Below are positions 1 through 60,172 of a DNA stretch of 60,172 nucleotides, in pieces. Source of the DNA: Subtercola boreus (lineage in GTDB: Bacteria > Actinomycetota > Actinomycetes > Actinomycetales > Microbacteriaceae); the NCBI RefSeq assembly GCF_003399625.1, contig NZ_NBXA01000012.1, positions 1-60,172 on the forward strand, written 5' to 3'. Every line of letters begins with the position of its first letter. Positions within the stretch are counted from its first letter, which is position 1. The notes beneath the pieces were generated by a model. The model did no database searches and had not been told where the DNA came from. It saw only the letters and a list, made by a program, of their open reading frames with translations. Made by a program: the position numbers and the translations under genes.

Positions 1-45
<45 letters not shown>

Positions 46-59
46 CGCTCCCATCACCC

Positions 60-119
60 ATCGAGTGGGCAGTTCGGGCCCTGAGGTCGGGGTTATGGGG
101 CCCGAACTGCCCACTCGAT
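60..119. repeat. perfect 22-bp inverted repeat
   Basis: Positions 60-81 and 98-119 are exact reverse complements (22 bp each) around a 16-nt loop. The left arm begins ATCGAGTGGGC. It would form a very stable GC-rich hairpin between the C tract and dinB. It may be a Rho-independent-like terminator for a gene left of the window or a mobile palindromic element. No T-run follows. Confidence 0.85.
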
Positions 120-185
120 TGGGCTGGGGTGGGGGGTCGGCGAGGGCGCGGGCGGGGGGCGGGGGCGGGTGTCGGGGGTGGCGCT

Positions 186-191
186 TAGGCT
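186..191 (+). promoter_or_regulatory. -10 hexamer, leaderless promoter of dinB
   Basis: TAGGCT ends exactly 6 nt before the GTG at 198, which places the transcript start at the start codon. This supports the GTG as the true start. No convincing -35 is seen. Confidence 0.5.
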
Positions 192-197
192 GGTGGG

Positions 198-1607
198 GTG
201 AGCGAAGCGAAGCGGGCGGCGGGGTGGAAGTCCCGGCCGATTCCGTCGCGCACGCCGATTCCCGAGCGCACACCCACCCCGGGCAGCTCGAAGGCGCCGG
301 GCGGCGACCGCGCAGCATCCGGCGCCATGCCGAGCGCGGGGGAGCACGTCTTCGGCGGAGGCCCCGACGACGGCACCTCGACCATGCTGCACATCGACAT
401 GGATGCGTTCTTCGCCTCGGTGGAGCTCCTCGAGCATCCGGAACTCCGCGGCCTGCCCGTGATCATCGGCGGTGCGGGCGGGCGGGGCGTCGTCACCAGC
501 GCAACCTATGAGGCACGTCGGTTCGGGGTGCACTCCGCCATGCCGACAGCCCGTGCCCTGCAGCTCTGCCCGAAGGCCATCGTGCTGCCGAGCCACCACG
601 AGAAGTACCGGCACTATTCGGCGCAGGTGATGAATGTCTTCCGGGACGTCACGCCGCTCGTCGAACCGATCAGCATCGACGAAGCGTTCCTCGACGTGGC
701 GGGCGCCAGGCGCCTGCTCGGGTCGCCGTCTGCCATCGGTGCCGCCGTGCGGGCGCGCGTCTACGCCGAGACGGGGCTCACCTGCTCCGTCGGCGCGGCG
801 TCGACGAAGTTCATCGCCAAGATGGCCTCGGGCAGGGCCAAGCCCGACGGGATGCTCGTGGTGCCCGCCGCCGAGTCGCTGGCGTTCCTGCATCCGTTGC
901 CCGTCGGCGCCCTGTGGGGTGTCGGCGCGAGCACGGCCGAGGCGCTCACCCGGCTCGGAATCCGCACGGTCGGCGACCTTGCCGCCACCCCGCTGCAGAC
1001 GCTCGTCTCGCGGGTCGGTGAGGCGTCAGGCCACAAGCTCCACAGCCTGGCGAACGGTCACGATCGGCGCTCGGTGGTGACCGAACGGGTGGAGAAGAGC
1101 ATCGGCCACGAGATGACGTTCGAGTTCGACATGTCGGATCCGCGCCAGCTCCGCCTCGAACTGCTGCGCCTCTCCGACCAGGTCGCGGTGCGGCTCAGGC
1201 GCGCCGGCCTCGCGGCGAAGACCGTTGCGCTGAAGGTGCGGTTCAGCGACTTCTCGACGATCTCGCGCTCCCGCACGCTCACCGAGCCGACCGATCTCGC
1301 CCAGACCATCTCCGACGCGGCGCGCGATCTCTTCGACCATGTCGGACTCGACCAGCGCGTGCGCCTGATCGGCGTGCGGGCCGAGAACCTCGTCGAGGCG
1401 CACGAGACCGTGCATCAGCCCTCGCTCTGGGAGGACGAGTCGGCGGCCCCGTCGAGCTGGCGCGACGCAGAGGTCACGGTCGACCGTGTCGCCGCGAAGT
1501 TCGGCCGCGACATCCTGAAGCGCGCTTCGCTGGTCGAGCCTGGCCCCCGCGAACGCCGCCGCCCCGACCGCCCCGCTCCGCCCGACCGGCCCGCTCCGCC
1601 CGCCTGA
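198..1607 (+). CDS. dinB: DNA polymerase IV (Y-family, DinB)
   Basis: Error-prone translesion polymerase of 469 aa. The catalytic core starts at about residue 63 with LHIDMDAFFASVE (first metal-binding Asp). The second acidic motif is SIDEAFLDV at about residues 157-165. Palm, fingers and thumb are followed by a little-finger domain to about residue 400. A QPSLWED stretch near residue 412 fits a beta-clamp-binding motif. The first 62 residues are Pro/Ala-rich and not part of the fold. The GTG start is supported by a -10 hexamer 6 nt upstream rather than by a ribosome site, so translation is probably leaderless. An ATG at 384 would also give a full core. The extreme C-terminus is a Pro/Arg-rich tail. 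No LexA box is evident upstream. Confidence 0.93.
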   Translation: MSEAKRAAGWKSRPIPSRTPIPERTPTPGSSKAPGGDRAASGAMPSAGEHVFGGGPDDGTSTMLHIDMDAFFASVELLEHPELRGLPVIIGGAGGRGVVTSATYEARRFGVHSAMPTARALQLCPKAIVLPSHHEKYRHYSAQVMNVFRDVTPLVEPISIDEAFLDVAGARRLLGSPSAIGAAVRARVYAETGLTCSVGAASTKFIAKMASGRAKPDGMLVVPAAESLAFLHPLPVGALWGVGASTAEALTRLGIRTVGDLAATPLQTLVSRVGEASGHKLHSLANGHDRRSVVTERVEKSIGHEMTFEFDMSDPRQLRLELLRLSDQVAVRLRRAGLAAKTVALKVRFSDFSTISRSRTLTEPTDLAQTISDAARDLFDHVGLDQRVRLIGVRAENLVEAHETVHQPSLWEDESAAPSSWRDAEVTVDRVAAKFGRDILKRASLVEPGPRERRRPDRPAPPDRPAPPA

Positions 1608-1697
1608 CCCGCAGGCCCGGCCCCGCCCGACCCGATCCGAGGCCCGAAGGAGGCGCAGATCGCGGCCGGGAGGGCGGGGTGGGCGGGGGCGGCAGCG

Positions 1698-3695
1698 TCA
1701 GGCTCGGCGGTACACGGTCGCCGAGTGGGCCGGGAGGGTGCCGAGCGGTGAGCGGGTGGATGTCGCGGGTCCGGCGTCTCTGAGTACGTCCGCGGTCGCG
1801 AGCAGCAGTTCACCCGCGGCGGCACCGGCATCGATCGTCGCCGCGTCGACAGGGGCGTCCGCGAAGTTGATCAGGATGCTGATGTCACCACGGCGGAGCT
1901 CGAACCAGCGCGCTGCCTCGTCGAATCGCACCGACACCTGCGTGAAGCGAGGGTCGGTGAACTCGGGGGCCTCCCGGCGGAGCGCAGCCAGTTCGCGGTA
2001 CAGGCGGAGGAGCTTCGTGTGCCGGGTCTCGCCCGAGCCACCCTCCGCCTCCCGCCAGTCGAGCTTCGAGTTCTCGAACGTCGACAGCTCCTGCGGGTCG
2101 GGCACCGACGCTTCGTCCCAGCCCATCTTCGCGAACTCCGCGATCCGCCCCTTGGCGGTCGCCTCGCCGAGCTCAGGCTCCGGATGCGACGTGAAGAACT
2201 GCCACGGAGTCGAGGCCGCCCACTCCTCACCCATGAACAGCATCGGGGTGAACGGCCCGAGCAGCGTCAGCACCGCGGCGATCGCGAGCTGGCCATCCGT
2301 CAGCGAAGCGGTGAGCCGGTCGCCGGTCGCCCGGTTTCCGATCTGGTCGTGGTTCTGGTTCGCCACCACGAGCCGCCAGGAGGAGGTGTGGTCGGTGTCG
2401 ATCGGCTTGCCGTGGTTCTTCTCGCGGAACGACGAATACGTTCCATTGTGGAAGAACCCCTCGGTCAGCACCTTGCCGAGCGCCGCGAGCGAGTCGAAGT
2501 CCTCGTAGTAGCCGGTCGTCTCGCGGGTGAGCGCGACGTGCACCGCGTGGTGGAAATCGTCGCTCCACTGCCCGGTCAGCCCGTACCCGGAGCTCTCCCG
2601 TGGGGTGAACATCACGGGGTCGTTGAGGTCGCTCTCGGCGATGAGGGTGAGGGGTCTGCCGACAAACGACGAGAGGGCGTCCACCTCGGTCGACAGCTCG
2701 GCGAGCAGGTGCGGGTCGGATGAATCGTGCAGTGCGTGCACGGCATCGAGCCGCAGCCCGTCGACGTGGTAGTCGTTCAGCCACATCAGCGCGTTGTCGA
2801 TGATGTACCGGCGCACCTCGGCCGAGTCCGGCCCGTCGAGATTGATTGCCGAGCCCCAGGTGTTCGCGGCGGCGTCGTTCAGGTACGGACCGTACAGCGG
2901 CAGATAGTTGCCGCTCGGCCCGAGGTGGTTGTAGACGACGTCCTGGATGACGCCGAGACCTGCCGAATGGCAGGCATCCACGAAGCTCTGGTACCCCTCC
3001 GGGCCGCCGTAGAGTTCGTGCACGGCAAACCAGAGCACGCCGTCGTAGCCCCAGTTGTGCGTGCCGTTGAACGCATTCACGGGAAGCAGCTCGACGAAGT
3101 CGACCCCGATCGACACCAGGTGGTCGAGCTTCTCGATCGCGGCGTCGAGGGTTCCGGCCGGCGTGAACGTGCCGAGGTGCAGCTCGTAGATCTCGCCGCC
3201 CGCGAGCTGTCGGCCCTTCCACGCCTGGTCGTGCCAGGTGAACGTTGTGGGGTCGTAGCTGCGCGAGAGTCCGTGCACGCCGGCGGGCTGGCGCCGGGAA
3301 CGCGGATCGGGCAGCACCTGCTCGTCGCCGACGCTCGGCGCCACCTGGTCGTAGACGGGGCCGGGCGCACCCGCGTCGGCGTAGGAGTCTCCGTCGTCGT
3401 CGGGAGCGTCGTCGGAGTCGGCCGGAACCACCACGTAGCCGTAGTTGGCCTCGACGAAGCCGTCGAGCCCGGGGGCGGTCCACCAGCCGTCGCCGCGCGC
3501 CTCCATCACGACAGAACGGAGCCCGTCGCCAGCACCAGCGCCCGCAGCATCCACGTCCGTCGTGGCCGGGTCGGCGCTCGCCGCCGCCGTGGCCGCTGCC
3601 AGGTCGACCGCCTCGTCGGAGGCCGCCACCTCGCGCAACCGCAACGTCACCGCTGACGCCCGCGGCGCCCACACATCGAATTGCTTGATCGTCAT
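1698..3695 (-). CDS. treZ: malto-oligosyltrehalose trehalohydrolase
   Basis: Last enzyme of the TreXYZ route. It releases trehalose from maltooligosyl-trehalose in the cytoplasm. It is 665 aa, somewhat longer than usual because of an Ala/Asp-rich insertion at about residues 30-60. An N-terminal CBM48-like domain (starts [12 protein letters not shown]) precedes a GH13 barrel with [23 protein letters not shown], the nucleophile in [10 protein letters not shown] and the acid/base Glu in LIAESD. It starts 12 bp after the treY stop on the same strand, so the two are co-transcribed. The start MTIKQF is the only sensible one. Confidence 0.95.
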
Positions 3696-3707
3696 GACTC
3701 TTCGCCT

Positions 3708-6119
3708 CTACGCTTCGGTTGCCGGCACGAGCAACGCGACCGGGTACTCATCGAGCAGTTCTGAGAGCATCACGCGCGAGCCGTCGAACGACCGACCGGT
3801 GATCACGTCGACGACGCGGTCGACGTCGAGGTCGAGGCACGTGTCTCCCCAACCGCCGGCGGCAGCCAGGCCGACCGGTAGGCGAGTCGCGACGGTGACG
3901 GCTGAGTCCCGGTCGAAAGCGACGACATGAGCCGAAGCCGACCCGGAAGCCACGAGGGGACGGTAGCCCTGGAAGAACCCCGGCCGATCCCGCTTCAGCC
4001 TGAGCGCCCGCGAGGTGACGAGCAGTTTCGCCGCTCCCGTCTGATCGATTGCGGGACGCAGCCCGCCGTCGATCGACGCCAGAAGAGCCCGGCGCTTCGC
4101 ATAGTCGACGGGTCGCCGGTTGTCGGGGTCGACCAGCGACGTCTCCCAGAGTTCGCTGCCCTGATAGACGTCGGGCGAGCCGGGGGCGGTGAGCTGCAGC
4201 AGCTTCAGCGAGAGCGAGTTCGACCAGCCGGGCTGCTCCACCTTGGAGATGAAGGCCGACAGCACGTCGGCGACAGCTGGGCTGTCGAACACGCTGTCGA
4301 TGAGCGCGTGCATCTTCTCTTCGAAAGCCTCATTCACGTCGAGCCATCCGGTCGAGTCGCCAGCCTCGCGCGACGCCTTCTCGGCGTAGGCGTGCAGGCG
4401 CTCCCGTGAGGCCGGCCACGCACCGATGACGGCCTGCCAGAGCAGGTTCTCGAGCTGCGCGTCGCCGAGCGGGGCGAGCGTGCGGAGCTGCTGCAGAGTG
4501 GATGCCCATTCCGCCGGCAGCTCGGAGATGACACTGATGCGCGCCCGGGTGTCCTCCCCGCGCTTGGTGTCGTGTGTCGACAGGGTGGTCATGGCGTTCG
4601 GGTAGTTCCGGAGGCGCATCACCTGCCTTCTGTGGAACTCGGCCACATCCACCGCGAACTCGCCCGGATCGGCGCCGACCTCGTTCAGCGACGTGAGCCG
4701 GTTGTAGCGGTAGAACGCCGTGTCCTCGACACCCTTCGCCATCACCATGCCGGAGGTCTGCTGGAAGCGCCTCGCGGCCTCATTCGAGGCATCCGAGAGA
4801 GCCGGAAGGATCGCCTCGATCGAAGCGGCGAGTTCGGGCCGGTGCGACACGGACAGGGCAGCGGCGGCTTCGAGCTGGTTGAGGCCGAGCGGCAGGTAGG
4901 AGCGGTAGACCGGGAAGCAGGTGAGCAGCTCGGCGATCGCGTCGGCGACGGAATCGTCGTGGGCGTCGATCCCGGATGCGCCCGGCCCCGAGGCGCCGGG
5001 CCCTGCCGCACCACCTGCGAGGGCACCCGCAGCGCCGTCGAGCGCTCCGCTGGCTGCGAGGTCGCGCTGGATGCGCAGCACCTCCGAGCGGAGGATGCCG
5101 TCGGCGATGCCCCGCTTGGTGGTGTGGATGAGCGACTCGAACGACGACGGAACGGGCCGGTCAGCCGTGGCCGAGGCCTCGTCAAGGGCATCCAGAGCCG
5201 CCTGACCGGCCGGGTCGACGAGCACCCGGTCGAAGTCGGCCAGCGCGTCGTACCCGGTCGTGCCCGCCGTGGCCCACGACGACGGCAACGGCTCCCGCCC
5301 CTCGAGGATCTTCTCGACGAGCACATAGCCGTTCGAGGTGAGCGTGGCGAGCCGTTCGAGGTAGACCTCCGGATCACGCAGACCGTCGGGGTGGTCGATC
5401 CGCAGCCCATCGGCGAGCCCTTCGCGGAACCAGCGTGCGATCTCGACGTGCGAGTCGTCGAACACGACCTGCTCCTCGACCCGGATGCCCGCCAGCGAGT
5501 TCACGGCGAAGAAGCGTCGGTAGTTGAGCTTGTCGTCGGCGCGACGCCAGTCCATCAACTCGTAGTGCTGGCGGGCGAGAACCTCGGTGGGGGAGCCCGG
5601 CGCCTCGGTGCCCGGAGCGATCGGGTACACGTTGTCGTAGTAGTGCAGCTCGTCGCCCACGATCTCGAGGCCCTCGATCTCCTCGCCCGCGACCGGTGCC
5701 GAACCGAGAACGGGGATCCGCACCTTGCCGCCGCCGAACGACCAGTCGACGTCGAAGTACGACGCGAAGGCCGACGAACGACCGTTCTTCAGCAGATCCC
5801 ACCACCACCCGCTGATCGTCGGCGTCGCGACCCCCACATGGTTCGGCACAATGTCGATCAGCACGCCGAGCCCCAGAGCGCGTGCGGCTGCCACCGCTTC
5901 ATCCAGACCCGCGGCACCGCCCCGGTCGGGATCCACCAGCGAGTGGTCGACCACGTCGTAGCCGTGATCGCTCCCCTTCTCCGCCTTCAGAAGCGGAGAG
6001 AAGTAGAGCCAGTCGGCTCCCAGATCGTGGATGTAGTCCGCCGTGGCCGCCGCGTCGTCCAGGGTGAACGACGGGGTGATCTGCACGCGGTAGGTCGACT
6101 TGGGGGCAGGAGCAGGCAT
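3708..6119 (-). CDS. treY: malto-oligosyltrehalose synthase
   Basis: GH13 enzyme that converts the reducing-end alpha-1,4 bond of a maltodextrin to the alpha,alpha-1,1 bond of trehalose. It is 803 aa from the ATG at 6119. The reading frame is open upstream, but homology to the family begins at STYRVQITPSFTL, about residue 8 from this start, so I use 6119. Motifs are WLYFSPLLKAEKGSDHGYDV, DIVPNHVGV, GLRIDHPDGL (nucleophile region), VLVEKILEGREPLP (acid/base) and STHDTKRGED. A Gly/Ala-rich insertion lies near residues 360-380. It is between glgX (67-bp gap) and treZ (12-bp gap) and forms one operon with them. Confidence 0.95.
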   Translation of the reverse strand: MPAPAPKSTYRVQITPSFTLDDAAATADYIHDLGADWLYFSPLLKAEKGSDHGYDVVDHSLVDPDRGGAAGLDEAVAAARALGLGVLIDIVPNHVGVATPTISGWWWDLLKNGRSSAFASYFDVDWSFGGGKVRIPVLGSAPVAGEEIEGLEIVGDELHYYDNVYPIAPGTEAPGSPTEVLARQHYELMDWRRADDKLNYRRFFAVNSLAGIRVEEQVVFDDSHVEIARWFREGLADGLRIDHPDGLRDPEVYLERLATLTSNGYVLVEKILEGREPLPSSWATAGTTGYDALADFDRVLVDPAGQAALDALDEASATADRPVPSSFESLIHTTKRGIADGILRSEVLRIQRDLAASGALDGAAGALAGGAAGPGASGPGASGIDAHDDSVADAIAELLTCFPVYRSYLPLGLNQLEAAAALSVSHRPELAASIEAILPALSDASNEAARRFQQTSGMVMAKGVEDTAFYRYNRLTSLNEVGADPGEFAVDVAEFHRRQVMRLRNYPNAMTTLSTHDTKRGEDTRARISVISELPAEWASTLQQLRTLAPLGDAQLENLLWQAVIGAWPASRERLHAYAEKASREAGDSTGWLDVNEAFEEKMHALIDSVFDSPAVADVLSAFISKVEQPGWSNSLSLKLLQLTAPGSPDVYQGSELWETSLVDPDNRRPVDYAKRRALLASIDGGLRPAIDQTGAAKLLVTSRALRLKRDRPGFFQGYRPLVASGSASAHVVAFDRDSAVTVATRLPVGLAAAGGWGDTCLDLDVDRVVDVITGRSFDGSRVMLSELLDEYPVALLVPATEA

Positions 6120-6186
6120 GGGACTCGTCTCGTGGAGGCCCCGCGGGGAACCCGGCGTACCGGGCACCCGCGAGGCGATGGAGGGG

Positions 6187-8391
6187 CTAGCCGGCCGACG
6201 GCCGGGTGGCGGGGATGATCGTCTGGATCGCACCCGTCATGCTGCTGAGGGAGGCAGCCACGGAGTGATCGGGGTCGGTGGTCTCGCGCCGATGGGCGCG
6301 GAGCACCATCATCGACTTCGGCCAGACGGTGAGCACGTCACCGGGCCGGGAGGGCGCCTCGTCGGTGGCCTGGCCCGCGGTGTCGATCACGACGTCCCAC
6401 GCGGAACCGTATTCGGCCGCGGGGAGCGTGAACGCGACATCCGAGTCGTCGGCGTTGAAGTAGACGAGGAAGTTCACGTCGACCACCCGCTCACCGCGGT
6501 AGTCGCGGCCGCGGATGCCCTGGCCGTTGAGGAACACGCCGAGCGAACGGTGAAGCGGAGCATCCCATTCCTCCGGCTCCATCTCGAGCGCATCGGGGTT
6601 CAGCCACACGATGTCGGGCAGCGGCTCGCCGCGCCCCCGCCTGACCGGCCGGCCGTCGAAGAATCGCGAACGCCGGAACGTCGGGTGCTCCTTGCGGAGC
6701 CGCATCAGCGCGGCGGTGAACTCGGTGAGGGGTTCGTCGGCGCGCTTCCAGTGCACCCACGAGATCTCGTTGTCCTGCGCGTAGGTGTTGTTGTTGCCGT
6801 TCTGGGTGCGGCCGAGTTCGTCGCCGTGCAGGAGCATCGGCACGCCCTGGCTGAGCAGCAGGGTCGCGAGGAAGTTGCGCTGCTGGCGCGCTCGGAGGCT
6901 CCGGATGGCCGTGTCCTCTGTGGGGCCCTCTGCGCCGCTGTTCCAGCTGCGGTTCGACGACTCCCCGTCGTTGCCGTTCTCGCCGTTGGCGTCGTTGTGC
7001 TTCTCGTTGTACGACACGAGGTCTGCAAGCGTGAAGCCGTCGTGGGCGGTGACGAAGTTGATCGAGGCGACCGGGCGACGGCCCGAGTGCTCGTACAGGT
7101 CGGCGGATCCGGTGAAGCGCGACGCGAACTCGCCGAGTGTCGACGGCTCGCCGCGCCAGAAGTCGCGCACCGTGTCGCGGTACTTGCCGTTCCACTCCGA
7201 CCACTGGGGCGGGAAGTTGCCCACCTGGTAGCCGCCGGGTCCGACATCCCAGGGCTCCGCGATCAGTTTCACCTGCGAGACCACCGGATCCTGCTGCACG
7301 AGCTCGAAGAAGCTCGACAGGCGGTCGACGTCGTAGAACTCGCGGGCCAGGGTCGAGGCGAGGTCGAAACGGAAGCCGTCGACGTGCATCTCGGTCACCC
7401 AGTACCGCAGGGAATCCATGATCAGCTGCAGGGAGTGCGGGTGCCGCACGTTCAGCGTGTTGCCGGTTCCGGTGTAGTCCATGTAGTACCGCTTGTCGTC
7501 ATCCATGACCCGGTAGTACGCCGCATTGTCGATGCCCCGGAAGGAGATCGTCGGGCCCAGATGGTTGCCCTCGGCGGTGTGGTTGTACACGACATCCAGA
7601 ATCACTTCGATGTTCGCCGCGTGCAAGGCCTTGACCATGCCCTTGAACTCCTGCACCTGCTGGCCTCGTTCGCCTGCTGAGGAGTATGAGCTGTGCGGGG
7701 CGAAGAAGCCGATCGTGTTGTAGCCCCAGTAGTTCGAGAGACCCTTCTCGAGCAGGGTGCTGTCCTGCACGAACTGGTGCACGGGCATCAGTTCGAGCGA
7801 TGTGATGCCGAGTTTCTGCAGGTGCTCGATGGTCGCCGGATGCGCGATGCCGGCGTAGGTGCCGCGCTGGTCCTTCGGGATCTCGTGGTTGAGCTCGGTG
7901 AGCCCCTTCACGTGCGCCTCGTAGATGATCGTGTCCTGGTAGGGCACCTTCAGCACGCGGTCGCCCGACCAGTCGAAGAACGGGTTGATCACGACGCCGA
8001 ACATCATGTGCTTGGCCGAGTCGAGGTCGTTCTCGCTGTCGGGGTCACCGAAGTTGTACGAGAAGAGGGACTGGTCCCAGTCGATCGTGCCGCTCGTCGC
8101 CTTGGCGTACGGGTCGAGCAGAAGCTTGTTCGGATTGAAGCGCTGACCGTTCGCCGGGTCGTACGGACCGTGCACTCGGTAGCCGTAGCGCTGGCCCGGC
8201 TGCACCTGGGGCAGGTAGCAGTGCCAGACGAAGGCGTCGACCTCGTGCAGCAGCACGCGGGTCTCCGCCCCCTTCTCACCGAACAGGCAGAGCTCGACCT
8301 TCTCGGCACCCTCACTGAAGAGGGCGAAGTTGGTGCCGCTGCCGTCGAAGGTCGCCCCCAACGGATACGCGGATCCAGGCCAACTGTCCAC
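6187..8391 (-). CDS. glgX: glycogen debranching enzyme GlgX/TreX
   Basis: Isoamylase-type GH13 debranching enzyme of 734 aa. It trims alpha-1,6 branches of glycogen and supplies linear maltodextrins to TreY and TreZ downstream. The N-terminal CBM48 region (PLGATFDGSGTNFALFSE) is followed by the barrel with DVVYNHTAEGNHLGP, GFRFDLASTLAR (nucleophile), LIAEPWDVGPGGYQVG (acid/base) and NFVTAHDGFTLADLVSY. It is the first gene of the tre operon. The start has a GAGGAG ribosome site a few bases upstream. In this context the name treX is equally apt. Confidence 0.95.
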   Translation of the reverse strand: MDSWPGSAYPLGATFDGSGTNFALFSEGAEKVELCLFGEKGAETRVLLHEVDAFVWHCYLPQVQPGQRYGYRVHGPYDPANGQRFNPNKLLLDPYAKATSGTIDWDQSLFSYNFGDPDSENDLDSAKHMMFGVVINPFFDWSGDRVLKVPYQDTIIYEAHVKGLTELNHEIPKDQRGTYAGIAHPATIEHLQKLGITSLELMPVHQFVQDSTLLEKGLSNYWGYNTIGFFAPHSSYSSAGERGQQVQEFKGMVKALHAANIEVILDVVYNHTAEGNHLGPTISFRGIDNAAYYRVMDDDKRYYMDYTGTGNTLNVRHPHSLQLIMDSLRYWVTEMHVDGFRFDLASTLAREFYDVDRLSSFFELVQQDPVVSQVKLIAEPWDVGPGGYQVGNFPPQWSEWNGKYRDTVRDFWRGEPSTLGEFASRFTGSADLYEHSGRRPVASINFVTAHDGFTLADLVSYNEKHNDANGENGNDGESSNRSWNSGAEGPTEDTAIRSLRARQQRNFLATLLLSQGVPMLLHGDELGRTQNGNNNTYAQDNEISWVHWKRADEPLTEFTAALMRLRKEHPTFRRSRFFDGRPVRRGRGEPLPDIVWLNPDALEMEPEEWDAPLHRSLGVFLNGQGIRGRDYRGERVVDVNFLVYFNADDSDVAFTLPAAEYGSAWDVVIDTAGQATDEAPSRPGDVLTVWPKSMMVLRAHRRETTDPDHSVAASLSSMTGAIQTIIPATRPSAG

Positions 8392-8456
8392 AGGAAACTC
8401 CTCAAAGATTGCACGGCCCTACGGCGCCCCGGGTGGGCGCTCGTCGCGGGCCGGTC

Positions 8457-9380
8457 CTACTGTACGTGTGGCGCGATCTCAGCCGCGATGAATTCGAGGT
8501 GCTCCAGATCGTGAAGATCCATCACCTGCAGGTAGAGCCTCTCGACGCCCAGCTCGGCGAGCCGGTTGATGCGGTCGATGGCTTCGGATGCCGTGCCGGC
8601 GATCCCGTGCTCGCGCAGTTCTTCGGGCTGGCGGCCGACCGCCGCGGCCCGGCGCGCGAACTCTGCTTCATCGGCGCCCGCGACCACGATCAGCGCCGCC
8701 GAGTACGTCAGGCTGTCGGGGTCGCGTTCCACACTCTCGCAGGCTGCGCGCACGCGATCGAACTGCGGGCGGATCTGGTCGAGCTCGGGGAACGGCGCAT
8801 TGAACTCGGTGGCGAAGCGCGCGGCGAGTGACGGCGTGCGGGCCTTGCCGCTGCCGCCGACGATGACCGGGAAGGGGTCCTGCACCGGCCTGGCCAGCGC
8901 GGGCGTGTTCTCCAGCGTGTAGTGCTCGCCCGTGAACGAGTAGGTCTCGCCGGCGGGGGTTCCGTAGAGGCCTGTCACGATCTCGAGTTGCTCTTCGAGC
9001 ATCCCGAACCGCTTTTCGGGAAAAGGGATGCCGTACGCCCTGTGCTCGGCCTCGAACCAGCCGGTGCCGAGACCGAGTTCGGCGCGGCCCCCCGACATGG
9101 CGTCGACCTGGGCGACCTGGATGGCGAGGATGCCCGGCTGCCGGTAGGTCACGCTCGAGACGAGCGTGCCGAGCTTGATCCGGCTGGTCTCGCGGGCGAG
9201 CCCGGCGAGGGTGGTCCAGGCGTCGGTCAGGCCGGGGAGCCGGGAGGCGTCACCCATGGCGAGGTAGTGGTCGGAGCGGAAGAACGCGTCGAAGCCCAGT
9301 CGCTCGGTCGCCTGAGCAACGGCGAGAAGGTCGTCATAGCTGGCGCCCTGCTGTGGCTCTGTGAAGATTCGCAACTGCAT
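8457..9380 (-). CDS. LLM-class (luciferase-like) F420-dependent oxidoreductase
   Basis: A 307-aa flavin/F420 TIM-barrel protein starting MQLRIFTEPQQGASY. Family features are FRSDHYLAM, GTLVSSVTYRQPGILA, GRAELGLGTGWFEAEH and a C-terminal GVERLYLQVMD. It resembles the actinobacterial LLM subfamily that uses F420, but the substrate cannot be read from sequence. It lies upstream of glgX on the same strand with a 65-bp gap and could be co-transcribed, though it has no obvious link to trehalose synthesis. Confidence 0.85.
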   Translation of the reverse strand: MQLRIFTEPQQGASYDDLLAVAQATERLGFDAFFRSDHYLAMGDASRLPGLTDAWTTLAGLARETSRIKLGTLVSSVTYRQPGILAIQVAQVDAMSGGRAELGLGTGWFEAEHRAYGIPFPEKRFGMLEEQLEIVTGLYGTPAGETYSFTGEHYTLENTPALARPVQDPFPVIVGGSGKARTPSLAARFATEFNAPFPELDQIRPQFDRVRAACESVERDPDSLTYSAALIVVAGADEAEFARRAAAVGRQPEELREHGIAGTASEAIDRINRLAELGVERLYLQVMDLHDLEHLEFIAAEIAPHVQ

Positions 9381-9448
9381 GGGCCCAGTTTTTCACACTT
9401 CCGGTGCGAGCCGGGCGCTCTGCCCTCAGGGGCTGCCGCTCTGTGCGG

Positions 9449-9838
9449 CTACGCTGCCTGGCGGATGCGCACCCGGTGCCAGCGTTCCGGTGCGCTCCCG
9501 AAGCCGACGCGGATGCGGTCCTCCTTCAGCGGATGCGCTCCGTCATAGAGAACGGTCACCCCACCGCCGGCGCCCGAGAGCTTGAACGTGGCGGCGCCCG
9601 AACGCGGCACGAGGCTGCGGGCCGCGCCATCCGCCGACGTGAACGAGATGATCGTGACGGTCGACGTCAGCCGCGAGATCAGCCCGGCCGACATCGGAGG
9701 TGCGACCGTGACCGCCTGGCCCGGCGCGCGGGTGCCCTTCCGCAGCAGCCATGTCTCGGTCATGTGCCTGTGCGCGCGCACAGCGAGGAACAACCCCGCG
9801 ATCACGATCAGCACGGCAAGAACGATGAGTACCTGCAT
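9449..9838 (-). CDS. small membrane protein, DUF3592-like
   Basis: A 129-aa protein with one N-terminal membrane segment (residues 2-22, MQVLIVLAVLIVIAGLFL) followed by a basic turn and a soluble beta-rich domain (about residues 40-125). This looks like the DUF3592 type, but I am not certain. A GAGG ribosome site precedes the ATG. It is divergent from the TPP riboswitch and followed by the LLM gene on the same strand. Function unknown. Confidence 0.7.
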   Translation of the reverse strand: MQVLIVLAVLIVIAGLFLAVRAHRHMTETWLLRKGTRAPGQAVTVAPPMSAGLISRLTSTVTIISFTSADGAARSLVPRSGAATFKLSGAGGGVTVLYDGAHPLKEDRIRVGFGSAPERWHRVRIRQAA

Positions 9839-9867
9839 GGAACCTCACACTATGGGATACTTGCCGT

Positions 9868-9957
9868 AACACGGGAGTCCGGTGAGCCGGGCTGAGAGGA
9901 AGGTTCTCAACCTTCGACCGTCGAACCTGATCTGGATCATGCCAGCGCAGGGAGGAC
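9868..9957 (+). promoter_or_regulatory. TPP (THI-box) riboswitch
   Basis: Shows the invariant THI-element cores: CTGAGAGG at 9892-9899 and ACCTGATCTGGAT at 9925-9937 followed by GCCAGCG. They are arranged as in known TPP aptamers, with a CCGG hairpin at 9879-9890. It sits 118 bp upstream of ykoE and is expected to repress the transporter when thiamine pyrophosphate is abundant. Confidence 0.95.
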
Positions 9958-10074
9958 AATCTCTCGAGCCGTCGCTGTGCTGACTGAAACAGGCGTTCTG
10001 CCCGTGGGAGTCTCCGCTCGCGGCGTCTCACAACCCGTGCCCTACACAATTCGTATCGACGAAAGGGCACGACA

Positions 10075-10725
10075 GTGCACGCCACAACCTCAACCCTGAA
10101 GACCTCCTCCTCTTCCTCTTCCCCGGCGACTCCGGCCGGGGGCGGGCGCTTCCGCTGGCGGGTGGTCGACATCATCGTCGCCAGCGTCATCGGTGTGGCC
10201 GCCGGCCTCATCTTCTGGGCGTGGGGGCTCGCCTACAACCCCGTGACCACTCCGCTGAGCGCGGCGCTGCCGGGGCTCCAGGGGCTGTTCAACGGCGGCT
10301 GGCTGTTCGCTGGCGTGCTCGGGGGGTTGATCATCCGGAAGCCCGGCGCCGCTCTCTACACCGAGCTCGTCGCCGCCATCGTGTCTGCTCTGATCGGAAC
10401 GCAGTGGGGCATCACGACGCTCGTCTCCGGAGCGATCCAGGGAATCGGCGCGGAGATCGTGTTCGCGCTGTTCCTGTACTCGAGCTACCGCATCTGGGTG
10501 GCGCTGCTCGCGGGAGTCGGAGCGGGCATCGCTCTCTCGATCACCGACCTCACGCTGTCGTACCCGGGATCGGACACTCCCTTCATCCTGACCTACTCGG
10601 CGACGTCGATCGTGTCGGGAATCGTGCTCGCGGGGCTGCTGTCGTGGCTGGCGATGCGCGGTATCGCGGCGACCGGCGCGCTGAACCGTTTCGCGGCCGG
10701 GCGCGAGACTCGGGCGCTGGTCTGA
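10075..10725 (+). CDS. ykoE: ECF transporter S component, thiamine-precursor (YkoE)
   Basis: A 216-aa integral membrane substrate-binding subunit with about six hydrophobic segments. After a Ser/Thr-rich start of about 25 residues come RWRVVDIIVASVIGVAAGLI, a GLFNGGWLFAGVLGGLIIRKPGA segment and an ELVAAIVSALIGTQWG segment typical of YkoE. The GTG start follows an AAGGG ribosome site. The TPP riboswitch upstream and the duplicated ATPase and EcfT genes downstream make it the S component of a YkoEDC importer of thiamine or its hydroxymethylpyrimidine part. Confidence 0.92.
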   Translation: MHATTSTLKTSSSSSSPATPAGGGRFRWRVVDIIVASVIGVAAGLIFWAWGLAYNPVTTPLSAALPGLQGLFNGGWLFAGVLGGLIIRKPGAALYTELVAAIVSALIGTQWGITTLVSGAIQGIGAEIVFALFLYSSYRIWVALLAGVGAGIALSITDLTLSYPGSDTPFILTYSATSIVSGIVLAGLLSWLAMRGIAATGALNRFAAGRETRALV

Positions 10726-10741
10726 GCGCCGCACCCCGCGC

Positions 10742-10819
10742 GTCGTTCTCTCTCGCGCCTCTTTCTCGCGAGAACGACACCCCCTGCCGAGAGCGACAGC
10801 CAGACGTGTCGGTCTCGGC
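10742..10819 (+). repeat. two consecutive stem-loops between ykoE and ykoD
   Basis: The first stem pairs GTCGTTCTC (10742-10750) with GAGAACGAC (10770-10778). The second pairs 10786-10798 with 10807-10819 at 12 of 13 positions. They fill the ykoE-ykoD gap and could act as an mRNA-stability element or partial terminator that sets S-component to ATPase ratio. Confidence 0.7.
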
Positions 10820-10855
10820 CCGAGGTGGCATTCTCGCGAGCGGAGGGGGCGGCGC

Positions 10856-12340
10856 ATGAGCGGCGGCGCTTCGGTGTCGGCCCGGGGCTGGGGCTGGCGG
10901 CACGCCGGTCGGCGGGCCTGGGCTGTCGAGGGGCTCGACCTCGAGATCGCGGCGGGGGAGCGGGTGCTGTTGCTCGGGGCATCCGGAGCGGGCAAGTCGA
11001 CGCTCATCAGCGCCCTCGCGGGGGTGCTCGGCGCCGCCGACGAGGGCGAGGAACGCGGGACGCTGCTCGTCGGCGGCACCCGGCCCCAGGATGCCCGGGG
11101 CCGGGTCGGGCTGCTGCTCCAGGACCCGGATTCCCAGGTTCTGCTCGCGCGGGTCGGCGACGACGTCGCCTTCGGCTGCGAGAACCTCGGCGTGCCACGG
11201 GACGAGATCTGGCGACGGGTCGGTTCCGCGCTCGACGCCGTGGGGCTCCACCTTCCCCTCTCCCACCCCACCTCGTCGCTCTCGGGCGGACAGAAGCAGC
11301 GGCTGGCGCTCGCCGGGGTGCTCGCGATGCAGCCCGGGCTCCTGCTGCTCGACGAACCCACGGCGAACCTCGATCCGGCCGGCGTCGAGGAGGTACGGGA
11401 TGCCGTCGCCCGCGTGCTCGCGCACTCGGAGGCGACGTTCGTGGTCATCGAACACCGCGTCGCGGTCTGGCGGCACGTGGTGAACCGCGTGGTCGTGCTC
11501 GCACCGGGCGGGGGCGTGCTGGCCGACGGCCCGCCCGAGGAGGTACTCGCCACGCGTGGTGCGGAGCTCGCGGCATCCGGTGTCTGGGTTCCGGGCTTCC
11601 CGCCCGCCCGCCCCCTTCGAGCGGCGTCACCGCACGGCTCCGCGCCGCTGCTCGGGGCACCGCTCCTGCGAGCATGCGAACTCGCCGTCGCCCGGGTGAA
11701 GGGCGTGCCCGTGGCGAGCGGTCTCACGCTCGACGTCGATCCCGGCGTGGCGACCGTCATCACCGGCCCGAACGGTGCCGGCAAGTCGACGCTCGCGCTC
11801 ACCCTCGCGGGCCTGGTCGCGCCCGAAGGAGGCGCCCTCGAGGCGGGAGACACACTTGCGGCCGGCGCAGGATCCCACCCCATCCGCTGGAAGTCGCGCG
11901 AACTCCTCACCCGCATCGGAACGGTCTTCCAGGATCCCGAGCACCAGTTCCTCTCGAGCACCCTCCGCAAGGAGCTCGCCGTCGGCCCCGCCGCCCTCAG
12001 GATCCCGCAGCGGGAGATCGACGAGCGGGTCGACGAACTCCTCGCCCGCCTCCGTCTCACAGCGCTCGCGGAGGCGAACCCGTTCACGCTCTCGGGCGGC
12101 GAGAAGCGCCGCCTCTCCGTCGCCACCGCCCTTGCCACCCGCCCCGCCCTCCTCGTTCTCGACGAACCCACTTTCGGCCAGGATTCCCGCACCTGGGCCG
12201 AACTCGTCGCCCTCCTCGCCGAGCTACTCGACTCCGGAACGGCCCTCGTCGCAGTGACGCACGACGCCGACTTCGTCGACGCGCTGGCCGACCGCGAGTT
12301 CCGGATGCCCGGGGCTCCGGTTCCGGGCGGTGCCGCGTGA
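10856..12340 (+). CDS. ykoD: ECF transporter double ATPase (YkoD)
   Basis: A 494-aa energising subunit with two ABC domains in tandem. Domain 1 has Walker A LLGASGAGKST (about residue 40), signature SSLSGGQKQR and Walker B LLLLDEPTANLD. Domain 2 has ITGPNGAGKST (about residue 300), FTLSGGEKRRL and [12 protein letters not shown]. All catalytic motifs are intact in both halves. A GGAGGGGG ribosome site precedes the ATG. It works with YkoE and the EcfT protein encoded downstream. Confidence 0.93.
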   Translation: MSGGASVSARGWGWRHAGRRAWAVEGLDLEIAAGERVLLLGASGAGKSTLISALAGVLGAADEGEERGTLLVGGTRPQDARGRVGLLLQDPDSQVLLARVGDDVAFGCENLGVPRDEIWRRVGSALDAVGLHLPLSHPTSSLSGGQKQRLALAGVLAMQPGLLLLDEPTANLDPAGVEEVRDAVARVLAHSEATFVVIEHRVAVWRHVVNRVVVLAPGGGVLADGPPEEVLATRGAELAASGVWVPGFPPARPLRAASPHGSAPLLGAPLLRACELAVARVKGVPVASGLTLDVDPGVATVITGPNGAGKSTLALTLAGLVAPEGGALEAGDTLAAGAGSHPIRWKSRELLTRIGTVFQDPEHQFLSSTLRKELAVGPAALRIPQREIDERVDELLARLRLTALAEANPFTLSGGEKRRLSVATALATRPALLVLDEPTFGQDSRTWAELVALLAELLDSGTALVAVTHDADFVDALADREFRMPGAPVPGGAA

Positions 12341-12404
12341 GCGCCCACGAGATCCGGATGCCCGGCTCGGCCCCGGCAACCTTCACGGCACGAGGTGCCG
12401 CAGC

Positions 12405-13193
12405 ATGAGCATCCTGAACCCGGTGCGCGGCACGCAGGCCGTCTACGCGATCAACCCGGTCGCCAAGCTCGTCGCGGCCCTGCTGCTGAGCCTCACCCTC
12501 GTGCTCTCGATCGACTGGGTCTCGGCCGGTGTCGCCCTCGTGCTCGAGGCGGTGCTGTTCTTCTGGGCCGGGCTCGGGCTCCGCACCTTCCTTCTCCGCA
12601 CGCTGCCCGTGCTGATCGCCGCGCCCGCCGCCGCACTCACCACGCTGCTCTACGGGCGACCGTCGGGGCAGGTCTACCTGCAGTTTGCGCTGGTGAACGT
12701 CACCGACGGCTCGATCGAGCTCGCGGTGGCGACCGGGCTCCGGGTGCTCGCCATCGGACTTCCCGCGATCGTGCTGTTCGTGACGATCGATCCGACCGAC
12801 CTCGCCGACGGCCTCGCGCAGGTACTGCACCTGCCCAGTCGCTTCGTTCTCGGCGGGCTGGCGGGGCTCCGGCTCGTCGGTCTGTTCCTCGAGGACTGGC
12901 GCTCGCTCGAACTGGCCCGGCGCGCCCGGGGCGTGGGAGACTCCGGGCGTTTCCGGCGTTTCTTCAGCCAGGGCTTTGCGCTGCTGGTGCTCTCGATCCG
13001 TCGCGGCAGCAAGCTCGCGACGGCGATGGAGGCGCGGGGATTCGGATCCTCCGGCGAGCGGACCTACGCCCGGGCGTCCGTCATGGGCTGGCGGGAAGGT
13101 GTGCTCATCGCCCTGGCCGTCATCGTGGCGCTCGCGGCTGTGCTGGTGTCTGTGTCAACCGGACACTGGAATTTCATCGGCAGCCAGAGCTAA
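12405..13193 (+). CDS. ykoC: ECF transporter transmembrane component EcfT (YkoC)
   Basis: A 262-aa membrane protein coupling the ATPase to the S component. The start ATGAGCATCCTG follows a GAGGTG ribosome site. The frame is open upstream into ykoD, but that stretch does not look like the family. It has several hydrophobic segments, then the cytoplasmic coupling-helix region with RRARGVGDSGRFRRF and MEARGFGSSGERTY, matching the ARG motifs of EcfT proteins. It is the last gene of the riboswitch-controlled operon. Confidence 0.92.
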   Translation: MSILNPVRGTQAVYAINPVAKLVAALLLSLTLVLSIDWVSAGVALVLEAVLFFWAGLGLRTFLLRTLPVLIAAPAAALTTLLYGRPSGQVYLQFALVNVTDGSIELAVATGLRVLAIGLPAIVLFVTIDPTDLADGLAQVLHLPSRFVLGGLAGLRLVGLFLEDWRSLELARRARGVGDSGRFRRFFSQGFALLVLSIRRGSKLATAMEARGFGSSGERTYARASVMGWREGVLIALAVIVALAAVLVSVSTGHWNFIGSQS

Positions 13194-13207
13194 CCGCTGC
13201 CGCCCGG

Positions 13208-13213
13208 TACGGT
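13208..13213 (+). promoter_or_regulatory. -10 hexamer, leaderless promoter
   Basis: TACGGT is followed by exactly 6 nt and then the ATG at 13220. Transcription would start at the start codon. Confidence 0.45.
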
Positions 13214-13219
13214 GGGAGC

Positions 13220-13501
13220 ATGACTGATGCAACACAGACCCCGAATTCCTACGTCGTCGAATACAGCGACGGCCCCCTCGTCGGGCAGACCGACACGCGG
13301 ATCTTCGTCGGCGGAGAATACGACACGACGTTCGGCGTGATCGCCCTCGTCGACGGTATCGAAGCGAACTTCGAGTACCACGCGACCGGCACCCGCGAGC
13401 TGAACGGCCAGACCCACGTCACGTATTCGTTCGATGCCGCGAACAGCGACTCCCCGGTGAGCGACGAAGACGGGCAGGAGCCCGGCGAGGCTCTCGTCTG
13501 A
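13220..13501 (+). CDS. conserved small acidic protein, unknown function
   Basis: A 93-aa soluble acidic protein (MTDATQTPNSYVVEYSDGPL). It has an apparently beta-rich body and an acidic tail ending DEDGQEPGEALV. There is no signal peptide or membrane segment. I do not recognise a family. It lies 26 bp after ykoC, but a -10 hexamer directly before the ATG suggests its own leaderless transcript. Downstream is a hairpin shared with the convergent gene. Confidence 0.7.
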   Translation: MTDATQTPNSYVVEYSDGPLVGQTDTRIFVGGEYDTTFGVIALVDGIEANFEYHATGTRELNGQTHVTYSFDAANSDSPVSDEDGQEPGEALV

Positions 13502-13523
13502 CCTCTCGCCCTGCCGCCACCAT

Positions 13524-13580
13524 GGAATGCGCTGAGCCGATCCTGACCCGTCTGGGCCGCAGTTTCGCTGGGCGCATTCC
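13524..13580. terminator. hairpin between convergent genes
   Basis: GGAATGCGCTGAGC at 13524-13537 pairs with GCTGGGCGCATTCC at 13567-13580 (12 of 14). It lies between two convergent genes and could serve both. There is no T-run, as is usual in this GC-rich genome. Confidence 0.55.
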
Positions 13581-13606
13581 TACAATCGGGCCAGCAGCGC
13601 TGGGGA

Positions 13607-14959
13607 TCAGCCGGGCGAGGCGATGAACGCCCCGATCACGTCGAACGGATGCGCCAGGCGCCAGAGCGGCCCGGGATCGGTGAGCGACCCGTCGAGCGTG
13701 AGCGGCGCATCCACCGCCCCCTCCGGCAGGGCGAACGTCACCGTTCCGGCCGGAGCGCCGGAGCGTGCCGTTGTGAGCGTCAGCGGAGTAGCGGTCTGCG
13801 TGACGGGGGTGGTGGCCCAGAGCATCCGCGACTCCGCCTCTGTCGTGACTGCGCGTGCCGTCTGCCCCCAGGCGGCGGTGTACTCCACGAAGGGTGTCTG
13901 GGCCGCCGCGAGTTCGGTCGGCTTCAGACCGGTGGATGCGCTCGCCACCAGCGCCGTGAGGTCGGCCTCGAGCGTGGGGTAGTCGGGCTCCCTCAGCATC
14001 GCGCCGTAGATCGTCGCCACGCCATCCGCGCCCGCAAGTGGAACCGTCGCCCGGTACAGCAGGCACAGCCCGGCTTCATCGGTGTAGCTCAGCGACAGGC
14101 CCGTGACGCCCTGATCCGGCAGGTAGACCGCGAGGTTCTGCACCTGCCGGTTGCCGTTCACGGTCGTCGACGGCAGGGCCATGATCTCGGCGATGACCGG
14201 GGTCTCGAAGGCGAGCTCTGCGATGCGGGTGAGGTCGGAGGCTGTTCCGACGGACGTCTCGCTGAGACCCGTGGTGTCCGTGATGGTTGTGCCGGTCATC
14301 CCGTTCGCCGCCAGCCAGGCGTTCGCGGCCGTGACGTAGGCCTCCGTCGTGCCGAAGGCCCAGCGCGCGAGGGCATCGGCGTGGTTGTTGCTGGATCCGA
14401 GCAGCATCGCGATGAGCATGTCGCGCTCCGACCAGCTCTCGTTCGTGATGAACGACACCGCGCGGGAGCTCTCGGAGATGTAGCGCACGTAGTCGGCGTA
14501 GTCCTCGGACGTGATGACGACAGGGTCACCGGGAGTGCCTGCGTCGAGTGGATGCGCGCTCAGCACGACGAGCGCCGTGATGATCTTGGTGGTGCCGCCC
14601 AGGGGCACCGGGTCGGCGATGCCCGCGGTGGTGACGGCACTCGCGGGAGGGGCTGTCGGTTGCGCGGTCGCGCCCGGGGTGGCGGGCGTGCCGGCTGCAG
14701 CGGGGGTGGCGGCTGCGGCTCCGGATGTCGCGGCGGCAGCGGTTTCGTCGGCCACCGTGACTCCGCTCGCGCCGGTCGACGGCAGCGCCGGCGCGGCAGC
14801 GGCAGGAGTGATGGCGGCGGTGTCGAGCACCCGCGCGGTCGCGGCCGGCAGCGGCCCGAGCAGTGTGGCCGGTCCGTAGACCCCGATCCCGAGGATGACA
14901 ACGGCGCCGATCGCGATCACCACGCCGCGCCGGATGCGATGTGCGGCGGTCGAGGTCAT
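13607..14959 (-). CDS. secreted S11 peptidase-like protein lacking catalytic motifs
   Basis: A 450-aa protein with an N-terminal signal/anchor segment (about residues 10-35), an Ala/Thr/Pro-rich linker (about 45-115) and a D-Ala-D-Ala carboxypeptidase-like domain. The fold signatures are clear: TKIITALVVL, MLLGSSNNHADALA, a TGLSETS region and YTDEAGLCLLYRA. The SxxK serine position reads G (PLGGTTK) and the KTG motif reads SLS (GLSLSYTD). Only the SxN motif is kept. It is therefore probably a non-catalytic envelope protein that binds peptidoglycan or regulates a partner. The C-terminal 100 residues are Thr/Ala-rich. The -10 hexamer immediately upstream points to leaderless translation. Confidence 0.8.
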   Translation of the reverse strand: MTSTAAHRIRRGVVIAIGAVVILGIGVYGPATLLGPLPAATARVLDTAAITPAAAAPALPSTGASGVTVADETAAAATSGAAAATPAAAGTPATPGATAQPTAPPASAVTTAGIADPVPLGGTTKIITALVVLSAHPLDAGTPGDPVVITSEDYADYVRYISESSRAVSFITNESWSERDMLIAMLLGSSNNHADALARWAFGTTEAYVTAANAWLAANGMTGTTITDTTGLSETSVGTASDLTRIAELAFETPVIAEIMALPSTTVNGNRQVQNLAVYLPDQGVTGLSLSYTDEAGLCLLYRATVPLAGADGVATIYGAMLREPDYPTLEADLTALVASASTGLKPTELAAAQTPFVEYTAAWGQTARAVTTEAESRMLWATTPVTQTATPLTLTTARSGAPAGTVTFALPEGAVDAPLTLDGSLTDPGPLWRLAHPFDVIGAFIASPG

Positions 14960-14965
14960 GCCCCC

Positions 14966-14971
14966 AAGCTA
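14966..14971 (-). promoter_or_regulatory. -10 hexamer, leaderless promoter
   Basis: On the minus strand TAGCTT is followed by 6 nt (GGGGGC) and the ATG at 14959. Confidence 0.45.
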
Positions 14972-15038
14972 GCGCGGCACCGCCGTGATCGCCGCGACCG
15001 ACCCGCGCGCCTCGCCTCGCGGCCCTCGGAGGGGTCGG

Positions 15039-15389
15039 TCAGGCCCAGCCGAGCTCGTGCAACCGCTCGTCGTCGATGCCGTAGAAGTGCGCGATCTCGT
15101 GCACCAGCGTCACGTGGATCTCGTCCCGCAGCTCGTCGAGGTCGGCGCACATACCCAACAGCGGCTCGCGGAACAGCACGATGCGGTCGGGCATCTCGCC
15201 GAAACCGTACTGCCCGCGTTCCGTCAGGGCGATGCCGTCGTAGAGGCCGAGCACGTCGAGGGATCCGTCTTCGGGGCGATCCTCGACGACGAAGGCGACG
15301 TTGTCGAGCCCGTCGATCATGTCGTCGGGGAGAAGATCGAGTTCTGCCACAACGAGCTCTTCGAAGGCGACGGCGTCGAGCTCGAGCAT
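15039..15389 (-). CDS. metallopeptidase family protein (minimal zincin)
   Basis: A 116-aa protein starting MLELDAVAFEELV with a GGAGG ribosome site. It has HEIAHFYGIDDERLHELGW near the C-terminus, i.e. an HExxH zinc motif followed by a downstream Asp/His-containing helix. This matches the short actinobacterial zincin-like metallopeptidase family (COG3824 type). The substrate is unknown. The frame is open upstream through the tRNA-His gene, so the start at 15389 is firm. It lies downstream of tRNA-His on the same strand, separated by a terminator. Confidence 0.85.
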   Translation of the reverse strand: MLELDAVAFEELVVAELDLLPDDMIDGLDNVAFVVEDRPEDGSLDVLGLYDGIALTERGQYGFGEMPDRIVLFREPLLGMCADLDELRDEIHVTLVHEIAHFYGIDDERLHELGWA

Positions 15390-15411
15390 CCGGAACCTCC
15401 AGGCGAAAGTA

Positions 15412-15446
15412 AAACGAGCGACCCGACAGTGTCGGGCCGCTCGTTT
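15412..15446 (-). terminator. terminator downstream of tRNA-His
   Basis: AAACGAGCG (15412-15420) pairs with CGCTCGTTT (15438-15446). An inner stem CCCGAC/GTCGGG sits inside. The stem is long and starts and ends with A/T runs, so it can act in both directions. It directly follows tRNA-His. Confidence 0.85.
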
Positions 15447-15452
15447 CGGTGG

Positions 15453-15526
15453 GGTGAGTAACGGGGCTCGAACCCGCGGCCTCCTAGACCACAACCAGGC
15501 GCTCTGCCAACTGAGCTATACCCACC
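15453..15526 (-). tRNA. tRNA-His(GTG)
   Basis: The minus strand folds as a cloverleaf. The 7-bp acceptor is GTGGGTA/TACTCAC with the extra 5' G (-1) opposite C73 that marks tRNA-His. It has D-arm GCTCAGTTGGCAGAGC, anticodon loop TTGTGGT (anticodon GTG) and T-arm GCGGGTTCGAGCCCCGT. No CCA is encoded. Confidence 0.95.
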
Positions 15527-15570
15527 ATGGCCCCGCCCGAGGGCGAAGCACTTTTTGGAACGAAACGAGT

Positions 15571-16191
15571 CTACAGCTTCGCGGCGAACTCGTTCACCAC
15601 TTCTGCCGAGATGGCCTTCAGATCTGCCGACGGCGGCCCGGGGGGCGCCACGAAGATCGCCTTGCGGTAGTACTCGAGCTCGCGGATCGACTCGAGGATG
15701 TCGGCCAGAGCACGGTGCCCGCCGTCTTTCGCGGGTGCGTGGAAGTAGATCGGCGGGAACCATCGGCGCGCCAGCTCCTTGATCGAGGAGACATCGACGC
15801 TGCGGTAGTGCAGGTGGGCATCCACCCGCGGCATGTACTTCGCAAGGAACATGCGGTCAGTGCCGATGGTGTTTCCCGCAATCGGAGCCTTCAGCTCGTT
15901 GGGAACGAACTTCAGGATGTATTCGAGCACCTCGAATTCTGCCTCCGCAAGGCTCACGCCGTTCGGAATCAGCTTGTCGAGGCCCGACGTGGCGTGCATG
16001 TTGCGCACAAAGTCGCCCATGTGCTCGAGGGCGGAGTCGTCGGGCTTGATCACGATGGTGAAACCGGGGTCGAGGAGGTTCAGCTCGAAGTCGGTGATGA
16101 CGACGGCCACCTCCACGAGTTCGTCGACGCTGAGGTCGAGGCCGGTCATTTCACAGTCGATCCAGACCAGTCGGTCTGATTGTGCACTCAT
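15571..16191 (-). CDS. orn: oligoribonuclease
   Basis: A 206-aa 3'-5' exonuclease of the DEDDh family that degrades 2-5-nt RNA to mononucleotides, including pGpG. Catalytic positions are visible: [10 protein letters not shown] (first Asp and Glu, residues 10-19), [12 protein letters not shown] (third Asp) and GGHRALADI (His and fourth Asp). Length matches the family plus a short tail. It starts [17 protein letters not shown] hexamer lies 6 nt before the ATG, so it is probably leaderless. Divergent from the phosphatase gene. Confidence 0.95.
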
Positions 16192-16197
16192 GCTGCG

Positions 16198-16203
16198 AGT
16201 CTA
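16198..16203 (-). promoter_or_regulatory. -10 hexamer, leaderless promoter of orn
   Basis: On the minus strand TAGACT is followed by CGCAGC and then the ATG at 16191. Confidence 0.5.
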
Positions 16204-16280
16204 CCGTCGGCCCCCGACACCGGCCGGGCCGTTGCCCGCCTCGCACCGTGCGATATGGTTGAAGCTGCAACTGAAGTGGA

Positions 16281-16943
16281 GTGTCACCCGTGTCACCAGA
16301 ACCTCTCGCCCAGACGCCCGCTCAGACGCCCGCTCCGACGCCCGGCCAGATCCTGCTCGTACGGCACGGCGAGACCGCGTGGAGCCTGACCGGCCAGCAC
16401 ACCGGTGTCACCGACATCCCGCTCACCGCCAACGGTGAAGAGCAGGCGCGCGCAGTGGGCCGGGCGCTTGCGGGTCGCCGGTTCAGCCAGGTGCTGACGA
16501 GCCCCCGCCTCCGCGCCCGCACGACCGCCGACCTGATCGGATTCGGCGACCAGGCCGTCGTCGAACCGCACCTCGCCGAGTGGGACTACGGAGCCTACGA
16601 GGGTCTCACGTCTCTGGAGATCAAGGCCGAACGCGGGCACTGGAACCTCTGGACCGATGGTGTGCCCGCGGGTGCGACGCCGGGGGAGAACAATGCCGAG
16701 GTGCAGTCTCGGGCCCTCCGGGTTCTCGGTCGGGTGCGGGCCGACGTGCTCGCCGGCAACGACGTGCTGCTGGTCGCGCACGGCCACATCCTGCGCGCAC
16801 TCGCCGCAGCGTGGGTCGAGCTGCCGCCCACGGGTGGGCAGGTGTTCGCGCTCGGAACGTCGACCATGAGCGCCCTCGGCTACGAGCACGATGTGCCGGT
16901 CATCCTGCTGTGGAACGCCCCCGCGCCGCGCGCCGGCGTGTAG
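16281..16943 (+). CDS. histidine phosphatase superfamily protein
   Basis: A 220-aa phosphoglycerate-mutase-like acid phosphatase. It has the catalytic phosphohistidine in LVRHGETAWSL (about residue 27), the acid region LAEWDYGAYEGLT and the second His in LLVAHGHILRAL. The N-terminal 20 residues are a Pro/Thr/Gln-rich repeat (QTPAQTPAPTP). GTG starts at 16281 and 16290 are both possible; a GTGGAG-like site precedes the first. The substrate is not determinable. Confidence 0.85.
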   Translation: MSPVSPEPLAQTPAQTPAPTPGQILLVRHGETAWSLTGQHTGVTDIPLTANGEEQARAVGRALAGRRFSQVLTSPRLRARTTADLIGFGDQAVVEPHLAEWDYGAYEGLTSLEIKAERGHWNLWTDGVPAGATPGENNAEVQSRALRVLGRVRADVLAGNDVLLVAHGHILRALAAAWVELPPTGGQVFALGTSTMSALGYEHDVPVILLWNAPAPRAGV

Positions 16944-16991
16944 GTCTCGGCTGCCGAAGCCCGCGGTGGCGGTGCGGCTGCCGAAGCCCGC

Positions 16992-17948
16992 TCACGGTGT
17001 GAAGACGACCCGTCGCGGGTCTGCCGTGTCGAGCCACGCCGATTCGACGTCGCGGAGCGGGATGCTGCGGGTCTCGACCTCGAACGAGCCCTCGGAGATC
17101 GCGGCGACGAGCGCGGGGAGTTCGCCGAGGATGTTTTGCGGGCTCACGGAGCCCTGGCCGCTGCCCACGATGCTGAGCCGCGCCGAACGGAGTGCGGCAG
17201 ACGGAATGGATGCCGTGGCCCCCGCAACCGAGCCGATCTCGATCCACGTCAGCGGTCTGCCCTCGTCGGCGCGGTGTGTGACGACAGCAGTCATCGCTCG
17301 CGCGGTGGGTTCGCCCCAGAGGTAGTCGAGCACCACGTCGACCTCGGCGGACGCCCTACCCAGGCGCTCGGCGACCTCCGCCTGGTCGCCGTCGAGCAGC
17401 ACGGTCTGGATGCCGCCGCCGGCGCTCGCCTCGGCCAGCAGAGCGGGGTTCCGTGCCGCAGCCACGATGGATGCCGCACCGAACCGTTTCGCGATCTGCA
17501 CCGCGAGGCGCCCGGCGTTCCCGGTGGCGCCGAGTACGAGCACGTTCATGCCGGGAGCGAAGTCGATGCGTCGGCGGAGGGCGATCCACGACGCCATCGC
17601 CGGGTTCATGATGGCCGCGATGGCGACCGGATCGGTGTCCCCCGGCAGCACGATGCTCCGACGCGTGTCGATCACCGTCTGCTCGGACATCGACCCCATC
17701 GTGGTGTCGGGCAGCACGAAATAGCGGAGCAGGCCATCCGCACCCCGGCCGACACCGTCGATACCGGGGACGAGGGGGAGTTCGCTTGTGCTGGTGTAAT
17801 GCGACCCGTCGGCCTGCGAACGCACCCGGGGGTGCAGGCCCGCGGCGAGCACGTCGACGATGATTTCCGTCGGGGCGAGCGCCTCGGGCGCGGCGATCTC
17901 CTCGCAGCGGGGAGCTGAATCGAACGAGGTGACGACGGCTGCGAGCAT
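16992..17948 (-). CDS. MDR-family NAD(P)H:quinone oxidoreductase-like protein
   Basis: A 318-aa member of the medium-chain dehydrogenase/reductase superfamily, zinc-independent quinone-reductase type. It has an N-terminal GroES-like part (VDVLAAGLHPRVRSQADG), then the Rossmann nucleotide site VLVLGATGNAGRLAVQIAKRFGA, near residue 150. The start at 17948 (MLAAVV) has a GGAGGATC ribosome site; the longer frame from 17999 runs into the operator region. It is divergently transcribed from a MarR regulator with shared repeats between them, so it is the likely target of that regulator. Confidence 0.85.
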   Translation of the reverse strand: MLAAVVTSFDSAPRCEEIAAPEALAPTEIIVDVLAAGLHPRVRSQADGSHYTSTSELPLVPGIDGVGRGADGLLRYFVLPDTTMGSMSEQTVIDTRRSIVLPGDTDPVAIAAIMNPAMASWIALRRRIDFAPGMNVLVLGATGNAGRLAVQIAKRFGAASIVAAARNPALLAEASAGGGIQTVLLDGDQAEVAERLGRASAEVDVVLDYLWGEPTARAMTAVVTHRADEGRPLTWIEIGSVAGATASIPSAALRSARLSIVGSGQGSVSPQNILGELPALVAAISEGSFEVETRSIPLRDVESAWLDTADPRRVVFTP

Positions 17949-17967
17949 GGGATCCTCCGTAAATCGG

Positions 17968-18003
17968 TTGGTATTACGAATTAAACTAGTTGGGATCACG
18001 AAT
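17968..18003. promoter_or_regulatory. direct-repeat operator and promoter of the marR/oxidoreductase pair
   Basis: TTGGTATTACGAAT (17968-17981) and TTGGGATCACGAAT (17990-18003) are direct repeats 22 bp apart, two helical turns, with 12 of 14 identities. The second repeat contains the likely -35 (TTGGGA, 17990-17995), 17 bp from the -10 TAGACT at 18013-18018. The ATG of marR follows 6 nt later. A bound repressor would block its own promoter. Confidence 0.65.
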
Positions 18004-18012
18004 CACGTCAAG

Positions 18013-18018
18013 TAGACT
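18013..18018 (+). promoter_or_regulatory. -10 hexamer of the leaderless marR promoter
   Basis: TAGACT, 17 bp after TTGGGA and 6 nt before the ATG at 18025. Confidence 0.6.
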
Positions 18019-18024
18019 CCAGCC

Positions 18025-18453
18025 ATGTCACAGCAGAGCCGGGACGACCAGGATGCTCTCATCGACGCCCTCGCGCAGACGGCTTTCGTCGTGACCGCCG
18101 TGCTCGGCCGGATCGGCCTGGAACACGACCTCTCGCTCACACAGCTCCGGATGCTCGGGGTGCTCCGCGACCGCCGCCTCCGCATGTCGGGGCTGGCGTC
18201 CTTTCTGGGGCTTGAGAAGTCCACGCTCTCCGGGTTGGTCGACCGCGCCTGCGCCCGCGGCCTCGTCGAGAGGTCTGCTGATCCGGATGACCGGCGAGCG
18301 GTCATCGTCGCGCTCTCCGCACGCGGGGCTGAGCTCGCAGCCGAGGTTTTCGCTGAGGTGTCAGAGCAGCTGCTCCCCCTGCTCGCCGCGCTCGGGCCGG
18401 CCGAGCAGAGTCGACTCCGTGCCCTCCTGGCCGGTCTGCTGGCCTCGCCCTGA
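18025..18453 (+). CDS. MarR-family transcriptional regulator
   Basis: A 142-aa winged-helix regulator. The winged-helix core reads [20 protein letters not shown], then [20 protein letters not shown] with the wing [11 protein letters not shown]. The helices at each end serve dimerisation. Divergent to the quinone-oxidoreductase-like gene and presumably its repressor, responding to a quinone or phenolic compound (inference). Transcript predicted leaderless. Confidence 0.88.
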
Positions 18454-18560
18454 CAGGGCGCACCGGATACACTGTGGCGTGCGTGTGGCAGTGGTGCCAC
18501 GTACCGGGCGCTCAGAATCGAAGGATCCACCTCCGTGGTGGGCCGTCGGATGGGAAGACT

Positions 18561-19148
18561 ATGGACGCGTTCCTTTCACACACCGGTATTGCTGCACCGC
18601 TTCGACGAAGCAACGTCGACACCGACCAGATCCTGCCGGGCAAGTACCTGAAGCGAATCACCCGCACCGGCTTCGAAGACGCGCTCTTTGCCGAGTGGCG
18701 CGGCGACAGCGATTTCGTGCTGAATCTGCCGCCGTATCTCGGCGCCTCGATCCTGGTCGCCGGACCGGATTTCGGCACCGGTTCCTCCCGCGAGCACGCG
18801 GTGTGGGCGTTGCAGGACTTCGGCTTCCGCGTTGTCGTGTCCCCCCGCTTCGGCGACATCTTCTTGAGCAATGCGGGCAAGTCCGGACTTCTCGCGGCGC
18901 TGGTCACCGCGGAAGGCAGCGAGACGCTCTGGCGGGCTGTGGAGGCAGAGCCCGGCCTGGCCCTGACGGTCGATCTCGAAAAGCAGACCATCGACGCGCC
19001 CGGGGTCACGGTTCCTTTCACCATCGACAGCTACACCCGCTGGAGGATGATGAACGGCCTGGACGACATCGCGATCACGCTTCAGAGCAATGGGGAGATC
19101 GACGCCTTCGAGCGGCAGCGCCCGGCATACAAGCCGTCGCTGAGCTGA
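18561..19148 (+). CDS. leuD: 3-isopropylmalate dehydratase small subunit (LeuD) paralogue
   Basis: A 195-aa swivelling domain of an aconitase-type hydro-lyase. It has [29 protein letters not shown], the [19 protein letters not shown] signature and a [15 protein letters not shown] region. The substrate-loop region reads [10 protein letters not shown] where I would expect II-P-A-V-F-LKRV in leucine-pathway LeuD of this group (recalled, not aligned). No leuC is adjacent. The only leuC-like gene in the window is 11 kb downstream in a catabolic operon. It may therefore be the small subunit of that enzyme rather than a leucine-biosynthesis protein. A TACACT hexamer near 18469 suggests its own promoter and an approximately 80-nt leader. 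The start at 18561 follows GGGAAG. Confidence 0.85.
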
Positions 19149-19204
19149 ACCCTCCCGAAGGCTGAACGCTCAGGTCGAGTTCGCATCCGCCGATGGGGTA
19201 ATCA

Positions 19205-20092
19205 CTACGCCCCACCGGGAAACATGCCTGATCTCCCGAGCATCGCCTCAGGATGGATTCCGAGCGCGGACGTGACGAAGCGGGAAGCTGTGAGCAGGCC
19301 CGGGAACGACAGCCCGGTCGGGATACCACTTCGCTCGGCGAGATAGTAGAGGTCCTCGGTCGCGATGTTCCCGGTCGCCGCGGGGGCGAAGGGGCATCCA
19401 CCGATACCGCCGCTCGAGGCATCGAGGCCCTCCACGCCCAGCTCCAGTGCTTCCGCGGCATTTGCATATCCGGTGTTCCGCGTGTTGTGCAGATGCAGGC
19501 GCAGGGGGAGGGTGGTCAGGAGCCGACTGGCCGTGACGAGGCGTCGCACGTCTGTCGGTACAGCGACGCCGATGGTGTCGGCGAGGGCGATCTCGTCGAG
19601 GTCGTGGTGACCGAGCTGTTCGACGATGCCGGTGACGCGGTCCGCGGGCACTTCGCCCTCGAACGGGCATCCGAAGGCAGCCCCGATCGTCACGCTCACG
19701 CGCAGTCCGGCGTTCTTCAGCAGGGGAACGATGTGGTCGAGCGCCCGGAGGGAGTCTGCGGTCGACATGCCCTGGTTCCGCAGGGAGAACGTATCGGTCG
19801 CCACGATCACGATGTTCGCCTCGTCCACGCCCGCATCCACCGCCCGGCGAGCACCGAAGTCGTTCAGAACGAGACCGATGTAGCTCGCGCCCCGGTCGCG
19901 GGGTACGGCCGACATCACCGCCTCGGCGTCTTTCATCTGCGGCACACGGTCGGCTTTGGCAAAACTCACCGCTTCGATGCGGCGAAGCCCCGCGTCGAGC
20001 AACGCGTGAATGTACTCGACCTTGATGGCGGTGGAAAGGATCTTGCTCTCGTTCTGCAGGCCGTCTCTGGGTCCGACCTCAATGATCTCCAT
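19205..20092 (-). CDS. hydroxymethylglutaryl-CoA lyase-type aldolase
   Basis: A 295-aa DRE-TIM metallolyase that cleaves 3-hydroxy-3-methylglutaryl-CoA or a related 3-hydroxyacyl-CoA. It starts MEIIEVGPRDGLQNE with the catalytic Arg-Asp (residues 8-9). It has VSFAKADRVPQMKDAE, metal ligands in LHLHNTRNTGYAN and the HMG-CoA-lyase signature GGIGGCPFAPAATGNIATEDL with the active-site Cys. All catalytic residues are present. It is convergent with leuD and divergent from the GntR gene, sharing the operator region with it. It probably acts on the acyl-CoA made by the CoA-transferase of the divergent operon. The frame upstream of the ATG at 20092 is not homologous. Confidence 0.9.
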   Translation of the reverse strand: MEIIEVGPRDGLQNESKILSTAIKVEYIHALLDAGLRRIEAVSFAKADRVPQMKDAEAVMSAVPRDRGASYIGLVLNDFGARRAVDAGVDEANIVIVATDTFSLRNQGMSTADSLRALDHIVPLLKNAGLRVSVTIGAAFGCPFEGEVPADRVTGIVEQLGHHDLDEIALADTIGVAVPTDVRRLVTASRLLTTLPLRLHLHNTRNTGYANAAEALELGVEGLDASSGGIGGCPFAPAATGNIATEDLYYLAERSGIPTGLSFPGLLTASRFVTSALGIHPEAMLGRSGMFPGGA

Positions 20093-20197
20093 GCTTATTC
20101 CTATCACGGAGCCGGAACTCGGGAAAGGCAAAAAGCATGCAACTGATCGTTAAGAGTATGCAATCTGTCCGAAACACTTGCCAACTAGACATGAACA

Positions 20198-20223
20198 TGA
20201 ACTAATTGGATGCAATTAGTTCA
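20198..20223. promoter_or_regulatory. perfect palindromic operator (GntR type)
   Basis: TGAACTAATTG (20198-20208) and CAATTAGTTCA (20213-20223) are exact reverse complements with a 4-bp spacer. It is an AT-rich island in GC-rich DNA, between the divergent HMG-CoA-lyase and gntR genes. It is a strong candidate binding site for the GntR protein encoded 22 bp downstream. Confidence 0.85.
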
Positions 20224-20245
20224 TCGACGAACCGGAGAAAATGCA

Positions 20246-20902
20246 ATGACGCAGTTTGATTCAGCCCTGAATCAGCTTCGAGAGCGCCTGCTCTCGGGTT
20301 TCTACTCGCCCGGGGTTGCTCTGACTGCTGCAGATCTCGCCGAAAGCCTCGGCATGAGCCGCACGCCCGTTCGGGAGGCGCTTCGAACGCTCGCCTCCGA
20401 AGGCCTCGTCGAGATGGAAATGAATCGCGGAGCGCGCGTCACCGTCTGGGACGACGAGAAACTCGCCGTGGTCTTCGACATCCGTTCGCTGCTGGAGGGG
20501 CTTGCCTGCCGCCGTGCTGCTGAGCGCGCCGAAGCTCACGACCTCGATGAACTCGATGCCCTCGCCCAGCGCATCCTGGCCAAAGGTGAGCCGGGCCCCG
20601 ACCGCGACGAAGATGCCGTGCAGAGCCTGAACTCGGAATTCCACAACGGAATCCTGCGCATCGCCGACAGCCCCATGCTCGAAACGGCCATGCACGGAGT
20701 CGTGCATGCCGCAGTGCTGGCGAGAACGCGGGGGTCGTACACAGACGAGGAACAGCGCCGCTCCTCCCTGCATCACCTCGAGATCGTGGCGGCACTCCGA
20801 AGCGGTGATGCCAACTGGGCGGAGAGCGTCATGCACAGTCACCTCGCTCAGGGCCGTATTGCAGCGCTCCGAGCCCGCAACGAGAGTGAGGCCGCAGGAT
20901 GA
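20246..20902 (+). CDS. GntR-family regulator (FadR/FCD subfamily)
   Basis: A 218-aa regulator. It has an N-terminal winged helix with LNQLRERLLSG, ADLAESLGMSRTPVREALRTL (recognition helix) and LVEMEMNRGARV. A C-terminal all-helical FCD ligand domain follows, with metal-ligand-type residues in SEFHNGIL and SSLHHLEIVAALR. The start at 20246 has GGAGAAA upstream. An earlier in-frame ATG at 20210 lies inside the palindrome and is unlikely. It overlaps the CoA-transferase gene by 4 bp, so it heads the catabolic operon and probably autoregulates. The ligand is likely an acidic intermediate of the pathway. Confidence 0.92.
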   Translation: MTQFDSALNQLRERLLSGFYSPGVALTAADLAESLGMSRTPVREALRTLASEGLVEMEMNRGARVTVWDDEKLAVVFDIRSLLEGLACRRAAERAEAHDLDELDALAQRILAKGEPGPDRDEDAVQSLNSEFHNGILRIADSPMLETAMHGVVHAAVLARTRGSYTDEEQRRSSLHHLEIVAALRSGDANWAESVMHSHLAQGRIAALRARNESEAAG

Positions 20903-22110
20903 CCGATGCAACCGATGGGCGGATGGCCCTGGATGATCTCCGGGTGATCGAATTGGGCCAATTGCTGGCAGGTCCTTTCTGTGGACAACTACTCGGTGAC
21001 TTCGGCGCGGATGTCATCAAAGTCGAAGCGCCCGGCAAGGGCGATCCGATTCGGCAGTGGGGCCAGGCAAAGGCCGATGGCCACTCGCTGTGGTGGCCGG
21101 TGCTCGGGCGCAACAAGCGGACCATCACGCTCAACCTCCGTGAGAAGGACGGGCAGGACGTGCTTCGACTGCTCGTTGCGGAGGCCGACGTGCTGCTGGA
21201 GAACTTCAGGCCGGGAACTCTCGAGCGCTGGGGGCTGTCGCCCGATGAACTCTGGGAGATCAACCCCCGTCTGATCATCACGCGGGTGAGCGGGTACGGG
21301 CAGACGGGCCCCTACGCCGCCCGGGCGGGCTTCGGATCGGTGGGGGAGGCGATGGGCGGGATCCGTTACGTGACGGGATCCCCCGAGACCGCTCCATCGC
21401 GTGCGGGAATCTCCCTCGGCGATGAGCTCGCGGCGGTCTTCGCGTGCATCGGAACTCTGGCGGCGCTGCACGACAGGGGGCGCACCGGCCGCGGCCAGGT
21501 CGTGGACTCCGCGATCTACGAAGCGGTGTTCGCCATGATGGAATCGCTCATACCGGAGTGGCAGATTGCCGGCTACACGAGAGAGCGCACCGGAGCGACC
21601 CTTCCCGGTGTCGCCCCGAGCAACGTCTACCCGACGCGTCGAGGCGAGATGGTGCTGATCGCAGCGAACCAGGACTCGGTGTTCGGGCGGCTCTGCACGG
21701 CAATGGGCCGGCCTGAGCTGGCAACCGACGAACGTTTCGCGACGCACAACGCTCGGGGCGAGAACATGAAAGAGCTCGACGATCTCGTTGCCGGTTGGAC
21801 AGCGACGCACGAGCTTGACGATGTGCTCACGAGGATGCACGAAGCGGGTATCCCTGCCGGGCTCATCTACACGGCGAAAGACATGCTGAGCGACCCGCAC
21901 TTCGCCGCCCGCGATGCCATCGTCACCCTCGCCGACAAGCATTTCGGCGAGATCTCGATGCAGAGCACTTTTCCGCGCCTCTCGGCGAGCCCGGGGCGCG
22001 TACGCCACACGGGCCGGGAGATGGGCGAGGACAACGAAGACGTGTACGGCCACTTGCTGGGGCTGGGCACAGAAGCCATCGCGCGACTACGCGCCGACGG
22101 AATCATTTAG
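20899..22110 (+). CDS. class III CoA-transferase (CaiB/BaiF family)
   Basis: A 403-aa enzyme that moves CoA between carboxylic acids. It has DLRVIELGQLLAGPFCGQLL, FGADVIKVEAPGKGDPIR, NFRPGTLERWGL, SGYGQTGPYAARAGF and the catalytic Asp in SLGDELAAVFA. C-terminal PSNVYPTRRGEMVLIAAN and AGIPAGLI segments are as in the family. It is translationally coupled to gntR by an ATGA overlap. It may activate a dicarboxylate (for example a citramalate- or methylglutarate-like acid) for the HMG-CoA-lyase-type enzyme encoded divergently (inference). Confidence 0.92.
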   Translation: MTDATDGRMALDDLRVIELGQLLAGPFCGQLLGDFGADVIKVEAPGKGDPIRQWGQAKADGHSLWWPVLGRNKRTITLNLREKDGQDVLRLLVAEADVLLENFRPGTLERWGLSPDELWEINPRLIITRVSGYGQTGPYAARAGFGSVGEAMGGIRYVTGSPETAPSRAGISLGDELAAVFACIGTLAALHDRGRTGRGQVVDSAIYEAVFAMMESLIPEWQIAGYTRERTGATLPGVAPSNVYPTRRGEMVLIAANQDSVFGRLCTAMGRPELATDERFATHNARGENMKELDDLVAGWTATHELDDVLTRMHEAGIPAGLIYTAKDMLSDPHFAARDAIVTLADKHFGEISMQSTFPRLSASPGRVRHTGREMGEDNEDVYGHLLGLGTEAIARLRADGII

Positions 22111-22122
22111 AGAGGAATCACC

Positions 22123-24180
22123 GTGGCCTATCGAGTCGGAGTGGACGTGGGTGGAACATTCACCGATGTGCTGCTGATCAATGAAGAATCGGGCAGGACC
22201 TGGCGATCGAAAGTTCCTTCCACTCCGGAGGACCAGTCGATCGGGGTGCTGTACGGCATCCAGAAGGCGTGCCGGGAGGCGGGCATCGACCAGGGCGAGG
22301 TCTCCCATGTTCTGCACGGCACGACGGTGGCCACCAACGCCGTACTCGAGGGAAAGGGCGCGCGTGTCGGGCTCATCACCACGCGCGGTTTCCGCCAGGT
22401 GCTCCAGATCGCTCGCTCCTACGTGCCCGGCGGCCTCGCCGGCTGGATCGTCTGGCCCAAACCGACTCCTCTTGCGAGTCTCGAGAACACGATCGAGGCC
22501 GAGGAGCGCACCTCGACGCGGGGCGAGATCATCGAACCGCTCGACGAAGACGATCTGCGCGCCAAGCTGCAGACCCTTCGAGCCAACGACGTGGCATCCG
22601 TCTGCATCAGTCTGATCAACTCGTTCGCCAATGCCGAGCACGAACTTCGTGTCGCGGCGATCGTCAAGGAGGAAATGCCGGGGATCCCGGTCTCCCTGTC
22701 GACGACGGTGCTCCCGGAAATGCGTGAGTACGAGCGCACCCTCACCACGGTCGCCAACGGTTACGTGCAGGTGCAGGTCGGCAACTACGTGCGCAATCTC
22801 GAGGAGAAGATCCGTGCAGGTGGACTCGATGCCGAGCTCGCTCTGCTCCGAAGCGATGGTGGTCTCACCAGCCCTGCTGCCTCGATCGAGCGACCCGTCT
22901 CGCTGCTCATGTCGGGACCTGCGGGTGGTGTCACCGGTGCGACCTGGGCGGCCAAGGCTTCACAGCAGGGCAACTTTCTCTCGTTCGACATGGGTGGAAC
23001 ATCCACCGATGTCGCCATGGTCATGGACTACAAACCCAAGATCGCCAAAGACACCCAGGTCGGTGACCTGAAGATTCGCGTCAGCTCCGTCGACGTACGC
23101 ACTGTCGGCGCCGGAGGTGGCTCGATCGCCCACGTTCCCGAATTGACGCGTGCACTTCGGGTCGGGCCCCAGTCGGCAGGCGCGGTCCCCGGCCCGGCCT
23201 CCTACGGGAAGGGTGGAACGCTCCCCACGGTGACGGATGCCAACGTCGTGCTCGGTTACCTCCCGGAGGAACTCGCCGGTGGTGAGATCCGGATGGATGT
23301 GGCTGCCGCCCGCACTGCCGTCGCCAGCCTTGCGGAGGCGGCGGGCCTGCCCGACATCGAGACCGCAGCGGCCGGCGTCATCGCCGTCGTCAACGAGAAC
23401 ATCCTCGGTGCCATCCGTCTGGTCTCGGTGCAGCAGGGCTATGACCCGAGGGACTTCGCCCTCATCGCCTTCGGCGGGGCAGGGCCGCTGCATGGCAACG
23501 CGCTCGGCAAGCTGCTCGGCTCCTGGCCGGTGATCATTCCGCCGTCGCCCGGTGTGCTGAACGCCTACGGAGACGTCATGACGAGCTATCGGGAAGAGGC
23601 CGCGCGTACTCTCGTGCGTTCGCTCAGCAGCATGTCGGATACCGAACTCGGCTCACTGTTCGAGCAACTGCGGGTCACCGCGACGGACCGGCTCATTGTG
23701 CAGGGTGTGGCGGCAGACGAGTTGAGCTACGCCTACAAGGCCGATGTCCGCTATCACGGGCAGGGTTTCGAACTCACGATCGAACTGCCGACGGACGGTC
23801 TGGGGGAGGGCGTCACAGACACCCTCGCCTCGGGATTCGATGCGGAGCACCAGCGGCTCTTCTCCTTCCTGCTCGAGGCTGATCACGAGATCGTCTCGCT
23901 GACCGTCGTGGCGATCCACACGGCCACCGAGATCCCGAGCGTTCCCATCGAACAGGGCACCGGAGACATCTCGGCTGCTCTCATCCGCACGACCGAGATC
24001 TGGGTCGAGGGCAAGCGTCATGAGAGCGCCCTCTACGATCGTGGCCTGCTGAGGGCGGGAGACGTCGTCTCCGGCCCCGCCATCATCGTCGAGATGGACT
24101 CGACGGCACTCGTCCTCCCCGACCACGAAGCCACCGTCGATCCCAGCGGATGTCTTCTCATCAACCCGACAAGGAGCTGA
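22123..24180 (+). CDS. hyuA: hydantoinase/oxoprolinase A subunit (HyuA)
   Basis: A 685-aa ATP-dependent cyclic-amide hydrolase subunit of the ASKHA fold. It has the phosphate-binding motif VGVDVGGTFTDVLL at the N-terminus, HGTTVATNAVLEGKGARVGL, the second nucleotide motif FLSFDMGGTSTDVAMV (about residue 290) and GAGGGSIAHV. Family members open hydantoins, 5-oxoproline, lactams or carboxylate ketones at the expense of ATP. The GTG start follows AGAGAGG. HyuB follows after 3 bp. The substrate is not determinable, but neighbours suggest a ring amide whose product carries a free amide or carbamoyl group. Confidence 0.92.
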   Translation: MAYRVGVDVGGTFTDVLLINEESGRTWRSKVPSTPEDQSIGVLYGIQKACREAGIDQGEVSHVLHGTTVATNAVLEGKGARVGLITTRGFRQVLQIARSYVPGGLAGWIVWPKPTPLASLENTIEAEERTSTRGEIIEPLDEDDLRAKLQTLRANDVASVCISLINSFANAEHELRVAAIVKEEMPGIPVSLSTTVLPEMREYERTLTTVANGYVQVQVGNYVRNLEEKIRAGGLDAELALLRSDGGLTSPAASIERPVSLLMSGPAGGVTGATWAAKASQQGNFLSFDMGGTSTDVAMVMDYKPKIAKDTQVGDLKIRVSSVDVRTVGAGGGSIAHVPELTRALRVGPQSAGAVPGPASYGKGGTLPTVTDANVVLGYLPEELAGGEIRMDVAAARTAVASLAEAAGLPDIETAAAGVIAVVNENILGAIRLVSVQQGYDPRDFALIAFGGAGPLHGNALGKLLGSWPVIIPPSPGVLNAYGDVMTSYREEAARTLVRSLSSMSDTELGSLFEQLRVTATDRLIVQGVAADELSYAYKADVRYHGQGFELTIELPTDGLGEGVTDTLASGFDAEHQRLFSFLLEADHEIVSLTVVAIHTATEIPSVPIEQGTGDISAALIRTTEIWVEGKRHESALYDRGLLRAGDVVSGPAIIVEMDSTALVLPDHEATVDPSGCLLINPTRS

Positions 24181-24183
24181 CTC

Positions 24184-26052
24184 ATGGCACGGATCATCGA
24201 AACCAACACCGAACCGCTCGCGCCGGTGGATGTCGACGTCATCACGCTCGACCTCATTGAGAACAGTCTGCGGAACGCCCGCTACGAGATGGACGAGGTG
24301 CTCTTCCGCACGGCGCTGTCCCCGGGCATCCGCGAGCAGCACGACGAGTTCCCCCTGATCGCCGACGCGCAGGGTCGCATGGTGGTCGGCCAGTTCGGAC
24401 TGTCGGTACCCGCACTGCTCGGCAGGTTCACCGACACGATCGAGGAGGGCGACGTTCTCCTCACCTCCGATCCCTACAGCTGTGACGGCGCGATCAGCCA
24501 CGCCAACGACTGGCTCGTCGTCACCCCGATCTTCTTCGACGGCCGGCTGGTCGGCTGGGCCGCGATGTTCGGTCACATGACGGATGTCGGCGGCAAGACC
24601 CCCTCGAGCATGCCGACCGATGCGTTGACCATCTTCGAAGAAGGTGTCGTCATCCCGCCGTTCAAGCTCTACAAGGCGGGAACCCTCAACAAGGATCCGC
24701 TCGACATCATCCTGAACCAGGTGCGCCAGCCGCAGTGGAACCGGGCAGATCTGAACGGTCTCGTCGCAGCAACGCGCATTGCGGGAAAGCGCGTACAGGA
24801 GATGTGCGAGCGTTTCGGCGTCGACACCTACGCCTCCGGTCTCGACGCACTGCTCGAGCGCAACTACCGTGCCATGAAGATCCTGCTCTCGACCATCTTC
24901 GAAGACGGTGAGAGCATCTCGTTCACCGACTACATCGACGACGACGGAGTGGGCAATGGGCCGTTCCAGCTCACCCTGACGCTGACGAGGAACGGCGACA
25001 CCGTCACCCTCGACTTCGCGGGAAGTTCCTCGCAGGCGCCGGGACCGATCAACTACTACCTCAACGAGTCCCTGGTGAAGATGTTCTTCGGCATCTACAT
25101 CATCACCGTGGCCGACCCGCAGATCCTGTGGAACGACGGGTTCTATCCGCTGATCGACGTGAACATTCCGGAAGGCTCTTTCTGGAAGCCGAAGTACCCG
25201 GCAGCTCTGAACGCGCGCAACCACGGAATCGGTCGGCTGTTCGACCTGTTCGGGGGTCTGCTCGGACAGAAGACGCCGGATCTGTTGAACGCTGCCGGAT
25301 TCTCCTCCTCGCCTCACTTCATGTACTCCGGGCACCACTCGGAGGGGGAGAAGAAGGGTGAGTGGTTCCAGCTCTACTCGATCGGTTTCGGTGGTATCCC
25401 CGGTCGACCCATCGGTGACGGCCCCGACGGTCACTCGCTCTGGCCGTCATTCATGAACATTCCGTGTGAGTACCTCGAGAGCTATTACCCAATGCGGATC
25501 GAGAAGTGGGAGACCATCGCCGATTCGGGCGGAGCGGGCCTTCACCGGGGCGGAAATGGCGTCGAGGTGGTCTACCACTTCCTCGAGAGCGGCACCATCA
25601 CCATCCATGACGACCGGTGGCTCACCTACCCCTGGGGAGTGAACGGCGGCCACCCGGGCGAGCGGTCCCGCAAGTGGCTCGACCATCTCGACGGATCGGT
25701 GGAGGTCCTGCCGAGCAAGATCCACGACGTCCCCGTTCGCGCAGGGGAGTCGTTGCATTTCGGCACGTGGGGCGGCGGCGGATGGGGCGACCCGTTGCTC
25801 CGCGATCCCGAACTGGTGGCGACCGAGGTGCGGGAAGGCCTCGTCACCCAGGTGGGTGCCCGGGCGTATGGAGTCGTCGTGACGGATGCGGGTCGGGCCG
25901 ATGCCGATGCCTCTGCAGCACTCCGAGCCGAGCTCCGTTCGACTCGAGGCGAACTCCCGCTCTTCGATCGTGGGCCGGAGCTCGAGATCATCCTTGCCAA
26001 CGCTCTCGAGGAGACGGGACTGCCGGCGCCGAAGATGCCGGCCGCCTCATGA
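24184..26052 (+). CDS. hyuB: hydantoinase/oxoprolinase B subunit (HyuB)
   Basis: A 622-aa partner of HyuA. It begins with DVITLDLIENSLRNARYEMD, followed by REQHDEFPLIADAQGR, LTSDPYSCDGAISHANDW and FGHMTDVGGKTPSSMP, the latter two typical metal-site segments of the B subunit. The C-terminal part has SGGAGLHRGGNGVEVVYHF and GTWGGGGWGDPL. It forms the hydrolase with HyuA and overlaps the amidase gene downstream by 4 bp. Confidence 0.92.
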   Translation: MARIIETNTEPLAPVDVDVITLDLIENSLRNARYEMDEVLFRTALSPGIREQHDEFPLIADAQGRMVVGQFGLSVPALLGRFTDTIEEGDVLLTSDPYSCDGAISHANDWLVVTPIFFDGRLVGWAAMFGHMTDVGGKTPSSMPTDALTIFEEGVVIPPFKLYKAGTLNKDPLDIILNQVRQPQWNRADLNGLVAATRIAGKRVQEMCERFGVDTYASGLDALLERNYRAMKILLSTIFEDGESISFTDYIDDDGVGNGPFQLTLTLTRNGDTVTLDFAGSSSQAPGPINYYLNESLVKMFFGIYIITVADPQILWNDGFYPLIDVNIPEGSFWKPKYPAALNARNHGIGRLFDLFGGLLGQKTPDLLNAAGFSSSPHFMYSGHHSEGEKKGEWFQLYSIGFGGIPGRPIGDGPDGHSLWPSFMNIPCEYLESYYPMRIEKWETIADSGGAGLHRGGNGVEVVYHFLESGTITIHDDRWLTYPWGVNGGHPGERSRKWLDHLDGSVEVLPSKIHDVPVRAGESLHFGTWGGGGWGDPLLRDPELVATEVREGLVTQVGARAYGVVVTDAGRADADASAALRAELRSTRGELPLFDRGPELEIILANALEETGLPAPKMPAAS

Positions 26053-26717
26053 CTGAGCCGTCGGTGACCGCGCGTCGGCGAGACCCCCGCGTGTTGGAGA
26101 GTGATGAGGCCGGATTCGAGAGGCGGCTGCCGCTCGGTGTCAAGCCGGCGATCGTGCTGGTGGACTTCGTGAGGGCCTATTTCGAACCCGGCGCCCAGCT
26201 GTACATGGGAATCGACGAGTGCCTCGGAGTTGCCGGGGAGGTTCTCTCAGCAGCACGCGAGGCAGGGATCCCGGTCATCCACACTCGGGTGTCCTTCACG
26301 GAGGGCGGCAGTGACGGTGGCTTCTTCTTCCAGAAGGTGGGCGCTCTGGCCCATTTCGTCGGCGACACGTCGCTCGGCGAGCTGGTGCCCGAGCTGGCGC
26401 CACGGCCCACCGAACCTGTGCTCGTGAAGCAGTACGCGAGTGCCTTCTTCGGAACCAGCCTCTCGTCGACTCTCACCAGCCAAGGCATCGACACCCTGAT
26501 CATCATGGGTGTCTCGACCAGTGGCTGCATCCGTGCAACGGCGGTGGATGCCATCCAGCACGGCTTCCTTCCGGTGGTCGTTCGCGATGGGGTCGGCGAT
26601 CGTGCCGACGGGCCGCACGAAGCGAGTCTCTACGACATTCAGGCCAAATACGGCGAGGTGCGTTCCTCGACCGAGGTTCTGGCCTACCTCCGCGGCGATG
26701 GGAAGAACAGATCATGA
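26049..26717 (+). CDS. isochorismatase-fold amidohydrolase (N-carbamoylsarcosine amidase-like)
   Basis: A 222-aa cysteine hydrolase with the complete Asp-Lys-Cys triad: AIVLVDFVRAYF, VLVKQYASAFFGT and MGVSTSGCIRATAVDAIQHGF. The TSGCIRATA loop is like N-carbamoylsarcosine and maleamate amidohydrolases. It would release ammonia (and possibly CO2) from the linear product of the HyuAB reaction. It starts in the HyuB stop codon and overlaps the permease gene by 4 bp. The N-terminal 30 residues are an extension. Confidence 0.9.
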   Translation: MTEPSVTARRRDPRVLESDEAGFERRLPLGVKPAIVLVDFVRAYFEPGAQLYMGIDECLGVAGEVLSAAREAGIPVIHTRVSFTEGGSDGGFFFQKVGALAHFVGDTSLGELVPELAPRPTEPVLVKQYASAFFGTSLSSTLTSQGIDTLIIMGVSTSGCIRATAVDAIQHGFLPVVVRDGVGDRADGPHEASLYDIQAKYGEVRSSTEVLAYLRGDGKNRS

Positions 26718-27736
26718 CGAAGGTCGCAGAACCCTCCCCGCCAGCGACGGACCTTGAGCCCCGGGGATCCCGCGCGTCGAGATTCAGCCCGCTCGGGCTG
26801 CTCGAGAAGAACGGCGTGCTGATCGCCTGGCTCATCGTGATCGGAGTGTTCTCCCTCCTTCGCCCGAACACCTTCCCCACCTCGGGGACAGCTTCGGTCG
26901 TCTTCGGCACGCAGACCGTGATCCTGATCGTGACGATGGGCCTCCTGCTCGCGCTCGCGGTGGGCGAGATCGACCTGTCAGTCGGCAGTGTGGTCGGATT
27001 CGGGGCCGTCCTGCTGGTGGTCTTCAACGGCCAGCTCAAGCTGCCGATCGGTGTCGCCCTTGTGCTCACACTGGTCTGCTGCGCGCTGGTCGGCGTGGTC
27101 AATGCGCTGCTCGTGGTTGTGGTCGGGGTGCAGTCGATCATCGTCACACTGGGTATGGCGACGCTCCTGACCGGATTCACGCTCGCGGTCTCGGGCTCGA
27201 AGGTCGTGACCGGGCTGGATGTCTCTGTTGTGCAGTTCGTCGCTACCCGATGGCTGGGCATCCCGCTGCCCTTCTATCTCGGAGTCCTGCTGACCGTGGC
27301 GATCTGGTTCATCCTGCAGCACACACCGATCGGGCGCCGGATGGCGTTCGTCCTGGCGAGCCGGGAAGTGGCACGCCTTGCGGGGCTGCGAGTGAACCGC
27401 ATCCGTTTCGGCGCGCTGGTCTCCACGTCGCTCATCGCCGGGCTGGCGGGTGTCGTGCTCGCCTCGCAGAACGGAGCCGCCAACCCCCAGGCCGGTGCCT
27501 ACTACCTCCTGCCCGCCTTCGCAGGTGCCTTTCTCGGCTCCACCACCGTGCGACCGGGCCGGTTCAATGCGATCGGTACCTTCATCGCGGTCTACTTCCT
27601 GGTCACCGGCATCACGGGTCTTGTCTATCTGGGCTTCGCGGGCTGGCCTGAACAGGTCTTCTACGGAGCATCTCTCCTGGTCGCAGTCACGCTCAGCCAC
27701 ATCGCCGGCCGAAGAGCGCGCGGCGGCGGCTCCTGA
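26714..27736 (+). CDS. ribose-type ABC transporter permease
   Basis: A 340-aa inner-membrane protein of the BPD_transp_2 (RbsC) class with eight to ten hydrophobic segments. Family stretches are LLALAVGEIDLSVGSVVGF, VGVQSIIVTLGMATLLTG, the cytoplasmic loop IGRRMAFVLASREVARLAGL and TTVRPGRFNAIGTFIAVYF. It is the single permease, so the channel is probably a homodimer. The N-terminal 25 residues are cytoplasmic. It overlaps the amidase gene by 4 bp and is followed by the binding protein after a 129-bp leader. Confidence 0.92.
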   Translation: MTKVAEPSPPATDLEPRGSRASRFSPLGLLEKNGVLIAWLIVIGVFSLLRPNTFPTSGTASVVFGTQTVILIVTMGLLLALAVGEIDLSVGSVVGFGAVLLVVFNGQLKLPIGVALVLTLVCCALVGVVNALLVVVVGVQSIIVTLGMATLLTGFTLAVSGSKVVTGLDVSVVQFVATRWLGIPLPFYLGVLLTVAIWFILQHTPIGRRMAFVLASREVARLAGLRVNRIRFGALVSTSLIAGLAGVVLASQNGAANPQAGAYYLLPAFAGAFLGSTTVRPGRFNAIGTFIAVYFLVTGITGLVYLGFAGWPEQVFYGASLLVAVTLSHIAGRRARGGGS

Positions 27737-27865
27737 CCGCATCGCACGGAGGCTGAACCTCAGGTCGGCACCGCACAAGCCAGCACCTCGCACACCAGCA
27801 CCACAGCACTACATCACTACATCACCTCCGCATTTCCTCAACCCACACCAATCACGGGAGTCACC
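27737..27865 (+). promoter_or_regulatory. C/A-rich, G-poor leader before the binding-protein gene
   Basis: From about 27770 to 27850 the plus strand is almost free of G, with repeats of the CACTACATCA kind (27807-27824). Such RNA is unstructured. It may raise translation or allow separate expression of the abundant binding protein inside the operon. No promoter could be assigned. Confidence 0.4.
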
Positions 27866-29014
27866 ATGCGCACCTTACGTAAACATTCCGCCGTCTTCGG
27901 CGTCGCCCTGGCCGCCACTGTCGCCCTGGCCGGGTGCTCCGGGGGTGGGACCGATACGAACGCGGCGCCCGCGGCCCAGGGCGACGCCGCCGGCATCGCG
28001 ACGGCACAGTCCAACCTCGACGCGTACCTCAACCCGCCCACCTGGCAGGGTCCGACCGATCCGGTGAAGACGAGTGGGCTCAGCGGGAAGAGGGTCGTCT
28101 ACATCAACGTGTCGAGCTCGATCCCTGTGCTGAAGTACTGGTCCGACACGTTGAAGGTCATTCTGAACGACACGGCTGGCGTGCAGCTCGAAGAGATCGA
28201 CGCCAAGGGCTCGGTGGACGAGGCGAACAAGGGCTTCCAGCAGGCCATCGCCTCCAAAGCCGACGTCGTCGTTCTCGTCGCACTCTTCCCCGACCTCTTC
28301 ACGCAGCAGATCGCTGCGGCTCACGCACAGGGCATGAAGGTGATCACCGCGCAGTCGGGAGTCCCCGGGGACATCTCGAAGGGCCAGGATGCTGAGGTCT
28401 CGTTCGACTACGTCAAGGTCGGCCAGCTCATCGCCGACTGGATGATCGTGGACTCCAAGGGCACCGGCAAAGCCACGATCTTCTCCTCCGACGACGTTCC
28501 GGCTTCGCAGCCTCAGGTCAATGGCACGAAGGACGAGGTCGCCAAGCTCTGCCCCGGCTGCGACGTGACCGTCAGCGATGTGCAGATCCCGCAGTGGGAG
28601 ACCGGCATTCCGACGGCGTTCCAGTCAGCGCTGAACACCGACCCCGACCGTACCTACTTCCTCCCGCTGTACGACGGACAGGGTCTGACCGGACTCAGCG
28701 CCATCCGTTCCGCTGGTGCGGGCGAGAAGGCGAACGTCGGTACATTCAATGCGACCCCAGGGATCGTGGATGGCCTCAACGACCCGACGAGCGGGCTCAA
28801 GCTCGACATCGGCGGTCACAACGAGTGGTGGGCCTACGCCATGGCGGACCAGATCTTCCGTGAGCTCAGCGGGACCGCACCTGTCGAGAACTACAACATC
28901 GGGCTCCGTGTCTTCGACCAGTCGAACAAGGACCTCATCACGGGCACGGATGAGTTCTCGTGGTACGACTACGACGGATACAAGGCGGAGTTCGCGAAGC
29001 TGTGGACTAAATAG
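27866..29014 (+). CDS. ABC transporter substrate-binding lipoprotein (RbsB-like)
   Basis: A 382-aa periplasmic-binding-protein type I lipoprotein. The signal peptide has lipobox LAGC with the lipidated Cys at residue 24, followed by a Gly/Ala-rich linker. The two-lobed domain starts at GKRVVYINVSSSIPVLKYW. It has EANKGFQQAIASKADVVVLV and a hinge region GKATIFSSDDVPASQPQVNG. It differs from sugar binders in that the pocket contains several aromatic residues (DIGGHNEWWAYAMADQIF), so a non-sugar ligand is plausible. It belongs to the importer of this operon. Confidence 0.9.
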   Translation: MRTLRKHSAVFGVALAATVALAGCSGGGTDTNAAPAAQGDAAGIATAQSNLDAYLNPPTWQGPTDPVKTSGLSGKRVVYINVSSSIPVLKYWSDTLKVILNDTAGVQLEEIDAKGSVDEANKGFQQAIASKADVVVLVALFPDLFTQQIAAAHAQGMKVITAQSGVPGDISKGQDAEVSFDYVKVGQLIADWMIVDSKGTGKATIFSSDDVPASQPQVNGTKDEVAKLCPGCDVTVSDVQIPQWETGIPTAFQSALNTDPDRTYFLPLYDGQGLTGLSAIRSAGAGEKANVGTFNATPGIVDGLNDPTSGLKLDIGGHNEWWAYAMADQIFRELSGTAPVENYNIGLRVFDQSNKDLITGTDEFSWYDYDGYKAEFAKLWTK

Positions 29015-29017
29015 CAC

Positions 29018-30550
29018 ATGGCGACCAACCCCGACCGGAGCAGCGCGCTCGTTGTCGATCACGTGTCGAAGACGTTCGGTTCCATCACTGTGCTGAACGA
29101 CGTGTCGTTCAGCATCGCCCGCGGCGAGACGGTGGGACTCATCGGTGAGAACGGTTCCGGCAAGTCGACCTTCATCAAAGTGCTCTCGGGCTTTCACGCT
29201 CCCGATCGGGGTGCCGTCGTGAGCATGGGGGAGCGCGACATCTCCGGGGTTCTCGCCGCGGGTCCGACACAGACCGGTCTCGGCTTCATCCATCAGGACC
29301 TCGCGCTCGTGGAGAACCTGACGATCGTCGAGAACCTCCGGATCTCCCAGTTCACGACAGGGCTGCTCGGTCGCATCCGGTGGAGGCAGGAAGAGCGAAT
29401 CGTCGCCGGGATGATCGCCAAGGTCGGTCTCACCATGTCGCCGACAACGCTTGTCAGTGACCTCAGCGTGACCGATCGTGCGCTCGTGGCCATTGCCAGG
29501 GGGCTGGCCGAGATCGACTCTGCCGGAACCGACCGCCCCCGCCTGCTCGTGCTCGACGAGCCGACCGCCTACCTGCCGGCGGAAGGCGTCGCCCGGCTCT
29601 TCGCCGCCGTTCGACGACTCACCGAAGACGGCACCAGTATCCTCTTCGTCTCGCACCGGCTCGACGAGGTGATCGACCACTGTGAGCGTGTGATCGTCTT
29701 CCGCGGCGGAAATCTCGTGGCCGACGAGCTGACAGAGGGTCAGACCGAGAGAGATCTCGTGACGCTCATGCTCGGTCGGTCCCCCGAAGGGCTGTACCCC
29801 GACTACAACGAGCGTTCGGGTGAAACCGTTCTGACCGTCGAGAAGCTTTCGGGCGGAACAGTCGAAGAGGTCGGCTTCAGTGCTCGTGCGGGGGAGATCG
29901 TCGGTTTCATCGGACTGCCGGGCGGCGGCTACGAGCACATTCCGTATCTGCTGTCGGGTGCGTCACGACCCAGGTCCGGCTCGATCACCATCGACGGAGC
30001 GAGGGTCGACGCACGCGCGCAGACACCGCAATCCGCCATTGCGCGCGGTATTGCACTGCTGCCCGCCGACCGGAAGAACCGCAGTGGCGCTCAGACCCTG
30101 AGCCTCGCCGAGAACGTCACCATCGCCACTCTCTCGAAGTTCCGTGCACGAGGCGTCATGCTCGATGCTGCCCGTGAGCGCACCGTGGTTCGCGAGCAGA
30201 TCGACAACTATTCCATTCAGGCCCCGCACCCGGATGCTGCGCTGTCGAGCCTCAGCGGTGGTAACCAGCAGAAGGCGCTTCTCGCCAAATGGGTGATTGC
30301 CGAGCCGCGGGTCTATGCACTGCACGAACCGACGCAGGGGGTCGATGTCGGTGCCAAACGCGACGTCTTCCGCCAGATGGCCGGCCTCGCCGCCGAGGGC
30401 ACGGTGCTGGTGATCGCCAGCGTCGAATACGAAGATCTCGCCAGACTGTGCACTCGTGTGCACGTGGTGAAAGCAGGGAGGATCACGTTGACCATTGAGA
30501 GAGACGACTTGAGCGCCCACGCGCTCGCCGTTGCGGTGCACGAACGATGA
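29018..30550 (+). CDS. ABC transporter ATPase, RbsA type (two NBDs)
   Basis: A 510-aa protein with tandem ATP-binding domains. Domain 1 has [19 protein letters not shown] and [16 protein letters not shown]. Domain 2 has the family's degenerate Walker A ([19 protein letters not shown]) but keeps the signature [16 protein letters not shown] and [16 protein letters not shown]. This asymmetry is normal for RbsA-like proteins. It is 3 bp after the binding-protein stop and overlaps leuC by 4 bp. Confidence 0.92.
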
Positions 30551-31962
30551 CCGGCACGACCCTGGTCGAGAAGATCTGGCAGAAACAGGCCATCCCCCGC
30601 GAGGGCGACCGTCCCGATCTGCTCTTCATCGATCTGCACTTCCTGCACGAGGTCTCGAGCCCCCAGGCGTTCGACGGGCTGCGGTTGTCAGGCCGGACAG
30701 TGCGGCGTCCCGAACTCACTCTCGCCGTCGAGGACCACAACGTCCCCACGGACACATTCGAGTTGCGTGAGCCGCTCGGTCGCATCCAGGTCGAGGCCCT
30801 CCGAAAGAATTGCGCGGAGTTCGGCATCCGATTGCGGAGCCTCGGGGCTACCGGCCAGGGGATCGTGCACATCATCGGTCCGGAGACGGGGCTCACCCAG
30901 CCCGGGATGACGATCGTCTGTGGCGACAGTCACACCTCCACCCACGGTGCTCTCGGGGCACTCGCCTTCGGCATCGGCACGAGCGAGGTCGAGCATGTGC
31001 TCGCCACACAGACGCTGCCCCAGGCGCGCCCTCTGACGATGGCTGTCAACGTTGTCGGCTCTCTGTCCAACGGTGCCACGGCGAAGGATCTCGCTCTCGC
31101 GCTCATCGCCCAGGTCGGAACAGGAGCGGGAGCGGGTCACATCGTCGAATATCGCGGTCCGGCTATCCGTGCGCTCTCGATCGAGGCGCGGATGACTCTC
31201 TGCAACCTCAGCATCGAGTGGGGTGCTCGAGCGGGTCTCGTCGCGCCCGACGAGACCACCTTCGCCTATGTGCACGGGCGGGAGCACGCTCCCACCGGAG
31301 CCGCGTGGGATGAGGCGGTCGCCGGGTGGTCGCAGTTGTTCAGCGATGAAGACGCCGTGTTCGACACCGAAGTCACGATCGATGCCGACCTCGTGCAGCC
31401 GTTCGTCACCTGGGGAACGAACCCCGGGCAGGGCGTGCCGCTGGACGGCACCGTGCCCGATCCGGGGATCCTGGTCGATGACGCCCTGCGCGCTGCAGGC
31501 GAGCGGGCCCTGGAGTACATGGGGCTGGTGCCGGGCACCCGCATGCGCGACATCCCGGTCGACACGGTCTTCATCGGCTCGTGCACCAACAGCCGCATCG
31601 AAGACCTCCGGCTCGCCGCCGGAGTGCTCAAGGGCAGGAGCGTCGCCGACGGTGTCCGGATGCTGGTCGTTCCCGGGTCGCTCGATGTGAAGAAGCATGC
31701 GGAGGAGGAGGGGCTCGACCAGATCTTCCTCGCCGCCGGCGCCGAGTGGCGCTCAGCCGGATGTTCGATGTGCCTCGGCCTGAACGAAGACCGCGGGAAG
31801 CCCCAGGAGCGAATCGCTTCGACCTCCAACCGGAACTTCGAGGGCCGCCAGGGCCCCGGTGCCCGCACTCACCTGGTGTCGCCCGGCGTCGCAGCGGCGA
31901 CGGCAGTGCGCGGAACGCTCTCGAGCCCCGCCGACCTCTCCAACGGACGGGACGACCGATGA
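30547..31962 (+). CDS. leuC: aconitase-superfamily hydro-lyase large subunit (LeuC paralogue)
   Basis: A 471-aa [4Fe-4S] dehydratase subunit. The cluster cysteines are in [12 protein letters not shown] and SAGCSMCLG. It also has [26 protein letters not shown] and [19 protein letters not shown]. In leucine-pathway LeuC the segment after the last Cys pair normally reads G-M/L-N-P-D-x-L; here it is [12 protein letters not shown]. It is embedded in a catabolic operon between a transporter ATPase and an alcohol dehydrogenase (4-bp overlaps both sides), so it is probably a malate-, citramalate- or dimethylmalate-type dehydratase working with the LeuD at 18561. Confidence 0.88.
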
Positions 31963-33167
31963 TCGACGAAGATGCAACGTCCCGGCGAGGCACCGTGCGT
32001 GGCGCTGTGCTCAGCCGCATCGGATCGAAGCGACCCTACTCAGTCAGCCGGCCACTCGAGATTCGCAGGGTGCAGCTGGATGCGCCCGGAGCGACCGAGA
32101 TCGAGGTGCGCATCGAGGTCGCCAGCCTCTGTCACTCCGATCTCTCGGTCGTGTCGGGAGTGCGCCCGCGGCCCGTACCCATGCTGCTCGGTCACGAGGC
32201 CGCCGGAATCGTGGAAGTGGTGGGCTCTGAAGTCGTCGGTGTGAGCATCGGTGACCGGGTGGTCATGACCTTCTTGCCGCGGTGTGAGGAATGCGCCGCC
32301 TGCGCGAGTGGTGGCGCGAGCCCCTGCGAGCGGGGGAGCGCCTCCAACGGCGAGGGGACACTGCTCTCCGGTGGCATCCGGATCCACGACGACGAGGGTG
32401 CGATCTTCCACCATCTCGGGGTTTCGGGCTTCGCCGAACGTTCCGTGGTCGACTACCGTTCGGTTGTCGTCGTCGATCAGGATGTCCCGCCTGACGTCGC
32501 GGCTCTGATGGGCTGCGCTGTTCTCACCGGGGGCGGTGCCGTTCTCAACACCGGCCAGCTCGTCAGCGGTGAACGACTCGCCGTGATGGGTCTCGGCGGA
32601 GTGGGAATGGCCGCCCTCCTCGTCGGTCTGGCGCACGACGGGGTGACGGTGATCGGCATCGATGTGCACGCCGACAAGCTCGAGACCGCACGCGGGCTCG
32701 GGGCGCACGAGGTGTACACACCCACGGAAGCGGCGGAACTCGGCATCACCGCCGATCTCGTCGTCGAAGCCGTCGGCCGGGCTGTGGCGTTCGAGGCCGC
32801 CGTCGCCATGACGGCGATCGGCGGCAGAACCGTCACTGCGGGTCTCCCGGCCCCGGACGATCTCGCCAGCATCTCGCCTCTTGCGCTCGTGGCCGGCGCG
32901 CGCCGGATCCTCGGCAGCTACCTCGGTGGCTCGGTTCCGAAGCGTGACATTCCCCGGTTCGTCGACCTCTGGCGGGCCGGTCGGCTTCCGGTCGAGAGCC
33001 TGGTCTCGTCGGAGGTGAGCCTCGAGAACATCAACGGCTCCATGGATGCTCTGGCCGATGGCCATGTGCTCCGCCAGATCATCCGATTCGACCAGGCGCC
33101 GACGCAGGCACCCCCAGACTCCATTCTCACCACCGAAGCACCGAACCAAGAGAGTATCCAGATATGA
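31959..33167 (+). CDS. zinc-dependent alcohol dehydrogenase (MDR family)
   Basis: A 402-aa class III-like alcohol dehydrogenase. The catalytic-zinc ligands are in [12 protein letters not shown] (Cys) and [14 protein letters not shown] (His-Glu). A structural-zinc-type Cys-rich lobe reads [15 protein letters not shown]. The Rossmann site is [22 protein letters not shown], with [10 protein letters not shown] suggesting NAD preference (Asp after the second strand). It would oxidise or reduce a hydroxymethyl/aldehyde intermediate. It overlaps leuC and the lyase gene by 4 bp each. It has a short polar C-terminal tail. Confidence 0.9.
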
Positions 33168-34048
33168 ACGCCAGCGAGAGATTCCGTCATCGGCTTGCCT
33201 CCATCGAGACCGATCCGCTTCTCATCCCGGGTGGAGGAACACCGCTCGAGGCCCGGGTGGCCGAGCAGTCGGGGTTCGACGCGTTCTACCTGAGCGGTTA
33301 CGCCGTTGCCGCTTGGCGGCACGGTCTGCCCGACATCGGTCTGTTGGGTGCGCGAGAGACTCTGGATGCCCTGGCTGCTGTGCGGCGGGTCACCGAGTTG
33401 CCCCTCATCTGCGATGCCGACACCGGGTACGGAGATGTGATCGCGGTGACAGAGAATCTTCGCGCCATGGAAGCAGCCGGTGCCTCGGCGATCCAGATCG
33501 AAGACCAGGTGTGGCCCAAGAAGTGCGGTCACATGAGCGGCAAGGAGGTCATTGCGTTCGACGAGGCTGTGCGCAAGGTGGCGGCCGCGGTGCAGGCCCG
33601 CCGCAATCCCGACACCGTCGTCATCGCTCGAACCGATTCGCTCGCACCGCGAGGCTTGGATGAGGCAATCCGGAGAGGAGAGGCTTTCGCTGACGCGGGC
33701 GCAGACATCGTCTTCATCGATGCTCCCGAAGCGGTGGAACAGCTCGCCACCATCGGGTCGGCGTTCGGCCCGATGACCATGGCGAACATGAGCGAGGGTG
33801 GACGCACGCCCGCGCTGAGCCTTGCCGAGCTTCACCAGAAGGGATTCGGGGTCGTCATCTACCCCACGACGACGCTCCGCATCGCCGCGCGCGAGTTCGG
33901 GGACTTCTACAAAGATCTTGCTGCTGACGGGTCCTCCGCCTCGTGGATGGACCGAATGCACGGCCTCGACGGTCTCAATGCCATCGTCGACCTGGACCGC
34001 TACCTGGCGATCGACGCCCGCTTCCAAGGACAGAACGCGACCACGTAG
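33164..34048 (+). CDS. isocitrate lyase/PEP mutase-superfamily C-C lyase
   Basis: A 294-aa TIM-barrel lyase. It has LICDADTGYGD (metal-binding Asp residues), IQIEDQVWPKKCGHMSGKEV containing the KKCGH motif with the catalytic Cys of true lyases, VVIARTDSLAPRG and GADIVFIDAPEA. With the KKCGH motif it should cleave a substituted malate or isocitrate (2-methylisocitrate, 2,3-dimethylmalate) to pyruvate or glyoxylate plus a short acid, rather than form P-C bonds. It is the last gene of the operon and is followed by a hairpin. Confidence 0.9.
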   Translation: MNASERFRHRLASIETDPLLIPGGGTPLEARVAEQSGFDAFYLSGYAVAAWRHGLPDIGLLGARETLDALAAVRRVTELPLICDADTGYGDVIAVTENLRAMEAAGASAIQIEDQVWPKKCGHMSGKEVIAFDEAVRKVAAAVQARRNPDTVVIARTDSLAPRGLDEAIRRGEAFADAGADIVFIDAPEAVEQLATIGSAFGPMTMANMSEGGRTPALSLAELHQKGFGVVIYPTTTLRIAAREFGDFYKDLAADGSSASWMDRMHGLDGLNAIVDLDRYLAIDARFQGQNATT

Positions 34049-34065
34049 TCGACCCCCCCCAGGCA

Positions 34066-34111
34066 GGTGGGTGGGTTCGGTGGCGTCCGGTCGCTGCGGA
34101 ACCCACCCACC
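34066..34111 (+). terminator. hairpin terminator of the catabolic operon
   Basis: GGTGGGTGGGTTC (34066-34078) and GAACCCACCCACC (34099-34111) are exact reverse complements around a 20-nt loop, 18 bp after the lyase stop. No T-run. A run of eight C lies just before the stem. Confidence 0.8.
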
Positions 34112-34185
34112 GATTCTCTGCACGCCACACCGGTCTGCTGCCGACGGGATGGCATACGATCAGGCCCGAGGCAAGGAGACCTGAG

Positions 34186-34602
34186 ATGAATCCGACCGAG
34201 GAGATCGACAGCCTGATCGAGAAGCACCCGGACTGGCGCGGCGCGAAGCTTGCTCAGATGCGCGCCATCATCCGCGGCGTCGATCCGGCCATCGTCGAGG
34301 AATGGAAGTGGATGGGAGCCCCCGTCTGGGAACTCGACGGCATCCTCGTGGTGGGCAACATCTTCAAGACCAAAGTGAAGCTCGGGTTCATGTACGGCGC
34401 GTTGATCGACGACCCCGACGGCCTGTTCAACGGCGAGCTGGGCGGCAATCAGCGACGTTCCGTGGAATTCGCCGAGGGCGACGAGGTCGACGAAGAGGCC
34501 TTCGCGACGTTGGTTCGGGCGGCAATCGCCTACAACCGGTCGAAACCGCGAAAGACCCCGGCGCGAAAGACTCCGGCTCGACAGACTCCGGCGAAGCAAT
34601 AG
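34186..34602 (+). CDS. DUF1801-type protein with basic repeat tail
   Basis: A 138-aa small soluble protein. The body (residues 1-115) matches the YdhG/DUF1801 kind: LAQMRAIIRGVDPAIVEEWKW, GAPVWELDGILVVGNIFKTKVKLGF and a Gly-Asn-Gln-Arg-Arg segment. The C-terminus is a Lys/Pro repeat (KTPARKTPARQTPAKQ) typical of nucleic-acid-binding tails. The start at 34186 has AAGGAG. Function unknown. Confidence 0.8.
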   Translation: MNPTEEIDSLIEKHPDWRGAKLAQMRAIIRGVDPAIVEEWKWMGAPVWELDGILVVGNIFKTKVKLGFMYGALIDDPDGLFNGELGGNQRRSVEFAEGDEVDEEAFATLVRAAIAYNRSKPRKTPARKTPARQTPAKQ

Positions 34603-34642
34603 GCCGTCTGCCGGATGCTCGGAGCAGCCGGAGCCGCTACGG

Positions 34643-34648
34643 CATAAT
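34643..34648 (+). promoter_or_regulatory. -10 hexamer before tRNA-Arg
   Basis: CATAAT lies 15 nt before the tRNA 5' end. No clear -35. Confidence 0.4.
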
Positions 34649-34663
34649 GGATGCTGGAGTCCT

Positions 34664-34735
34664 CCCCCCGTAGCTCAGCGGAAGAGCAAATGGTTTCTAC
34701 CCATCAGGCCGGGGGTTCGAATCCCTCCGGGGGGA
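34664..34735 (+). tRNA. tRNA-Arg(TCT)
   Basis: Acceptor CCCCCCG/CGGGGGG with discriminator A. D-arm GCTCAGCGGAAGAGC, anticodon loop TTTCTAC (anticodon TCT), T-arm GGGGGTTCGAATCCCTC. The base pair 27-43 is A-C. No CCA is encoded. Confidence 0.92.
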
Positions 34736-34795
34736 CTCCGCGGCGGATGCCCGTTCTGCGGGGTGCTCGCCGAGGTGCTCGCCGAGGGTGGGCTG

Positions 34796-35605
34796 TCAGC
34801 GCGGGGCCGGGGTGTCGATCTGGCGCTGCACCGCGTCGACGTCGTTCAGCACGCGTGCGGTGTCGAGTGTTCCCGTCGTTGCGCGGGGGGCCTCTGTCGA
34901 CTGCGCCGGGTACGTGGGGGCCTGGTATGCGGATGCCTGGTACGCAGGAGCTGCGGGCGCAGCTTCGCGCCCCGTGGATGTCGCAGCCTGCGTCGGTGCC
35001 GCGGCGGTCGTGGCACTCTGCTGCTGCGCTCCGGGAGCCCCGTGCTGCTCGTGATGCTGCTGGGCCACCCAGGCCTCCTGCTGCTCCTTGAGGGTGCGCT
35101 CGCTGTCTGAGCCCTGTGTCGACCAACGGTCGAGGTCGCTCTGGAACGAGCGCCGCGTGCGGCCGGGACGGTTCTGCCATTCGACGAGCTGGTCGCGGAA
35201 CACGATGACGGCGGGTTCGACCTGGTAGCCGAAGGTCGCAGAACTCCGCTTCATCTCGGCGAGCGAGTGCGCTGCCCAGTTCGCGGCGACAGCGGCGCCC
35301 TTGATCGGCAGCAGGCGAACCTGGATGTCGGCCTGCCCTGTGGCGCGGTCGGAGAGCACCTGTTCCTGCGGGGTGAGGGAATTCCAGACGGACGCCTGCT
35401 CCGCGGCATCCACCAGCGCGCCGATCGCTGCGACTTTGAGGTCGCGGTCACGGCTGGCCAGCAGCCGTTTGATCGACCCGCTCGCGATCCACGCCGCGAG
35501 CAGCCCGGCGACGATGATCGAGACCGCGGGCACCGCGATGCTCGTGATCACGTAGGCGCCCCCGTCGGTGTCGGCCCAGGTCAGAAAATCACTCCACCAT
35601 TCCAT
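34796..35605 (-). CDS. membrane-anchored protein of unknown function with Gln/Ala/Pro-rich tail
   Basis: A 269-aa protein. The hydrophobic segment at residues about 17-41 (AYVITSIAVPAVSIIVAGLLAAW) is followed by SIKRLLASRDRDLKVAAIGALVDAAEQ, a helical domain to about residue 170 and a low-complexity tail rich in Q, A, T, P and Y (YQASAYQAPTYPAQ). I recognise no family. It is monocistronic, with a -10 hexamer 6 nt before the ATG, so probably leaderless. It faces tRNA-Arg convergently. Confidence 0.75.
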   Translation of the reverse strand: MEWWSDFLTWADTDGGAYVITSIAVPAVSIIVAGLLAAWIASGSIKRLLASRDRDLKVAAIGALVDAAEQASVWNSLTPQEQVLSDRATGQADIQVRLLPIKGAAVAANWAAHSLAEMKRSSATFGYQVEPAVIVFRDQLVEWQNRPGRTRRSFQSDLDRWSTQGSDSERTLKEQQEAWVAQQHHEQHGAPGAQQQSATTAAAPTQAATSTGREAAPAAPAYQASAYQAPTYPAQSTEAPRATTGTLDTARVLNDVDAVQRQIDTPAPR

Positions 35606-35611
35606 GGGGGA

Positions 35612-35617
35612 AGACTA
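35612..35617 (-). promoter_or_regulatory. -10 hexamer, leaderless promoter
   Basis: On the minus strand TAGTCT is followed by TCCCCC and the ATG at 35605. Confidence 0.45.
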
Positions 35618-35679
35618 CCTCTGGCCTGTTCTCTGGCCCCGGATGACGGGGGCGTGTGTTGCGATGGTCGGAACGGCCA

Positions 35680-35901
35680 TCAGCGGAAGCAGGAGAGTGC
35701 ATCGTCGATCGAGGCGAAGTCACCGACGCCCACCACCTGGCGCGTGGAGGCGATCATCCGGCGGGCCTCGAACCGTTCGGTCGCCTGCTCGATGTAGCCG
35801 GCCATGCTGCCGTCGGAACGGAGCACCCGCCAGAGAGTGGGGCGCACCTGGCGGAGGGTCGGGGGCGACGAGGGGAATCGGCTGGCTCTGAGGGTGTTCA
35901 T
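35680..35901 (-). CDS. small protein, unknown function
   Basis: A 73-aa basic/amphipathic protein (MNTLRASRFPSSPPTLRQVR) with WRVLRSDGSMAGYIEQATER in the middle, which looks like a short beta-hairpin/helix module. It has a perfect AGGAGG ribosome site 6 nt before the ATG, which makes it a convincing gene despite the size. Divergent from the SSB-like gene. No family recognised. Confidence 0.7.
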   Translation of the reverse strand: MNTLRASRFPSSPPTLRQVRPTLWRVLRSDGSMAGYIEQATERFEARRMIASTRQVVGVGDFASIDDALSCFR

Positions 35902-36154
35902 GTCGTACCTCCTGTGATCGCGCCGGCCCGGCTGATGGTGTGACTGCAGGCTATGCGCGACCACCGACATCGGTGGAGGGCGGACGTGGGGCTCTCCTCT
36001 CGCCCACAACGCCGGCCTTGCAGGATCTCTCCACAGATGGTTGCTGAGCCCCCCACCAGCGCAGGGTCACGGGACCAGAATCGTCGCAGCGGCCGAACCA
36101 CAGCCCTTCGCATCCCGCGTCGGACGTCGGCCCGATCACCCCGAGGAGCACACC

Positions 36155-36775
36155 ATGCCCGACACCATTTGCCTGACAGGGGTCGTCGCGACGACACCGC
36201 GGCACATCACCACCACAGAGGGGCTCGACATCACGAGTTTCCGGCTGGCCTCCAGCCAGCGCCGATTCGACCGGCACCAGAACAGCTGGGTCGACGTGGG
36301 CACGAACTGGTACACCCTCACGGCGTTCCGCCAACTCGCGTCGAACCTGGCGACGTCGGTTTCCAAGGGCGACAGGGTGGTGGCCGCGGGCCGGCTCCGC
36401 ATCCGTGAGTGGGAGAACGCCGAGAAGAGCGGAATGACGGTGGAGATCGAAGTCGAGTCTGTGGGGCACGACCTCGGCTGGGGCACGACCCAGTTCAGCC
36501 GCACAGTGCAGCCGGAGGCGCAGGCCGGGGTGTCTTCCGCTCCGCCCGGTGCCGGTCCGGGCGGAGGGCACGGTATGCCGCCCGGACCGGGCGACCTGGG
36601 GCCAGGGTCGGGCGACGTCACCGCACCGGCTGTCACCGGATCGGGTGGCTGGGCGATACCCGGGGCACGGTCCGAACCTGCCGCCGGGCTCGGATCCGAC
36701 GGCTTCACTCCGGCGTCCACGGCCGATTCGGAGCATGGCGCGCTCACTCCTCACCTAGACTCGACCCGTCTGTAG
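36155..36775 (+). CDS. single-stranded DNA-binding protein paralogue (SSB-like)
   Basis: A 206-aa protein with an N-terminal OB-fold (about residues 1-110): ICLTGVVATTPRHITTTEGL, ITSFRLASSQRRFDR, NWYTLTAFRQLASNLATSVSKGDRVVAAGRLRI. The remainder is Gly/Pro-rich and disordered. It does not end in the acidic DDDIPF-type tip that recruits partners in housekeeping SSB, so it is probably the secondary SSB used in recombination or stress. The divergent 253-bp region to the small gene upstream holds its promoter; GAGGAG precedes the ATG. Confidence 0.85.
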   Translation: MPDTICLTGVVATTPRHITTTEGLDITSFRLASSQRRFDRHQNSWVDVGTNWYTLTAFRQLASNLATSVSKGDRVVAAGRLRIREWENAEKSGMTVEIEVESVGHDLGWGTTQFSRTVQPEAQAGVSSAPPGAGPGGGHGMPPGPGDLGPGSGDVTAPAVTGSGGWAIPGARSEPAAGLGSDGFTPASTADSEHGALTPHLDSTRL

Positions 36776-36804
36776 GGGATCCCGCCACAACAAATGGAGT
36801 TTTC

Positions 36805-37302
36805 ATGCCAGCGCGCTCGTCTCGCGTCGTGCTCACTGCGGTTCTGACGGCAGCCACCGCGCTCGCCCTCGCCGCCTGCACGGCGACGGCTACCCCGGAT
36901 CCGGCCCCGACAGAGTCCTCCTCGGTGCAGTCAGGTGCCCCGACCGCACCGCCCACGGCGGCACCGAAGCTGGTTCCCGGCGGATCGGCGACCGACAACC
37001 TGCCGTTCTTCGACTCGGTCAACAACGGGGTGATCGCCGCTGCGACGGCGGCGAACTCGACGGCCGACGGAAAGGGATTCGTCTCGGCGCTCCGCGACGG
37101 GGGTTTCACCGTCGCCGACATGCAGGTCACCCCCGACATCACCACGGTGGGGGTGAAGGCCGATTCGATCCAGTTCTCAGTGGCGCTCGGTGGCCAGTGC
37201 CTCATCGGCCAATACAGTTTCGGCGAGTACCACAGCCTCGTGGCCCCGCTGCTCGGCACCGGCAAGTGCCTGATCGGGGAGACCCGCACCATAGACTTCT
37301 AA
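36805..37302 (+). CDS. putative lipoprotein, unknown function
   Basis: A 165-aa protein. The signal peptide has lipobox LAAC (Cys 25), then a Thr/Pro/Ala-rich linker (residues 26-57) and a compact domain with two Cys (GGQCLIGQYSFGEYHSL and GTGKCLIGETRTIDF) that could form a disulfide. The start at 36805 follows GGAG. It resembles small uncharacterised Microbacteriaceae lipoproteins. It ends 2 bp before ettA and may be co-transcribed with it. Confidence 0.75.
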   Translation: MPARSSRVVLTAVLTAATALALAACTATATPDPAPTESSSVQSGAPTAPPTAAPKLVPGGSATDNLPFFDSVNNGVIAAATAANSTADGKGFVSALRDGGFTVADMQVTPDITTVGVKADSIQFSVALGGQCLIGQYSFGEYHSLVAPLLGTGKCLIGETRTIDF

Positions 37303-37304
37303 TC

Positions 37305-38987
37305 ATGGCCGAATACATTTACTCCATGGTGCGCGCCCGCAAGGCCGTGGGCGAGAAACTGATCCTCGACGACGTCACGATGTCGTTCCTACCGGGGGCG
37401 AAGATCGGTGTGGTGGGTCCGAACGGCGCCGGAAAGTCGACCATCCTGAAGATCATGGCGGGCCTCGACACCCCGAGCAACGGCGACGCGACTCTCTCCC
37501 CGGGCTACACCGTGGGAATCCTGATGCAGGAGCCCGAGCTCGACGAGTCGAAGACAGTGCTCGAGAACGTGCAGGAGGGCGTGGGCGAGATCAAGGGCCA
37601 GATCGATCGCTTCAACGAGATCTCTGCGGCGCTGGCCGACCCCGATGCCGACTTCGACACCCTGCTCGAAGAGATGGGCACGCTGCAGGAGAAGATCGAC
37701 GCCGCCGACGCCTGGGATCTCGACTCCCAGCTCGAACAGGCGATGGATGCCCTCCGCACCCCGCCCGGAGATGCCAGTGTCTCGAACCTCTCCGGTGGAG
37801 AGAAGCGCCGGGTGGCGCTGACCAAGCTCCTGCTGCAGAAGCCCGACCTGCTGCTGCTCGACGAACCGACGAACCACCTCGACGCCGAGAGCGTGCTGTG
37901 GCTCGAGCAGCACCTCGCGAAGTACCCGGGCGCTGTGCTCGCCGTCACACACGACAGGTACTTCCTCGACCACGTCGCCGAATGGATCGCCGAAGTCGAC
38001 CGCGGCAAGCTCTACCCCTACGAGGGCAACTACTCGACCTACCTCGAGAAGAAGCAGGAGCGCCTGCAGGTGCAGGGCAAGAAGGACGCCAAGCTCTCGA
38101 AGCGCCTCGCTGAAGAGCTCGAATGGGTCAGGTCGAATGCGAAGGGTCGCCAGGCCAAGTCCAAAGCGCGCCTGGCGCGCTACGAGGAGATGGCGAGCGA
38201 GGCAGAGCGCACCAGGAAGCTCGACTTCGAGGAGATCGTGATCCCCGTGGGCCCACGTCTCGGCTCGCAGGTCATCGACGCGAAGAAGCTGAGCAAGGGA
38301 TTCGGTGAGCGCGTGCTCATCAACGACCTCTCGTTCACTCTTCCCCGGAACGGTATCGTCGGCGTGATCGGCCCGAACGGTGTCGGCAAGTCGACACTGT
38401 TCAAGACCATCGTCGGCTTCGAGCCGCTCGACTCGGGCGAGCTGACGATCGGCAACACGGTCGACATCTCCTACGTCGACCAGGACCGCGGCGGCATCGA
38501 CCCGAAGAAGACGCTCTGGGAGGTCGTGTCCGACGGCCAGGACTACATCCAGGTCGGCAAGACCGAGATCCCGTCACGCGCCTACGTCTCCACGTTCGGC
38601 TTCAAGGGCCCCGACCAGCAGAAAGCCGCGGGTGTGCTCTCCGGTGGTGAACGCAACCGGTTGAACCTCGCACTCACGCTCAAACAGGGTGGAAACCTGC
38701 TGCTGCTCGACGAACCGACGAACGACCTCGACGTCGAGACCCTGGGCAGCCTCGAGAACGCCCTGCTCGAGTTCCCCGGCTGCGCTGTGGTGATCACACA
38801 CGACCGGTGGTTCCTCGATCGCATCGCGACGCACATCCTCTCCTACGAGGGCACAGAGGACGACCCGGCGAACTGGTACTGGTTCGAGGGCAACTTCGAG
38901 GCCTACGAGCAGAACAAGATCGAGCGTCTCGGCCCGGATGCGGCGAAGCCCCACCGCTCCGCGTACCGCAAGCTGACCCGCGACTGA
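37305..38987 (+). CDS. ettA: energy-dependent translational throttle protein EttA (ABC-F)
   Basis: A 560-aa soluble ABC-F ATPase that binds the ribosomal E site and gates the first elongation steps by ATP/ADP ratio. NBD1 has GVVGPNGAGKSTILKIMAGL and NLSGGEKRRVALTKLLLQ. The P-site interaction linker lies at about residues 240-310 (KKQERLQVQGKKDAKLSKRL). NBD2 has GVIGPNGVGKSTLFKTIVG and VLSGGERNRLNLALTL. Both Walker B motifs read LLLDEPTN. The start MAEYIYSMVRARKAVG is the family's; the frame is open upstream but not homologous. Confidence 0.96.
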   Translation: MAEYIYSMVRARKAVGEKLILDDVTMSFLPGAKIGVVGPNGAGKSTILKIMAGLDTPSNGDATLSPGYTVGILMQEPELDESKTVLENVQEGVGEIKGQIDRFNEISAALADPDADFDTLLEEMGTLQEKIDAADAWDLDSQLEQAMDALRTPPGDASVSNLSGGEKRRVALTKLLLQKPDLLLLDEPTNHLDAESVLWLEQHLAKYPGAVLAVTHDRYFLDHVAEWIAEVDRGKLYPYEGNYSTYLEKKQERLQVQGKKDAKLSKRLAEELEWVRSNAKGRQAKSKARLARYEEMASEAERTRKLDFEEIVIPVGPRLGSQVIDAKKLSKGFGERVLINDLSFTLPRNGIVGVIGPNGVGKSTLFKTIVGFEPLDSGELTIGNTVDISYVDQDRGGIDPKKTLWEVVSDGQDYIQVGKTEIPSRAYVSTFGFKGPDQQKAAGVLSGGERNRLNLALTLKQGGNLLLLDEPTNDLDVETLGSLENALLEFPGCAVVITHDRWFLDRIATHILSYEGTEDDPANWYWFEGNFEAYEQNKIERLGPDAAKPHRSAYRKLTRD

Positions 38988-39038
38988 CGCGCCGCCGCCG
39001 AGAGACAGCCGTGACCCTGCACCACCTGGGCCGCTGAG

Positions 39039-39545
39039 ATGCGACTGAACGTTCCGACCAGACTGCGCTGGTCCGACCTCGATGCCTACGGGCACGTGAA
39101 CAATGTCTCGATGCTGCGCCTCCTCGAAGAGGCGCGCATCGAGGCGTTCTGGTCGACCGAGTCCACCACACGTCAGACTGCAGATGGCGAGGTGACCGAG
39201 TTCACCGGGAACACCGCCATGGCGGTGCTCGACGGCCGCGCCGACGCGCGCACGCTCTCCCTGATCGCCCGCCAGGAGATCGAGTACCTCGCGCAGATAC
39301 CGTATCTGCGGGAGCCCCTCGACCTCCAGCTCTGGATCGGGCGTCTCGCGGGGGCGAGCCTCGACGTCTGCTACGAGGTCTGGAACCCCGTGGCATCCGA
39401 GACACGTGTGCTCTTCACCCGGGCAGCCACCACCCTCGTGCTGTTCGACGCAGAACTTCAGCGGCCCCGTCGCATCTCCGCCACGGAACGCGCCGCGTGG
39501 GAGCCGTTCGTCGAGGCACCGCTCGAGTTCACGCACCGTCGCTGA
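39039..39545 (+). CDS. acyl-CoA thioesterase (4HBT hotdog fold)
   Basis: A 168-aa single hotdog-domain thioesterase. The catalytic-region signature is RWSDLDAYGHVNNVSMLRLLEEAR (Asp-x6-His-Asn-Asn type). Substrate chain length unknown. It follows ettA by 51 bp and is convergent with the TesB-type thioesterase downstream. Confidence 0.88.
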   Translation: MRLNVPTRLRWSDLDAYGHVNNVSMLRLLEEARIEAFWSTESTTRQTADGEVTEFTGNTAMAVLDGRADARTLSLIARQEIEYLAQIPYLREPLDLQLWIGRLAGASLDVCYEVWNPVASETRVLFTRAATTLVLFDAELQRPRRISATERAAWEPFVEAPLEFTHRR

Positions 39546-39578
39546 CGCTGGCAGGAGCCAGAGGGATCGGGGTGGAAC

Positions 39579-40448
39579 CTAGACGCCCGGAACGCGGATC
39601 GTCCCCTCCTGGGCGATGCTCGCGAGAAGGGTTCCGTCCCGGGAGAACATCCGCCCGAGCGCCAGTCCGCGCCCGCCGGTCGCGGAAGGGGATTCCTGCG
39701 TGTAGAGCACCCACTCGTCGGCGCGGCCGGGGCGGTGCCACCACATCGCGTGGTCGAGGCTCGCGACCTTCATTCCCGGTGTCATCCAGGTGAGGCCGTG
39801 CCGACGGAAGACCGCCTCCAGGATGGAATAGTCGCTGGCGTAGGCCAGTGCCGCCCGGTGCAGCACCGGGTCATCGGGGAGCCGCGAGACAGCGCGCACC
39901 CAGACCGCCTGGTGCGCAGCACGACTCTCATCCGCCTGGAGATAGACCGGCTGCGAGATGTGGCGCACGTCGAAGGGGCGTTCGTGGGCCCAGCTCCGAG
40001 CCACCGGGTGATCCAGCGACCCGATGACATCTGCGGTGGTCGGCAGCGATTCGGGATCGGGTAGTCCCTCGGGCATTCCGATCTGGTGGTCGAGACCGGG
40101 GTCATCGGTCTGGAACGAGGCGATCATCGACAGGATCGGCACCCCGTTCTGGTAGGCCTGCGTGCGCCTGGTCGAGAAGGAGCGCCCATCGTGGATGCGG
40201 TCGACCGAGAAGGTGATGGGCTGGTTCGCATCTCCGGGCCGGAGGAAGTAGCCGTGCATCGAATGTGCAGGGCGATCGCCCTCGATGGTGCGACTCGCGG
40301 CGACCAGCGACTGCGCCAGGACCTGCCCGCCGAAGACCCGGCCGAGCGGCGTCCAGATCGACGGGGCGACGAAGATGTCCTCGGTCGTTCTCACCGAACT
40401 CTCGGTGATGTCGAGCGCTTCCAGAAGGCTGTTGAAGGCGTCGGTCAT
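39579..40448 (-). CDS. tesB: acyl-CoA thioesterase II (TesB)
   Basis: A 289-aa double-hotdog thioesterase. The N-terminal domain has RVFGGQVLAQSLVAASRTI and HSMHGYFLRPGDANQPITF. The C-terminal domain has LHRAALAYASDYSILEAVF (catalytic Asp region), ASLDHAMWWHRPG and the family ending RGLALGRMFSRDGTLLASI. The ATG at 40448 has GGAGAG upstream and fits the family better than the longer frame to 40490. It hydrolyses medium- to long-chain acyl-CoA. Confidence 0.93.
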   Translation of the reverse strand: MTDAFNSLLEALDITESSVRTTEDIFVAPSIWTPLGRVFGGQVLAQSLVAASRTIEGDRPAHSMHGYFLRPGDANQPITFSVDRIHDGRSFSTRRTQAYQNGVPILSMIASFQTDDPGLDHQIGMPEGLPDPESLPTTADVIGSLDHPVARSWAHERPFDVRHISQPVYLQADESRAAHQAVWVRAVSRLPDDPVLHRAALAYASDYSILEAVFRRHGLTWMTPGMKVASLDHAMWWHRPGRADEWVLYTQESPSATGGRGLALGRMFSRDGTLLASIAQEGTIRVPGV

Positions 40449-40525
40449 GTTCTCTCCGTCTCGATCCGGCCACGGCTGCCCGATGGTCATGCGGGGCGTC
40501 CTCGCCTTCTGTAGTTTAGGAGTTG

Positions 40526-41185
40526 ATGGTTCAAACGTTCTCCCTCGTCGATGCGCTCTCCCTCGGCGACCTCAAGGTGTATCTCGGGCGTTCCGCCCGG
40601 GTGGGCACCGATTCGGTGCGTCTGATCGCCGGCCAGGGGGTTCTCGCCGTCTATGCGTCGGTGCTTGCGCCCAAGGGTCTGCTCGACACCGGCCCGACGG
40701 TTCTCGGCCTCCGCACGTTCGCCCTGAGCGACAGGCAGCTGGAGTTCGATGAGATCGTGTCGATCCGGGCTCTCCTCGACCGGCTCGCCCTGCTCTCGGT
40801 CGTCGCGAACGGGGACACAGGGCCTGTGGAGGTCACTCTTCCGCCTTCCGAGGGCCCGACGGCGTGGGCCGGGATCTCACCGCCCCGCGGCGGCTGGACG
40901 AACCTCGGGCTCGTCGATTCGGCCGTACTGGAGAAGACCGCCGGCGACGGCATCACCGAGGTGGCAGCTGCCCTGCCCCCCGACGCCGGCGAGCAGCTCG
41001 TGCATCGCGTGCGGAGCCAGGTCTGGGGCCGCCCGATCGAGGGCATCGGCCGCCGCACACCGTCGGGCGCCGCCTTCGCCGCGGTGAGCCTCGGATTCCT
41101 CCGCCCCGACGATCCTGTCGCCCTCTACGAGTCGGGCCCCTGGACGCGGCTCAGCACCCGCCGCGGCCACATCCTGACTCGCTGA
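40526..41185 (+). CDS. conserved protein of unknown function
   Basis: A 219-aa soluble protein (MVQTFSLVDALSLGDLKVYL) with a TTTAGGAG ribosome site. A TTG 3 nt upstream could also be used. The sequence suggests an alpha/beta fold with two halves around a Pro/Gly loop (PPSEGPTAWAGISPPRGG). No catalytic motif, membrane segment or signal peptide. I do not recognise a family. It is divergent from tesB and convergent with the FAD dehydrogenase. Confidence 0.7.
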   Translation: MVQTFSLVDALSLGDLKVYLGRSARVGTDSVRLIAGQGVLAVYASVLAPKGLLDTGPTVLGLRTFALSDRQLEFDEIVSIRALLDRLALLSVVANGDTGPVEVTLPPSEGPTAWAGISPPRGGWTNLGLVDSAVLEKTAGDGITEVAAALPPDAGEQLVHRVRSQVWGRPIEGIGRRTPSGAAFAAVSLGFLRPDDPVALYESGPWTRLSTRRGHILTR

Positions 41186-41208
41186 CCCGGCGCAGAGCGG
41201 GGTTCCCG

Positions 41209-42861
41209 TCAGAGCGCCGCCGCCACCGCACGCCCCACCTGGCGGCCCGAGAACAGGCACCCACCGAGGAACGTGCCCTCGAGCGAGCGGTAGCCGTGCA
41301 TCCCGCCGCCACCGAACCCGCTCGCCTCGCCCGCCGCGAACAGCCCCGGCACGGGCGACCCCGATCCGTCGAGCACCCGTCCCGAGAGGTCGGTCTGGAT
41401 GCCGCCCAGCGACTTGCGCGTCAGAATGTGCAGCTTCACCGCGATCAACGGCCCGGCCGCCGGGTCGAGGAGCCGGTGCGGAGCCGCCACCCGGATCAGC
41501 TTGTCCCCGCGGTACCGCCGGGCCCCGCGCACCGCCGTGATCTGGGCGTCCTTCGTGAATTCGTGCGAGATCTCCCGGTCGCGCCCTTCGATCTCGGCGC
41601 TCACCCGCGCCGTGTCGAGCGGGGCATCGCCGGAGAGCTTCTGCATTCCCACCAGCAGCTCTTCCAGCGAGGAGGCCACGACGAAGTCGGCCCCGTGCGC
41701 CTTGAACGCCTCGACGGGCCCGGGAGCGCCGGGCCCGACGCGCGCCGCCAGCAGCCGCAGGTCCTTCCCCGTCAGATCGGGGTTCTGTTCGCTGCCCGAG
41801 AGCGCGAACTCCTTCTCGATGATCTTCTGCGTCAGCACGAACCAACTGTGGTCGTAGCCTGTCGAGAGGATGTGTTCGAGTGTTCCGAGGGTGTCGAAAC
41901 CGGGGAACAGCGGCACGGGCAGGCGGCGCCCCGTGGCGTCGAGCCAGAGCGACGACGGGCCCGGCAGGATCCGGATGCCGTGGCGCTGCCAGACGGGATC
42001 GAAGTTCGTGATGCCCTCCGTGTAGTGCCACATCCGATCGGAGTTGATCAGGGTTCCCCCTGCCTGGCGGGTGATGCCGAGCATCCGACCGTCGACGTGG
42101 GCGGGCACTCCCGAGAGCAGGGATGCCGGGGGAGTGCCGAAGCGCGCCGGCCAGTTCTGCCGCACGAGGTCGTGGTTGCCCCCGATGCCGCCGCTGGTCA
42201 CGATGACCGCCGACGCCGCCACCTCGAACGAGCCAACGACCGTGCGCGAACTCGTGACGCCGCGCCCGGCGGATGACGGCTCGAGAACAGCGCCGCGCAC
42301 ACCAGTGACGCCCCCGTCTGTCGTGGTGAGTCCATCGACCCGGTGCCGGTGCAGCAGGGTCACGAGCCCGCTCCGGACGCCCGCCCGAACCCGCCGCACG
42401 AAGGGTTCGAGCACACCGGGGCCGGTGCCCCACGTGATGTGGAAGCGCGGCACGGAGTTGCCGTGGGAGAGAGCCGTTCCGCCGCCCCGCTCCGCCCAGC
42501 CGACCACAGGGAAGAACCGCACCCCCTGCTGGCGGAGCCACGCGCGCTTCTCGCCGGCCGCGAACTGCAGGTAGGCCTCGGCCCACCGTCTCGGCCACTC
42601 ATCGACGTCCCGGTCGAAGCCGGCGGAGGCGAACCAGTCCTGGCGGGCGAGTTCGAGGCTGTCGTGCACACCGAGGCGGCGCTGCTCGGGGCTGTCGACC
42701 AGAAAGAGCCCGCCGAACGACCACCAGGCCTGCCCGCCGAGGGAGGCGGCCGGCTCCTGCTCCACGATCGTCACGCGCCGGCCGGCGTCGACCAGCTCGG
42801 CGGCCGCCACGAGGCCGGCGAGCCCCGCGCCCACGATGATCACGTCGGACTGTGCAGTCAT
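41209..42861 (-). CDS. FAD-binding dehydrogenase (ketosteroid dehydrogenase/fumarate reductase family)
   Basis: A 550-aa flavoprotein. The N-terminal dinucleotide-binding motif is VIIVGAGLAGLVAAAEL, with the ribose-binding Glu in VTIVEQEPAASLGGQAWWSFGG. The C-terminal FAD segment is PVPGLFAAGEASGFGGGGMHGYRSLEGTFLGG. It resembles the putative FAD-binding dehydrogenases of actinobacteria related to 3-oxosteroid 1-dehydrogenase, but I cannot confirm a steroid substrate and no other steroid gene is near. A GAAGGAG ribosome site precedes the ATG. Confidence 0.88.
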   Translation of the reverse strand: MTAQSDVIIVGAGLAGLVAAAELVDAGRRVTIVEQEPAASLGGQAWWSFGGLFLVDSPEQRRLGVHDSLELARQDWFASAGFDRDVDEWPRRWAEAYLQFAAGEKRAWLRQQGVRFFPVVGWAERGGGTALSHGNSVPRFHITWGTGPGVLEPFVRRVRAGVRSGLVTLLHRHRVDGLTTTDGGVTGVRGAVLEPSSAGRGVTSSRTVVGSFEVAASAVIVTSGGIGGNHDLVRQNWPARFGTPPASLLSGVPAHVDGRMLGITRQAGGTLINSDRMWHYTEGITNFDPVWQRHGIRILPGPSSLWLDATGRRLPVPLFPGFDTLGTLEHILSTGYDHSWFVLTQKIIEKEFALSGSEQNPDLTGKDLRLLAARVGPGAPGPVEAFKAHGADFVVASSLEELLVGMQKLSGDAPLDTARVSAEIEGRDREISHEFTKDAQITAVRGARRYRGDKLIRVAAPHRLLDPAAGPLIAVKLHILTRKSLGGIQTDLSGRVLDGSGSPVPGLFAAGEASGFGGGGMHGYRSLEGTFLGGCLFSGRQVGRAVAAAL

Positions 42862-42925
42862 GTCAGAACTCCTTCGTTCCTACCGGGTGGGGCGACCCGG
42901 GGTGCGGCCCCACGGGCTGTGATAC

Positions 42926-43423
42926 CTACTCGTCGAACGTGTTCACCATCGCATGCGCGGCTCGTTCGAGATAGTCCCAGAGCGTCGCATCCTGCAGCGG
43001 AGCGAGCTCGAGCGAGTCGACCGCAGCCCGCATGTGCAGCAACCATCGGTCGCGGGCGTCGGGGTTGACCTTGAACGGATTGTGGCGCATCCGGAGCCGT
43101 GGGTGGCCGCGCTCCTGGCTGTAGGTCGTCGGGCCGCCCCAATACTGTTCGAGAAAGCCGGTGAGGCGCTGGATGGCTCCCTCGAGGTCGTCCTCGGGGT
43201 ACATCGCCACCAGCACGGGGTCGGAGGCGACGCCGCGATAGAACTCCCGCACGAGGCGTTCGAAGGTGGGGCGACCGCCGAGCTGCTCATAGAACGTGCT
43301 CCCGGTGGCTTCGTCGGTTCCGGATGCCGCGGCTGAAGCCGTGGGGACGACGGGGATGAGCGGGATGCCGCTGCCCGCGGCGGCCGGAGGTGTGACGGCG
43401 GGGGTGCCTGGCTGGTCGGTCAT
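42926..43423 (-). CDS. group II truncated haemoglobin (trHbO type)
   Basis: A 165-aa protein. A Pro/Ala-rich extension of about 40 residues precedes a 2-over-2 globin with FYEQLGGRPTFERLVREFYRGV (Tyr B10), LEQYWGGPTTYSQERGHPRLRMRHNPF (proximal His F8) and RDRWLLHM (Trp G8). It binds haem and handles O2 or NO. Its ATG overlaps the mscS stop by 4 bp, so the two are translationally coupled. Confidence 0.93.
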   Translation of the reverse strand: MTDQPGTPAVTPPAAAGSGIPLIPVVPTASAAASGTDEATGSTFYEQLGGRPTFERLVREFYRGVASDPVLVAMYPEDDLEGAIQRLTGFLEQYWGGPTTYSQERGHPRLRMRHNPFKVNPDARDRWLLHMRAAVDSLELAPLQDATLWDYLERAAHAMVNTFDE

Positions 43424-44463
43424 CTGTTCCGTCCTCGGGGTGTGCGCGGGCTGGTGCCGTCTGGCGGCGTGCCGCCCGATCCATTCTCCGGCGCGCCGTC
43501 GGGCCCCGGCGTCTCCGCGACCGGCACTGGGCGGGTTCGCGGCGGCCGGGAGCCCGTCACGGATGTGGCACCCTCGAAGCCGCTCAGCACGATGCTGTTC
43601 AGCGATGGCAGGTGCACGCCCATCTCATCGAGGGCGCGCTTCAGCTGGATCCGGAGTTCGCGCGCGACGTCGTCCTTGGCGTTCGTGCGCGTCTTGACAA
43701 CGAGCCTGATGACCAGAGCCTCGGCGGAGATGCTCTCGAGGCCCCAGATCTCGGGCTTCTCGATCACGCGCGACCGCCACTTCGGGCTCGACGTCATCGT
43801 ACTGGCCGTGTCCAGCATCTTCGCCTGCACGGCGTCGACGTCGGTGTCGTACGGCACGGCGAGGTCGATGATCACGCGCGCCCAGCCCTGCGACATGTTG
43901 CCGACCCGCAGGATCTCGCCGTTCCGCACGAACCAGAGGGTCCCATTGACGTCGCGGAGGGTCGTCACGCGGATCCCGACGGCTTCGACCACGCCGGTCG
44001 CCGGCCCGAGGTCGACGACGTCACCGACGCCCAGCTGGTCCTCGACCACCATGAACAGCCCGTTCAGCATGTCCTTGATGACGTTCTGGGCGCCGAAGCC
44101 GAGGGCCGCGCCGAGCACACCGGCAGAGGCGACGATCGCGGTCACCTGGAACTGCAACTCGCCGAGGATCATGATGAAGGCGAAGACGACGACGACCCAC
44201 GTGATGAGGTTCGACAGCACGCTGCCCATGGTGCGCGTGCGCTGCACGACGCGCACCGCAGCGACCGGTGAGGTCATGATCGCCTGCGTGTCCTCGGCGT
44301 CGTGCTTCCTCTTCACCCCGGTGACGATGCGTTTCACCACGCGGTCGACCGAATGCAGCAGGATCAGGCGGATGACCAGCGCACCCAGCACGATGAAGAC
44401 GATGTTGAGCAGGTGCTGGTACGAGGTGTAGAAGTTGCCGAGGTTGGTGAAGAATTCGCTCAT
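43420..44463 (-). CDS. mscS: small-conductance mechanosensitive channel (MscS family)
   Basis: A 347-aa membrane protein. Three hydrophobic segments (about residues 15-35, 80-105 and 110-135) lead into the pore helix ASAGVLGAALGFGAQNVIKDMLNG, then the beta domain with EDQLGVGDVVDLGPATGVVEAV and an alpha/beta C-domain to about residue 290. The last 50 residues are a Pro/Gly/Arg-rich cytoplasmic tail. It releases osmolytes on hypo-osmotic shock. Coupled to the haemoglobin gene. Confidence 0.92.
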   Translation of the reverse strand: MSEFFTNLGNFYTSYQHLLNIVFIVLGALVIRLILLHSVDRVVKRIVTGVKRKHDAEDTQAIMTSPVAAVRVVQRTRTMGSVLSNLITWVVVVFAFIMILGELQFQVTAIVASAGVLGAALGFGAQNVIKDMLNGLFMVVEDQLGVGDVVDLGPATGVVEAVGIRVTTLRDVNGTLWFVRNGEILRVGNMSQGWARVIIDLAVPYDTDVDAVQAKMLDTASTMTSSPKWRSRVIEKPEIWGLESISAEALVIRLVVKTRTNAKDDVARELRIQLKRALDEMGVHLPSLNSIVLSGFEGATSVTGSRPPRTRPVPVAETPGPDGAPENGSGGTPPDGTSPRTPRGRNR

Positions 44464-44481
44464 ATGGCCTCAATCGTAGCG

Positions 44482-44512
44482 AGGGCCCCCCAGACGATTC
44501 TGAGGGGCCCCT
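44482..44512 (-). terminator. terminator downstream of pepN
   Basis: A stem AGGGCCCCC...GGGGCCCCT with an inner CAG/CTG pair lies between the pepN stop (44537) and the mscS start (44463) on the same strand. Confidence 0.6.
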
Positions 44513-44536
44513 GATGATGCGCTCGAGTCGAGCGTG

Positions 44537-47080
44537 CTACTCGGCGTCGCGAGCCTGGGCGGCGAGTGCCCGCTCGACGCCCGCGAGGTTCTCCACCACG
44601 AGCCGGCGGAGCGCTGCGGGCTCCGGGTCGGTCGCCAGCCAGGCGAGGGTCGCGTCGCGGAGCTCCACCGAGGCGAGTCCCGACGGGTACAGCCCCGTGA
44701 TCAGCGTTGCCGCGATCTGGTAGGTGCGGGTCTCCCAGAGCGTCTTCACGACCTCGAAGTACTTCGCGATGTACGGCGTGAGGAGCGAGGCATCCGATGC
44801 TCGCTGGAAGCCCACTGTGGTGGCCCGCACGATCAGGTTCGAGGCTGCGTCGCTGTCGACGAGGGATGCCCAGGCCGCCGCCTTGGCCTCCGCCGTCGGG
44901 ATCGACGCCCGCGCGCTCGCGGCCGACTGAGCACCCGACGCGGTGTTGTCCGCGGCGAGTGCCGCGTCGATCTCGGCACTGCCGGCCTGGCCTGCAGCCA
45001 CCAGGGCGGTGAGCAGGTCCCAGCTGAGGTCGGTGTCGATGCCGAGGCCCTCGAGAACGACGGAACCGTCGAGCAGCCCTGCCACGTGCCCGAGGGTCTC
45101 CTCGGTTCGGGCGGACGCTGCGAAGAACTTCACGAACTGGAACTGCTCGTCGGAGCCCGGCGCCGCGTTCCGCGCCAGCGCCCACAGCTCGTCGGCGGCC
45201 TGCGCCAGCGTCGAGGCCTGGAACGGCGGGGACACGTAGGAGTTCGCCGTCTGCACGACCTGGTTCAGCGCCGTGCGGAGCGTGGTCGACTCGTCTTCGG
45301 TCGCCACATTGCCGAGCACCAGGCGCACGAAGTCGCGGGGCTTCGTCTCGGCATCCCGTGTGGCATCCCACACCGAACCCCAGACGATCGCCCGGGCCAG
45401 CCCGTCTTCGATGGCCGCGAGGTGCGCGATCACGGTCGAGAGCGACTGCTCGTCGAGGCGGATCTTCGCGTAGGCGAGGTCATCGTCGTTCAGCAGCACG
45501 AGGTCGGGACGGTTCAGTCCGATCAGCTCATCGACCGAGGTCGAGGTGCCCGCGACATCCAGTTCCACCCGGTGGTTGCGGATCAGCGCACCCTCGTGCA
45601 TGTTGTAGAACCCGATGGCGAGACGGTGCGGGCGGATGGTCGGATACGCCTCGATGGCGCTCTGCTCGATCACGAACGAGGTGATCACCCCGTCGGCGTC
45701 GGTCTCGATGACCGGGCGCAGGGTGTTGACGCCCGCGGTCTCGAGCCAGTCGGCCGACCAGCCTGAGAGGTCGCGGCCGCTGGTGTGCTCGAGTTCGAGG
45801 AGCAGGTCGCTGAGTTCTGTGTTGCCGAACTGGTGCTTCTTGAAGTAGTGGCTGACCCCGGCGAGGAACTGCTCCTGGCCGACCCAGGCGACGAGCTGCT
45901 TCAGCACGGAGGCGCCCTTGGCGTAGGTGATGCCGTCGAAGTTCACCTGCACGTCGTCGAGGTCGTTGATGGTCGCGACGATCGGGTGGGTGGAGGGAAG
46001 CTGGTCCTGGCGGTACGCCCAGCTCTTCTCGGTCGAGGCGAAGGTCGCCCAGGCGCCTTTCCACTCGGTGGCCTCAGCGGTCGCGAGGGTGGAGGCGTAC
46101 TCGGCGAACGACTCGTTCAGCCAGAGGTCGTTCCACCACTTCATCGTGACCAGGTCGCCGAACCACATGTGCGCGAGCTCGTGCAGGATCGTCACGACGC
46201 GGCGCTCCCGCTGGGCATCCGTGACCTTCGAGCGGAACACGTAGGCCTCGGTGAACGTGATCGCGCCGGCATTCTCCATGGCGCCCGCATTGAATTCGGG
46301 CACGAAGAGCTGGTCGTACTTCGCGAACGGGTAGGGGTAGTCGAACGCCTTCTCGTAGAACTCGAAGCCCTGGCGGGTCTTCTCGAAAACGTAGTCGGCA
46401 TCCATGTACTGCGAGAGGGAGGCACGCGAGAAGACACCGAGCGGGATGACGCGGCCGTCGCTCGAGGTGAGTTCGCTCCGCTCGACGACATAGGGGCCAG
46501 CGACGATCGCGGTGACGTACGACGACAGGATGGGGGTCGGCTCGAAGCTCCACGTCGAGATGCCCTCGCCCGCTTCCACAGGCGCCGGGGTGGGGGAGTT
46601 CGACACGACCTGCCAGTAGCTCGGCGCGGTGACCGCGAAGGTGAAGGTCGCCTTGAGGTCGGGCTGCTCGAACACCGCGAAGACGCGGCGGGAGTCCGGA
46701 ACCTCGAACTGGCTGTACAGGTAGACCTCGCCGTCGACCGGGTCGACAAAGCGGTGGAGGCCCTCACCGGTGTTCGTGTAGAGCGCATCGCTCACGACGG
46801 TGAGCTCGTTCTCGGCCTGCAGGCCGTCGAGCTGGATGCGCACGCCGTCGCTGACGGCGGCGGGGTCGAGCTCGGTGCCGTTCAGCGTGACGCTCCGCAC
46901 CGTCTTCGTGATCGCGTCGATGAACGTCGAGGCGCCCTCGGTCGCCGTGAAGCGCACGGTCGTGGTGCTGAGGAACGTCTCAGGGCCGGTCGTCAGGTCG
47001 AGGCTGATGTCATAACTCGACGTCGAGACGAGCGAGGCGCGCTCGCGGGCCTCATCGCGGGTGAGATTCTCTCCAGGCAA
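44537..47080 (-). CDS. pepN: aminopeptidase N (M1 family)
   Basis: An 847-aa zinc aminopeptidase. The N-terminal beta-saddle domain is followed by the exopeptidase motif NAGAMENAGAITFTE, the zinc site VTILHELAHMWFGDLVTMKWW with the downstream Glu in LWLNESFAEY, and a helical ERAP1-like C-terminal domain. Length fits actinobacterial PepN. The start is TTG (MPGENLTRDEA) with GGAGAA upstream. It is divergent from rpiB. Cytoplasmic, in peptide turnover. Confidence 0.95.
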   Translation of the reverse strand: MPGENLTRDEARERASLVSTSSYDISLDLTTGPETFLSTTTVRFTATEGASTFIDAITKTVRSVTLNGTELDPAAVSDGVRIQLDGLQAENELTVVSDALYTNTGEGLHRFVDPVDGEVYLYSQFEVPDSRRVFAVFEQPDLKATFTFAVTAPSYWQVVSNSPTPAPVEAGEGISTWSFEPTPILSSYVTAIVAGPYVVERSELTSSDGRVIPLGVFSRASLSQYMDADYVFEKTRQGFEFYEKAFDYPYPFAKYDQLFVPEFNAGAMENAGAITFTEAYVFRSKVTDAQRERRVVTILHELAHMWFGDLVTMKWWNDLWLNESFAEYASTLATAEATEWKGAWATFASTEKSWAYRQDQLPSTHPIVATINDLDDVQVNFDGITYAKGASVLKQLVAWVGQEQFLAGVSHYFKKHQFGNTELSDLLLELEHTSGRDLSGWSADWLETAGVNTLRPVIETDADGVITSFVIEQSAIEAYPTIRPHRLAIGFYNMHEGALIRNHRVELDVAGTSTSVDELIGLNRPDLVLLNDDDLAYAKIRLDEQSLSTVIAHLAAIEDGLARAIVWGSVWDATRDAETKPRDFVRLVLGNVATEDESTTLRTALNQVVQTANSYVSPPFQASTLAQAADELWALARNAAPGSDEQFQFVKFFAASARTEETLGHVAGLLDGSVVLEGLGIDTDLSWDLLTALVAAGQAGSAEIDAALAADNTASGAQSAASARASIPTAEAKAAAWASLVDSDAASNLIVRATTVGFQRASDASLLTPYIAKYFEVVKTLWETRTYQIAATLITGLYPSGLASVELRDATLAWLATDPEPAALRRLVVENLAGVERALAAQARDAE

Positions 47081-47196
47081 CTGATGTTCTCCGAACTGGT
47101 CGTGGGGCTGATGCGGCGAACCCGGCCTCGTGGGCTGTGGGAGCCGCCGTTATTTCCGTCCTCCAGCCTAACCACTTGCAGGGCCCGGCTGACTTG

Positions 47197-47202
47197 TAAA
47201 CT
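47197..47202 (+). promoter_or_regulatory. -10 hexamer, leaderless promoter of rpiB
   Basis: TAAACT is 6 nt before the ATG at 47209. A TTGCAG at 47176-47181 could be the -35 (15-bp spacer). Confidence 0.55.
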
Positions 47203-47208
47203 CGGGGG

Positions 47209-47727
47209 ATGCGCATCCACCTCGGCACAGACCACGCGGGGCTCGACTTCAGCCGTCACCTCTTCGATCACCTGACCGCCGCCGGGCACGAGGTCATCGA
47301 CCACGGCCCAGCGGGATACGACCCCATCGACGACTACCCCTCGTTCTGCATCAACGCGGCGCTCGGCGTCGTGCGGGACCAGCGGGCCGGCGTCGAGGCG
47401 CTCGGCATCGTCTTCGGCGGGTCAGGCAACGGCGAGCAGATCGCGGCGAACAAGGTCAACGGCGCCCGGGCCGCGCTCGTCTGGAGCGAAGCGACGGCGC
47501 TTCTGGCCCGCCAGCACAACGACGCGAACCTGATTGCGATCGGTGCGCGCCAGCACACGGTCGACGAGGCCGTCGCCTTCATCGACACGTTCATCGCCGA
47601 GCCGTTCTCGTTCGAGGAGCGTCACGCGCGCCGCATCGCACAGCTCGCGGAGTACGAGGCGACGGGCGCCATCGCGGGCATCCACGTCGGTGCCGACGTC
47701 GCCGCCAGCGCGGCCTCCGCGGAGTAA
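47209..47727 (+). CDS. rpiB: ribose-5-phosphate isomerase B
   Basis: A 172-aa LacAB/RpiB-family isomerase interconverting ribose 5-phosphate and ribulose 5-phosphate. It has IHLGTDHAGLDFSRHL, the phosphate and catalytic loop GIVFGGSGNGEQIAANKVNG and ARQHNDANLIAIGARQH. As in other actinobacteria the catalytic Cys of the E. coli enzyme is not in the loop (GSGNGE). The C-terminal Ala/Ser tail is an extension. It is followed after 11 bp by the glycosylase gene. Confidence 0.94.
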   Translation: MRIHLGTDHAGLDFSRHLFDHLTAAGHEVIDHGPAGYDPIDDYPSFCINAALGVVRDQRAGVEALGIVFGGSGNGEQIAANKVNGARAALVWSEATALLARQHNDANLIAIGARQHTVDEAVAFIDTFIAEPFSFEERHARRIAQLAEYEATGAIAGIHVGADVAASAASAE

Positions 47728-47738
47728 CGGGTACCGGC

Positions 47739-48680
47739 ATGCCCGAGGGTCACTCCGTCCACCGCATCGCGCTGCAGTTCGAACGCGACTTCGTCGGCCA
47801 CACCGCCGCCATCAGCTCCCCGCAGGGCCGCTTCGCCGAGGGCGCCTCCGAGATCGATGGGCTTCGGATGCTGAGTTCCCACGCCATCGGCAAACAGATG
47901 TTCCTCGAGTTCGAGAACGACAAGTGGCTGCGCATCCACCTCGGTCTCTACGGCGCCTGGGACTTCTTCGGCATCGTGTCGCCGATCACCGACGAGTCGG
48001 ATGCCCGCGGCAGCATGGGCGCCCCGCGGCTTCGCCGGGCTCTCCGCATGGCCGAGAGCGAGTCGGCGAAGTCCACCGACCTCGAGACGTTCCCGCCCGA
48101 ACCGGTCGGCCAGGTGCGTGTGCGCCTCCTGACAGACGAGAGTGTCGCCGACCTGCGCGGGCCGACCGCCTGCGAGGTGATCGACTCCGCCCAGGTCGCC
48201 GTGGCGATCGACAAGCTCGGCCCCGACCCGGCCGAAGACGCCAGCCGGGCATCCGAAGACCGCTTCGTGAAGCGCGTGCGCACCAAACCGACGCCGATCG
48301 GGCTTCTGCTGATGGACCAGTCCGTCATCGCCGGCATCGGCAACGTCTACCGCGCTGAGCTTCTGTTCCGGGCGCGCCTGAACCCCCACACGCCCGGCAG
48401 GAACGTGTCGGTCAAGCGCCTGCGGGCGATCTGGCAGGACTGGGTGTACCTGCTCGACATCGGCATCCGCACGGGCATGATGCTCACGATGGACGACCTC
48501 TCTCCCGCCGATGAGGCGAAAGCGCGCCGCAGCCGTGCCGACCGGTACTGGGTGTACAAACGCGAGGGTCTACCCTGCCGCGTCTGCGGAACGAACATCC
48601 TGCTCGAAGAGATGGGCTCGCGAAAGCTCTACTGGTGCCCCAAAGACCAGAAGACGCCGCGCACGACGGTGGCGTCGTGA
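47739..48680 (+). CDS. nei: Fpg/Nei-family DNA glycosylase (endonuclease VIII-like)
   Basis: A 313-aa base-excision repair enzyme. The N-terminal catalytic Pro-Glu is in MPEGHSVHRIALQFERDF, the H2TH region reads LLMDQSVIAGIGNVYRAELLFRA, and the C-terminal zinc finger reads CRVCGTNILLEEMGSRKLYWCPKDQ. The fourth zinc ligand, normally Cys, is Asp (CPKD instead of CPxC). It starts 11 bp after rpiB and is likely co-transcribed. Confidence 0.92.
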   Translation: MPEGHSVHRIALQFERDFVGHTAAISSPQGRFAEGASEIDGLRMLSSHAIGKQMFLEFENDKWLRIHLGLYGAWDFFGIVSPITDESDARGSMGAPRLRRALRMAESESAKSTDLETFPPEPVGQVRVRLLTDESVADLRGPTACEVIDSAQVAVAIDKLGPDPAEDASRASEDRFVKRVRTKPTPIGLLLMDQSVIAGIGNVYRAELLFRARLNPHTPGRNVSVKRLRAIWQDWVYLLDIGIRTGMMLTMDDLSPADEAKARRSRADRYWVYKREGLPCRVCGTNILLEEMGSRKLYWCPKDQKTPRTTVAS

Positions 48681-48687
48681 GACGAGG

Positions 48688-48693
48688 TATCCT
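48688..48693 (+). promoter_or_regulatory. -10 hexamer, leaderless promoter
   Basis: TATCCT is followed by CGACTC and the ATG at 48700. Confidence 0.45.
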
Positions 48694-48699
48694 CGACTC

Positions 48700-49329
48700 A
48701 TGAGAGAAAACCAGAGCTTCGCCCAAGCCGATGACGACGAGATCCGCCGCCTGATCAGTGAGAACCCGTGGGTCACGCTGGTCAGCAACACGTCTCGTGG
48801 CCTCGTCGCGTCGCACTACCCGGTGGTGCTCGACGAGAGCGCCCCGGGCATCACGATCCTGAGTCATGTCGGGCGACCGGATGAACGCCTCCACGAACTC
48901 GGCCAGCACGAGGTGCTCGTGGTGGTGCAGGGCCCGCACGGCTACATCTCGCCGGGCTGGTACGACGCCGACCCGGCCGTGCCCACCTGGAACTTCACGG
49001 TGGCGCACCTGCACGGAGTGCCCGAGATCCTGCCGGCGGCTGAGAACCTCGAGGTGCTGGCCGCTCTGGTCGACCATTTCGAAGACAGGATGCCCGAGCC
49101 GCGCCGCATGCGGGGAACGCTCGAGAACGCCGAGTACGCGGCGCGGATCAGCGCGGGCACGGTCGGCTTCCGCCTCACTGCGACCCGCGTCGAGGCGAAG
49201 TGGAAGCTCAGCCAGAACCGTCCGGCCGAGACCGTCGAGCGGATCATCCACGAGCTGACCGACGGCGCCCACTACGCGAACCCCGCCCTCGCCGCCGAGA
49301 TGCGCCGCGTGCACCCCCTCGCCCCATGA
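48700..49329 (+). CDS. FMN-binding negative regulator-like protein (PaiB family)
   Basis: A 209-aa split-barrel flavin-fold protein. It has NPWVTLVSNTSRGLVASHYP, VVVQGPHGYISPGWYD, PTWNFTVAHLHGVP and the C-terminal AKWKLSQNRP motif, all as in PaiB. In Bacillus PaiB is a transcriptional repressor; in actinobacteria the role is unclear and may be enzymatic. The start is fixed by the -10 hexamer 6 nt upstream. The next gene overlaps its stop by 4 bp. Confidence 0.88.
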   Translation: MRENQSFAQADDDEIRRLISENPWVTLVSNTSRGLVASHYPVVLDESAPGITILSHVGRPDERLHELGQHEVLVVVQGPHGYISPGWYDADPAVPTWNFTVAHLHGVPEILPAAENLEVLAALVDHFEDRMPEPRRMRGTLENAEYAARISAGTVGFRLTATRVEAKWKLSQNRPAETVERIIHELTDGAHYANPALAAEMRRVHPLAP

Positions 49330-50864
49330 CGGATGACATCTTCCTGCAGGGCGGACGGATGCCCGGGCACGAGGGCACGTTCGATGTGCTCATGGCTGAC
49401 GGGCGGATCCGCGCCATCGTGCCGAGCGGCATCGTGTCGACTCCGGCCAGGTCACGCGCGCTGGCGCTCGACGGGCGCTTCTTCGTTCCCGGGCTCTGGG
49501 ACAACCATGTGCACTTCACCCAATGGGCGGCGCAGGGGCGCCGGCACGACTTCTCCTCGTGGACAGCCTCGGCCGCCGACGTGCTCTCGCGGGTGGCGTC
49601 GATCGCCGGCACCGGTACGGGCGCAGGAGCAGGCGCCGTGGGCAGAGCCGGCGGTGCGACGCTGGCGCCGCTCATCGGCTTCGGCCTCCGCGACGGGCTC
49701 TGGGACTCGGCGCTCGACCGCTTCGGTCTCGATACCGTGGCGGGTGGCCGGCAGGTCATCCTGATCAGCGGCGACCTGCACTGCTGCTGGCTGAATTCGG
49801 CAGCCCTCGCCCACTTCGGGTTCGACGGGCACCCGACGGGTGTGCTGCGGGAGGACGACTGTTTCCGGGTGACTGGCCTCGTGAACGACCTGAGCGCTGA
49901 GGCGGGCGACGAACTGGCGGCTGAAGCGGCCCGCGTGGCGGCCTCCCGTGGCGTGGTCGGCATCGTCGACCTCGAAATGGCCGACAACCTGGCCGTCTGG
50001 CGTCGACGCATCGGGGCCGGCCAGCGTGACCTCCGTGTTGCGGCAGGCATCTACGCCATCCACCTCGACCAGGCGATCGAGGCGCGGATGCGCACCGGCG
50101 ACATCGTTCCGAAGACCGGGGGACTGCTGAGCGTCGGCCCGTTCAAGGTCATCACCGACGGTTCCCTCAACACGCGCACCGCATACTGCTACGACGAATA
50201 CCCGGGACTCGAGGGCCAGGAGGGCTCCCGTGGAATGCTCACCGTGGCTCCGGATGACCTGCTCGCCCTGCTCGAACGGGCTACGGCCGCGGGCCTGGTG
50301 CCAGCGGTGCACGCGATCGGCGACCACGCCAATGCCCTCGCGCTCGACGTGTTCGAGCGACTCGGCACGGGCGGGCGCATCGAGCACGCCCAACTGGTCG
50401 CAGAGGCCGACTTCTCACGGTTCGCCGCGGCCGGGGTGACAGCCAGTGTCCAGCCCGAACACGCGATGGACGACCGCGACGTGGCGGACCACTTCTGGGT
50501 GGGCCGCACCGACCGCGCATTCGCGCTGGCATCCCTCCGGGCCTCCGGGGCGTCACTCCTGCTCGGCTCGGATGCGCCGGTCGCCCCGCTCGACCCGTGG
50601 GTGACGATGGCCGCGGCCGTCGGGCGTTCCCGCGACCAGCGCCCCCCGTGGCATCCGGAGCAGCGCATCGCGGCGGCTGAGGCTCTCGCTGCGTCGGCCA
50701 ACGGCACGTCGCTCATCGGCGTGGGCATGCCAGCCGACCTCGTCGTCACCGACCTCGACCCGCTCGCCTGCAGCACCGACGACCTCCGAAAGATGCCGGT
50801 CTCGGCGACCTTCCTCGCAGGTCGCCCGACGCACCTCGCCTCGTGGGCTGCGGCCCTCGCCTGA
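49326..50864 (+). CDS. amidohydrolase family protein (YtcJ-like)
   Basis: A 512-aa metal-dependent hydrolase of the amidohydrolase superfamily. It has FVPGLWDNHVHFTQWA (HxH metal ligands, about residue 60), LISGDLHCCWLNSAAL, GPFKVITDGSLNTRTAYC, VHAIGDHANALALDVFERL and LLGSDAPVAPLDPW (catalytic Asp), ending with a MPADLVVTDLDPL composite domain. The substrate is unknown; YtcJ-like enzymes often deacylate or hydrolyse amides. A Gly/Ala-rich insertion occurs near residues 95-115. It is translationally coupled to the PaiB-like gene. Confidence 0.88.
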   Translation: MTDDIFLQGGRMPGHEGTFDVLMADGRIRAIVPSGIVSTPARSRALALDGRFFVPGLWDNHVHFTQWAAQGRRHDFSSWTASAADVLSRVASIAGTGTGAGAGAVGRAGGATLAPLIGFGLRDGLWDSALDRFGLDTVAGGRQVILISGDLHCCWLNSAALAHFGFDGHPTGVLREDDCFRVTGLVNDLSAEAGDELAAEAARVAASRGVVGIVDLEMADNLAVWRRRIGAGQRDLRVAAGIYAIHLDQAIEARMRTGDIVPKTGGLLSVGPFKVITDGSLNTRTAYCYDEYPGLEGQEGSRGMLTVAPDDLLALLERATAAGLVPAVHAIGDHANALALDVFERLGTGGRIEHAQLVAEADFSRFAAAGVTASVQPEHAMDDRDVADHFWVGRTDRAFALASLRASGASLLLGSDAPVAPLDPWVTMAAAVGRSRDQRPPWHPEQRIAAAEALAASANGTSLIGVGMPADLVVTDLDPLACSTDDLRKMPVSATFLAGRPTHLASWAAALA

Positions 50865-50890
50865 CAGCCTCCGCTGAGACCGTCGTGCGG

Positions 50891-51379
50891 TCAGACCGTC
50901 GCGATGTGTGCGAAGAGGAACCAGCGGTCCTTCTCGAGGCTCCGCGCGATCTGGATCGCCACGTCCTGGCTGGGGGCATCGATAGCGCCCAGCTCGGTGA
51001 TCGCCTTGTTCACGCTGACGAGCAGCGCGTCGATCGAGGCGACGAGCACGGCCACCATGACCTCGGCGGGCTGGAACCCGGCGGGCAGCTCGGGGAGCGT
51101 CGTCTTCGCTGCGACGGTTCCGACGCGGGCGTCGATCGGCAGGCCCAGGGCGACGACGCGCTCAGCGGCGGTGTCGGCGTGGTCTTCGGCGTGCTCGACG
51201 ATCTCATCGATCAGCTCGTGCACGGCGATGAAGTTCGCGCCGCGAACGTGCCAGTGGGCCTGCTTGCCGTTCAGCACGAGAGCCTGCGAGTCGATGACGA
51301 CCTGGCTCAGGAACTGCGCGGCGGCGGCGGCGACATCCGGGTTGGACGAGCTCTTGGTGGTGGTGACAACGTCGGACAT
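50891..51379 (-). CDS. dps: Dps-family ferritin-like DNA-protection protein
   Basis: A 162-aa four-helix protein that stores iron in a dodecamer and protects DNA under oxidative or starvation stress. Ferroxidase residues are in NGKQAHWHVRGANFIAVHEL and DEIVEHAEDHADTAAERVVALG. The start at 51379 has AAGGGAG upstream; the longer frame to 51430 is less likely. The N-terminus is short and lacks a Lys-rich DNA-binding tail. Confidence 0.93.
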   Translation of the reverse strand: MSDVVTTTKSSSNPDVAAAAAQFLSQVVIDSQALVLNGKQAHWHVRGANFIAVHELIDEIVEHAEDHADTAAERVVALGLPIDARVGTVAAKTTLPELPAGFQPAEVMVAVLVASIDALLVSVNKAITELGAIDAPSQDVAIQIARSLEKDRWFLFAHIATV

Positions 51380-51515
51380 GACGTCTCCCTTCGTAAGTGT
51401 TCGACCCATCGGGCGGGTCATTGACTCCAACGTTACTCAGCCTCGAATGTTGCGCAAGCAAGCTGAGGCTCGGCTTAGGAAGGGCAGGATTACCTGTATT
51501 CATGCGGATCTCACG

Positions 51516-52019
51516 TCAGCAGCCACGCTGCTCGGAGTCTGTGGGCCAGCGGATGTCGAGCACAGTTCCGGGTTGCACGTTGAGCGGGTCCGAGCAGGGG
51601 AAGTTCACCCGGACGACGTCTGCGACCTGCAGGTTGAAGCGAGAGGCGATCGCGAGCACCTGGTCCTCCTTCACCACGGTGTAGCGGTATTCGTAGTCGT
51701 TGATCTGCTTCACCTTGCCGACCGCGTAGGACTGGGGGCCCGTGTCCTCGACCTCGGGCGTGTTCGCGGTGTTCCCGCCATCCGTCTGGCCGCCCATCGC
51801 ATTGGGCGGTGTGGGCGGGGGAGGCGGTTCCGGCGTGGTTGTGACCGTCGGGATCGGCGTGGGTGTCGGTGTCGGTGTCGGCGTGGGTGTCGGCGTGACC
51901 GTGATGGTCTGTGTGGGCGCCGGACTCAGCTTCATCGCCGTCGTGCAACCGGTCACGGTGAGCGCCGATACTGCCGCTATGGCGAGCAGGGCTGTGAGAC
52001 GCCGGCGGGAGTGGGGCAT
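51516..52019 (-). CDS. LysM-domain lipoprotein with Thr-Pro repeat linker
   Basis: A 167-aa protein. The signal peptide has lipobox VTGC (Cys 25). A linker of alternating Thr-Pro (TPTPTPTPTPTPIP, about residues 43-60) and Pro stretches holds the C-terminal LysM domain away from the membrane. The LysM domain (about residues 110-160) reads YTVVKEDQVLAIASRFNLQV and VNFPCSDPLNVQPGTVLDIRW. It binds peptidoglycan; function unknown. It opens the surface-protein locus. Confidence 0.88.
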   Translation of the reverse strand: MPHSRRRLTALLAIAAVSALTVTGCTTAMKLSPAPTQTITVTPTPTPTPTPTPTPIPTVTTTPEPPPPPTPPNAMGGQTDGGNTANTPEVEDTGPQSYAVGKVKQINDYEYRYTVVKEDQVLAIASRFNLQVADVVRVNFPCSDPLNVQPGTVLDIRWPTDSEQRGC

Positions 52020-52099
52020 CCACCCATCTTCGCTCGTCCGGCCGCGGTCGGACAGTCCTCATTTGTCAGGACGCGGCCGCGCCCAGGTTGGCCGGCGAG

Positions 52100-53926
52100 C
52101 TATTTCGCAACCGGTACGGCCGCACTCGTCCGGCTGGCTGTCACGTAGTGCGCCTTCGTCCCCGTCACCCTGACGCTGATCGAGGTGCCCGCGTCGGCCT
52201 TCACGAGGGTGTACGTCGATTTCGATGCACCGGGGATCGCCGATCCGTTCCGAAGCCACTGGTAGCTGAGCGCCACTGGGGCGGGGGTCCACGTTCCCGG
52301 CTGAGCAGTCAGCGTGTACCCCGCTTTGGCGGTACCCACCACCTTCGGCACCGGCATCGCCGACAGGGCGACCAGAGGGATGGAGACGGCCGCACTGGTT
52401 CTGATCGAGGTCGTGTAGCCCGCTTTCTTCACGGTCACGGTCACCGTCACCTTCGTGCCGGCGTCATCGACTGTCGGGGTGTACGTCGACTTCGTCGCTC
52501 CCGCGAGGGCGGTGCCGTTCCTTGACCACTGGTAGCTGTGCGTCACCGGCGCCGGCGCCCAGGTGCCCGCCTCGGCGGTCAGGATGCTTCCCACCTTCGC
52601 CGTGCCCATCACCGTCGGCACCGGCGCTGCCGTGAGCGGGTACGAGACCGACAGCGAGTAGGCCCTGCCCCAGGATGGCGCGTAGTCGTAGCCCGAGACA
52701 TCGATGTAGACGCGACCCTTCGGCAACGTGACCAGCTGGCTCCTCAGCCAGCTGCCGTCGTAACGATCGCCCGTCAGAGGGAAGCTGTAGAGACGGCTCC
52801 CGGATGCGCTCAGCACATCGACGTCGTACGACCTGTCGGCACCGAGGCCGGAGGGGAATCGCACGTCGAGGATCGTGCGACCCGCGACGGGCACATCGAT
52901 GGCGTAGTAGTCGTCGTCAGAGTTCGATGTTCCGAGGAGCGAGCCCGACACGGTGGTGCCGAGTGCCAGAACGTCTGCTCTGGATGTCGAGCCGTTCGGC
53001 TCGGTCTCGACCGTGCCAGCGGTGGAGGTCGCGGTCAGCGTGTACTTCTTACCCCAGGACGGCTGATACGAGTACCCCGAGATGTCGATGAACACCCGGC
53101 CCTTGGGCACGAACATCGCCTTCGAGCGGAGCGCCGATCCGTCGGACTGATCACCCGACACGGGAAAACCGAACAACGTGGTGCCTGTCGCGTTCAGAAC
53201 GTCGACGTAGTAAACGCGGTCTGTGCCGAGATCCGCGGGGAACTGCAGGTCGAGCGTGAGACGACCGTCTGCCGGCACATCGACGGCGTAGTAGTCGTCA
53301 TCATCGTTCGACGTGCCGAGCAGCGACGCCGAAATCCTCGAATTCAGAGCGAGAACGTCCGCCTTCGCCGTCGTTCCGTTCGGTTCGGTCTCCACGTGGC
53401 CGGGAGTCAACGACACTGTCAGCGAATACGGCCGCCCCCACGACGGTTGGTAGGAATACCCGGAGATGTCGATGTAGACCCGTCCCACCGGCGTGAACAT
53501 CACCTGTGACAGCAGCTTGGTGCCGTCGGACTCACCGCCGGACACCGGGAACCCGTACAGGGCCGAGCCCGTGGCGTTCCGCACAGTGACGTAGTAGGCC
53601 CGGTCGGTGCCGAGGTCTGATGGAAAGCGCAGATCGAGAAGCAGCCGTCCGTCTGCCGTCACATCGACGGCGTAGACGTCGTCGTCGGAGCTCGACGTGC
53701 CCTGCAGGGTGCCTGCGACGGTGGAACCGAGCGCCAGCACGTTCGCGGTGGATGTCGAACCATTGGGTTCGGATTCTGAAACGGTCGCCGCGGTCGCCGC
53801 GGTCGCCGCGGTCGCCGCGGTCGCCGCGGTCGTTCCGGTTGCCACCAACGCCACCGCCAGAAGCGCAGTCGACACAGCAAGGGCGAGTATCCGCCTCGGT
53901 CGACGCGCTACAGTCTCTTCGCTCAT
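52100..53926 (-). CDS. secreted repeat protein: three PPC-like domains plus two Ig-like domains
   Basis: A 608-aa protein. Signal peptide at residues 1-45, ending in an Ala-Ala-Thr repeat coded by a 9-bp tandem repeat. Three near-identical units of about 127 residues begin at about 51, 178 and 305, each with E-x-EPNG, a DDDYYAVDVP-like acidic strand, FPxxLGxDR, KGRVxIDxSGY and PSWG. They resemble pre-peptidase C-terminal (PPC) calcium-binding beta sandwiches. Two Ig-like repeats follow (about 431-608) with V-G-x-x-L-T-A, PGTW, SYQW and GYTTSIRTSA. No LPXTG or transmembrane end is seen, so it is probably released or loosely wall-bound. The ATG at 53926 follows CGGGGGAAA. Confidence 0.82.
   Translation of the reverse strand: MSEETVARRPRRILALAVSTALLAVALVATGTTAATAATAATAATAATVSESEPNGSTSTANVLALGSTVAGTLQGTSSSDDDVYAVDVTADGRLLLDLRFPSDLGTDRAYYVTVRNATGSALYGFPVSGGESDGTKLLSQVMFTPVGRVYIDISGYSYQPSWGRPYSLTVSLTPGHVETEPNGTTAKADVLALNSRISASLLGTSNDDDDYYAVDVPADGRLTLDLQFPADLGTDRVYYVDVLNATGTTLFGFPVSGDQSDGSALRSKAMFVPKGRVFIDISGYSYQPSWGKKYTLTATSTAGTVETEPNGSTSRADVLALGTTVSGSLLGTSNSDDDYYAIDVPVAGRTILDVRFPSGLGADRSYDVDVLSASGSRLYSFPLTGDRYDGSWLRSQLVTLPKGRVYIDVSGYDYAPSWGRAYSLSVSYPLTAAPVPTVMGTAKVGSILTAEAGTWAPAPVTHSYQWSRNGTALAGATKSTYTPTVDDAGTKVTVTVTVKKAGYTTSIRTSAAVSIPLVALSAMPVPKVVGTAKAGYTLTAQPGTWTPAPVALSYQWLRNGSAIPGASKSTYTLVKADAGTSISVRVTGTKAHYVTASRTSAAVPVAK
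53782..53826. repeat. 9-bp tandem repeat, five copies
   Basis: CGGTCGCCG is repeated five times without interruption, with a 6-bp partial sixth copy. It lies in the end of the signal-peptide coding region and encodes Thr-Ala-Ala units on the minus strand. The 9-bp unit keeps frame, so copy-number change would only alter signal-peptide length. Confidence 0.95.
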
Positions 53927-54081
53927 CTGAAATTTTCCCCCGCGCCCCAGCGCACCCCCGAAACGCCGACCCGGCGTGACGTCTGAAAGTACCACGGCGT
54001 GTGATGCGAGCGATCGACCCCATTAGGGGGTGATCGGGAGTGCGCTGCCGACTGATATTCGTCAACCTGTGCACCGCCGGA

Positions 54082-54087
54082 TAGGCT
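54082..54087 (+). promoter_or_regulatory. -10 hexamer, leaderless promoter
   Basis: TAGGCT is followed by CTCGAC and the ATG at 54094. Confidence 0.5.
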
Positions 54088-54093
54088 CTCGAC

Positions 54094-54234
54094 ATGGAAT
54101 TCAGATGCCCGAACTGCGGCCACGAGGTCGGCCGTGAGGACGACGCGGAGCAGGTGGCGTCGTTCCTGCCCGGCCAGTGGATCTGTCCCGAATGCGGCTG
54201 GCAGGCGGAGACGAACGCCAGCATCTTCCCCTGA
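54094..54234 (+). CDS. small zinc-ribbon protein
   Basis: A 46-aa protein with two CxxC knuckles, FRCPNCGHEV and WICPECGWQ, 25 residues apart, in a zinc-ribbon arrangement. It is too short for most gene callers. A -10 hexamer exactly 6 nt before the ATG supports expression as a leaderless mRNA. The second knuckle resembles rubredoxin-type C-P-x-C-G-W. It may bind nucleic acid or protein; function unknown. Convergent with the Ig-repeat gene. Confidence 0.7.
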   Translation: MEFRCPNCGHEVGREDDAEQVASFLPGQWICPECGWQAETNASIFP

Positions 54235-54261
54235 TCGAGGCCAGCCTCGGCGCCGTGGTTC

Positions 54262-56400
54262 CTACTGCACGGTGCTGGTCGCCGTCGGTGAGGCCTTGGC
54301 CGTCCCCTTCGCGGGCGGAGCATCCAGAACCGTGGCGCTCGCGGCTGTCTTCGCGGTCGCGGTGTTGTAGCCGAGCCTCGACGCTGTCACCTGAGCCGTG
54401 ATCCGATGGCCCCTGTCGGCTGCGACGACACTGTGCGTCGAGCCGGTCGCACCGGAGATCACGACGCCGTCGCGGTACCAGGCGTAGGCGAAGGTGAGGC
54501 CGGTCGTGTTCCAGGTGCCGGTCGTCACCTTCATGACCTGGCCGACCTGCGCAGCGCCCGAGAGTGCAGGCGGGGCGGTGCTCAGGGCGCGCGGGCCGAC
54601 CGAGACGACGGCTGTCGCAAGGGTCGTGGCGGAGGCGTCGGCATAGGAGGCGGAGGTGGCGTTCACCCGGGCCGAGATTTTCTGGCCGAGCGCCGATCCG
54701 TCGATCGTGTAGGTCGACTTCGTCGCCCCGGCGATCGACGCGCCGTTCAGGTACCACTGGTAGGTGTAGCTGAGGCCGGGCTGGCTCCACGTGCCGCTCG
54801 ACACCGTCAGCGTCGATCCCACCTGCGTCGTTCCCGTGATCGCGGGCCGCACTGTGTTCACCGGCGCCGCCATCTTGATCGTCGTCGCGGTGCTGGGGGA
54901 GACGACCGAGCTCGGCGAGTATCCCGGCGTCGTCGCGGTCACCCGGATGCTCAGCTTCTTGCTCACGTCGGAAGGTGTGACCCGGTGTGACGGCGAGGTC
55001 TCACCGGCAATCTCCGTGCCGTCGGCGAGCCACTGGTAGCCGAAGGCGACACCGGGTCGGTCTCAGGTGCCCGATGTGGCGACGAGGATGCGCCCCACCT
55101 GCGCGGTGCCATCGATCTTCGGAGGCACCGTGTTCACGGCCGGGAGTCCCGCAAGCACCGTGACCTCTGCCGTGCTCACAACCGCCGGCTGGTATCCCGG
55201 CGTCGTCAGGTGCACCTGAACCAGATAGCGGTGGCCGTAGTCAGCAGCGGACAACACTCTGACGGTGTCGCACGCACCGACCGGGCCATCCGGCTTGCCG
55301 TCCCGGAACCAGGCGCACGTGGTCTGGTAGTCGGGCAGGTTCCAGTACCCCTTGTCGACCTTCAGCGTATTGCCCACACGAGGGGCGCCGGAGAGGGACG
55401 GTGCCTTCACCGGCACCGGGGCGGGCCCGAGCGCCACTGTCGTCGTGGGGGCACTGACCGACGGGGACGGAGCCTCACGCTCCGCGCCTGAGACGGGGAG
55501 CACGGAGACCGTCATCACCTGACCGACCGCGAGCGGGGTGACCAGTTTTCTCCCGTTGGTGGATGTGCCGACGTACTTCGATCCGGCGTACCAGCGGTAG
55601 GTGAACTGCGTCGGAGAGCCCGTCCAGACTCCGGGATCTGCGGTGAGGTACTGGCCCACCGTCGGGTCGCCCGAGATGACGGGTGGGGATGTAGCGACGT
55701 AGCGGGGTTGGAACGTCGGCGCGCAACTGAGCACGCTCGTGTAGTCACCGTAGCCCGGGGCCGAAACGGTGAGATCGAGTTTCAGGTCCCGGTAGACGAA
55801 GCCGAACTCCTCGCTCGACGAGAGGGGGACGACGACGGACTGCCCCACTCCGACCTCCTTCGTCCAGCTGTTGTCGCTACCCTGGGTGTGGCCGTAAATG
55901 GACCACCGGTACCGGGCGGAGACATCCACCGGCCACGCGCCCAGGTCGACGGTGAGCGTCTTCCCGTACTGGCACACACCCTGCAGGGAGGGGCTCGTCG
56001 TCGGAACGAGACCGGGACTGAGCCGCACGTCTCGCACCGCAGAGGTGGGATGGCTGGAACCGCTCAGGTAGACGGTCGAGGTGGCCAAGGCAGGCGAAGC
56101 CGTGGCCGGCGGCTGCAGCACCAGACGGAGGTAGGCGTCCTCCACGAGGGCGACCCTGTACAACCCCGCCGAATCGGTGACTGTCGTCGCGTACGTTCTG
56201 TAGTCCTCGCATTCGGAGTACAGGCACATCGACTGAGCAAGCACCGTGGTTCCGGGCACGACAGACCCCGACGGGGCGGTGACTGTTCCGGACACGGTCG
56301 GACTGTCATCCGCCCCTGCACCTGGTGCGATCGTGGCGGATGCGATGACGACGAGCACCGCTGCCAGGAAGACGGCGAGAGGTCGACGTCTGCGTATCAC
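54262..56400 (-). pseudogene. secreted Ig-like-repeat protein interrupted by an in-frame stop
   Basis: One continuous reading frame of 713 codons broken by a single TGA at 55063-55065. Part 1 (55066-56400, 445 aa) has a GTG start, signal peptide, a DSPTVSGTVTAPSGSVVPGT domain (carboxypeptidase-regulatory-like) and Ig-like repeats. Part 2 (54262-55062) continues the repeats, including LADGTEIAGETSPSH, TYQWYLNGASIAGATKSTYT and AYAWYRDGVVISGATGSTHS. The stop falls exactly where every other repeat has the Trp of GTW (TGG to TGA), so a single base change at 55063 explains it. It may be a real nonsense mutation, a phase-off allele or a sequence error. Its leader and N-terminus match the next gene. 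Confidence 0.85.
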
Positions 56401-56475
56401 GGTGTTCCCCCGAACGAGTTGTTGTCCGGTCAGTGTGCCCGATGAGGAGAGGGGATGACCAGTGCCCGCCCGCCT

Positions 56476-59112
56476 CTACTTGGCCGTGATGATCGCCGTG
56501 GGAGCAGCTTTGGCAGTTCCGTTCTGGTAGCCCGCCTTCTTCACCGTCACGGTCATGCCGATACGAGAGCCCTGGTCAGGTTTCGTGAGCAGGTAGGTGG
56601 TCTTTGTGGCCCCACTGATCGCGCTGCCGTTTCGAGTCCACTGGTACGAATAGATCAGCCCGCCGGTCGACCAACTGCCATGAGTCGACGTGAGGGTCTG
56701 GCCGACGATCGTCTTTCCGGTTATCGCGGGGGCCGCGGTGCTCGTGGGGGCTGTGCCCTGCGTGACCTGGGCCGTGGGCGCACTCGTGGCCTTTCTCGTC
56801 GGCGATCCGCCCGATGATGCGGTCACGGCGACCGTGATCGTCTTTACCTGATCGGCTGCGGTGAGGACGTAGGTCGTGCCTGTTCCGATGACCGCAGTCG
56901 AGCCAGAGCGGACCCACGCATAGGTGAAGGTGAGGCCCGTTCTGCTCCACACCCCGGGGGTCGCCGTCACCGTCCGACCGACCGATGCTGTTCCCGAGAT
57001 AGCCGGCAGCGTCTTGACGGTGGGCGGTGCATTCCCGACGACCCCGCTCGAAGCGCTTTTCGCGCTCGCCGAGTTGTACCCGGGCTTCGACAGCGTGACG
57101 TGAACCGAGATCCGATGGCCCAGATCCGCGGCGACGACTTTGAGATACGAGTTTGCGCCACTGGAGATGACGGCGCCGTCTCGATACCAGGTGTACGAGT
57201 AGGCGAAGTTCTCCACGCCGTGCTTGTCCCACTCGCCCGCGTAGGCCCTCAGATCTCCCGTGACGTACGGCGTCCCCGAGATCGTCGGCAGGATCGTGTT
57301 GACCGGACGCGGGCCGTACGAAACGGCAGCGGTCGGAAGAGTCGTGGCCATCCCGTCTTCGTAGAGTGCCGAGGTGACGGTCACCCGCACAGAGAGTCGC
57401 TTGGTGAGCAGCGAGACGCCGGCTGTGAAGGTCCCCCTGGTGGCCCCCGGAATCGCCACTCCATCAGCAAGCCACTGATAGTGCGGGGTGATGCTCTGCG
57501 TCCACGTACCGGATGAGACGGTCAGCGACTGACCGACCTGAGCAGTGCCGGTGATCGCTGGTTGAACGTTCGCTACGGGCGCCTTCCTCTTCGTCACTGT
57601 TGCGGTGGACGGCGAGAGGACCTTCACGGGCACGTAGTCCCCGGACGTGGCCGTCACCTGGACCCGGAACTTCTTGCCCTGGTCCGTCAACGCGATGGCG
57701 TACGACGGCGACGTCTGGCCGGCGATCGGTGTCTCATCGGCCAGCCACTGGTAGCTGAACTTCGACGCGGCTCCCGTCCAGGTTCCGAGCGTGGCGGTGA
57801 GAGTCTGGCCGAGTTGCGCAGTTCCCTTGACCATCGGAAGGGCGGAGTTGGTGGGAGGATCGCCAGGTCCGACGGTCACCGTGCTGCTTGTGGCTCTCGC
57901 GGGTGCGTACCCCGAGCGGGAAGCGTACACCTGGGTGGCGAAGGTGTGGCCGAAGTCGGCCTGTGTCAGGATTCGAGGGGAGCCGCAGCTGTACATGGCC
58001 CCATCGGGAGTGCCGTCTTTCAGCCACTGGCAGGTGTAACTGAGGTCCGGTACGTCCCAGGTGCCCGGGTTGACCGTCAGAGCCATTCCGACGCGGGGAT
58101 CGCCGAGAATCGTCGGCGCGCTGGTCGACGATGCGGCAGGGCCCTGGAGCACGACGCTGGTCGGACCGCTTCGTACAGAGCGCGAAGCTGGGCGTTCAGG
58201 GCCAGAGACGGGGAGGACATCCACTGTGTAGACCTGGCCGAGTGCGCTCCCCGTGACGAGCTTCCTGCGATCGGTACCCGTGCCGACGAATCGACCATTG
58301 ACGTACCACCGGTAGGTGAACTCGGTCGGGGTCCCGCTCCAGACTCCCGGGTCGACGGTGAGGTATTGGCCGACGATCGGCTCCCCGGAGATGGTGGGTG
58401 GGGTTGTCACGGAATACGCCGGCTGTCTGGTCGGCGAGCAGACGAGAGTCGTCTGGTAGTCGCCGAAACCCGGAGCCGAGACCACGAGCGTGAGAGTGAG
58501 ATCCGTGTAGCGCCATCCGACGTCATAGTAGAAAGACTGTGAGATAGGCACGGTGAGCGATTGTTCAGTCGACTCCGTTCTCACCGACAAGCTGTAGGAG
58601 CCATCGTGGCCGTAGGTCGTCCACAGGTAGGCGACCGTGACATCGGTCGGCCACGTGCCGGGGTTGCCCGTCAAGGTCCTCCCGTATTGGCAGACACCGT
58701 CGATTGCCGGTTGCGCCGTAGGAATCAGTCGCGCCAGCAGTCGTACGTCCTTGCGGATCGGGTTGGGGTTGTCCGTGCGGGCGAAGCGCGCTGTCGTGGC
58801 TGCCAGGGGAGGAACCGTGGTCGAGGGTGCCTCGACGATGAGTTGGAAAAGGCCCAACGATTGACTTATCTCGTAGTGTCCGACCGCATCCGATGTCGTC
58901 TTCGCGTACGTCGTGTAGTTGAGACAGGCGACATCAGAGCATGCCGCGGCCGTGATGGATGCTCCTGCCACGACCTTGCCCGCCGGATCGTAGATCACGC
59001 CCGAGACGGTCAACGCTTCATCCGCCTCGGCCACCGGGGCCAGACCGACCGCCCCGCCGACGACGAGCATCGCAGCGAGCACTCCGCTGAGCAGCCTGAA
59101 CCTGTGAATCAC
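56476..59112 (-). CDS. large secreted Ig-like-repeat protein
   Basis: An 878-aa protein. Signal peptide at about residues 1-30 (cleavage near AEADEAL), a regulatory-like domain SGVIYDPAGKVVAGASITAA with two CxxxxC-type cysteines, then about eight Ig-like repeats with the pattern V-G-x-x-L-T-V, GTW, YQWLADG, GxTY, GYxxxxAxSAxxxV. The GTG at 59112 is chosen because the sequence before it (CGGGGGAAC) matches that before the neighbouring paralogue at 56400. The frame extends to a GTG at 59130. No wall-sorting signal or C-terminal membrane segment, so it is presumably secreted. Possible adhesin or polymer-binding protein. Confidence 0.85.
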   Translation of the reverse strand: MIHRFRLLSGVLAAMLVVGGAVGLAPVAEADEALTVSGVIYDPAGKVVAGASITAAACSDVACLNYTTYAKTTSDAVGHYEISQSLGLFQLIVEAPSTTVPPLAATTARFARTDNPNPIRKDVRLLARLIPTAQPAIDGVCQYGRTLTGNPGTWPTDVTVAYLWTTYGHDGSYSLSVRTESTEQSLTVPISQSFYYDVGWRYTDLTLTLVVSAPGFGDYQTTLVCSPTRQPAYSVTTPPTISGEPIVGQYLTVDPGVWSGTPTEFTYRWYVNGRFVGTGTDRRKLVTGSALGQVYTVDVLPVSGPERPASRSVRSGPTSVVLQGPAASSTSAPTILGDPRVGMALTVNPGTWDVPDLSYTCQWLKDGTPDGAMYSCGSPRILTQADFGHTFATQVYASRSGYAPARATSSTVTVGPGDPPTNSALPMVKGTAQLGQTLTATLGTWTGAASKFSYQWLADETPIAGQTSPSYAIALTDQGKKFRVQVTATSGDYVPVKVLSPSTATVTKRKAPVANVQPAITGTAQVGQSLTVSSGTWTQSITPHYQWLADGVAIPGATRGTFTAGVSLLTKRLSVRVTVTSALYEDGMATTLPTAAVSYGPRPVNTILPTISGTPYVTGDLRAYAGEWDKHGVENFAYSYTWYRDGAVISSGANSYLKVVAADLGHRISVHVTLSKPGYNSASAKSASSGVVGNAPPTVKTLPAISGTASVGRTVTATPGVWSRTGLTFTYAWVRSGSTAVIGTGTTYVLTAADQVKTITVAVTASSGGSPTRKATSAPTAQVTQGTAPTSTAAPAITGKTIVGQTLTSTHGSWSTGGLIYSYQWTRNGSAISGATKTTYLLTKPDQGSRIGMTVTVKKAGYQNGTAKAAPTAIITAK

Positions 59113-59196
59113 GCCGTTCCCCCGAACCACAACCGATGAACCCAGTGGGTCGGATGCGTGTACCGATTGAGAGAACTGCGTCTCTTCCGGTCGCCG

Positions 59197-59443
59197 TTAC
59201 TTCGCATCGGCGGCGGTTACCGTTGCGCTCGGAGACGTCATTGCGGTCGCGGTGTTGTAGCCGGTCTTCGACACCGTCACCTGCGCGGTGAGTCTGTGGC
59301 CCGTGTCGGCGGCGCTGACGGTGTGCGAGGAGCTTGCCGCGCCGGTGATCACGACTCCGTCGCGATACCAGGCGTAGGCGTACGCCAGTCCGGGCGCCGA
59401 CCAGGTGCCTGTCGACACTGTGAGAACCTGGCCGACCTGCGCC
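59197..59443 (-). pseudogene. truncated 3' end of a further Ig-repeat gene
   Basis: The minus strand reads AQVGQVLTVSTGTW and continues through AYAWYRDGVVITGAASSSHT and GYNTATAMTSPSATV to a stop. This is one complete C-terminal Ig-like repeat, most like the last repeat of the gene ending at 54262. The frame meets a stop (TAG) at the very start of the repeat, where the preceding Gly-Thr should be, and homology to the repeat family ends there. No start or signal peptide exists. It is the remnant of a gene whose front has been removed at about 59443. Confidence 0.8.
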
Positions 59444-60091
59444 TAAGTAAACACTTCACCTTGTCATCGAAGGAGATCCGGGCCCCGGCACGACCGGCAC
59501 CGTGGCCTCGCCCTTCATGGTGAACGCGTAGTCTGCTTCACGGAGCGGCATATTCCGAAGCAGGTAGGCGGTACTGCCCATTTGCGCCACTGTTACAGGG
59601 TCTGCATACCTAGTCAAAGTAATTTTTTGGCGGCGTCCCGGCCAAACCCTCGCAAAACCCGGGCCAATCATGCGGTTCATCTGGCGAGAGATCGCATCCG
59701 TGGTCTGGCGAGTCTCGGCTGATGTGAGGATCACATGAACAAAGAGACCATTCATTCCCCAGGAGACGAAGTTCACCCGACCATCGTCCCGTTCCAGATC
59801 TCGGCCCCCATGATCGAATCCGAGAGTAGCGAACCCATTCGAGCCGCCCTCTTTCATGCGATTTTGAAGCAATCCGATCCGAACTACGGTACCTCGCGGC
59901 GGCAATCTCGTCCTATAGAAACTTTGAAGCAAGCGAGCGTCAGCGTTACCACGCCGTCGCCGATCTACTTCCGCCCGGACGATAGCGACCTTAGTTGCCC
60001 ACCTTGCGAAGGCCGCAACATTCGAAACCGGAATTGTGTTTACCGTGGGTCTATACGATTTTCGGTGTAACTCCTGAGCAAGGAGGAACCG
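59444..60091. other. lower-GC region of unknown origin
   Basis: Composition drops visibly (many A/T-ending codons and A/T runs such as 59617-59627) exactly where Ig-repeat homology ends. It holds one minus-strand open frame of 158 aa or more and a possible decayed plus-strand frame. No insertion-sequence ends, integrase or direct repeat were found at the junction. It could be an integrated element, a deletion scar or an assembly join. Confidence 0.6.
59456..59932 (-). CDS. hypothetical protein in lower-GC region
   Basis: A 158-aa open frame (TTG start at 59932, no convincing ribosome site). The frame stays open further upstream, so the true start may be beyond. It contains VNFVSWGMNGLFVHVILTSA and SRQMNRMIGPGFARVWPG, which look protein-like. 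Third-position GC is near half, unlike neighbouring genes. I recognise no family. It may not be a gene. Confidence 0.35.
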   Translation of the reverse strand: MLQSFYRTRLPPRGTVVRIGLLQNRMKEGGSNGFATLGFDHGGRDLERDDGRVNFVSWGMNGLFVHVILTSAETRQTTDAISRQMNRMIGPGFARVWPGRRQKITLTRYADPVTVAQMGSTAYLLRNMPLREADYAFTMKGEATVPVVPGPGSPSMTR

Positions 60092-60172
60092 AATGACTGA
60101 CGTGAAGATCGACGTGGAGGACGAGGCCGTGGCGACGGTGAAGCATGACGGCTTGGTCGATGGCCGGCTGGT
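60092..60172 (+). CDS. start of an unidentified gene, cut by window end
   Basis: An ATG with an excellent AAGGAGG ribosome site (60080-60086) opens a frame of at least 27 codons that runs off the window: MTDVKIDVEDEAVATVKHDG. It is acidic and has no signal peptide. Too short to identify. GC is higher again than in the preceding 600 bp. Confidence 0.6.

Follow-up and report, generated by a model that had tools for sequence, protein, structure and literature searches.

A recurrent acquired gene cassette in Subtercola boreus with a predicted role in cyclic imide or amide breakdown

We analyzed a 60,172-nucleotide stretch of Subtercola boreus DNA (the window) and found at positions 18561-34048 an acquired gene cassette that probably encodes a catabolic route for a small cyclic imide or amide with a side chain; we put the probability of this reading at roughly 60%. 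The cassette comprises LeuD, a divergent HMG-CoA-lyase-type (HMGL) gene, and a tight operon in the order GntR-CaiB-HyuA-HyuB-isochorismatase-sugar-type ABC-LeuC-Zn-ADH-ICL-superfamily lyase. The substrate and catalytic roles given below are predictions from family membership and comparison.

In the route that we propose, the sugar-type ABC importer would take up the cyclic compound, HyuAB would use ATP to open the ring to a half-amide, as its family suggests, and the isochorismatase-fold hydrolase would free ammonia, leaving a substituted C4 diacid that would be maleate-like in the window. LeuCD would then hydrate the diacid to 2- and/or 3-substituted malates, a step suggested by its family and by a LeuD/DmdB-type replacement at one related locus (L233). 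Two finishes are envisaged: the ICL-superfamily lyase would split the free malates into a 2-oxo acid or glyoxylate and a short acid, or CaiB and the HMGL would split them as CoA esters into a 2-oxo acid and an acyl-CoA.

Results

Layout and acquisition of the cassette

Gene models for the cassette came from our own codon-model script and gave the following features:

18455-34129, no strand: full span of the block that same-genus genome G007 lacks (blastn)
18561-19148, + strand: LeuD-type small hydratase subunit, pathway copy (NF002458, 260.6 bits, cut-off 167; TIGR00171, 190.8, cut-off 116; Aconitase_C)
19205-20092, - strand: HMG-CoA-lyase-type enzyme (PF00682, 126 bits; NF004283, 268.9 bits, cut-off 246)
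20246-20902, + strand: GntR/FCD regulator (PF00392, PF07729)
20899-22110, + strand: class III CoA-transferase, CaiB type (PF02515, CoA_transf_3, 410 bits)
22123-24180, + strand: HyuA, ATP-dependent cyclic amide hydrolase subunit (PF01968, Hydantoinase_A, 283 bits; PF05378; PF19278)
24184-26052, + strand: HyuB subunit (PF02538, Hydantoinase_B, 472 bits)
26049-26717, + strand: putative isochorismatase-fold half-amide amidohydrolase (PF00857, 136 bits; D39/K127/C160)
26714-27736, + strand: ABC permease, ribose/sugar type (PF02653, BPD_transp_2)
27866-29014, + strand: substrate-binding lipoprotein with a sugar-binding fold (PF13407, Peripla_BP_4)
29018-30550, + strand: ABC ATPase with two ABC stretches (PF00005 twice)
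30547-31962, + strand: LeuC-type large hydratase subunit, pathway copy (TIGR00170, 680 bits, cut-off 560; Aconitase, 560 bits)
31959-33167, + strand: zinc alcohol dehydrogenase (PF08240 and PF00107, ADH_N/ADH_zinc_N)
33164-34048, + strand: ICL/PEP-mutase-superfamily lyase, a proposed alkylmalate lyase (PF13714, PF00463; KKCGH)

Pfam domain matches located every gene named in the original prediction, and the tight, overlapping operon that it described, headed by GntR and CaiB, is likewise present: between GntR and the lyase, six of the ten gene junctions overlap by 4 bases, and the remaining four are +12, +3, +129 and +3. LeuD does adjoin the HMGL gene as predicted, with the correction that it lies on the + strand, convergent with that gene and outside the operon. 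Promoter and terminator scans of the cassette gave no excess over shuffled sequence.

The cassette is an inserted block. By blastn, window positions 15013-18454 and 34130-40853 match two stretches of G007 that adjoin each other with a slight overlap, which leaves a block of ~15.7 kb missing there. The site was seen without the block in four of the eight same-genus genomes examined, showing that the block was acquired. Together with a near-identical gene order at another locus (L094; see below), the absence of the block from the same site in relatives indicates that the grouping is more than chance.

Predicted ring opening and nitrogen release

HyuA and HyuB belong to the HyuAB/oxoprolinase superfamily, with the defining domains complete in both subunits (PF05378, PF01968, PF19278 and PF02538). 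Caprolactamase CapAB, as outlined in PMC6061476 and PMC8453981, is a HyuAB-type enzyme that opens a cyclic-amide ring with ATP. The cassette subunits differ from it in their downstream genes and in scoring 508 and 206 against the CapA/CapB models, below the cut-off of 1000, which rules out a caprolactamase identity.

The isochorismatase-fold protein retains D39, K127 and C160, which we take to be the catalytic triad of its family and which bear out the complete triad claimed for it; in a 16-row alignment (A3), every row has K127 and C160, and at least 90% of rows have D39. The Asp-Lys-Cys triad and sequence similarity place it in the N-carbamoylsarcosine/maleamate amidohydrolase clade. Its nearest PDB chains, almost equally similar, are N-carbamoylsarcosine amidohydrolase 26st (153 bits) and the putative isochorismatase 3ot4/3uao (144 bits), presumably a maleamate amidohydrolase.

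The first of these names, and that of the PDB chain nearest to HyuB, an N-methylhydantoinase, would suit a function of the creatinine/N-methylhydantoin type, in which HyuAB opens a hydantoin, the isochorismatase-fold enzyme decarbamoylates the product to an amino acid, and the other genes are passengers. The creatinine route itself uses an ATP-dependent hydantoinase and then N-carbamoylsarcosine amidohydrolase, two enzyme families that the cassette also has, acting in the order proposed for it. Unlike that route, the cassette has no sarcosine-handling gene and goes on to LeuCD, lyase, CaiB and HMGL; all of its genes can be named and, as had been noted, sarcosine oxidase is not among them. Moreover, an amino acid product requires neither the CaiB and HMGL genes that lie near the amidase in 54 of 80 loci nor the LeuCD and lyase genes present in others, and we consider this explanation quite improbable.

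The binding protein of the importer has no match among PDB sequences at E<=1e-5, and its structural model (pLDDT 80.7) matches sugar-binding proteins at no more than 20% identity among the best 50 rows; a fold search for the ligand returned general sugar-binding folds only. The zinc alcohol dehydrogenase scores best against the NCBIfam model for NDMA-dependent alcohol dehydrogenase (238, below the cut-off of 440).

A second LeuCD pair

LeuC and LeuD of the window pass the curated leucine-biosynthesis models TIGR00170 and TIGR00171, and LeuC belongs to the usual bacterial type, scoring below the DmdA/HacA cut-offs (NF001614, 334 against 385; TIGR01343, 307 against 386). A housekeeping leuC and leuD, adjoining each other, lie elsewhere in the same genome (G000:C7), and the window LeuC falls outside a branch of 19 housekeeping-type LeuC rows with 100/98 support. 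Two LeuC genes occur in two of 12 genomes of the genus (E<=1e-60). The second leuCD and the LeuC tree rule out a plain leucine-synthesis copy, a function that would have told against the original prediction.

The lyase and the CoA-linked enzymes

The lyase carries KKCGH, as had been claimed, and model scores and a tree spoke against a plain methylisocitrate lyase, an outcome that would have told against the original prediction. It scores below both PrpB models (TIGR02317, 274 against 354; NF008455, 217 against 353). In a tree flagged for long branches and unsettled bootstrap, 23 of the 24 rows that we labelled PrpB-like lie on one side (100/100), apart from the window lyase, and L025 lies on the other. 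On model cut-offs and tree together we rejected PrpB.

The nearest solved structure is petal death protein 1zlp, both by sequence (195 bits, 37% identity) and by fold (rank 1). This plant protein, which presumably acts on 2-alkylmalates, has NM.EGG and SGY in common with the window lyase, whereas the 23 PrpB-like rows have NMTEFG and SGA; alphaproteobacterial plasmid lyases have SGA and lack SGY. From its resemblance to 1zlp and, in sequence or fold comparison, to 3fa3, we propose the lyase as a putative 2-alkylmalate cleaver. The arginine of YPTTTLR was uninformative as a third-carboxylate marker, since it occurs both in the PrpB-like rows and in the majority of actinobacterial module lyases.

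These motifs bear on a pyridine or glutaconimide substrate of the isonicotinate kind. On that reading, ring opening and deamidation of a six-membered imide would give an aconitate-like tricarboxylate, which would then be hydrated to an isocitrate-like acid and cleaved by the lyase. Molybdenum hydroxylase genes near two relatives (L117 and L140) and a TcuA-like flavoprotein, named for tricarballylate, in alphaproteobacterial cassettes would fit such a substrate. Against it, the window cassette has no molybdenum hydroxylase, its lyase lacks NMTEFG and resembles petal death protein, and the genome holds a third aconitase-family gene besides the two LeuC. We give this substrate little credence.

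For the alternative finish, the HMGL passes the HMG-CoA lyase subfamily model NF004283 and is the only match in its own genome at E<=1e-25; CaiB scores best against succinate--glutarate CoA-transferase (284 bits, under the cut-off of 750). We propose a 2-hydroxy-2-alkyl-succinyl-CoA, citramalyl-CoA-like, as the HMGL substrate. The motif H.H[ND]TR occurs in 66 of 69 HMGL matches of the fetched stretches; we dropped it as proof of a citramalyl-CoA substrate because its arginine also occurs in other HMGL genes of the relatives and in two PDB chains.

Recurrence in other genomes

HyuAB, isochorismatase, LeuCD and lyase occur together in 12 of 117 stretches (a set that includes four duplicates of others): the window and 11 other loci (L092, L094, L138, L149, L170, L173, L175, L177, L178, L179 and L182). 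The carriers are Microbacteriaceae, Rhizobiaceae, roseobacters, Azospirillum and Roseomonas. L094 is arranged much like the window, differing in a GntR gene before LeuD and an Amdase-family gene after the lyase, and Azospirillum has GntR, five importer genes and lyase-HyuB-HyuA-cysteine hydrolase-FAD oxidoreductase-LeuC-LeuD. FAD proteins of the Sulfitobacter and Roseomonas cassettes are flavocytochrome c/TcuA-like, under the model cut-offs. In some alphaproteobacterial cassettes the flavoprotein could make a double bond, so that a saturated ring would be possible there.

At L233, HyuAB, alcohol dehydrogenase (46%), lyase (51%) and importer are kept and LeuCD is of the hacA/DmdAB subfamily (NF001614, 514, cut-off 385; TIGR02087 LeuD/DmdB, 173, cut-off 109). 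This contig, which ends in HyuB, showed no amidase. That the hydratase at L233 comes from another subfamily (LeuD/DmdB) speaks for hydration ahead of cleavage as the chemistry that the loci have in common.

In a commoner version, present at 54 of the 80 named loci of the amidase scan, the neighbors of the amidase include CaiB and HMGL; the count was made by tblastn, as seven of the 80 were without a modelled amidase. Across these 80 loci, three have both the lyase and CaiB/HMGL, 10 the lyase only, 56 CaiB or HMGL only, and 11 neither, so the two look like mostly alternative finishes. HyuAB and the Amdase-family gene are likewise mostly alternatives (both, 2; HyuAB only, 55; Amdase only, 7; neither, 16), and LeuC is absent from the fetched stretch in 54 of the 59 loci with CaiB or HMGL. 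Since the loci are related, Fisher p values overstate these associations. A tree of 104 amidases (seven of 111 sequences were left out as too short) holds four supported independent contrasts for lyase versus CaiB/HMGL and four for lyase versus LeuC; their direction mostly agrees with the association, and they are too few to reach significance.

These counts also bear on whether the cassette combines two neighbors with separate functions, one route made up of CaiB, HMGL, HyuAB and amidase, and a second, unrelated one in which LeuCD, ADH and lyase would handle an ABC-imported sugar acid. Each half is found without the other, and at L038 the lyase and alcohol dehydrogenase lie beside an MFS transporter in a stretch that lacks an amidase. 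However, the amidase accompanies either half, since in L091, L093, L138, L149 and the plasmid loci it lies with LeuCD and lyase in the absence of CaiB/HMGL; in addition, L094 nearly repeats the window's order, and L100 holds CaiB-HyuA-HyuB-amidase-importer-LeuC together. There is, in our view, only a small chance that the functions are separate.

Among 20 stretches around the best Actinomycetota relatives of the lyase, HyuAB occurs with LeuCD in one (L233), isochorismatase in L243 (44%), L244 (39%) and L237 (31%), and HMGL in L234, L235 and L242. The unit persists in several distant bacteria, against the possibility raised with the original prediction that the genes are never kept together, although most of the looser lyase relatives in Actinomycetota sit outside it.

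Discussion

Comparative evidence fits the predicted order of opening, deamidation, hydration and cleavage, with CoA-transferase and HMGL handling a branched acid, and refines it to probable alternative finishes. This logic is well supported by the comparison, whereas the particular substrates put forward with it, tetrapyrrole maleimides and N-methylhydantoin, gain no support from any of the tests. The parallel originally drawn with Eubacterium barkeri, whose nicotinate fermentation ends with dimethylmaleate hydratase DmdAB and 2,3-dimethylmalate lyase, stands at the level of function: both would use a two-subunit aconitase-family hydratase and then an ICL-superfamily lyase on an alkylmalate. 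It does not extend to the type of LeuC in the window, which is bacterial LeuC and not DmdA, although the L233 hydratase is LeuD/DmdB-type. The window also differs in its predicted ring opening by HyuAB and isochorismatase, and the upstream nicotinate genes (enamidase, mutase) are absent among the cassette genes. The citramalyl-CoA route of itaconate and citramalate catabolism uses a CoA-transferase and a lyase, much as CaiB and a lyase may split 2-hydroxy-2-alkylsuccinyl-CoA here; the cassette version is distinguished by its tie to HyuAB and the amidase.

The nicotinate pathway of Aspergillus nidulans, as far as it is set out in the part of PMC9304392 on HxnM and HxnN, converts a cyclic imide to a half-amide, from which an amide hydrolase frees the nitrogen to leave an acid, the same two steps that we infer for the cassette. 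The enzymes differ in their likenesses: that account compares HxnM with a peptidoglycan-deacetylase-like imidase and describes HxnN as unlike the amidases of bacterial nicotinate routes. A hydratase-lyase finish is absent from that part of it. Neither HyuAB and isochorismatase with LeuCD and an ICL-type lyase nor the same pair with CaiB and HMGL appeared among top-ranked literature matches, in which subscription journals were thinly covered.

A more specific and doubtful extension is that these loci encode an undescribed, widespread route for alkyl-substituted maleimides and succinimides, for example from the breakdown of chlorophylls, bilins and other tetrapyrroles, with interchangeable ring openers and hydratases and two interchangeable cleavages of the alkylmalate formed. 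If our main reading is right, the cassette would represent a modular catabolic pathway across Actinomycetota and Pseudomonadota, and the current annotations of its parts as hydantoinase, leucine biosynthesis, isocitrate lyase/PEP mutase and HMG-CoA lyase would be corrected. Such a pathway could account for part of the many HyuAB/isochorismatase clusters that lack an assigned substrate, and would bear on natural cyclic imides, a class whose microbial fate is poorly known.

The cassette is an insert in the Subtercola boreus genome

The cassette lies in a draft genome of 4.12 Mb. Genes were called with a codon-model script and named from Pfam and NCBIfam, and 4-base overlaps occur at six of the ten junctions in the run from GntR to the lyase.

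Features of the cassette and of its 3' flank
Cassette gene 1, plus strand: LeuD
Cassette gene 2, minus strand: HMG-CoA-lyase-type enzyme (HMGL)
Cassette genes 3 onward, plus strand: GntR, CaiB, HyuA, HyuB, isochorismatase-fold hydrolase (amidase), permease, binding protein, ATPase, LeuC, zinc alcohol dehydrogenase (Zn ADH), lyase
34186-34602: DUF1801 gene, directly 3' of the insert, also in the Subtercola genome G007
34664-34736: tRNA-Arg (tct), likewise immediately 3' of the insert and present in G007

The cassette is an insert in this genome: the genes of both flanks are adjacent, with no cassette between them, in four of the eight Subtercola genomes examined (G203, G007, G248 and G153), and window positions 18454 and 34130 coincide upon alignment to G007. 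For G693 and G690, the left flank fell outside the stretch fetched for this comparison. About 8 kb of other DNA occupies the same site in G692 and G286 (stretches L231 and L232), and the site may therefore see frequent gene exchange. The MarR gene at window position 18025 is present in G007, and thus belongs to the backbone and not to the insert. A permease gene of the Cobalt type (PF09819) and a gene for a double-ABC ATPase (10162-12340) also lie in the shared backbone, upstream of the insert. The G+C content of the block is 0.649, compared with 0.691 and 0.672 in its flanks, and no integrase was found among the cassette genes. Relatives of the lyase at 55% or above occur in just four of the other 298 genomes in our family sample (G153, G046, G146 and G232).

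Identities of the cassette enzymes

A role of LeuCD in leucine synthesis was rejected. Although the window LeuC scores above the cut-off of the bacterial LeuC model, it is a second copy that falls outside a branch of 19 housekeeping-type sequences (support 100/98); a single LeuC is found in 10 of 12 genomes of the genus (E ≤ 1e-60). We also rejected the identification of the lyase as PrpB, a plain methylisocitrate lyase: it fails the PrpB model and stands apart in the tree from 23 of 24 PrpB-like sequences, a label that we assigned to relatives of about 40% within the family. L025, labeled PrpB-like, falls on the window lyase's side of the tree, with long branches flagged by the program. Cassette-type lyases carry NM[SVA][ED]GG or a near variant, whereas the 23 PrpB-like sequences carry NMTEFG. 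The petal death protein has NMIEGG at this segment, and ranked first in a Foldseek search with the lyase model (pLDDT 90.3).

Tandem lyase paralogues occur in two loci from other genomes, L092 (15746-17494) and L090 (10938-12705). The segment matching window YPTTTLR ends in Phe in one member of each pair and in Arg in the other, a sequence difference that suggests two substrates. The amidase is intermediate between 3ot4, a maleamate amidohydrolase, and 26st, whose given name is N-carbamoylsarcosine amidohydrolase. Zn ADH and lyase genes occur together in the window, L038, L090-L094 and L233; the Zn ADH may therefore act on a side chain or product.

The unit recurs in other genomes and on plasmids

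An amidase alignment was used to scan a collection holding one genome per species, and the best 80 of at least 586 relatives were kept. Among these best 80 loci, tblastn placed HyuAB nearby in 57 and both CaiB and HMGL in 54. L094 has nearly the window's gene order, differing by a GntR gene before LeuD and an Amdase-family gene after the lyase. L092 reads HyuAB-HMGL-LeuC-LeuD-HisDH-SDR-3HCDH-GntR-amidase-importer-ADH-lyase-lyase, and LeuCD-amidase-lyase occurs with HyuAB in L138 (Rhizobium) and L149 (Puniceibacterium).

Several of these loci show further features. The L094 contig is labeled Planococcus, yet its cassette is Microbacteriaceae-like and its LeuC groups with Microbacteriaceae; similarly, L159, a metagenome-assembled genome labeled Klebsiella pneumoniae, carries a CaiB/HMGL/HyuAB/amidase version with which the label seems at odds. 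Molybdenum hydroxylase large-subunit genes lie beside CaiB/HMGL/amidase/Amdase loci in L117 (5558-7852) and L140 (5837-8272), a neighborhood suggesting upstream heterocycle hydroxylation in some versions. An 843-aa TonB-dependent receptor is encoded between HyuAB and the amidase in L109 (6145-8676), and genes of similar size lie near the amidase in L111, L155 and L168. HMGL-CaiB-amidase of L118 has an MmgE/PrpD gene, a PF04199 cyclase and another CaiB-like gene (40%) next to it, at 2928-6342; this PrpD may replace LeuCD as hydratase.

On plasmids, we examined nine hand-picked records of 61 matched by the lyase. In eight of them (L170, L173, L175-L179 and L182), LeuCD and a gene of the isochorismatase fold lie close to the lyase, and seven of the eight have HyuAB; L174 has neither. 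These eight are not independent, because three come from Sulfitobacter and two from Azospirillum. In Azospirillum, a GntR gene and an importer precede a single run of lyase-HyuB-HyuA-cysteine hydrolase-FAD oxidoreductase-LeuC-LeuD. The Sulfitobacter and Roseomonas FAD proteins resemble flavocytochrome c and TcuA, with scores below model cut-offs, and would convert a saturated to an unsaturated diacid. In L181 (Sulfitobacter sp. S190), the cassette shares its plasmid with bacteriochlorophyll genes and with a cluster containing a gene annotated as 6-hydroxynicotinate reductase.

A lyase search of Actinomycetota gave matches in 61 of 396 genomes, and we fetched the 20 best outside the window's own genome (36-51% identity, all outside its family). 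The original question of whether HyuAB, isochorismatase, LeuCD and lyase are conserved as a unit has a mostly favorable answer: the unit recurs in L092, L094, L138, L149 and on plasmids, although only one of these 20 stretches, L233, has HyuAB with LeuCD. Isochorismatase occurs in L243, L244 and, more weakly, L237 (31%), and HMGL in L234, L235 and L242, with CaiB (51%) also in L234. L245 has a DmdAB-subfamily hydratase alongside iron-sulfur and molybdopterin genes, which point to a different pathway. The LeuC-like and PrpD-like matches in L248 and L252 reach 28% only, and the remaining stretches showed no core genes beyond scattered weaker matches (for example CaiB, 35%, L236; TcuA, 25%, L241). 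The lyase family thus extends beyond the unit.

Cassette parts are exchanged among loci

Cassette parts are exchanged among loci. In the stretches fetched for Subtercola sp. Z020 and for Microbacterium sp. B19, an Amdase-family gene and an FAD monooxygenase (in Z020 nearest to PnpA and HspB) replace HyuAB, and the importer differs. L233 has a hydratase of the hacA/DmdAB subfamily, not bacterial LeuCD, together with HyuAB, an importer, ADH (46%) and lyase (51%); no amidase was seen on this contig, which stops within HyuB.

Co-occurrence in the best 80 amidase loci (Fisher p ignores the kinship of these related loci)
Lyase and LeuC: both 7; lyase only 6; LeuC only 4; neither 63; p = 1e-4
Lyase and CaiB or HMGL: both 3; lyase only 10; CaiB/HMGL only 56; neither 11; p = 4e-5
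HyuAB and Amdase: both 2; HyuAB only 55; Amdase only 7; neither 16; p = 0.002

A tree of 104 amidases gave 4, 4 and 5 supported independent contrasts for these pairs, respectively, mostly agreeing in direction and too few to reach significance.

A probable route for cyclic imide or amide breakdown

We rate the originally predicted route of ring opening, deamidation, hydration and cleavage as probable. In the most likely order, the substrate would be imported, its ring opened with ATP and the half-amide hydrolyzed, after which a substituted maleate would be hydrated to a malate and cleaved as free acid or CoA ester. The presence of two finishes in one cassette would make sense if LeuCD, an isomerase in its known family, yielded both 2- and 3-substituted malates, with CaiB/HMGL taking the former and the lyase the latter. 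As a candidate substrate, a maleimide or succinimide bearing a methyl or alkyl group is compatible with every step. For L092, the sugar-type importer fold and the HisDH, SDR and 3HCDH genes hint at a hydroxylated side chain. Tetrapyrrole-derived maleimides are possible candidates, with nothing here singling out tetrapyrroles. Among the papers listed in searches of open-access literature, we found no description of the cassette. Overall, the cassette is real, acquired, recurring and catabolic, and its pathway logic is probable.
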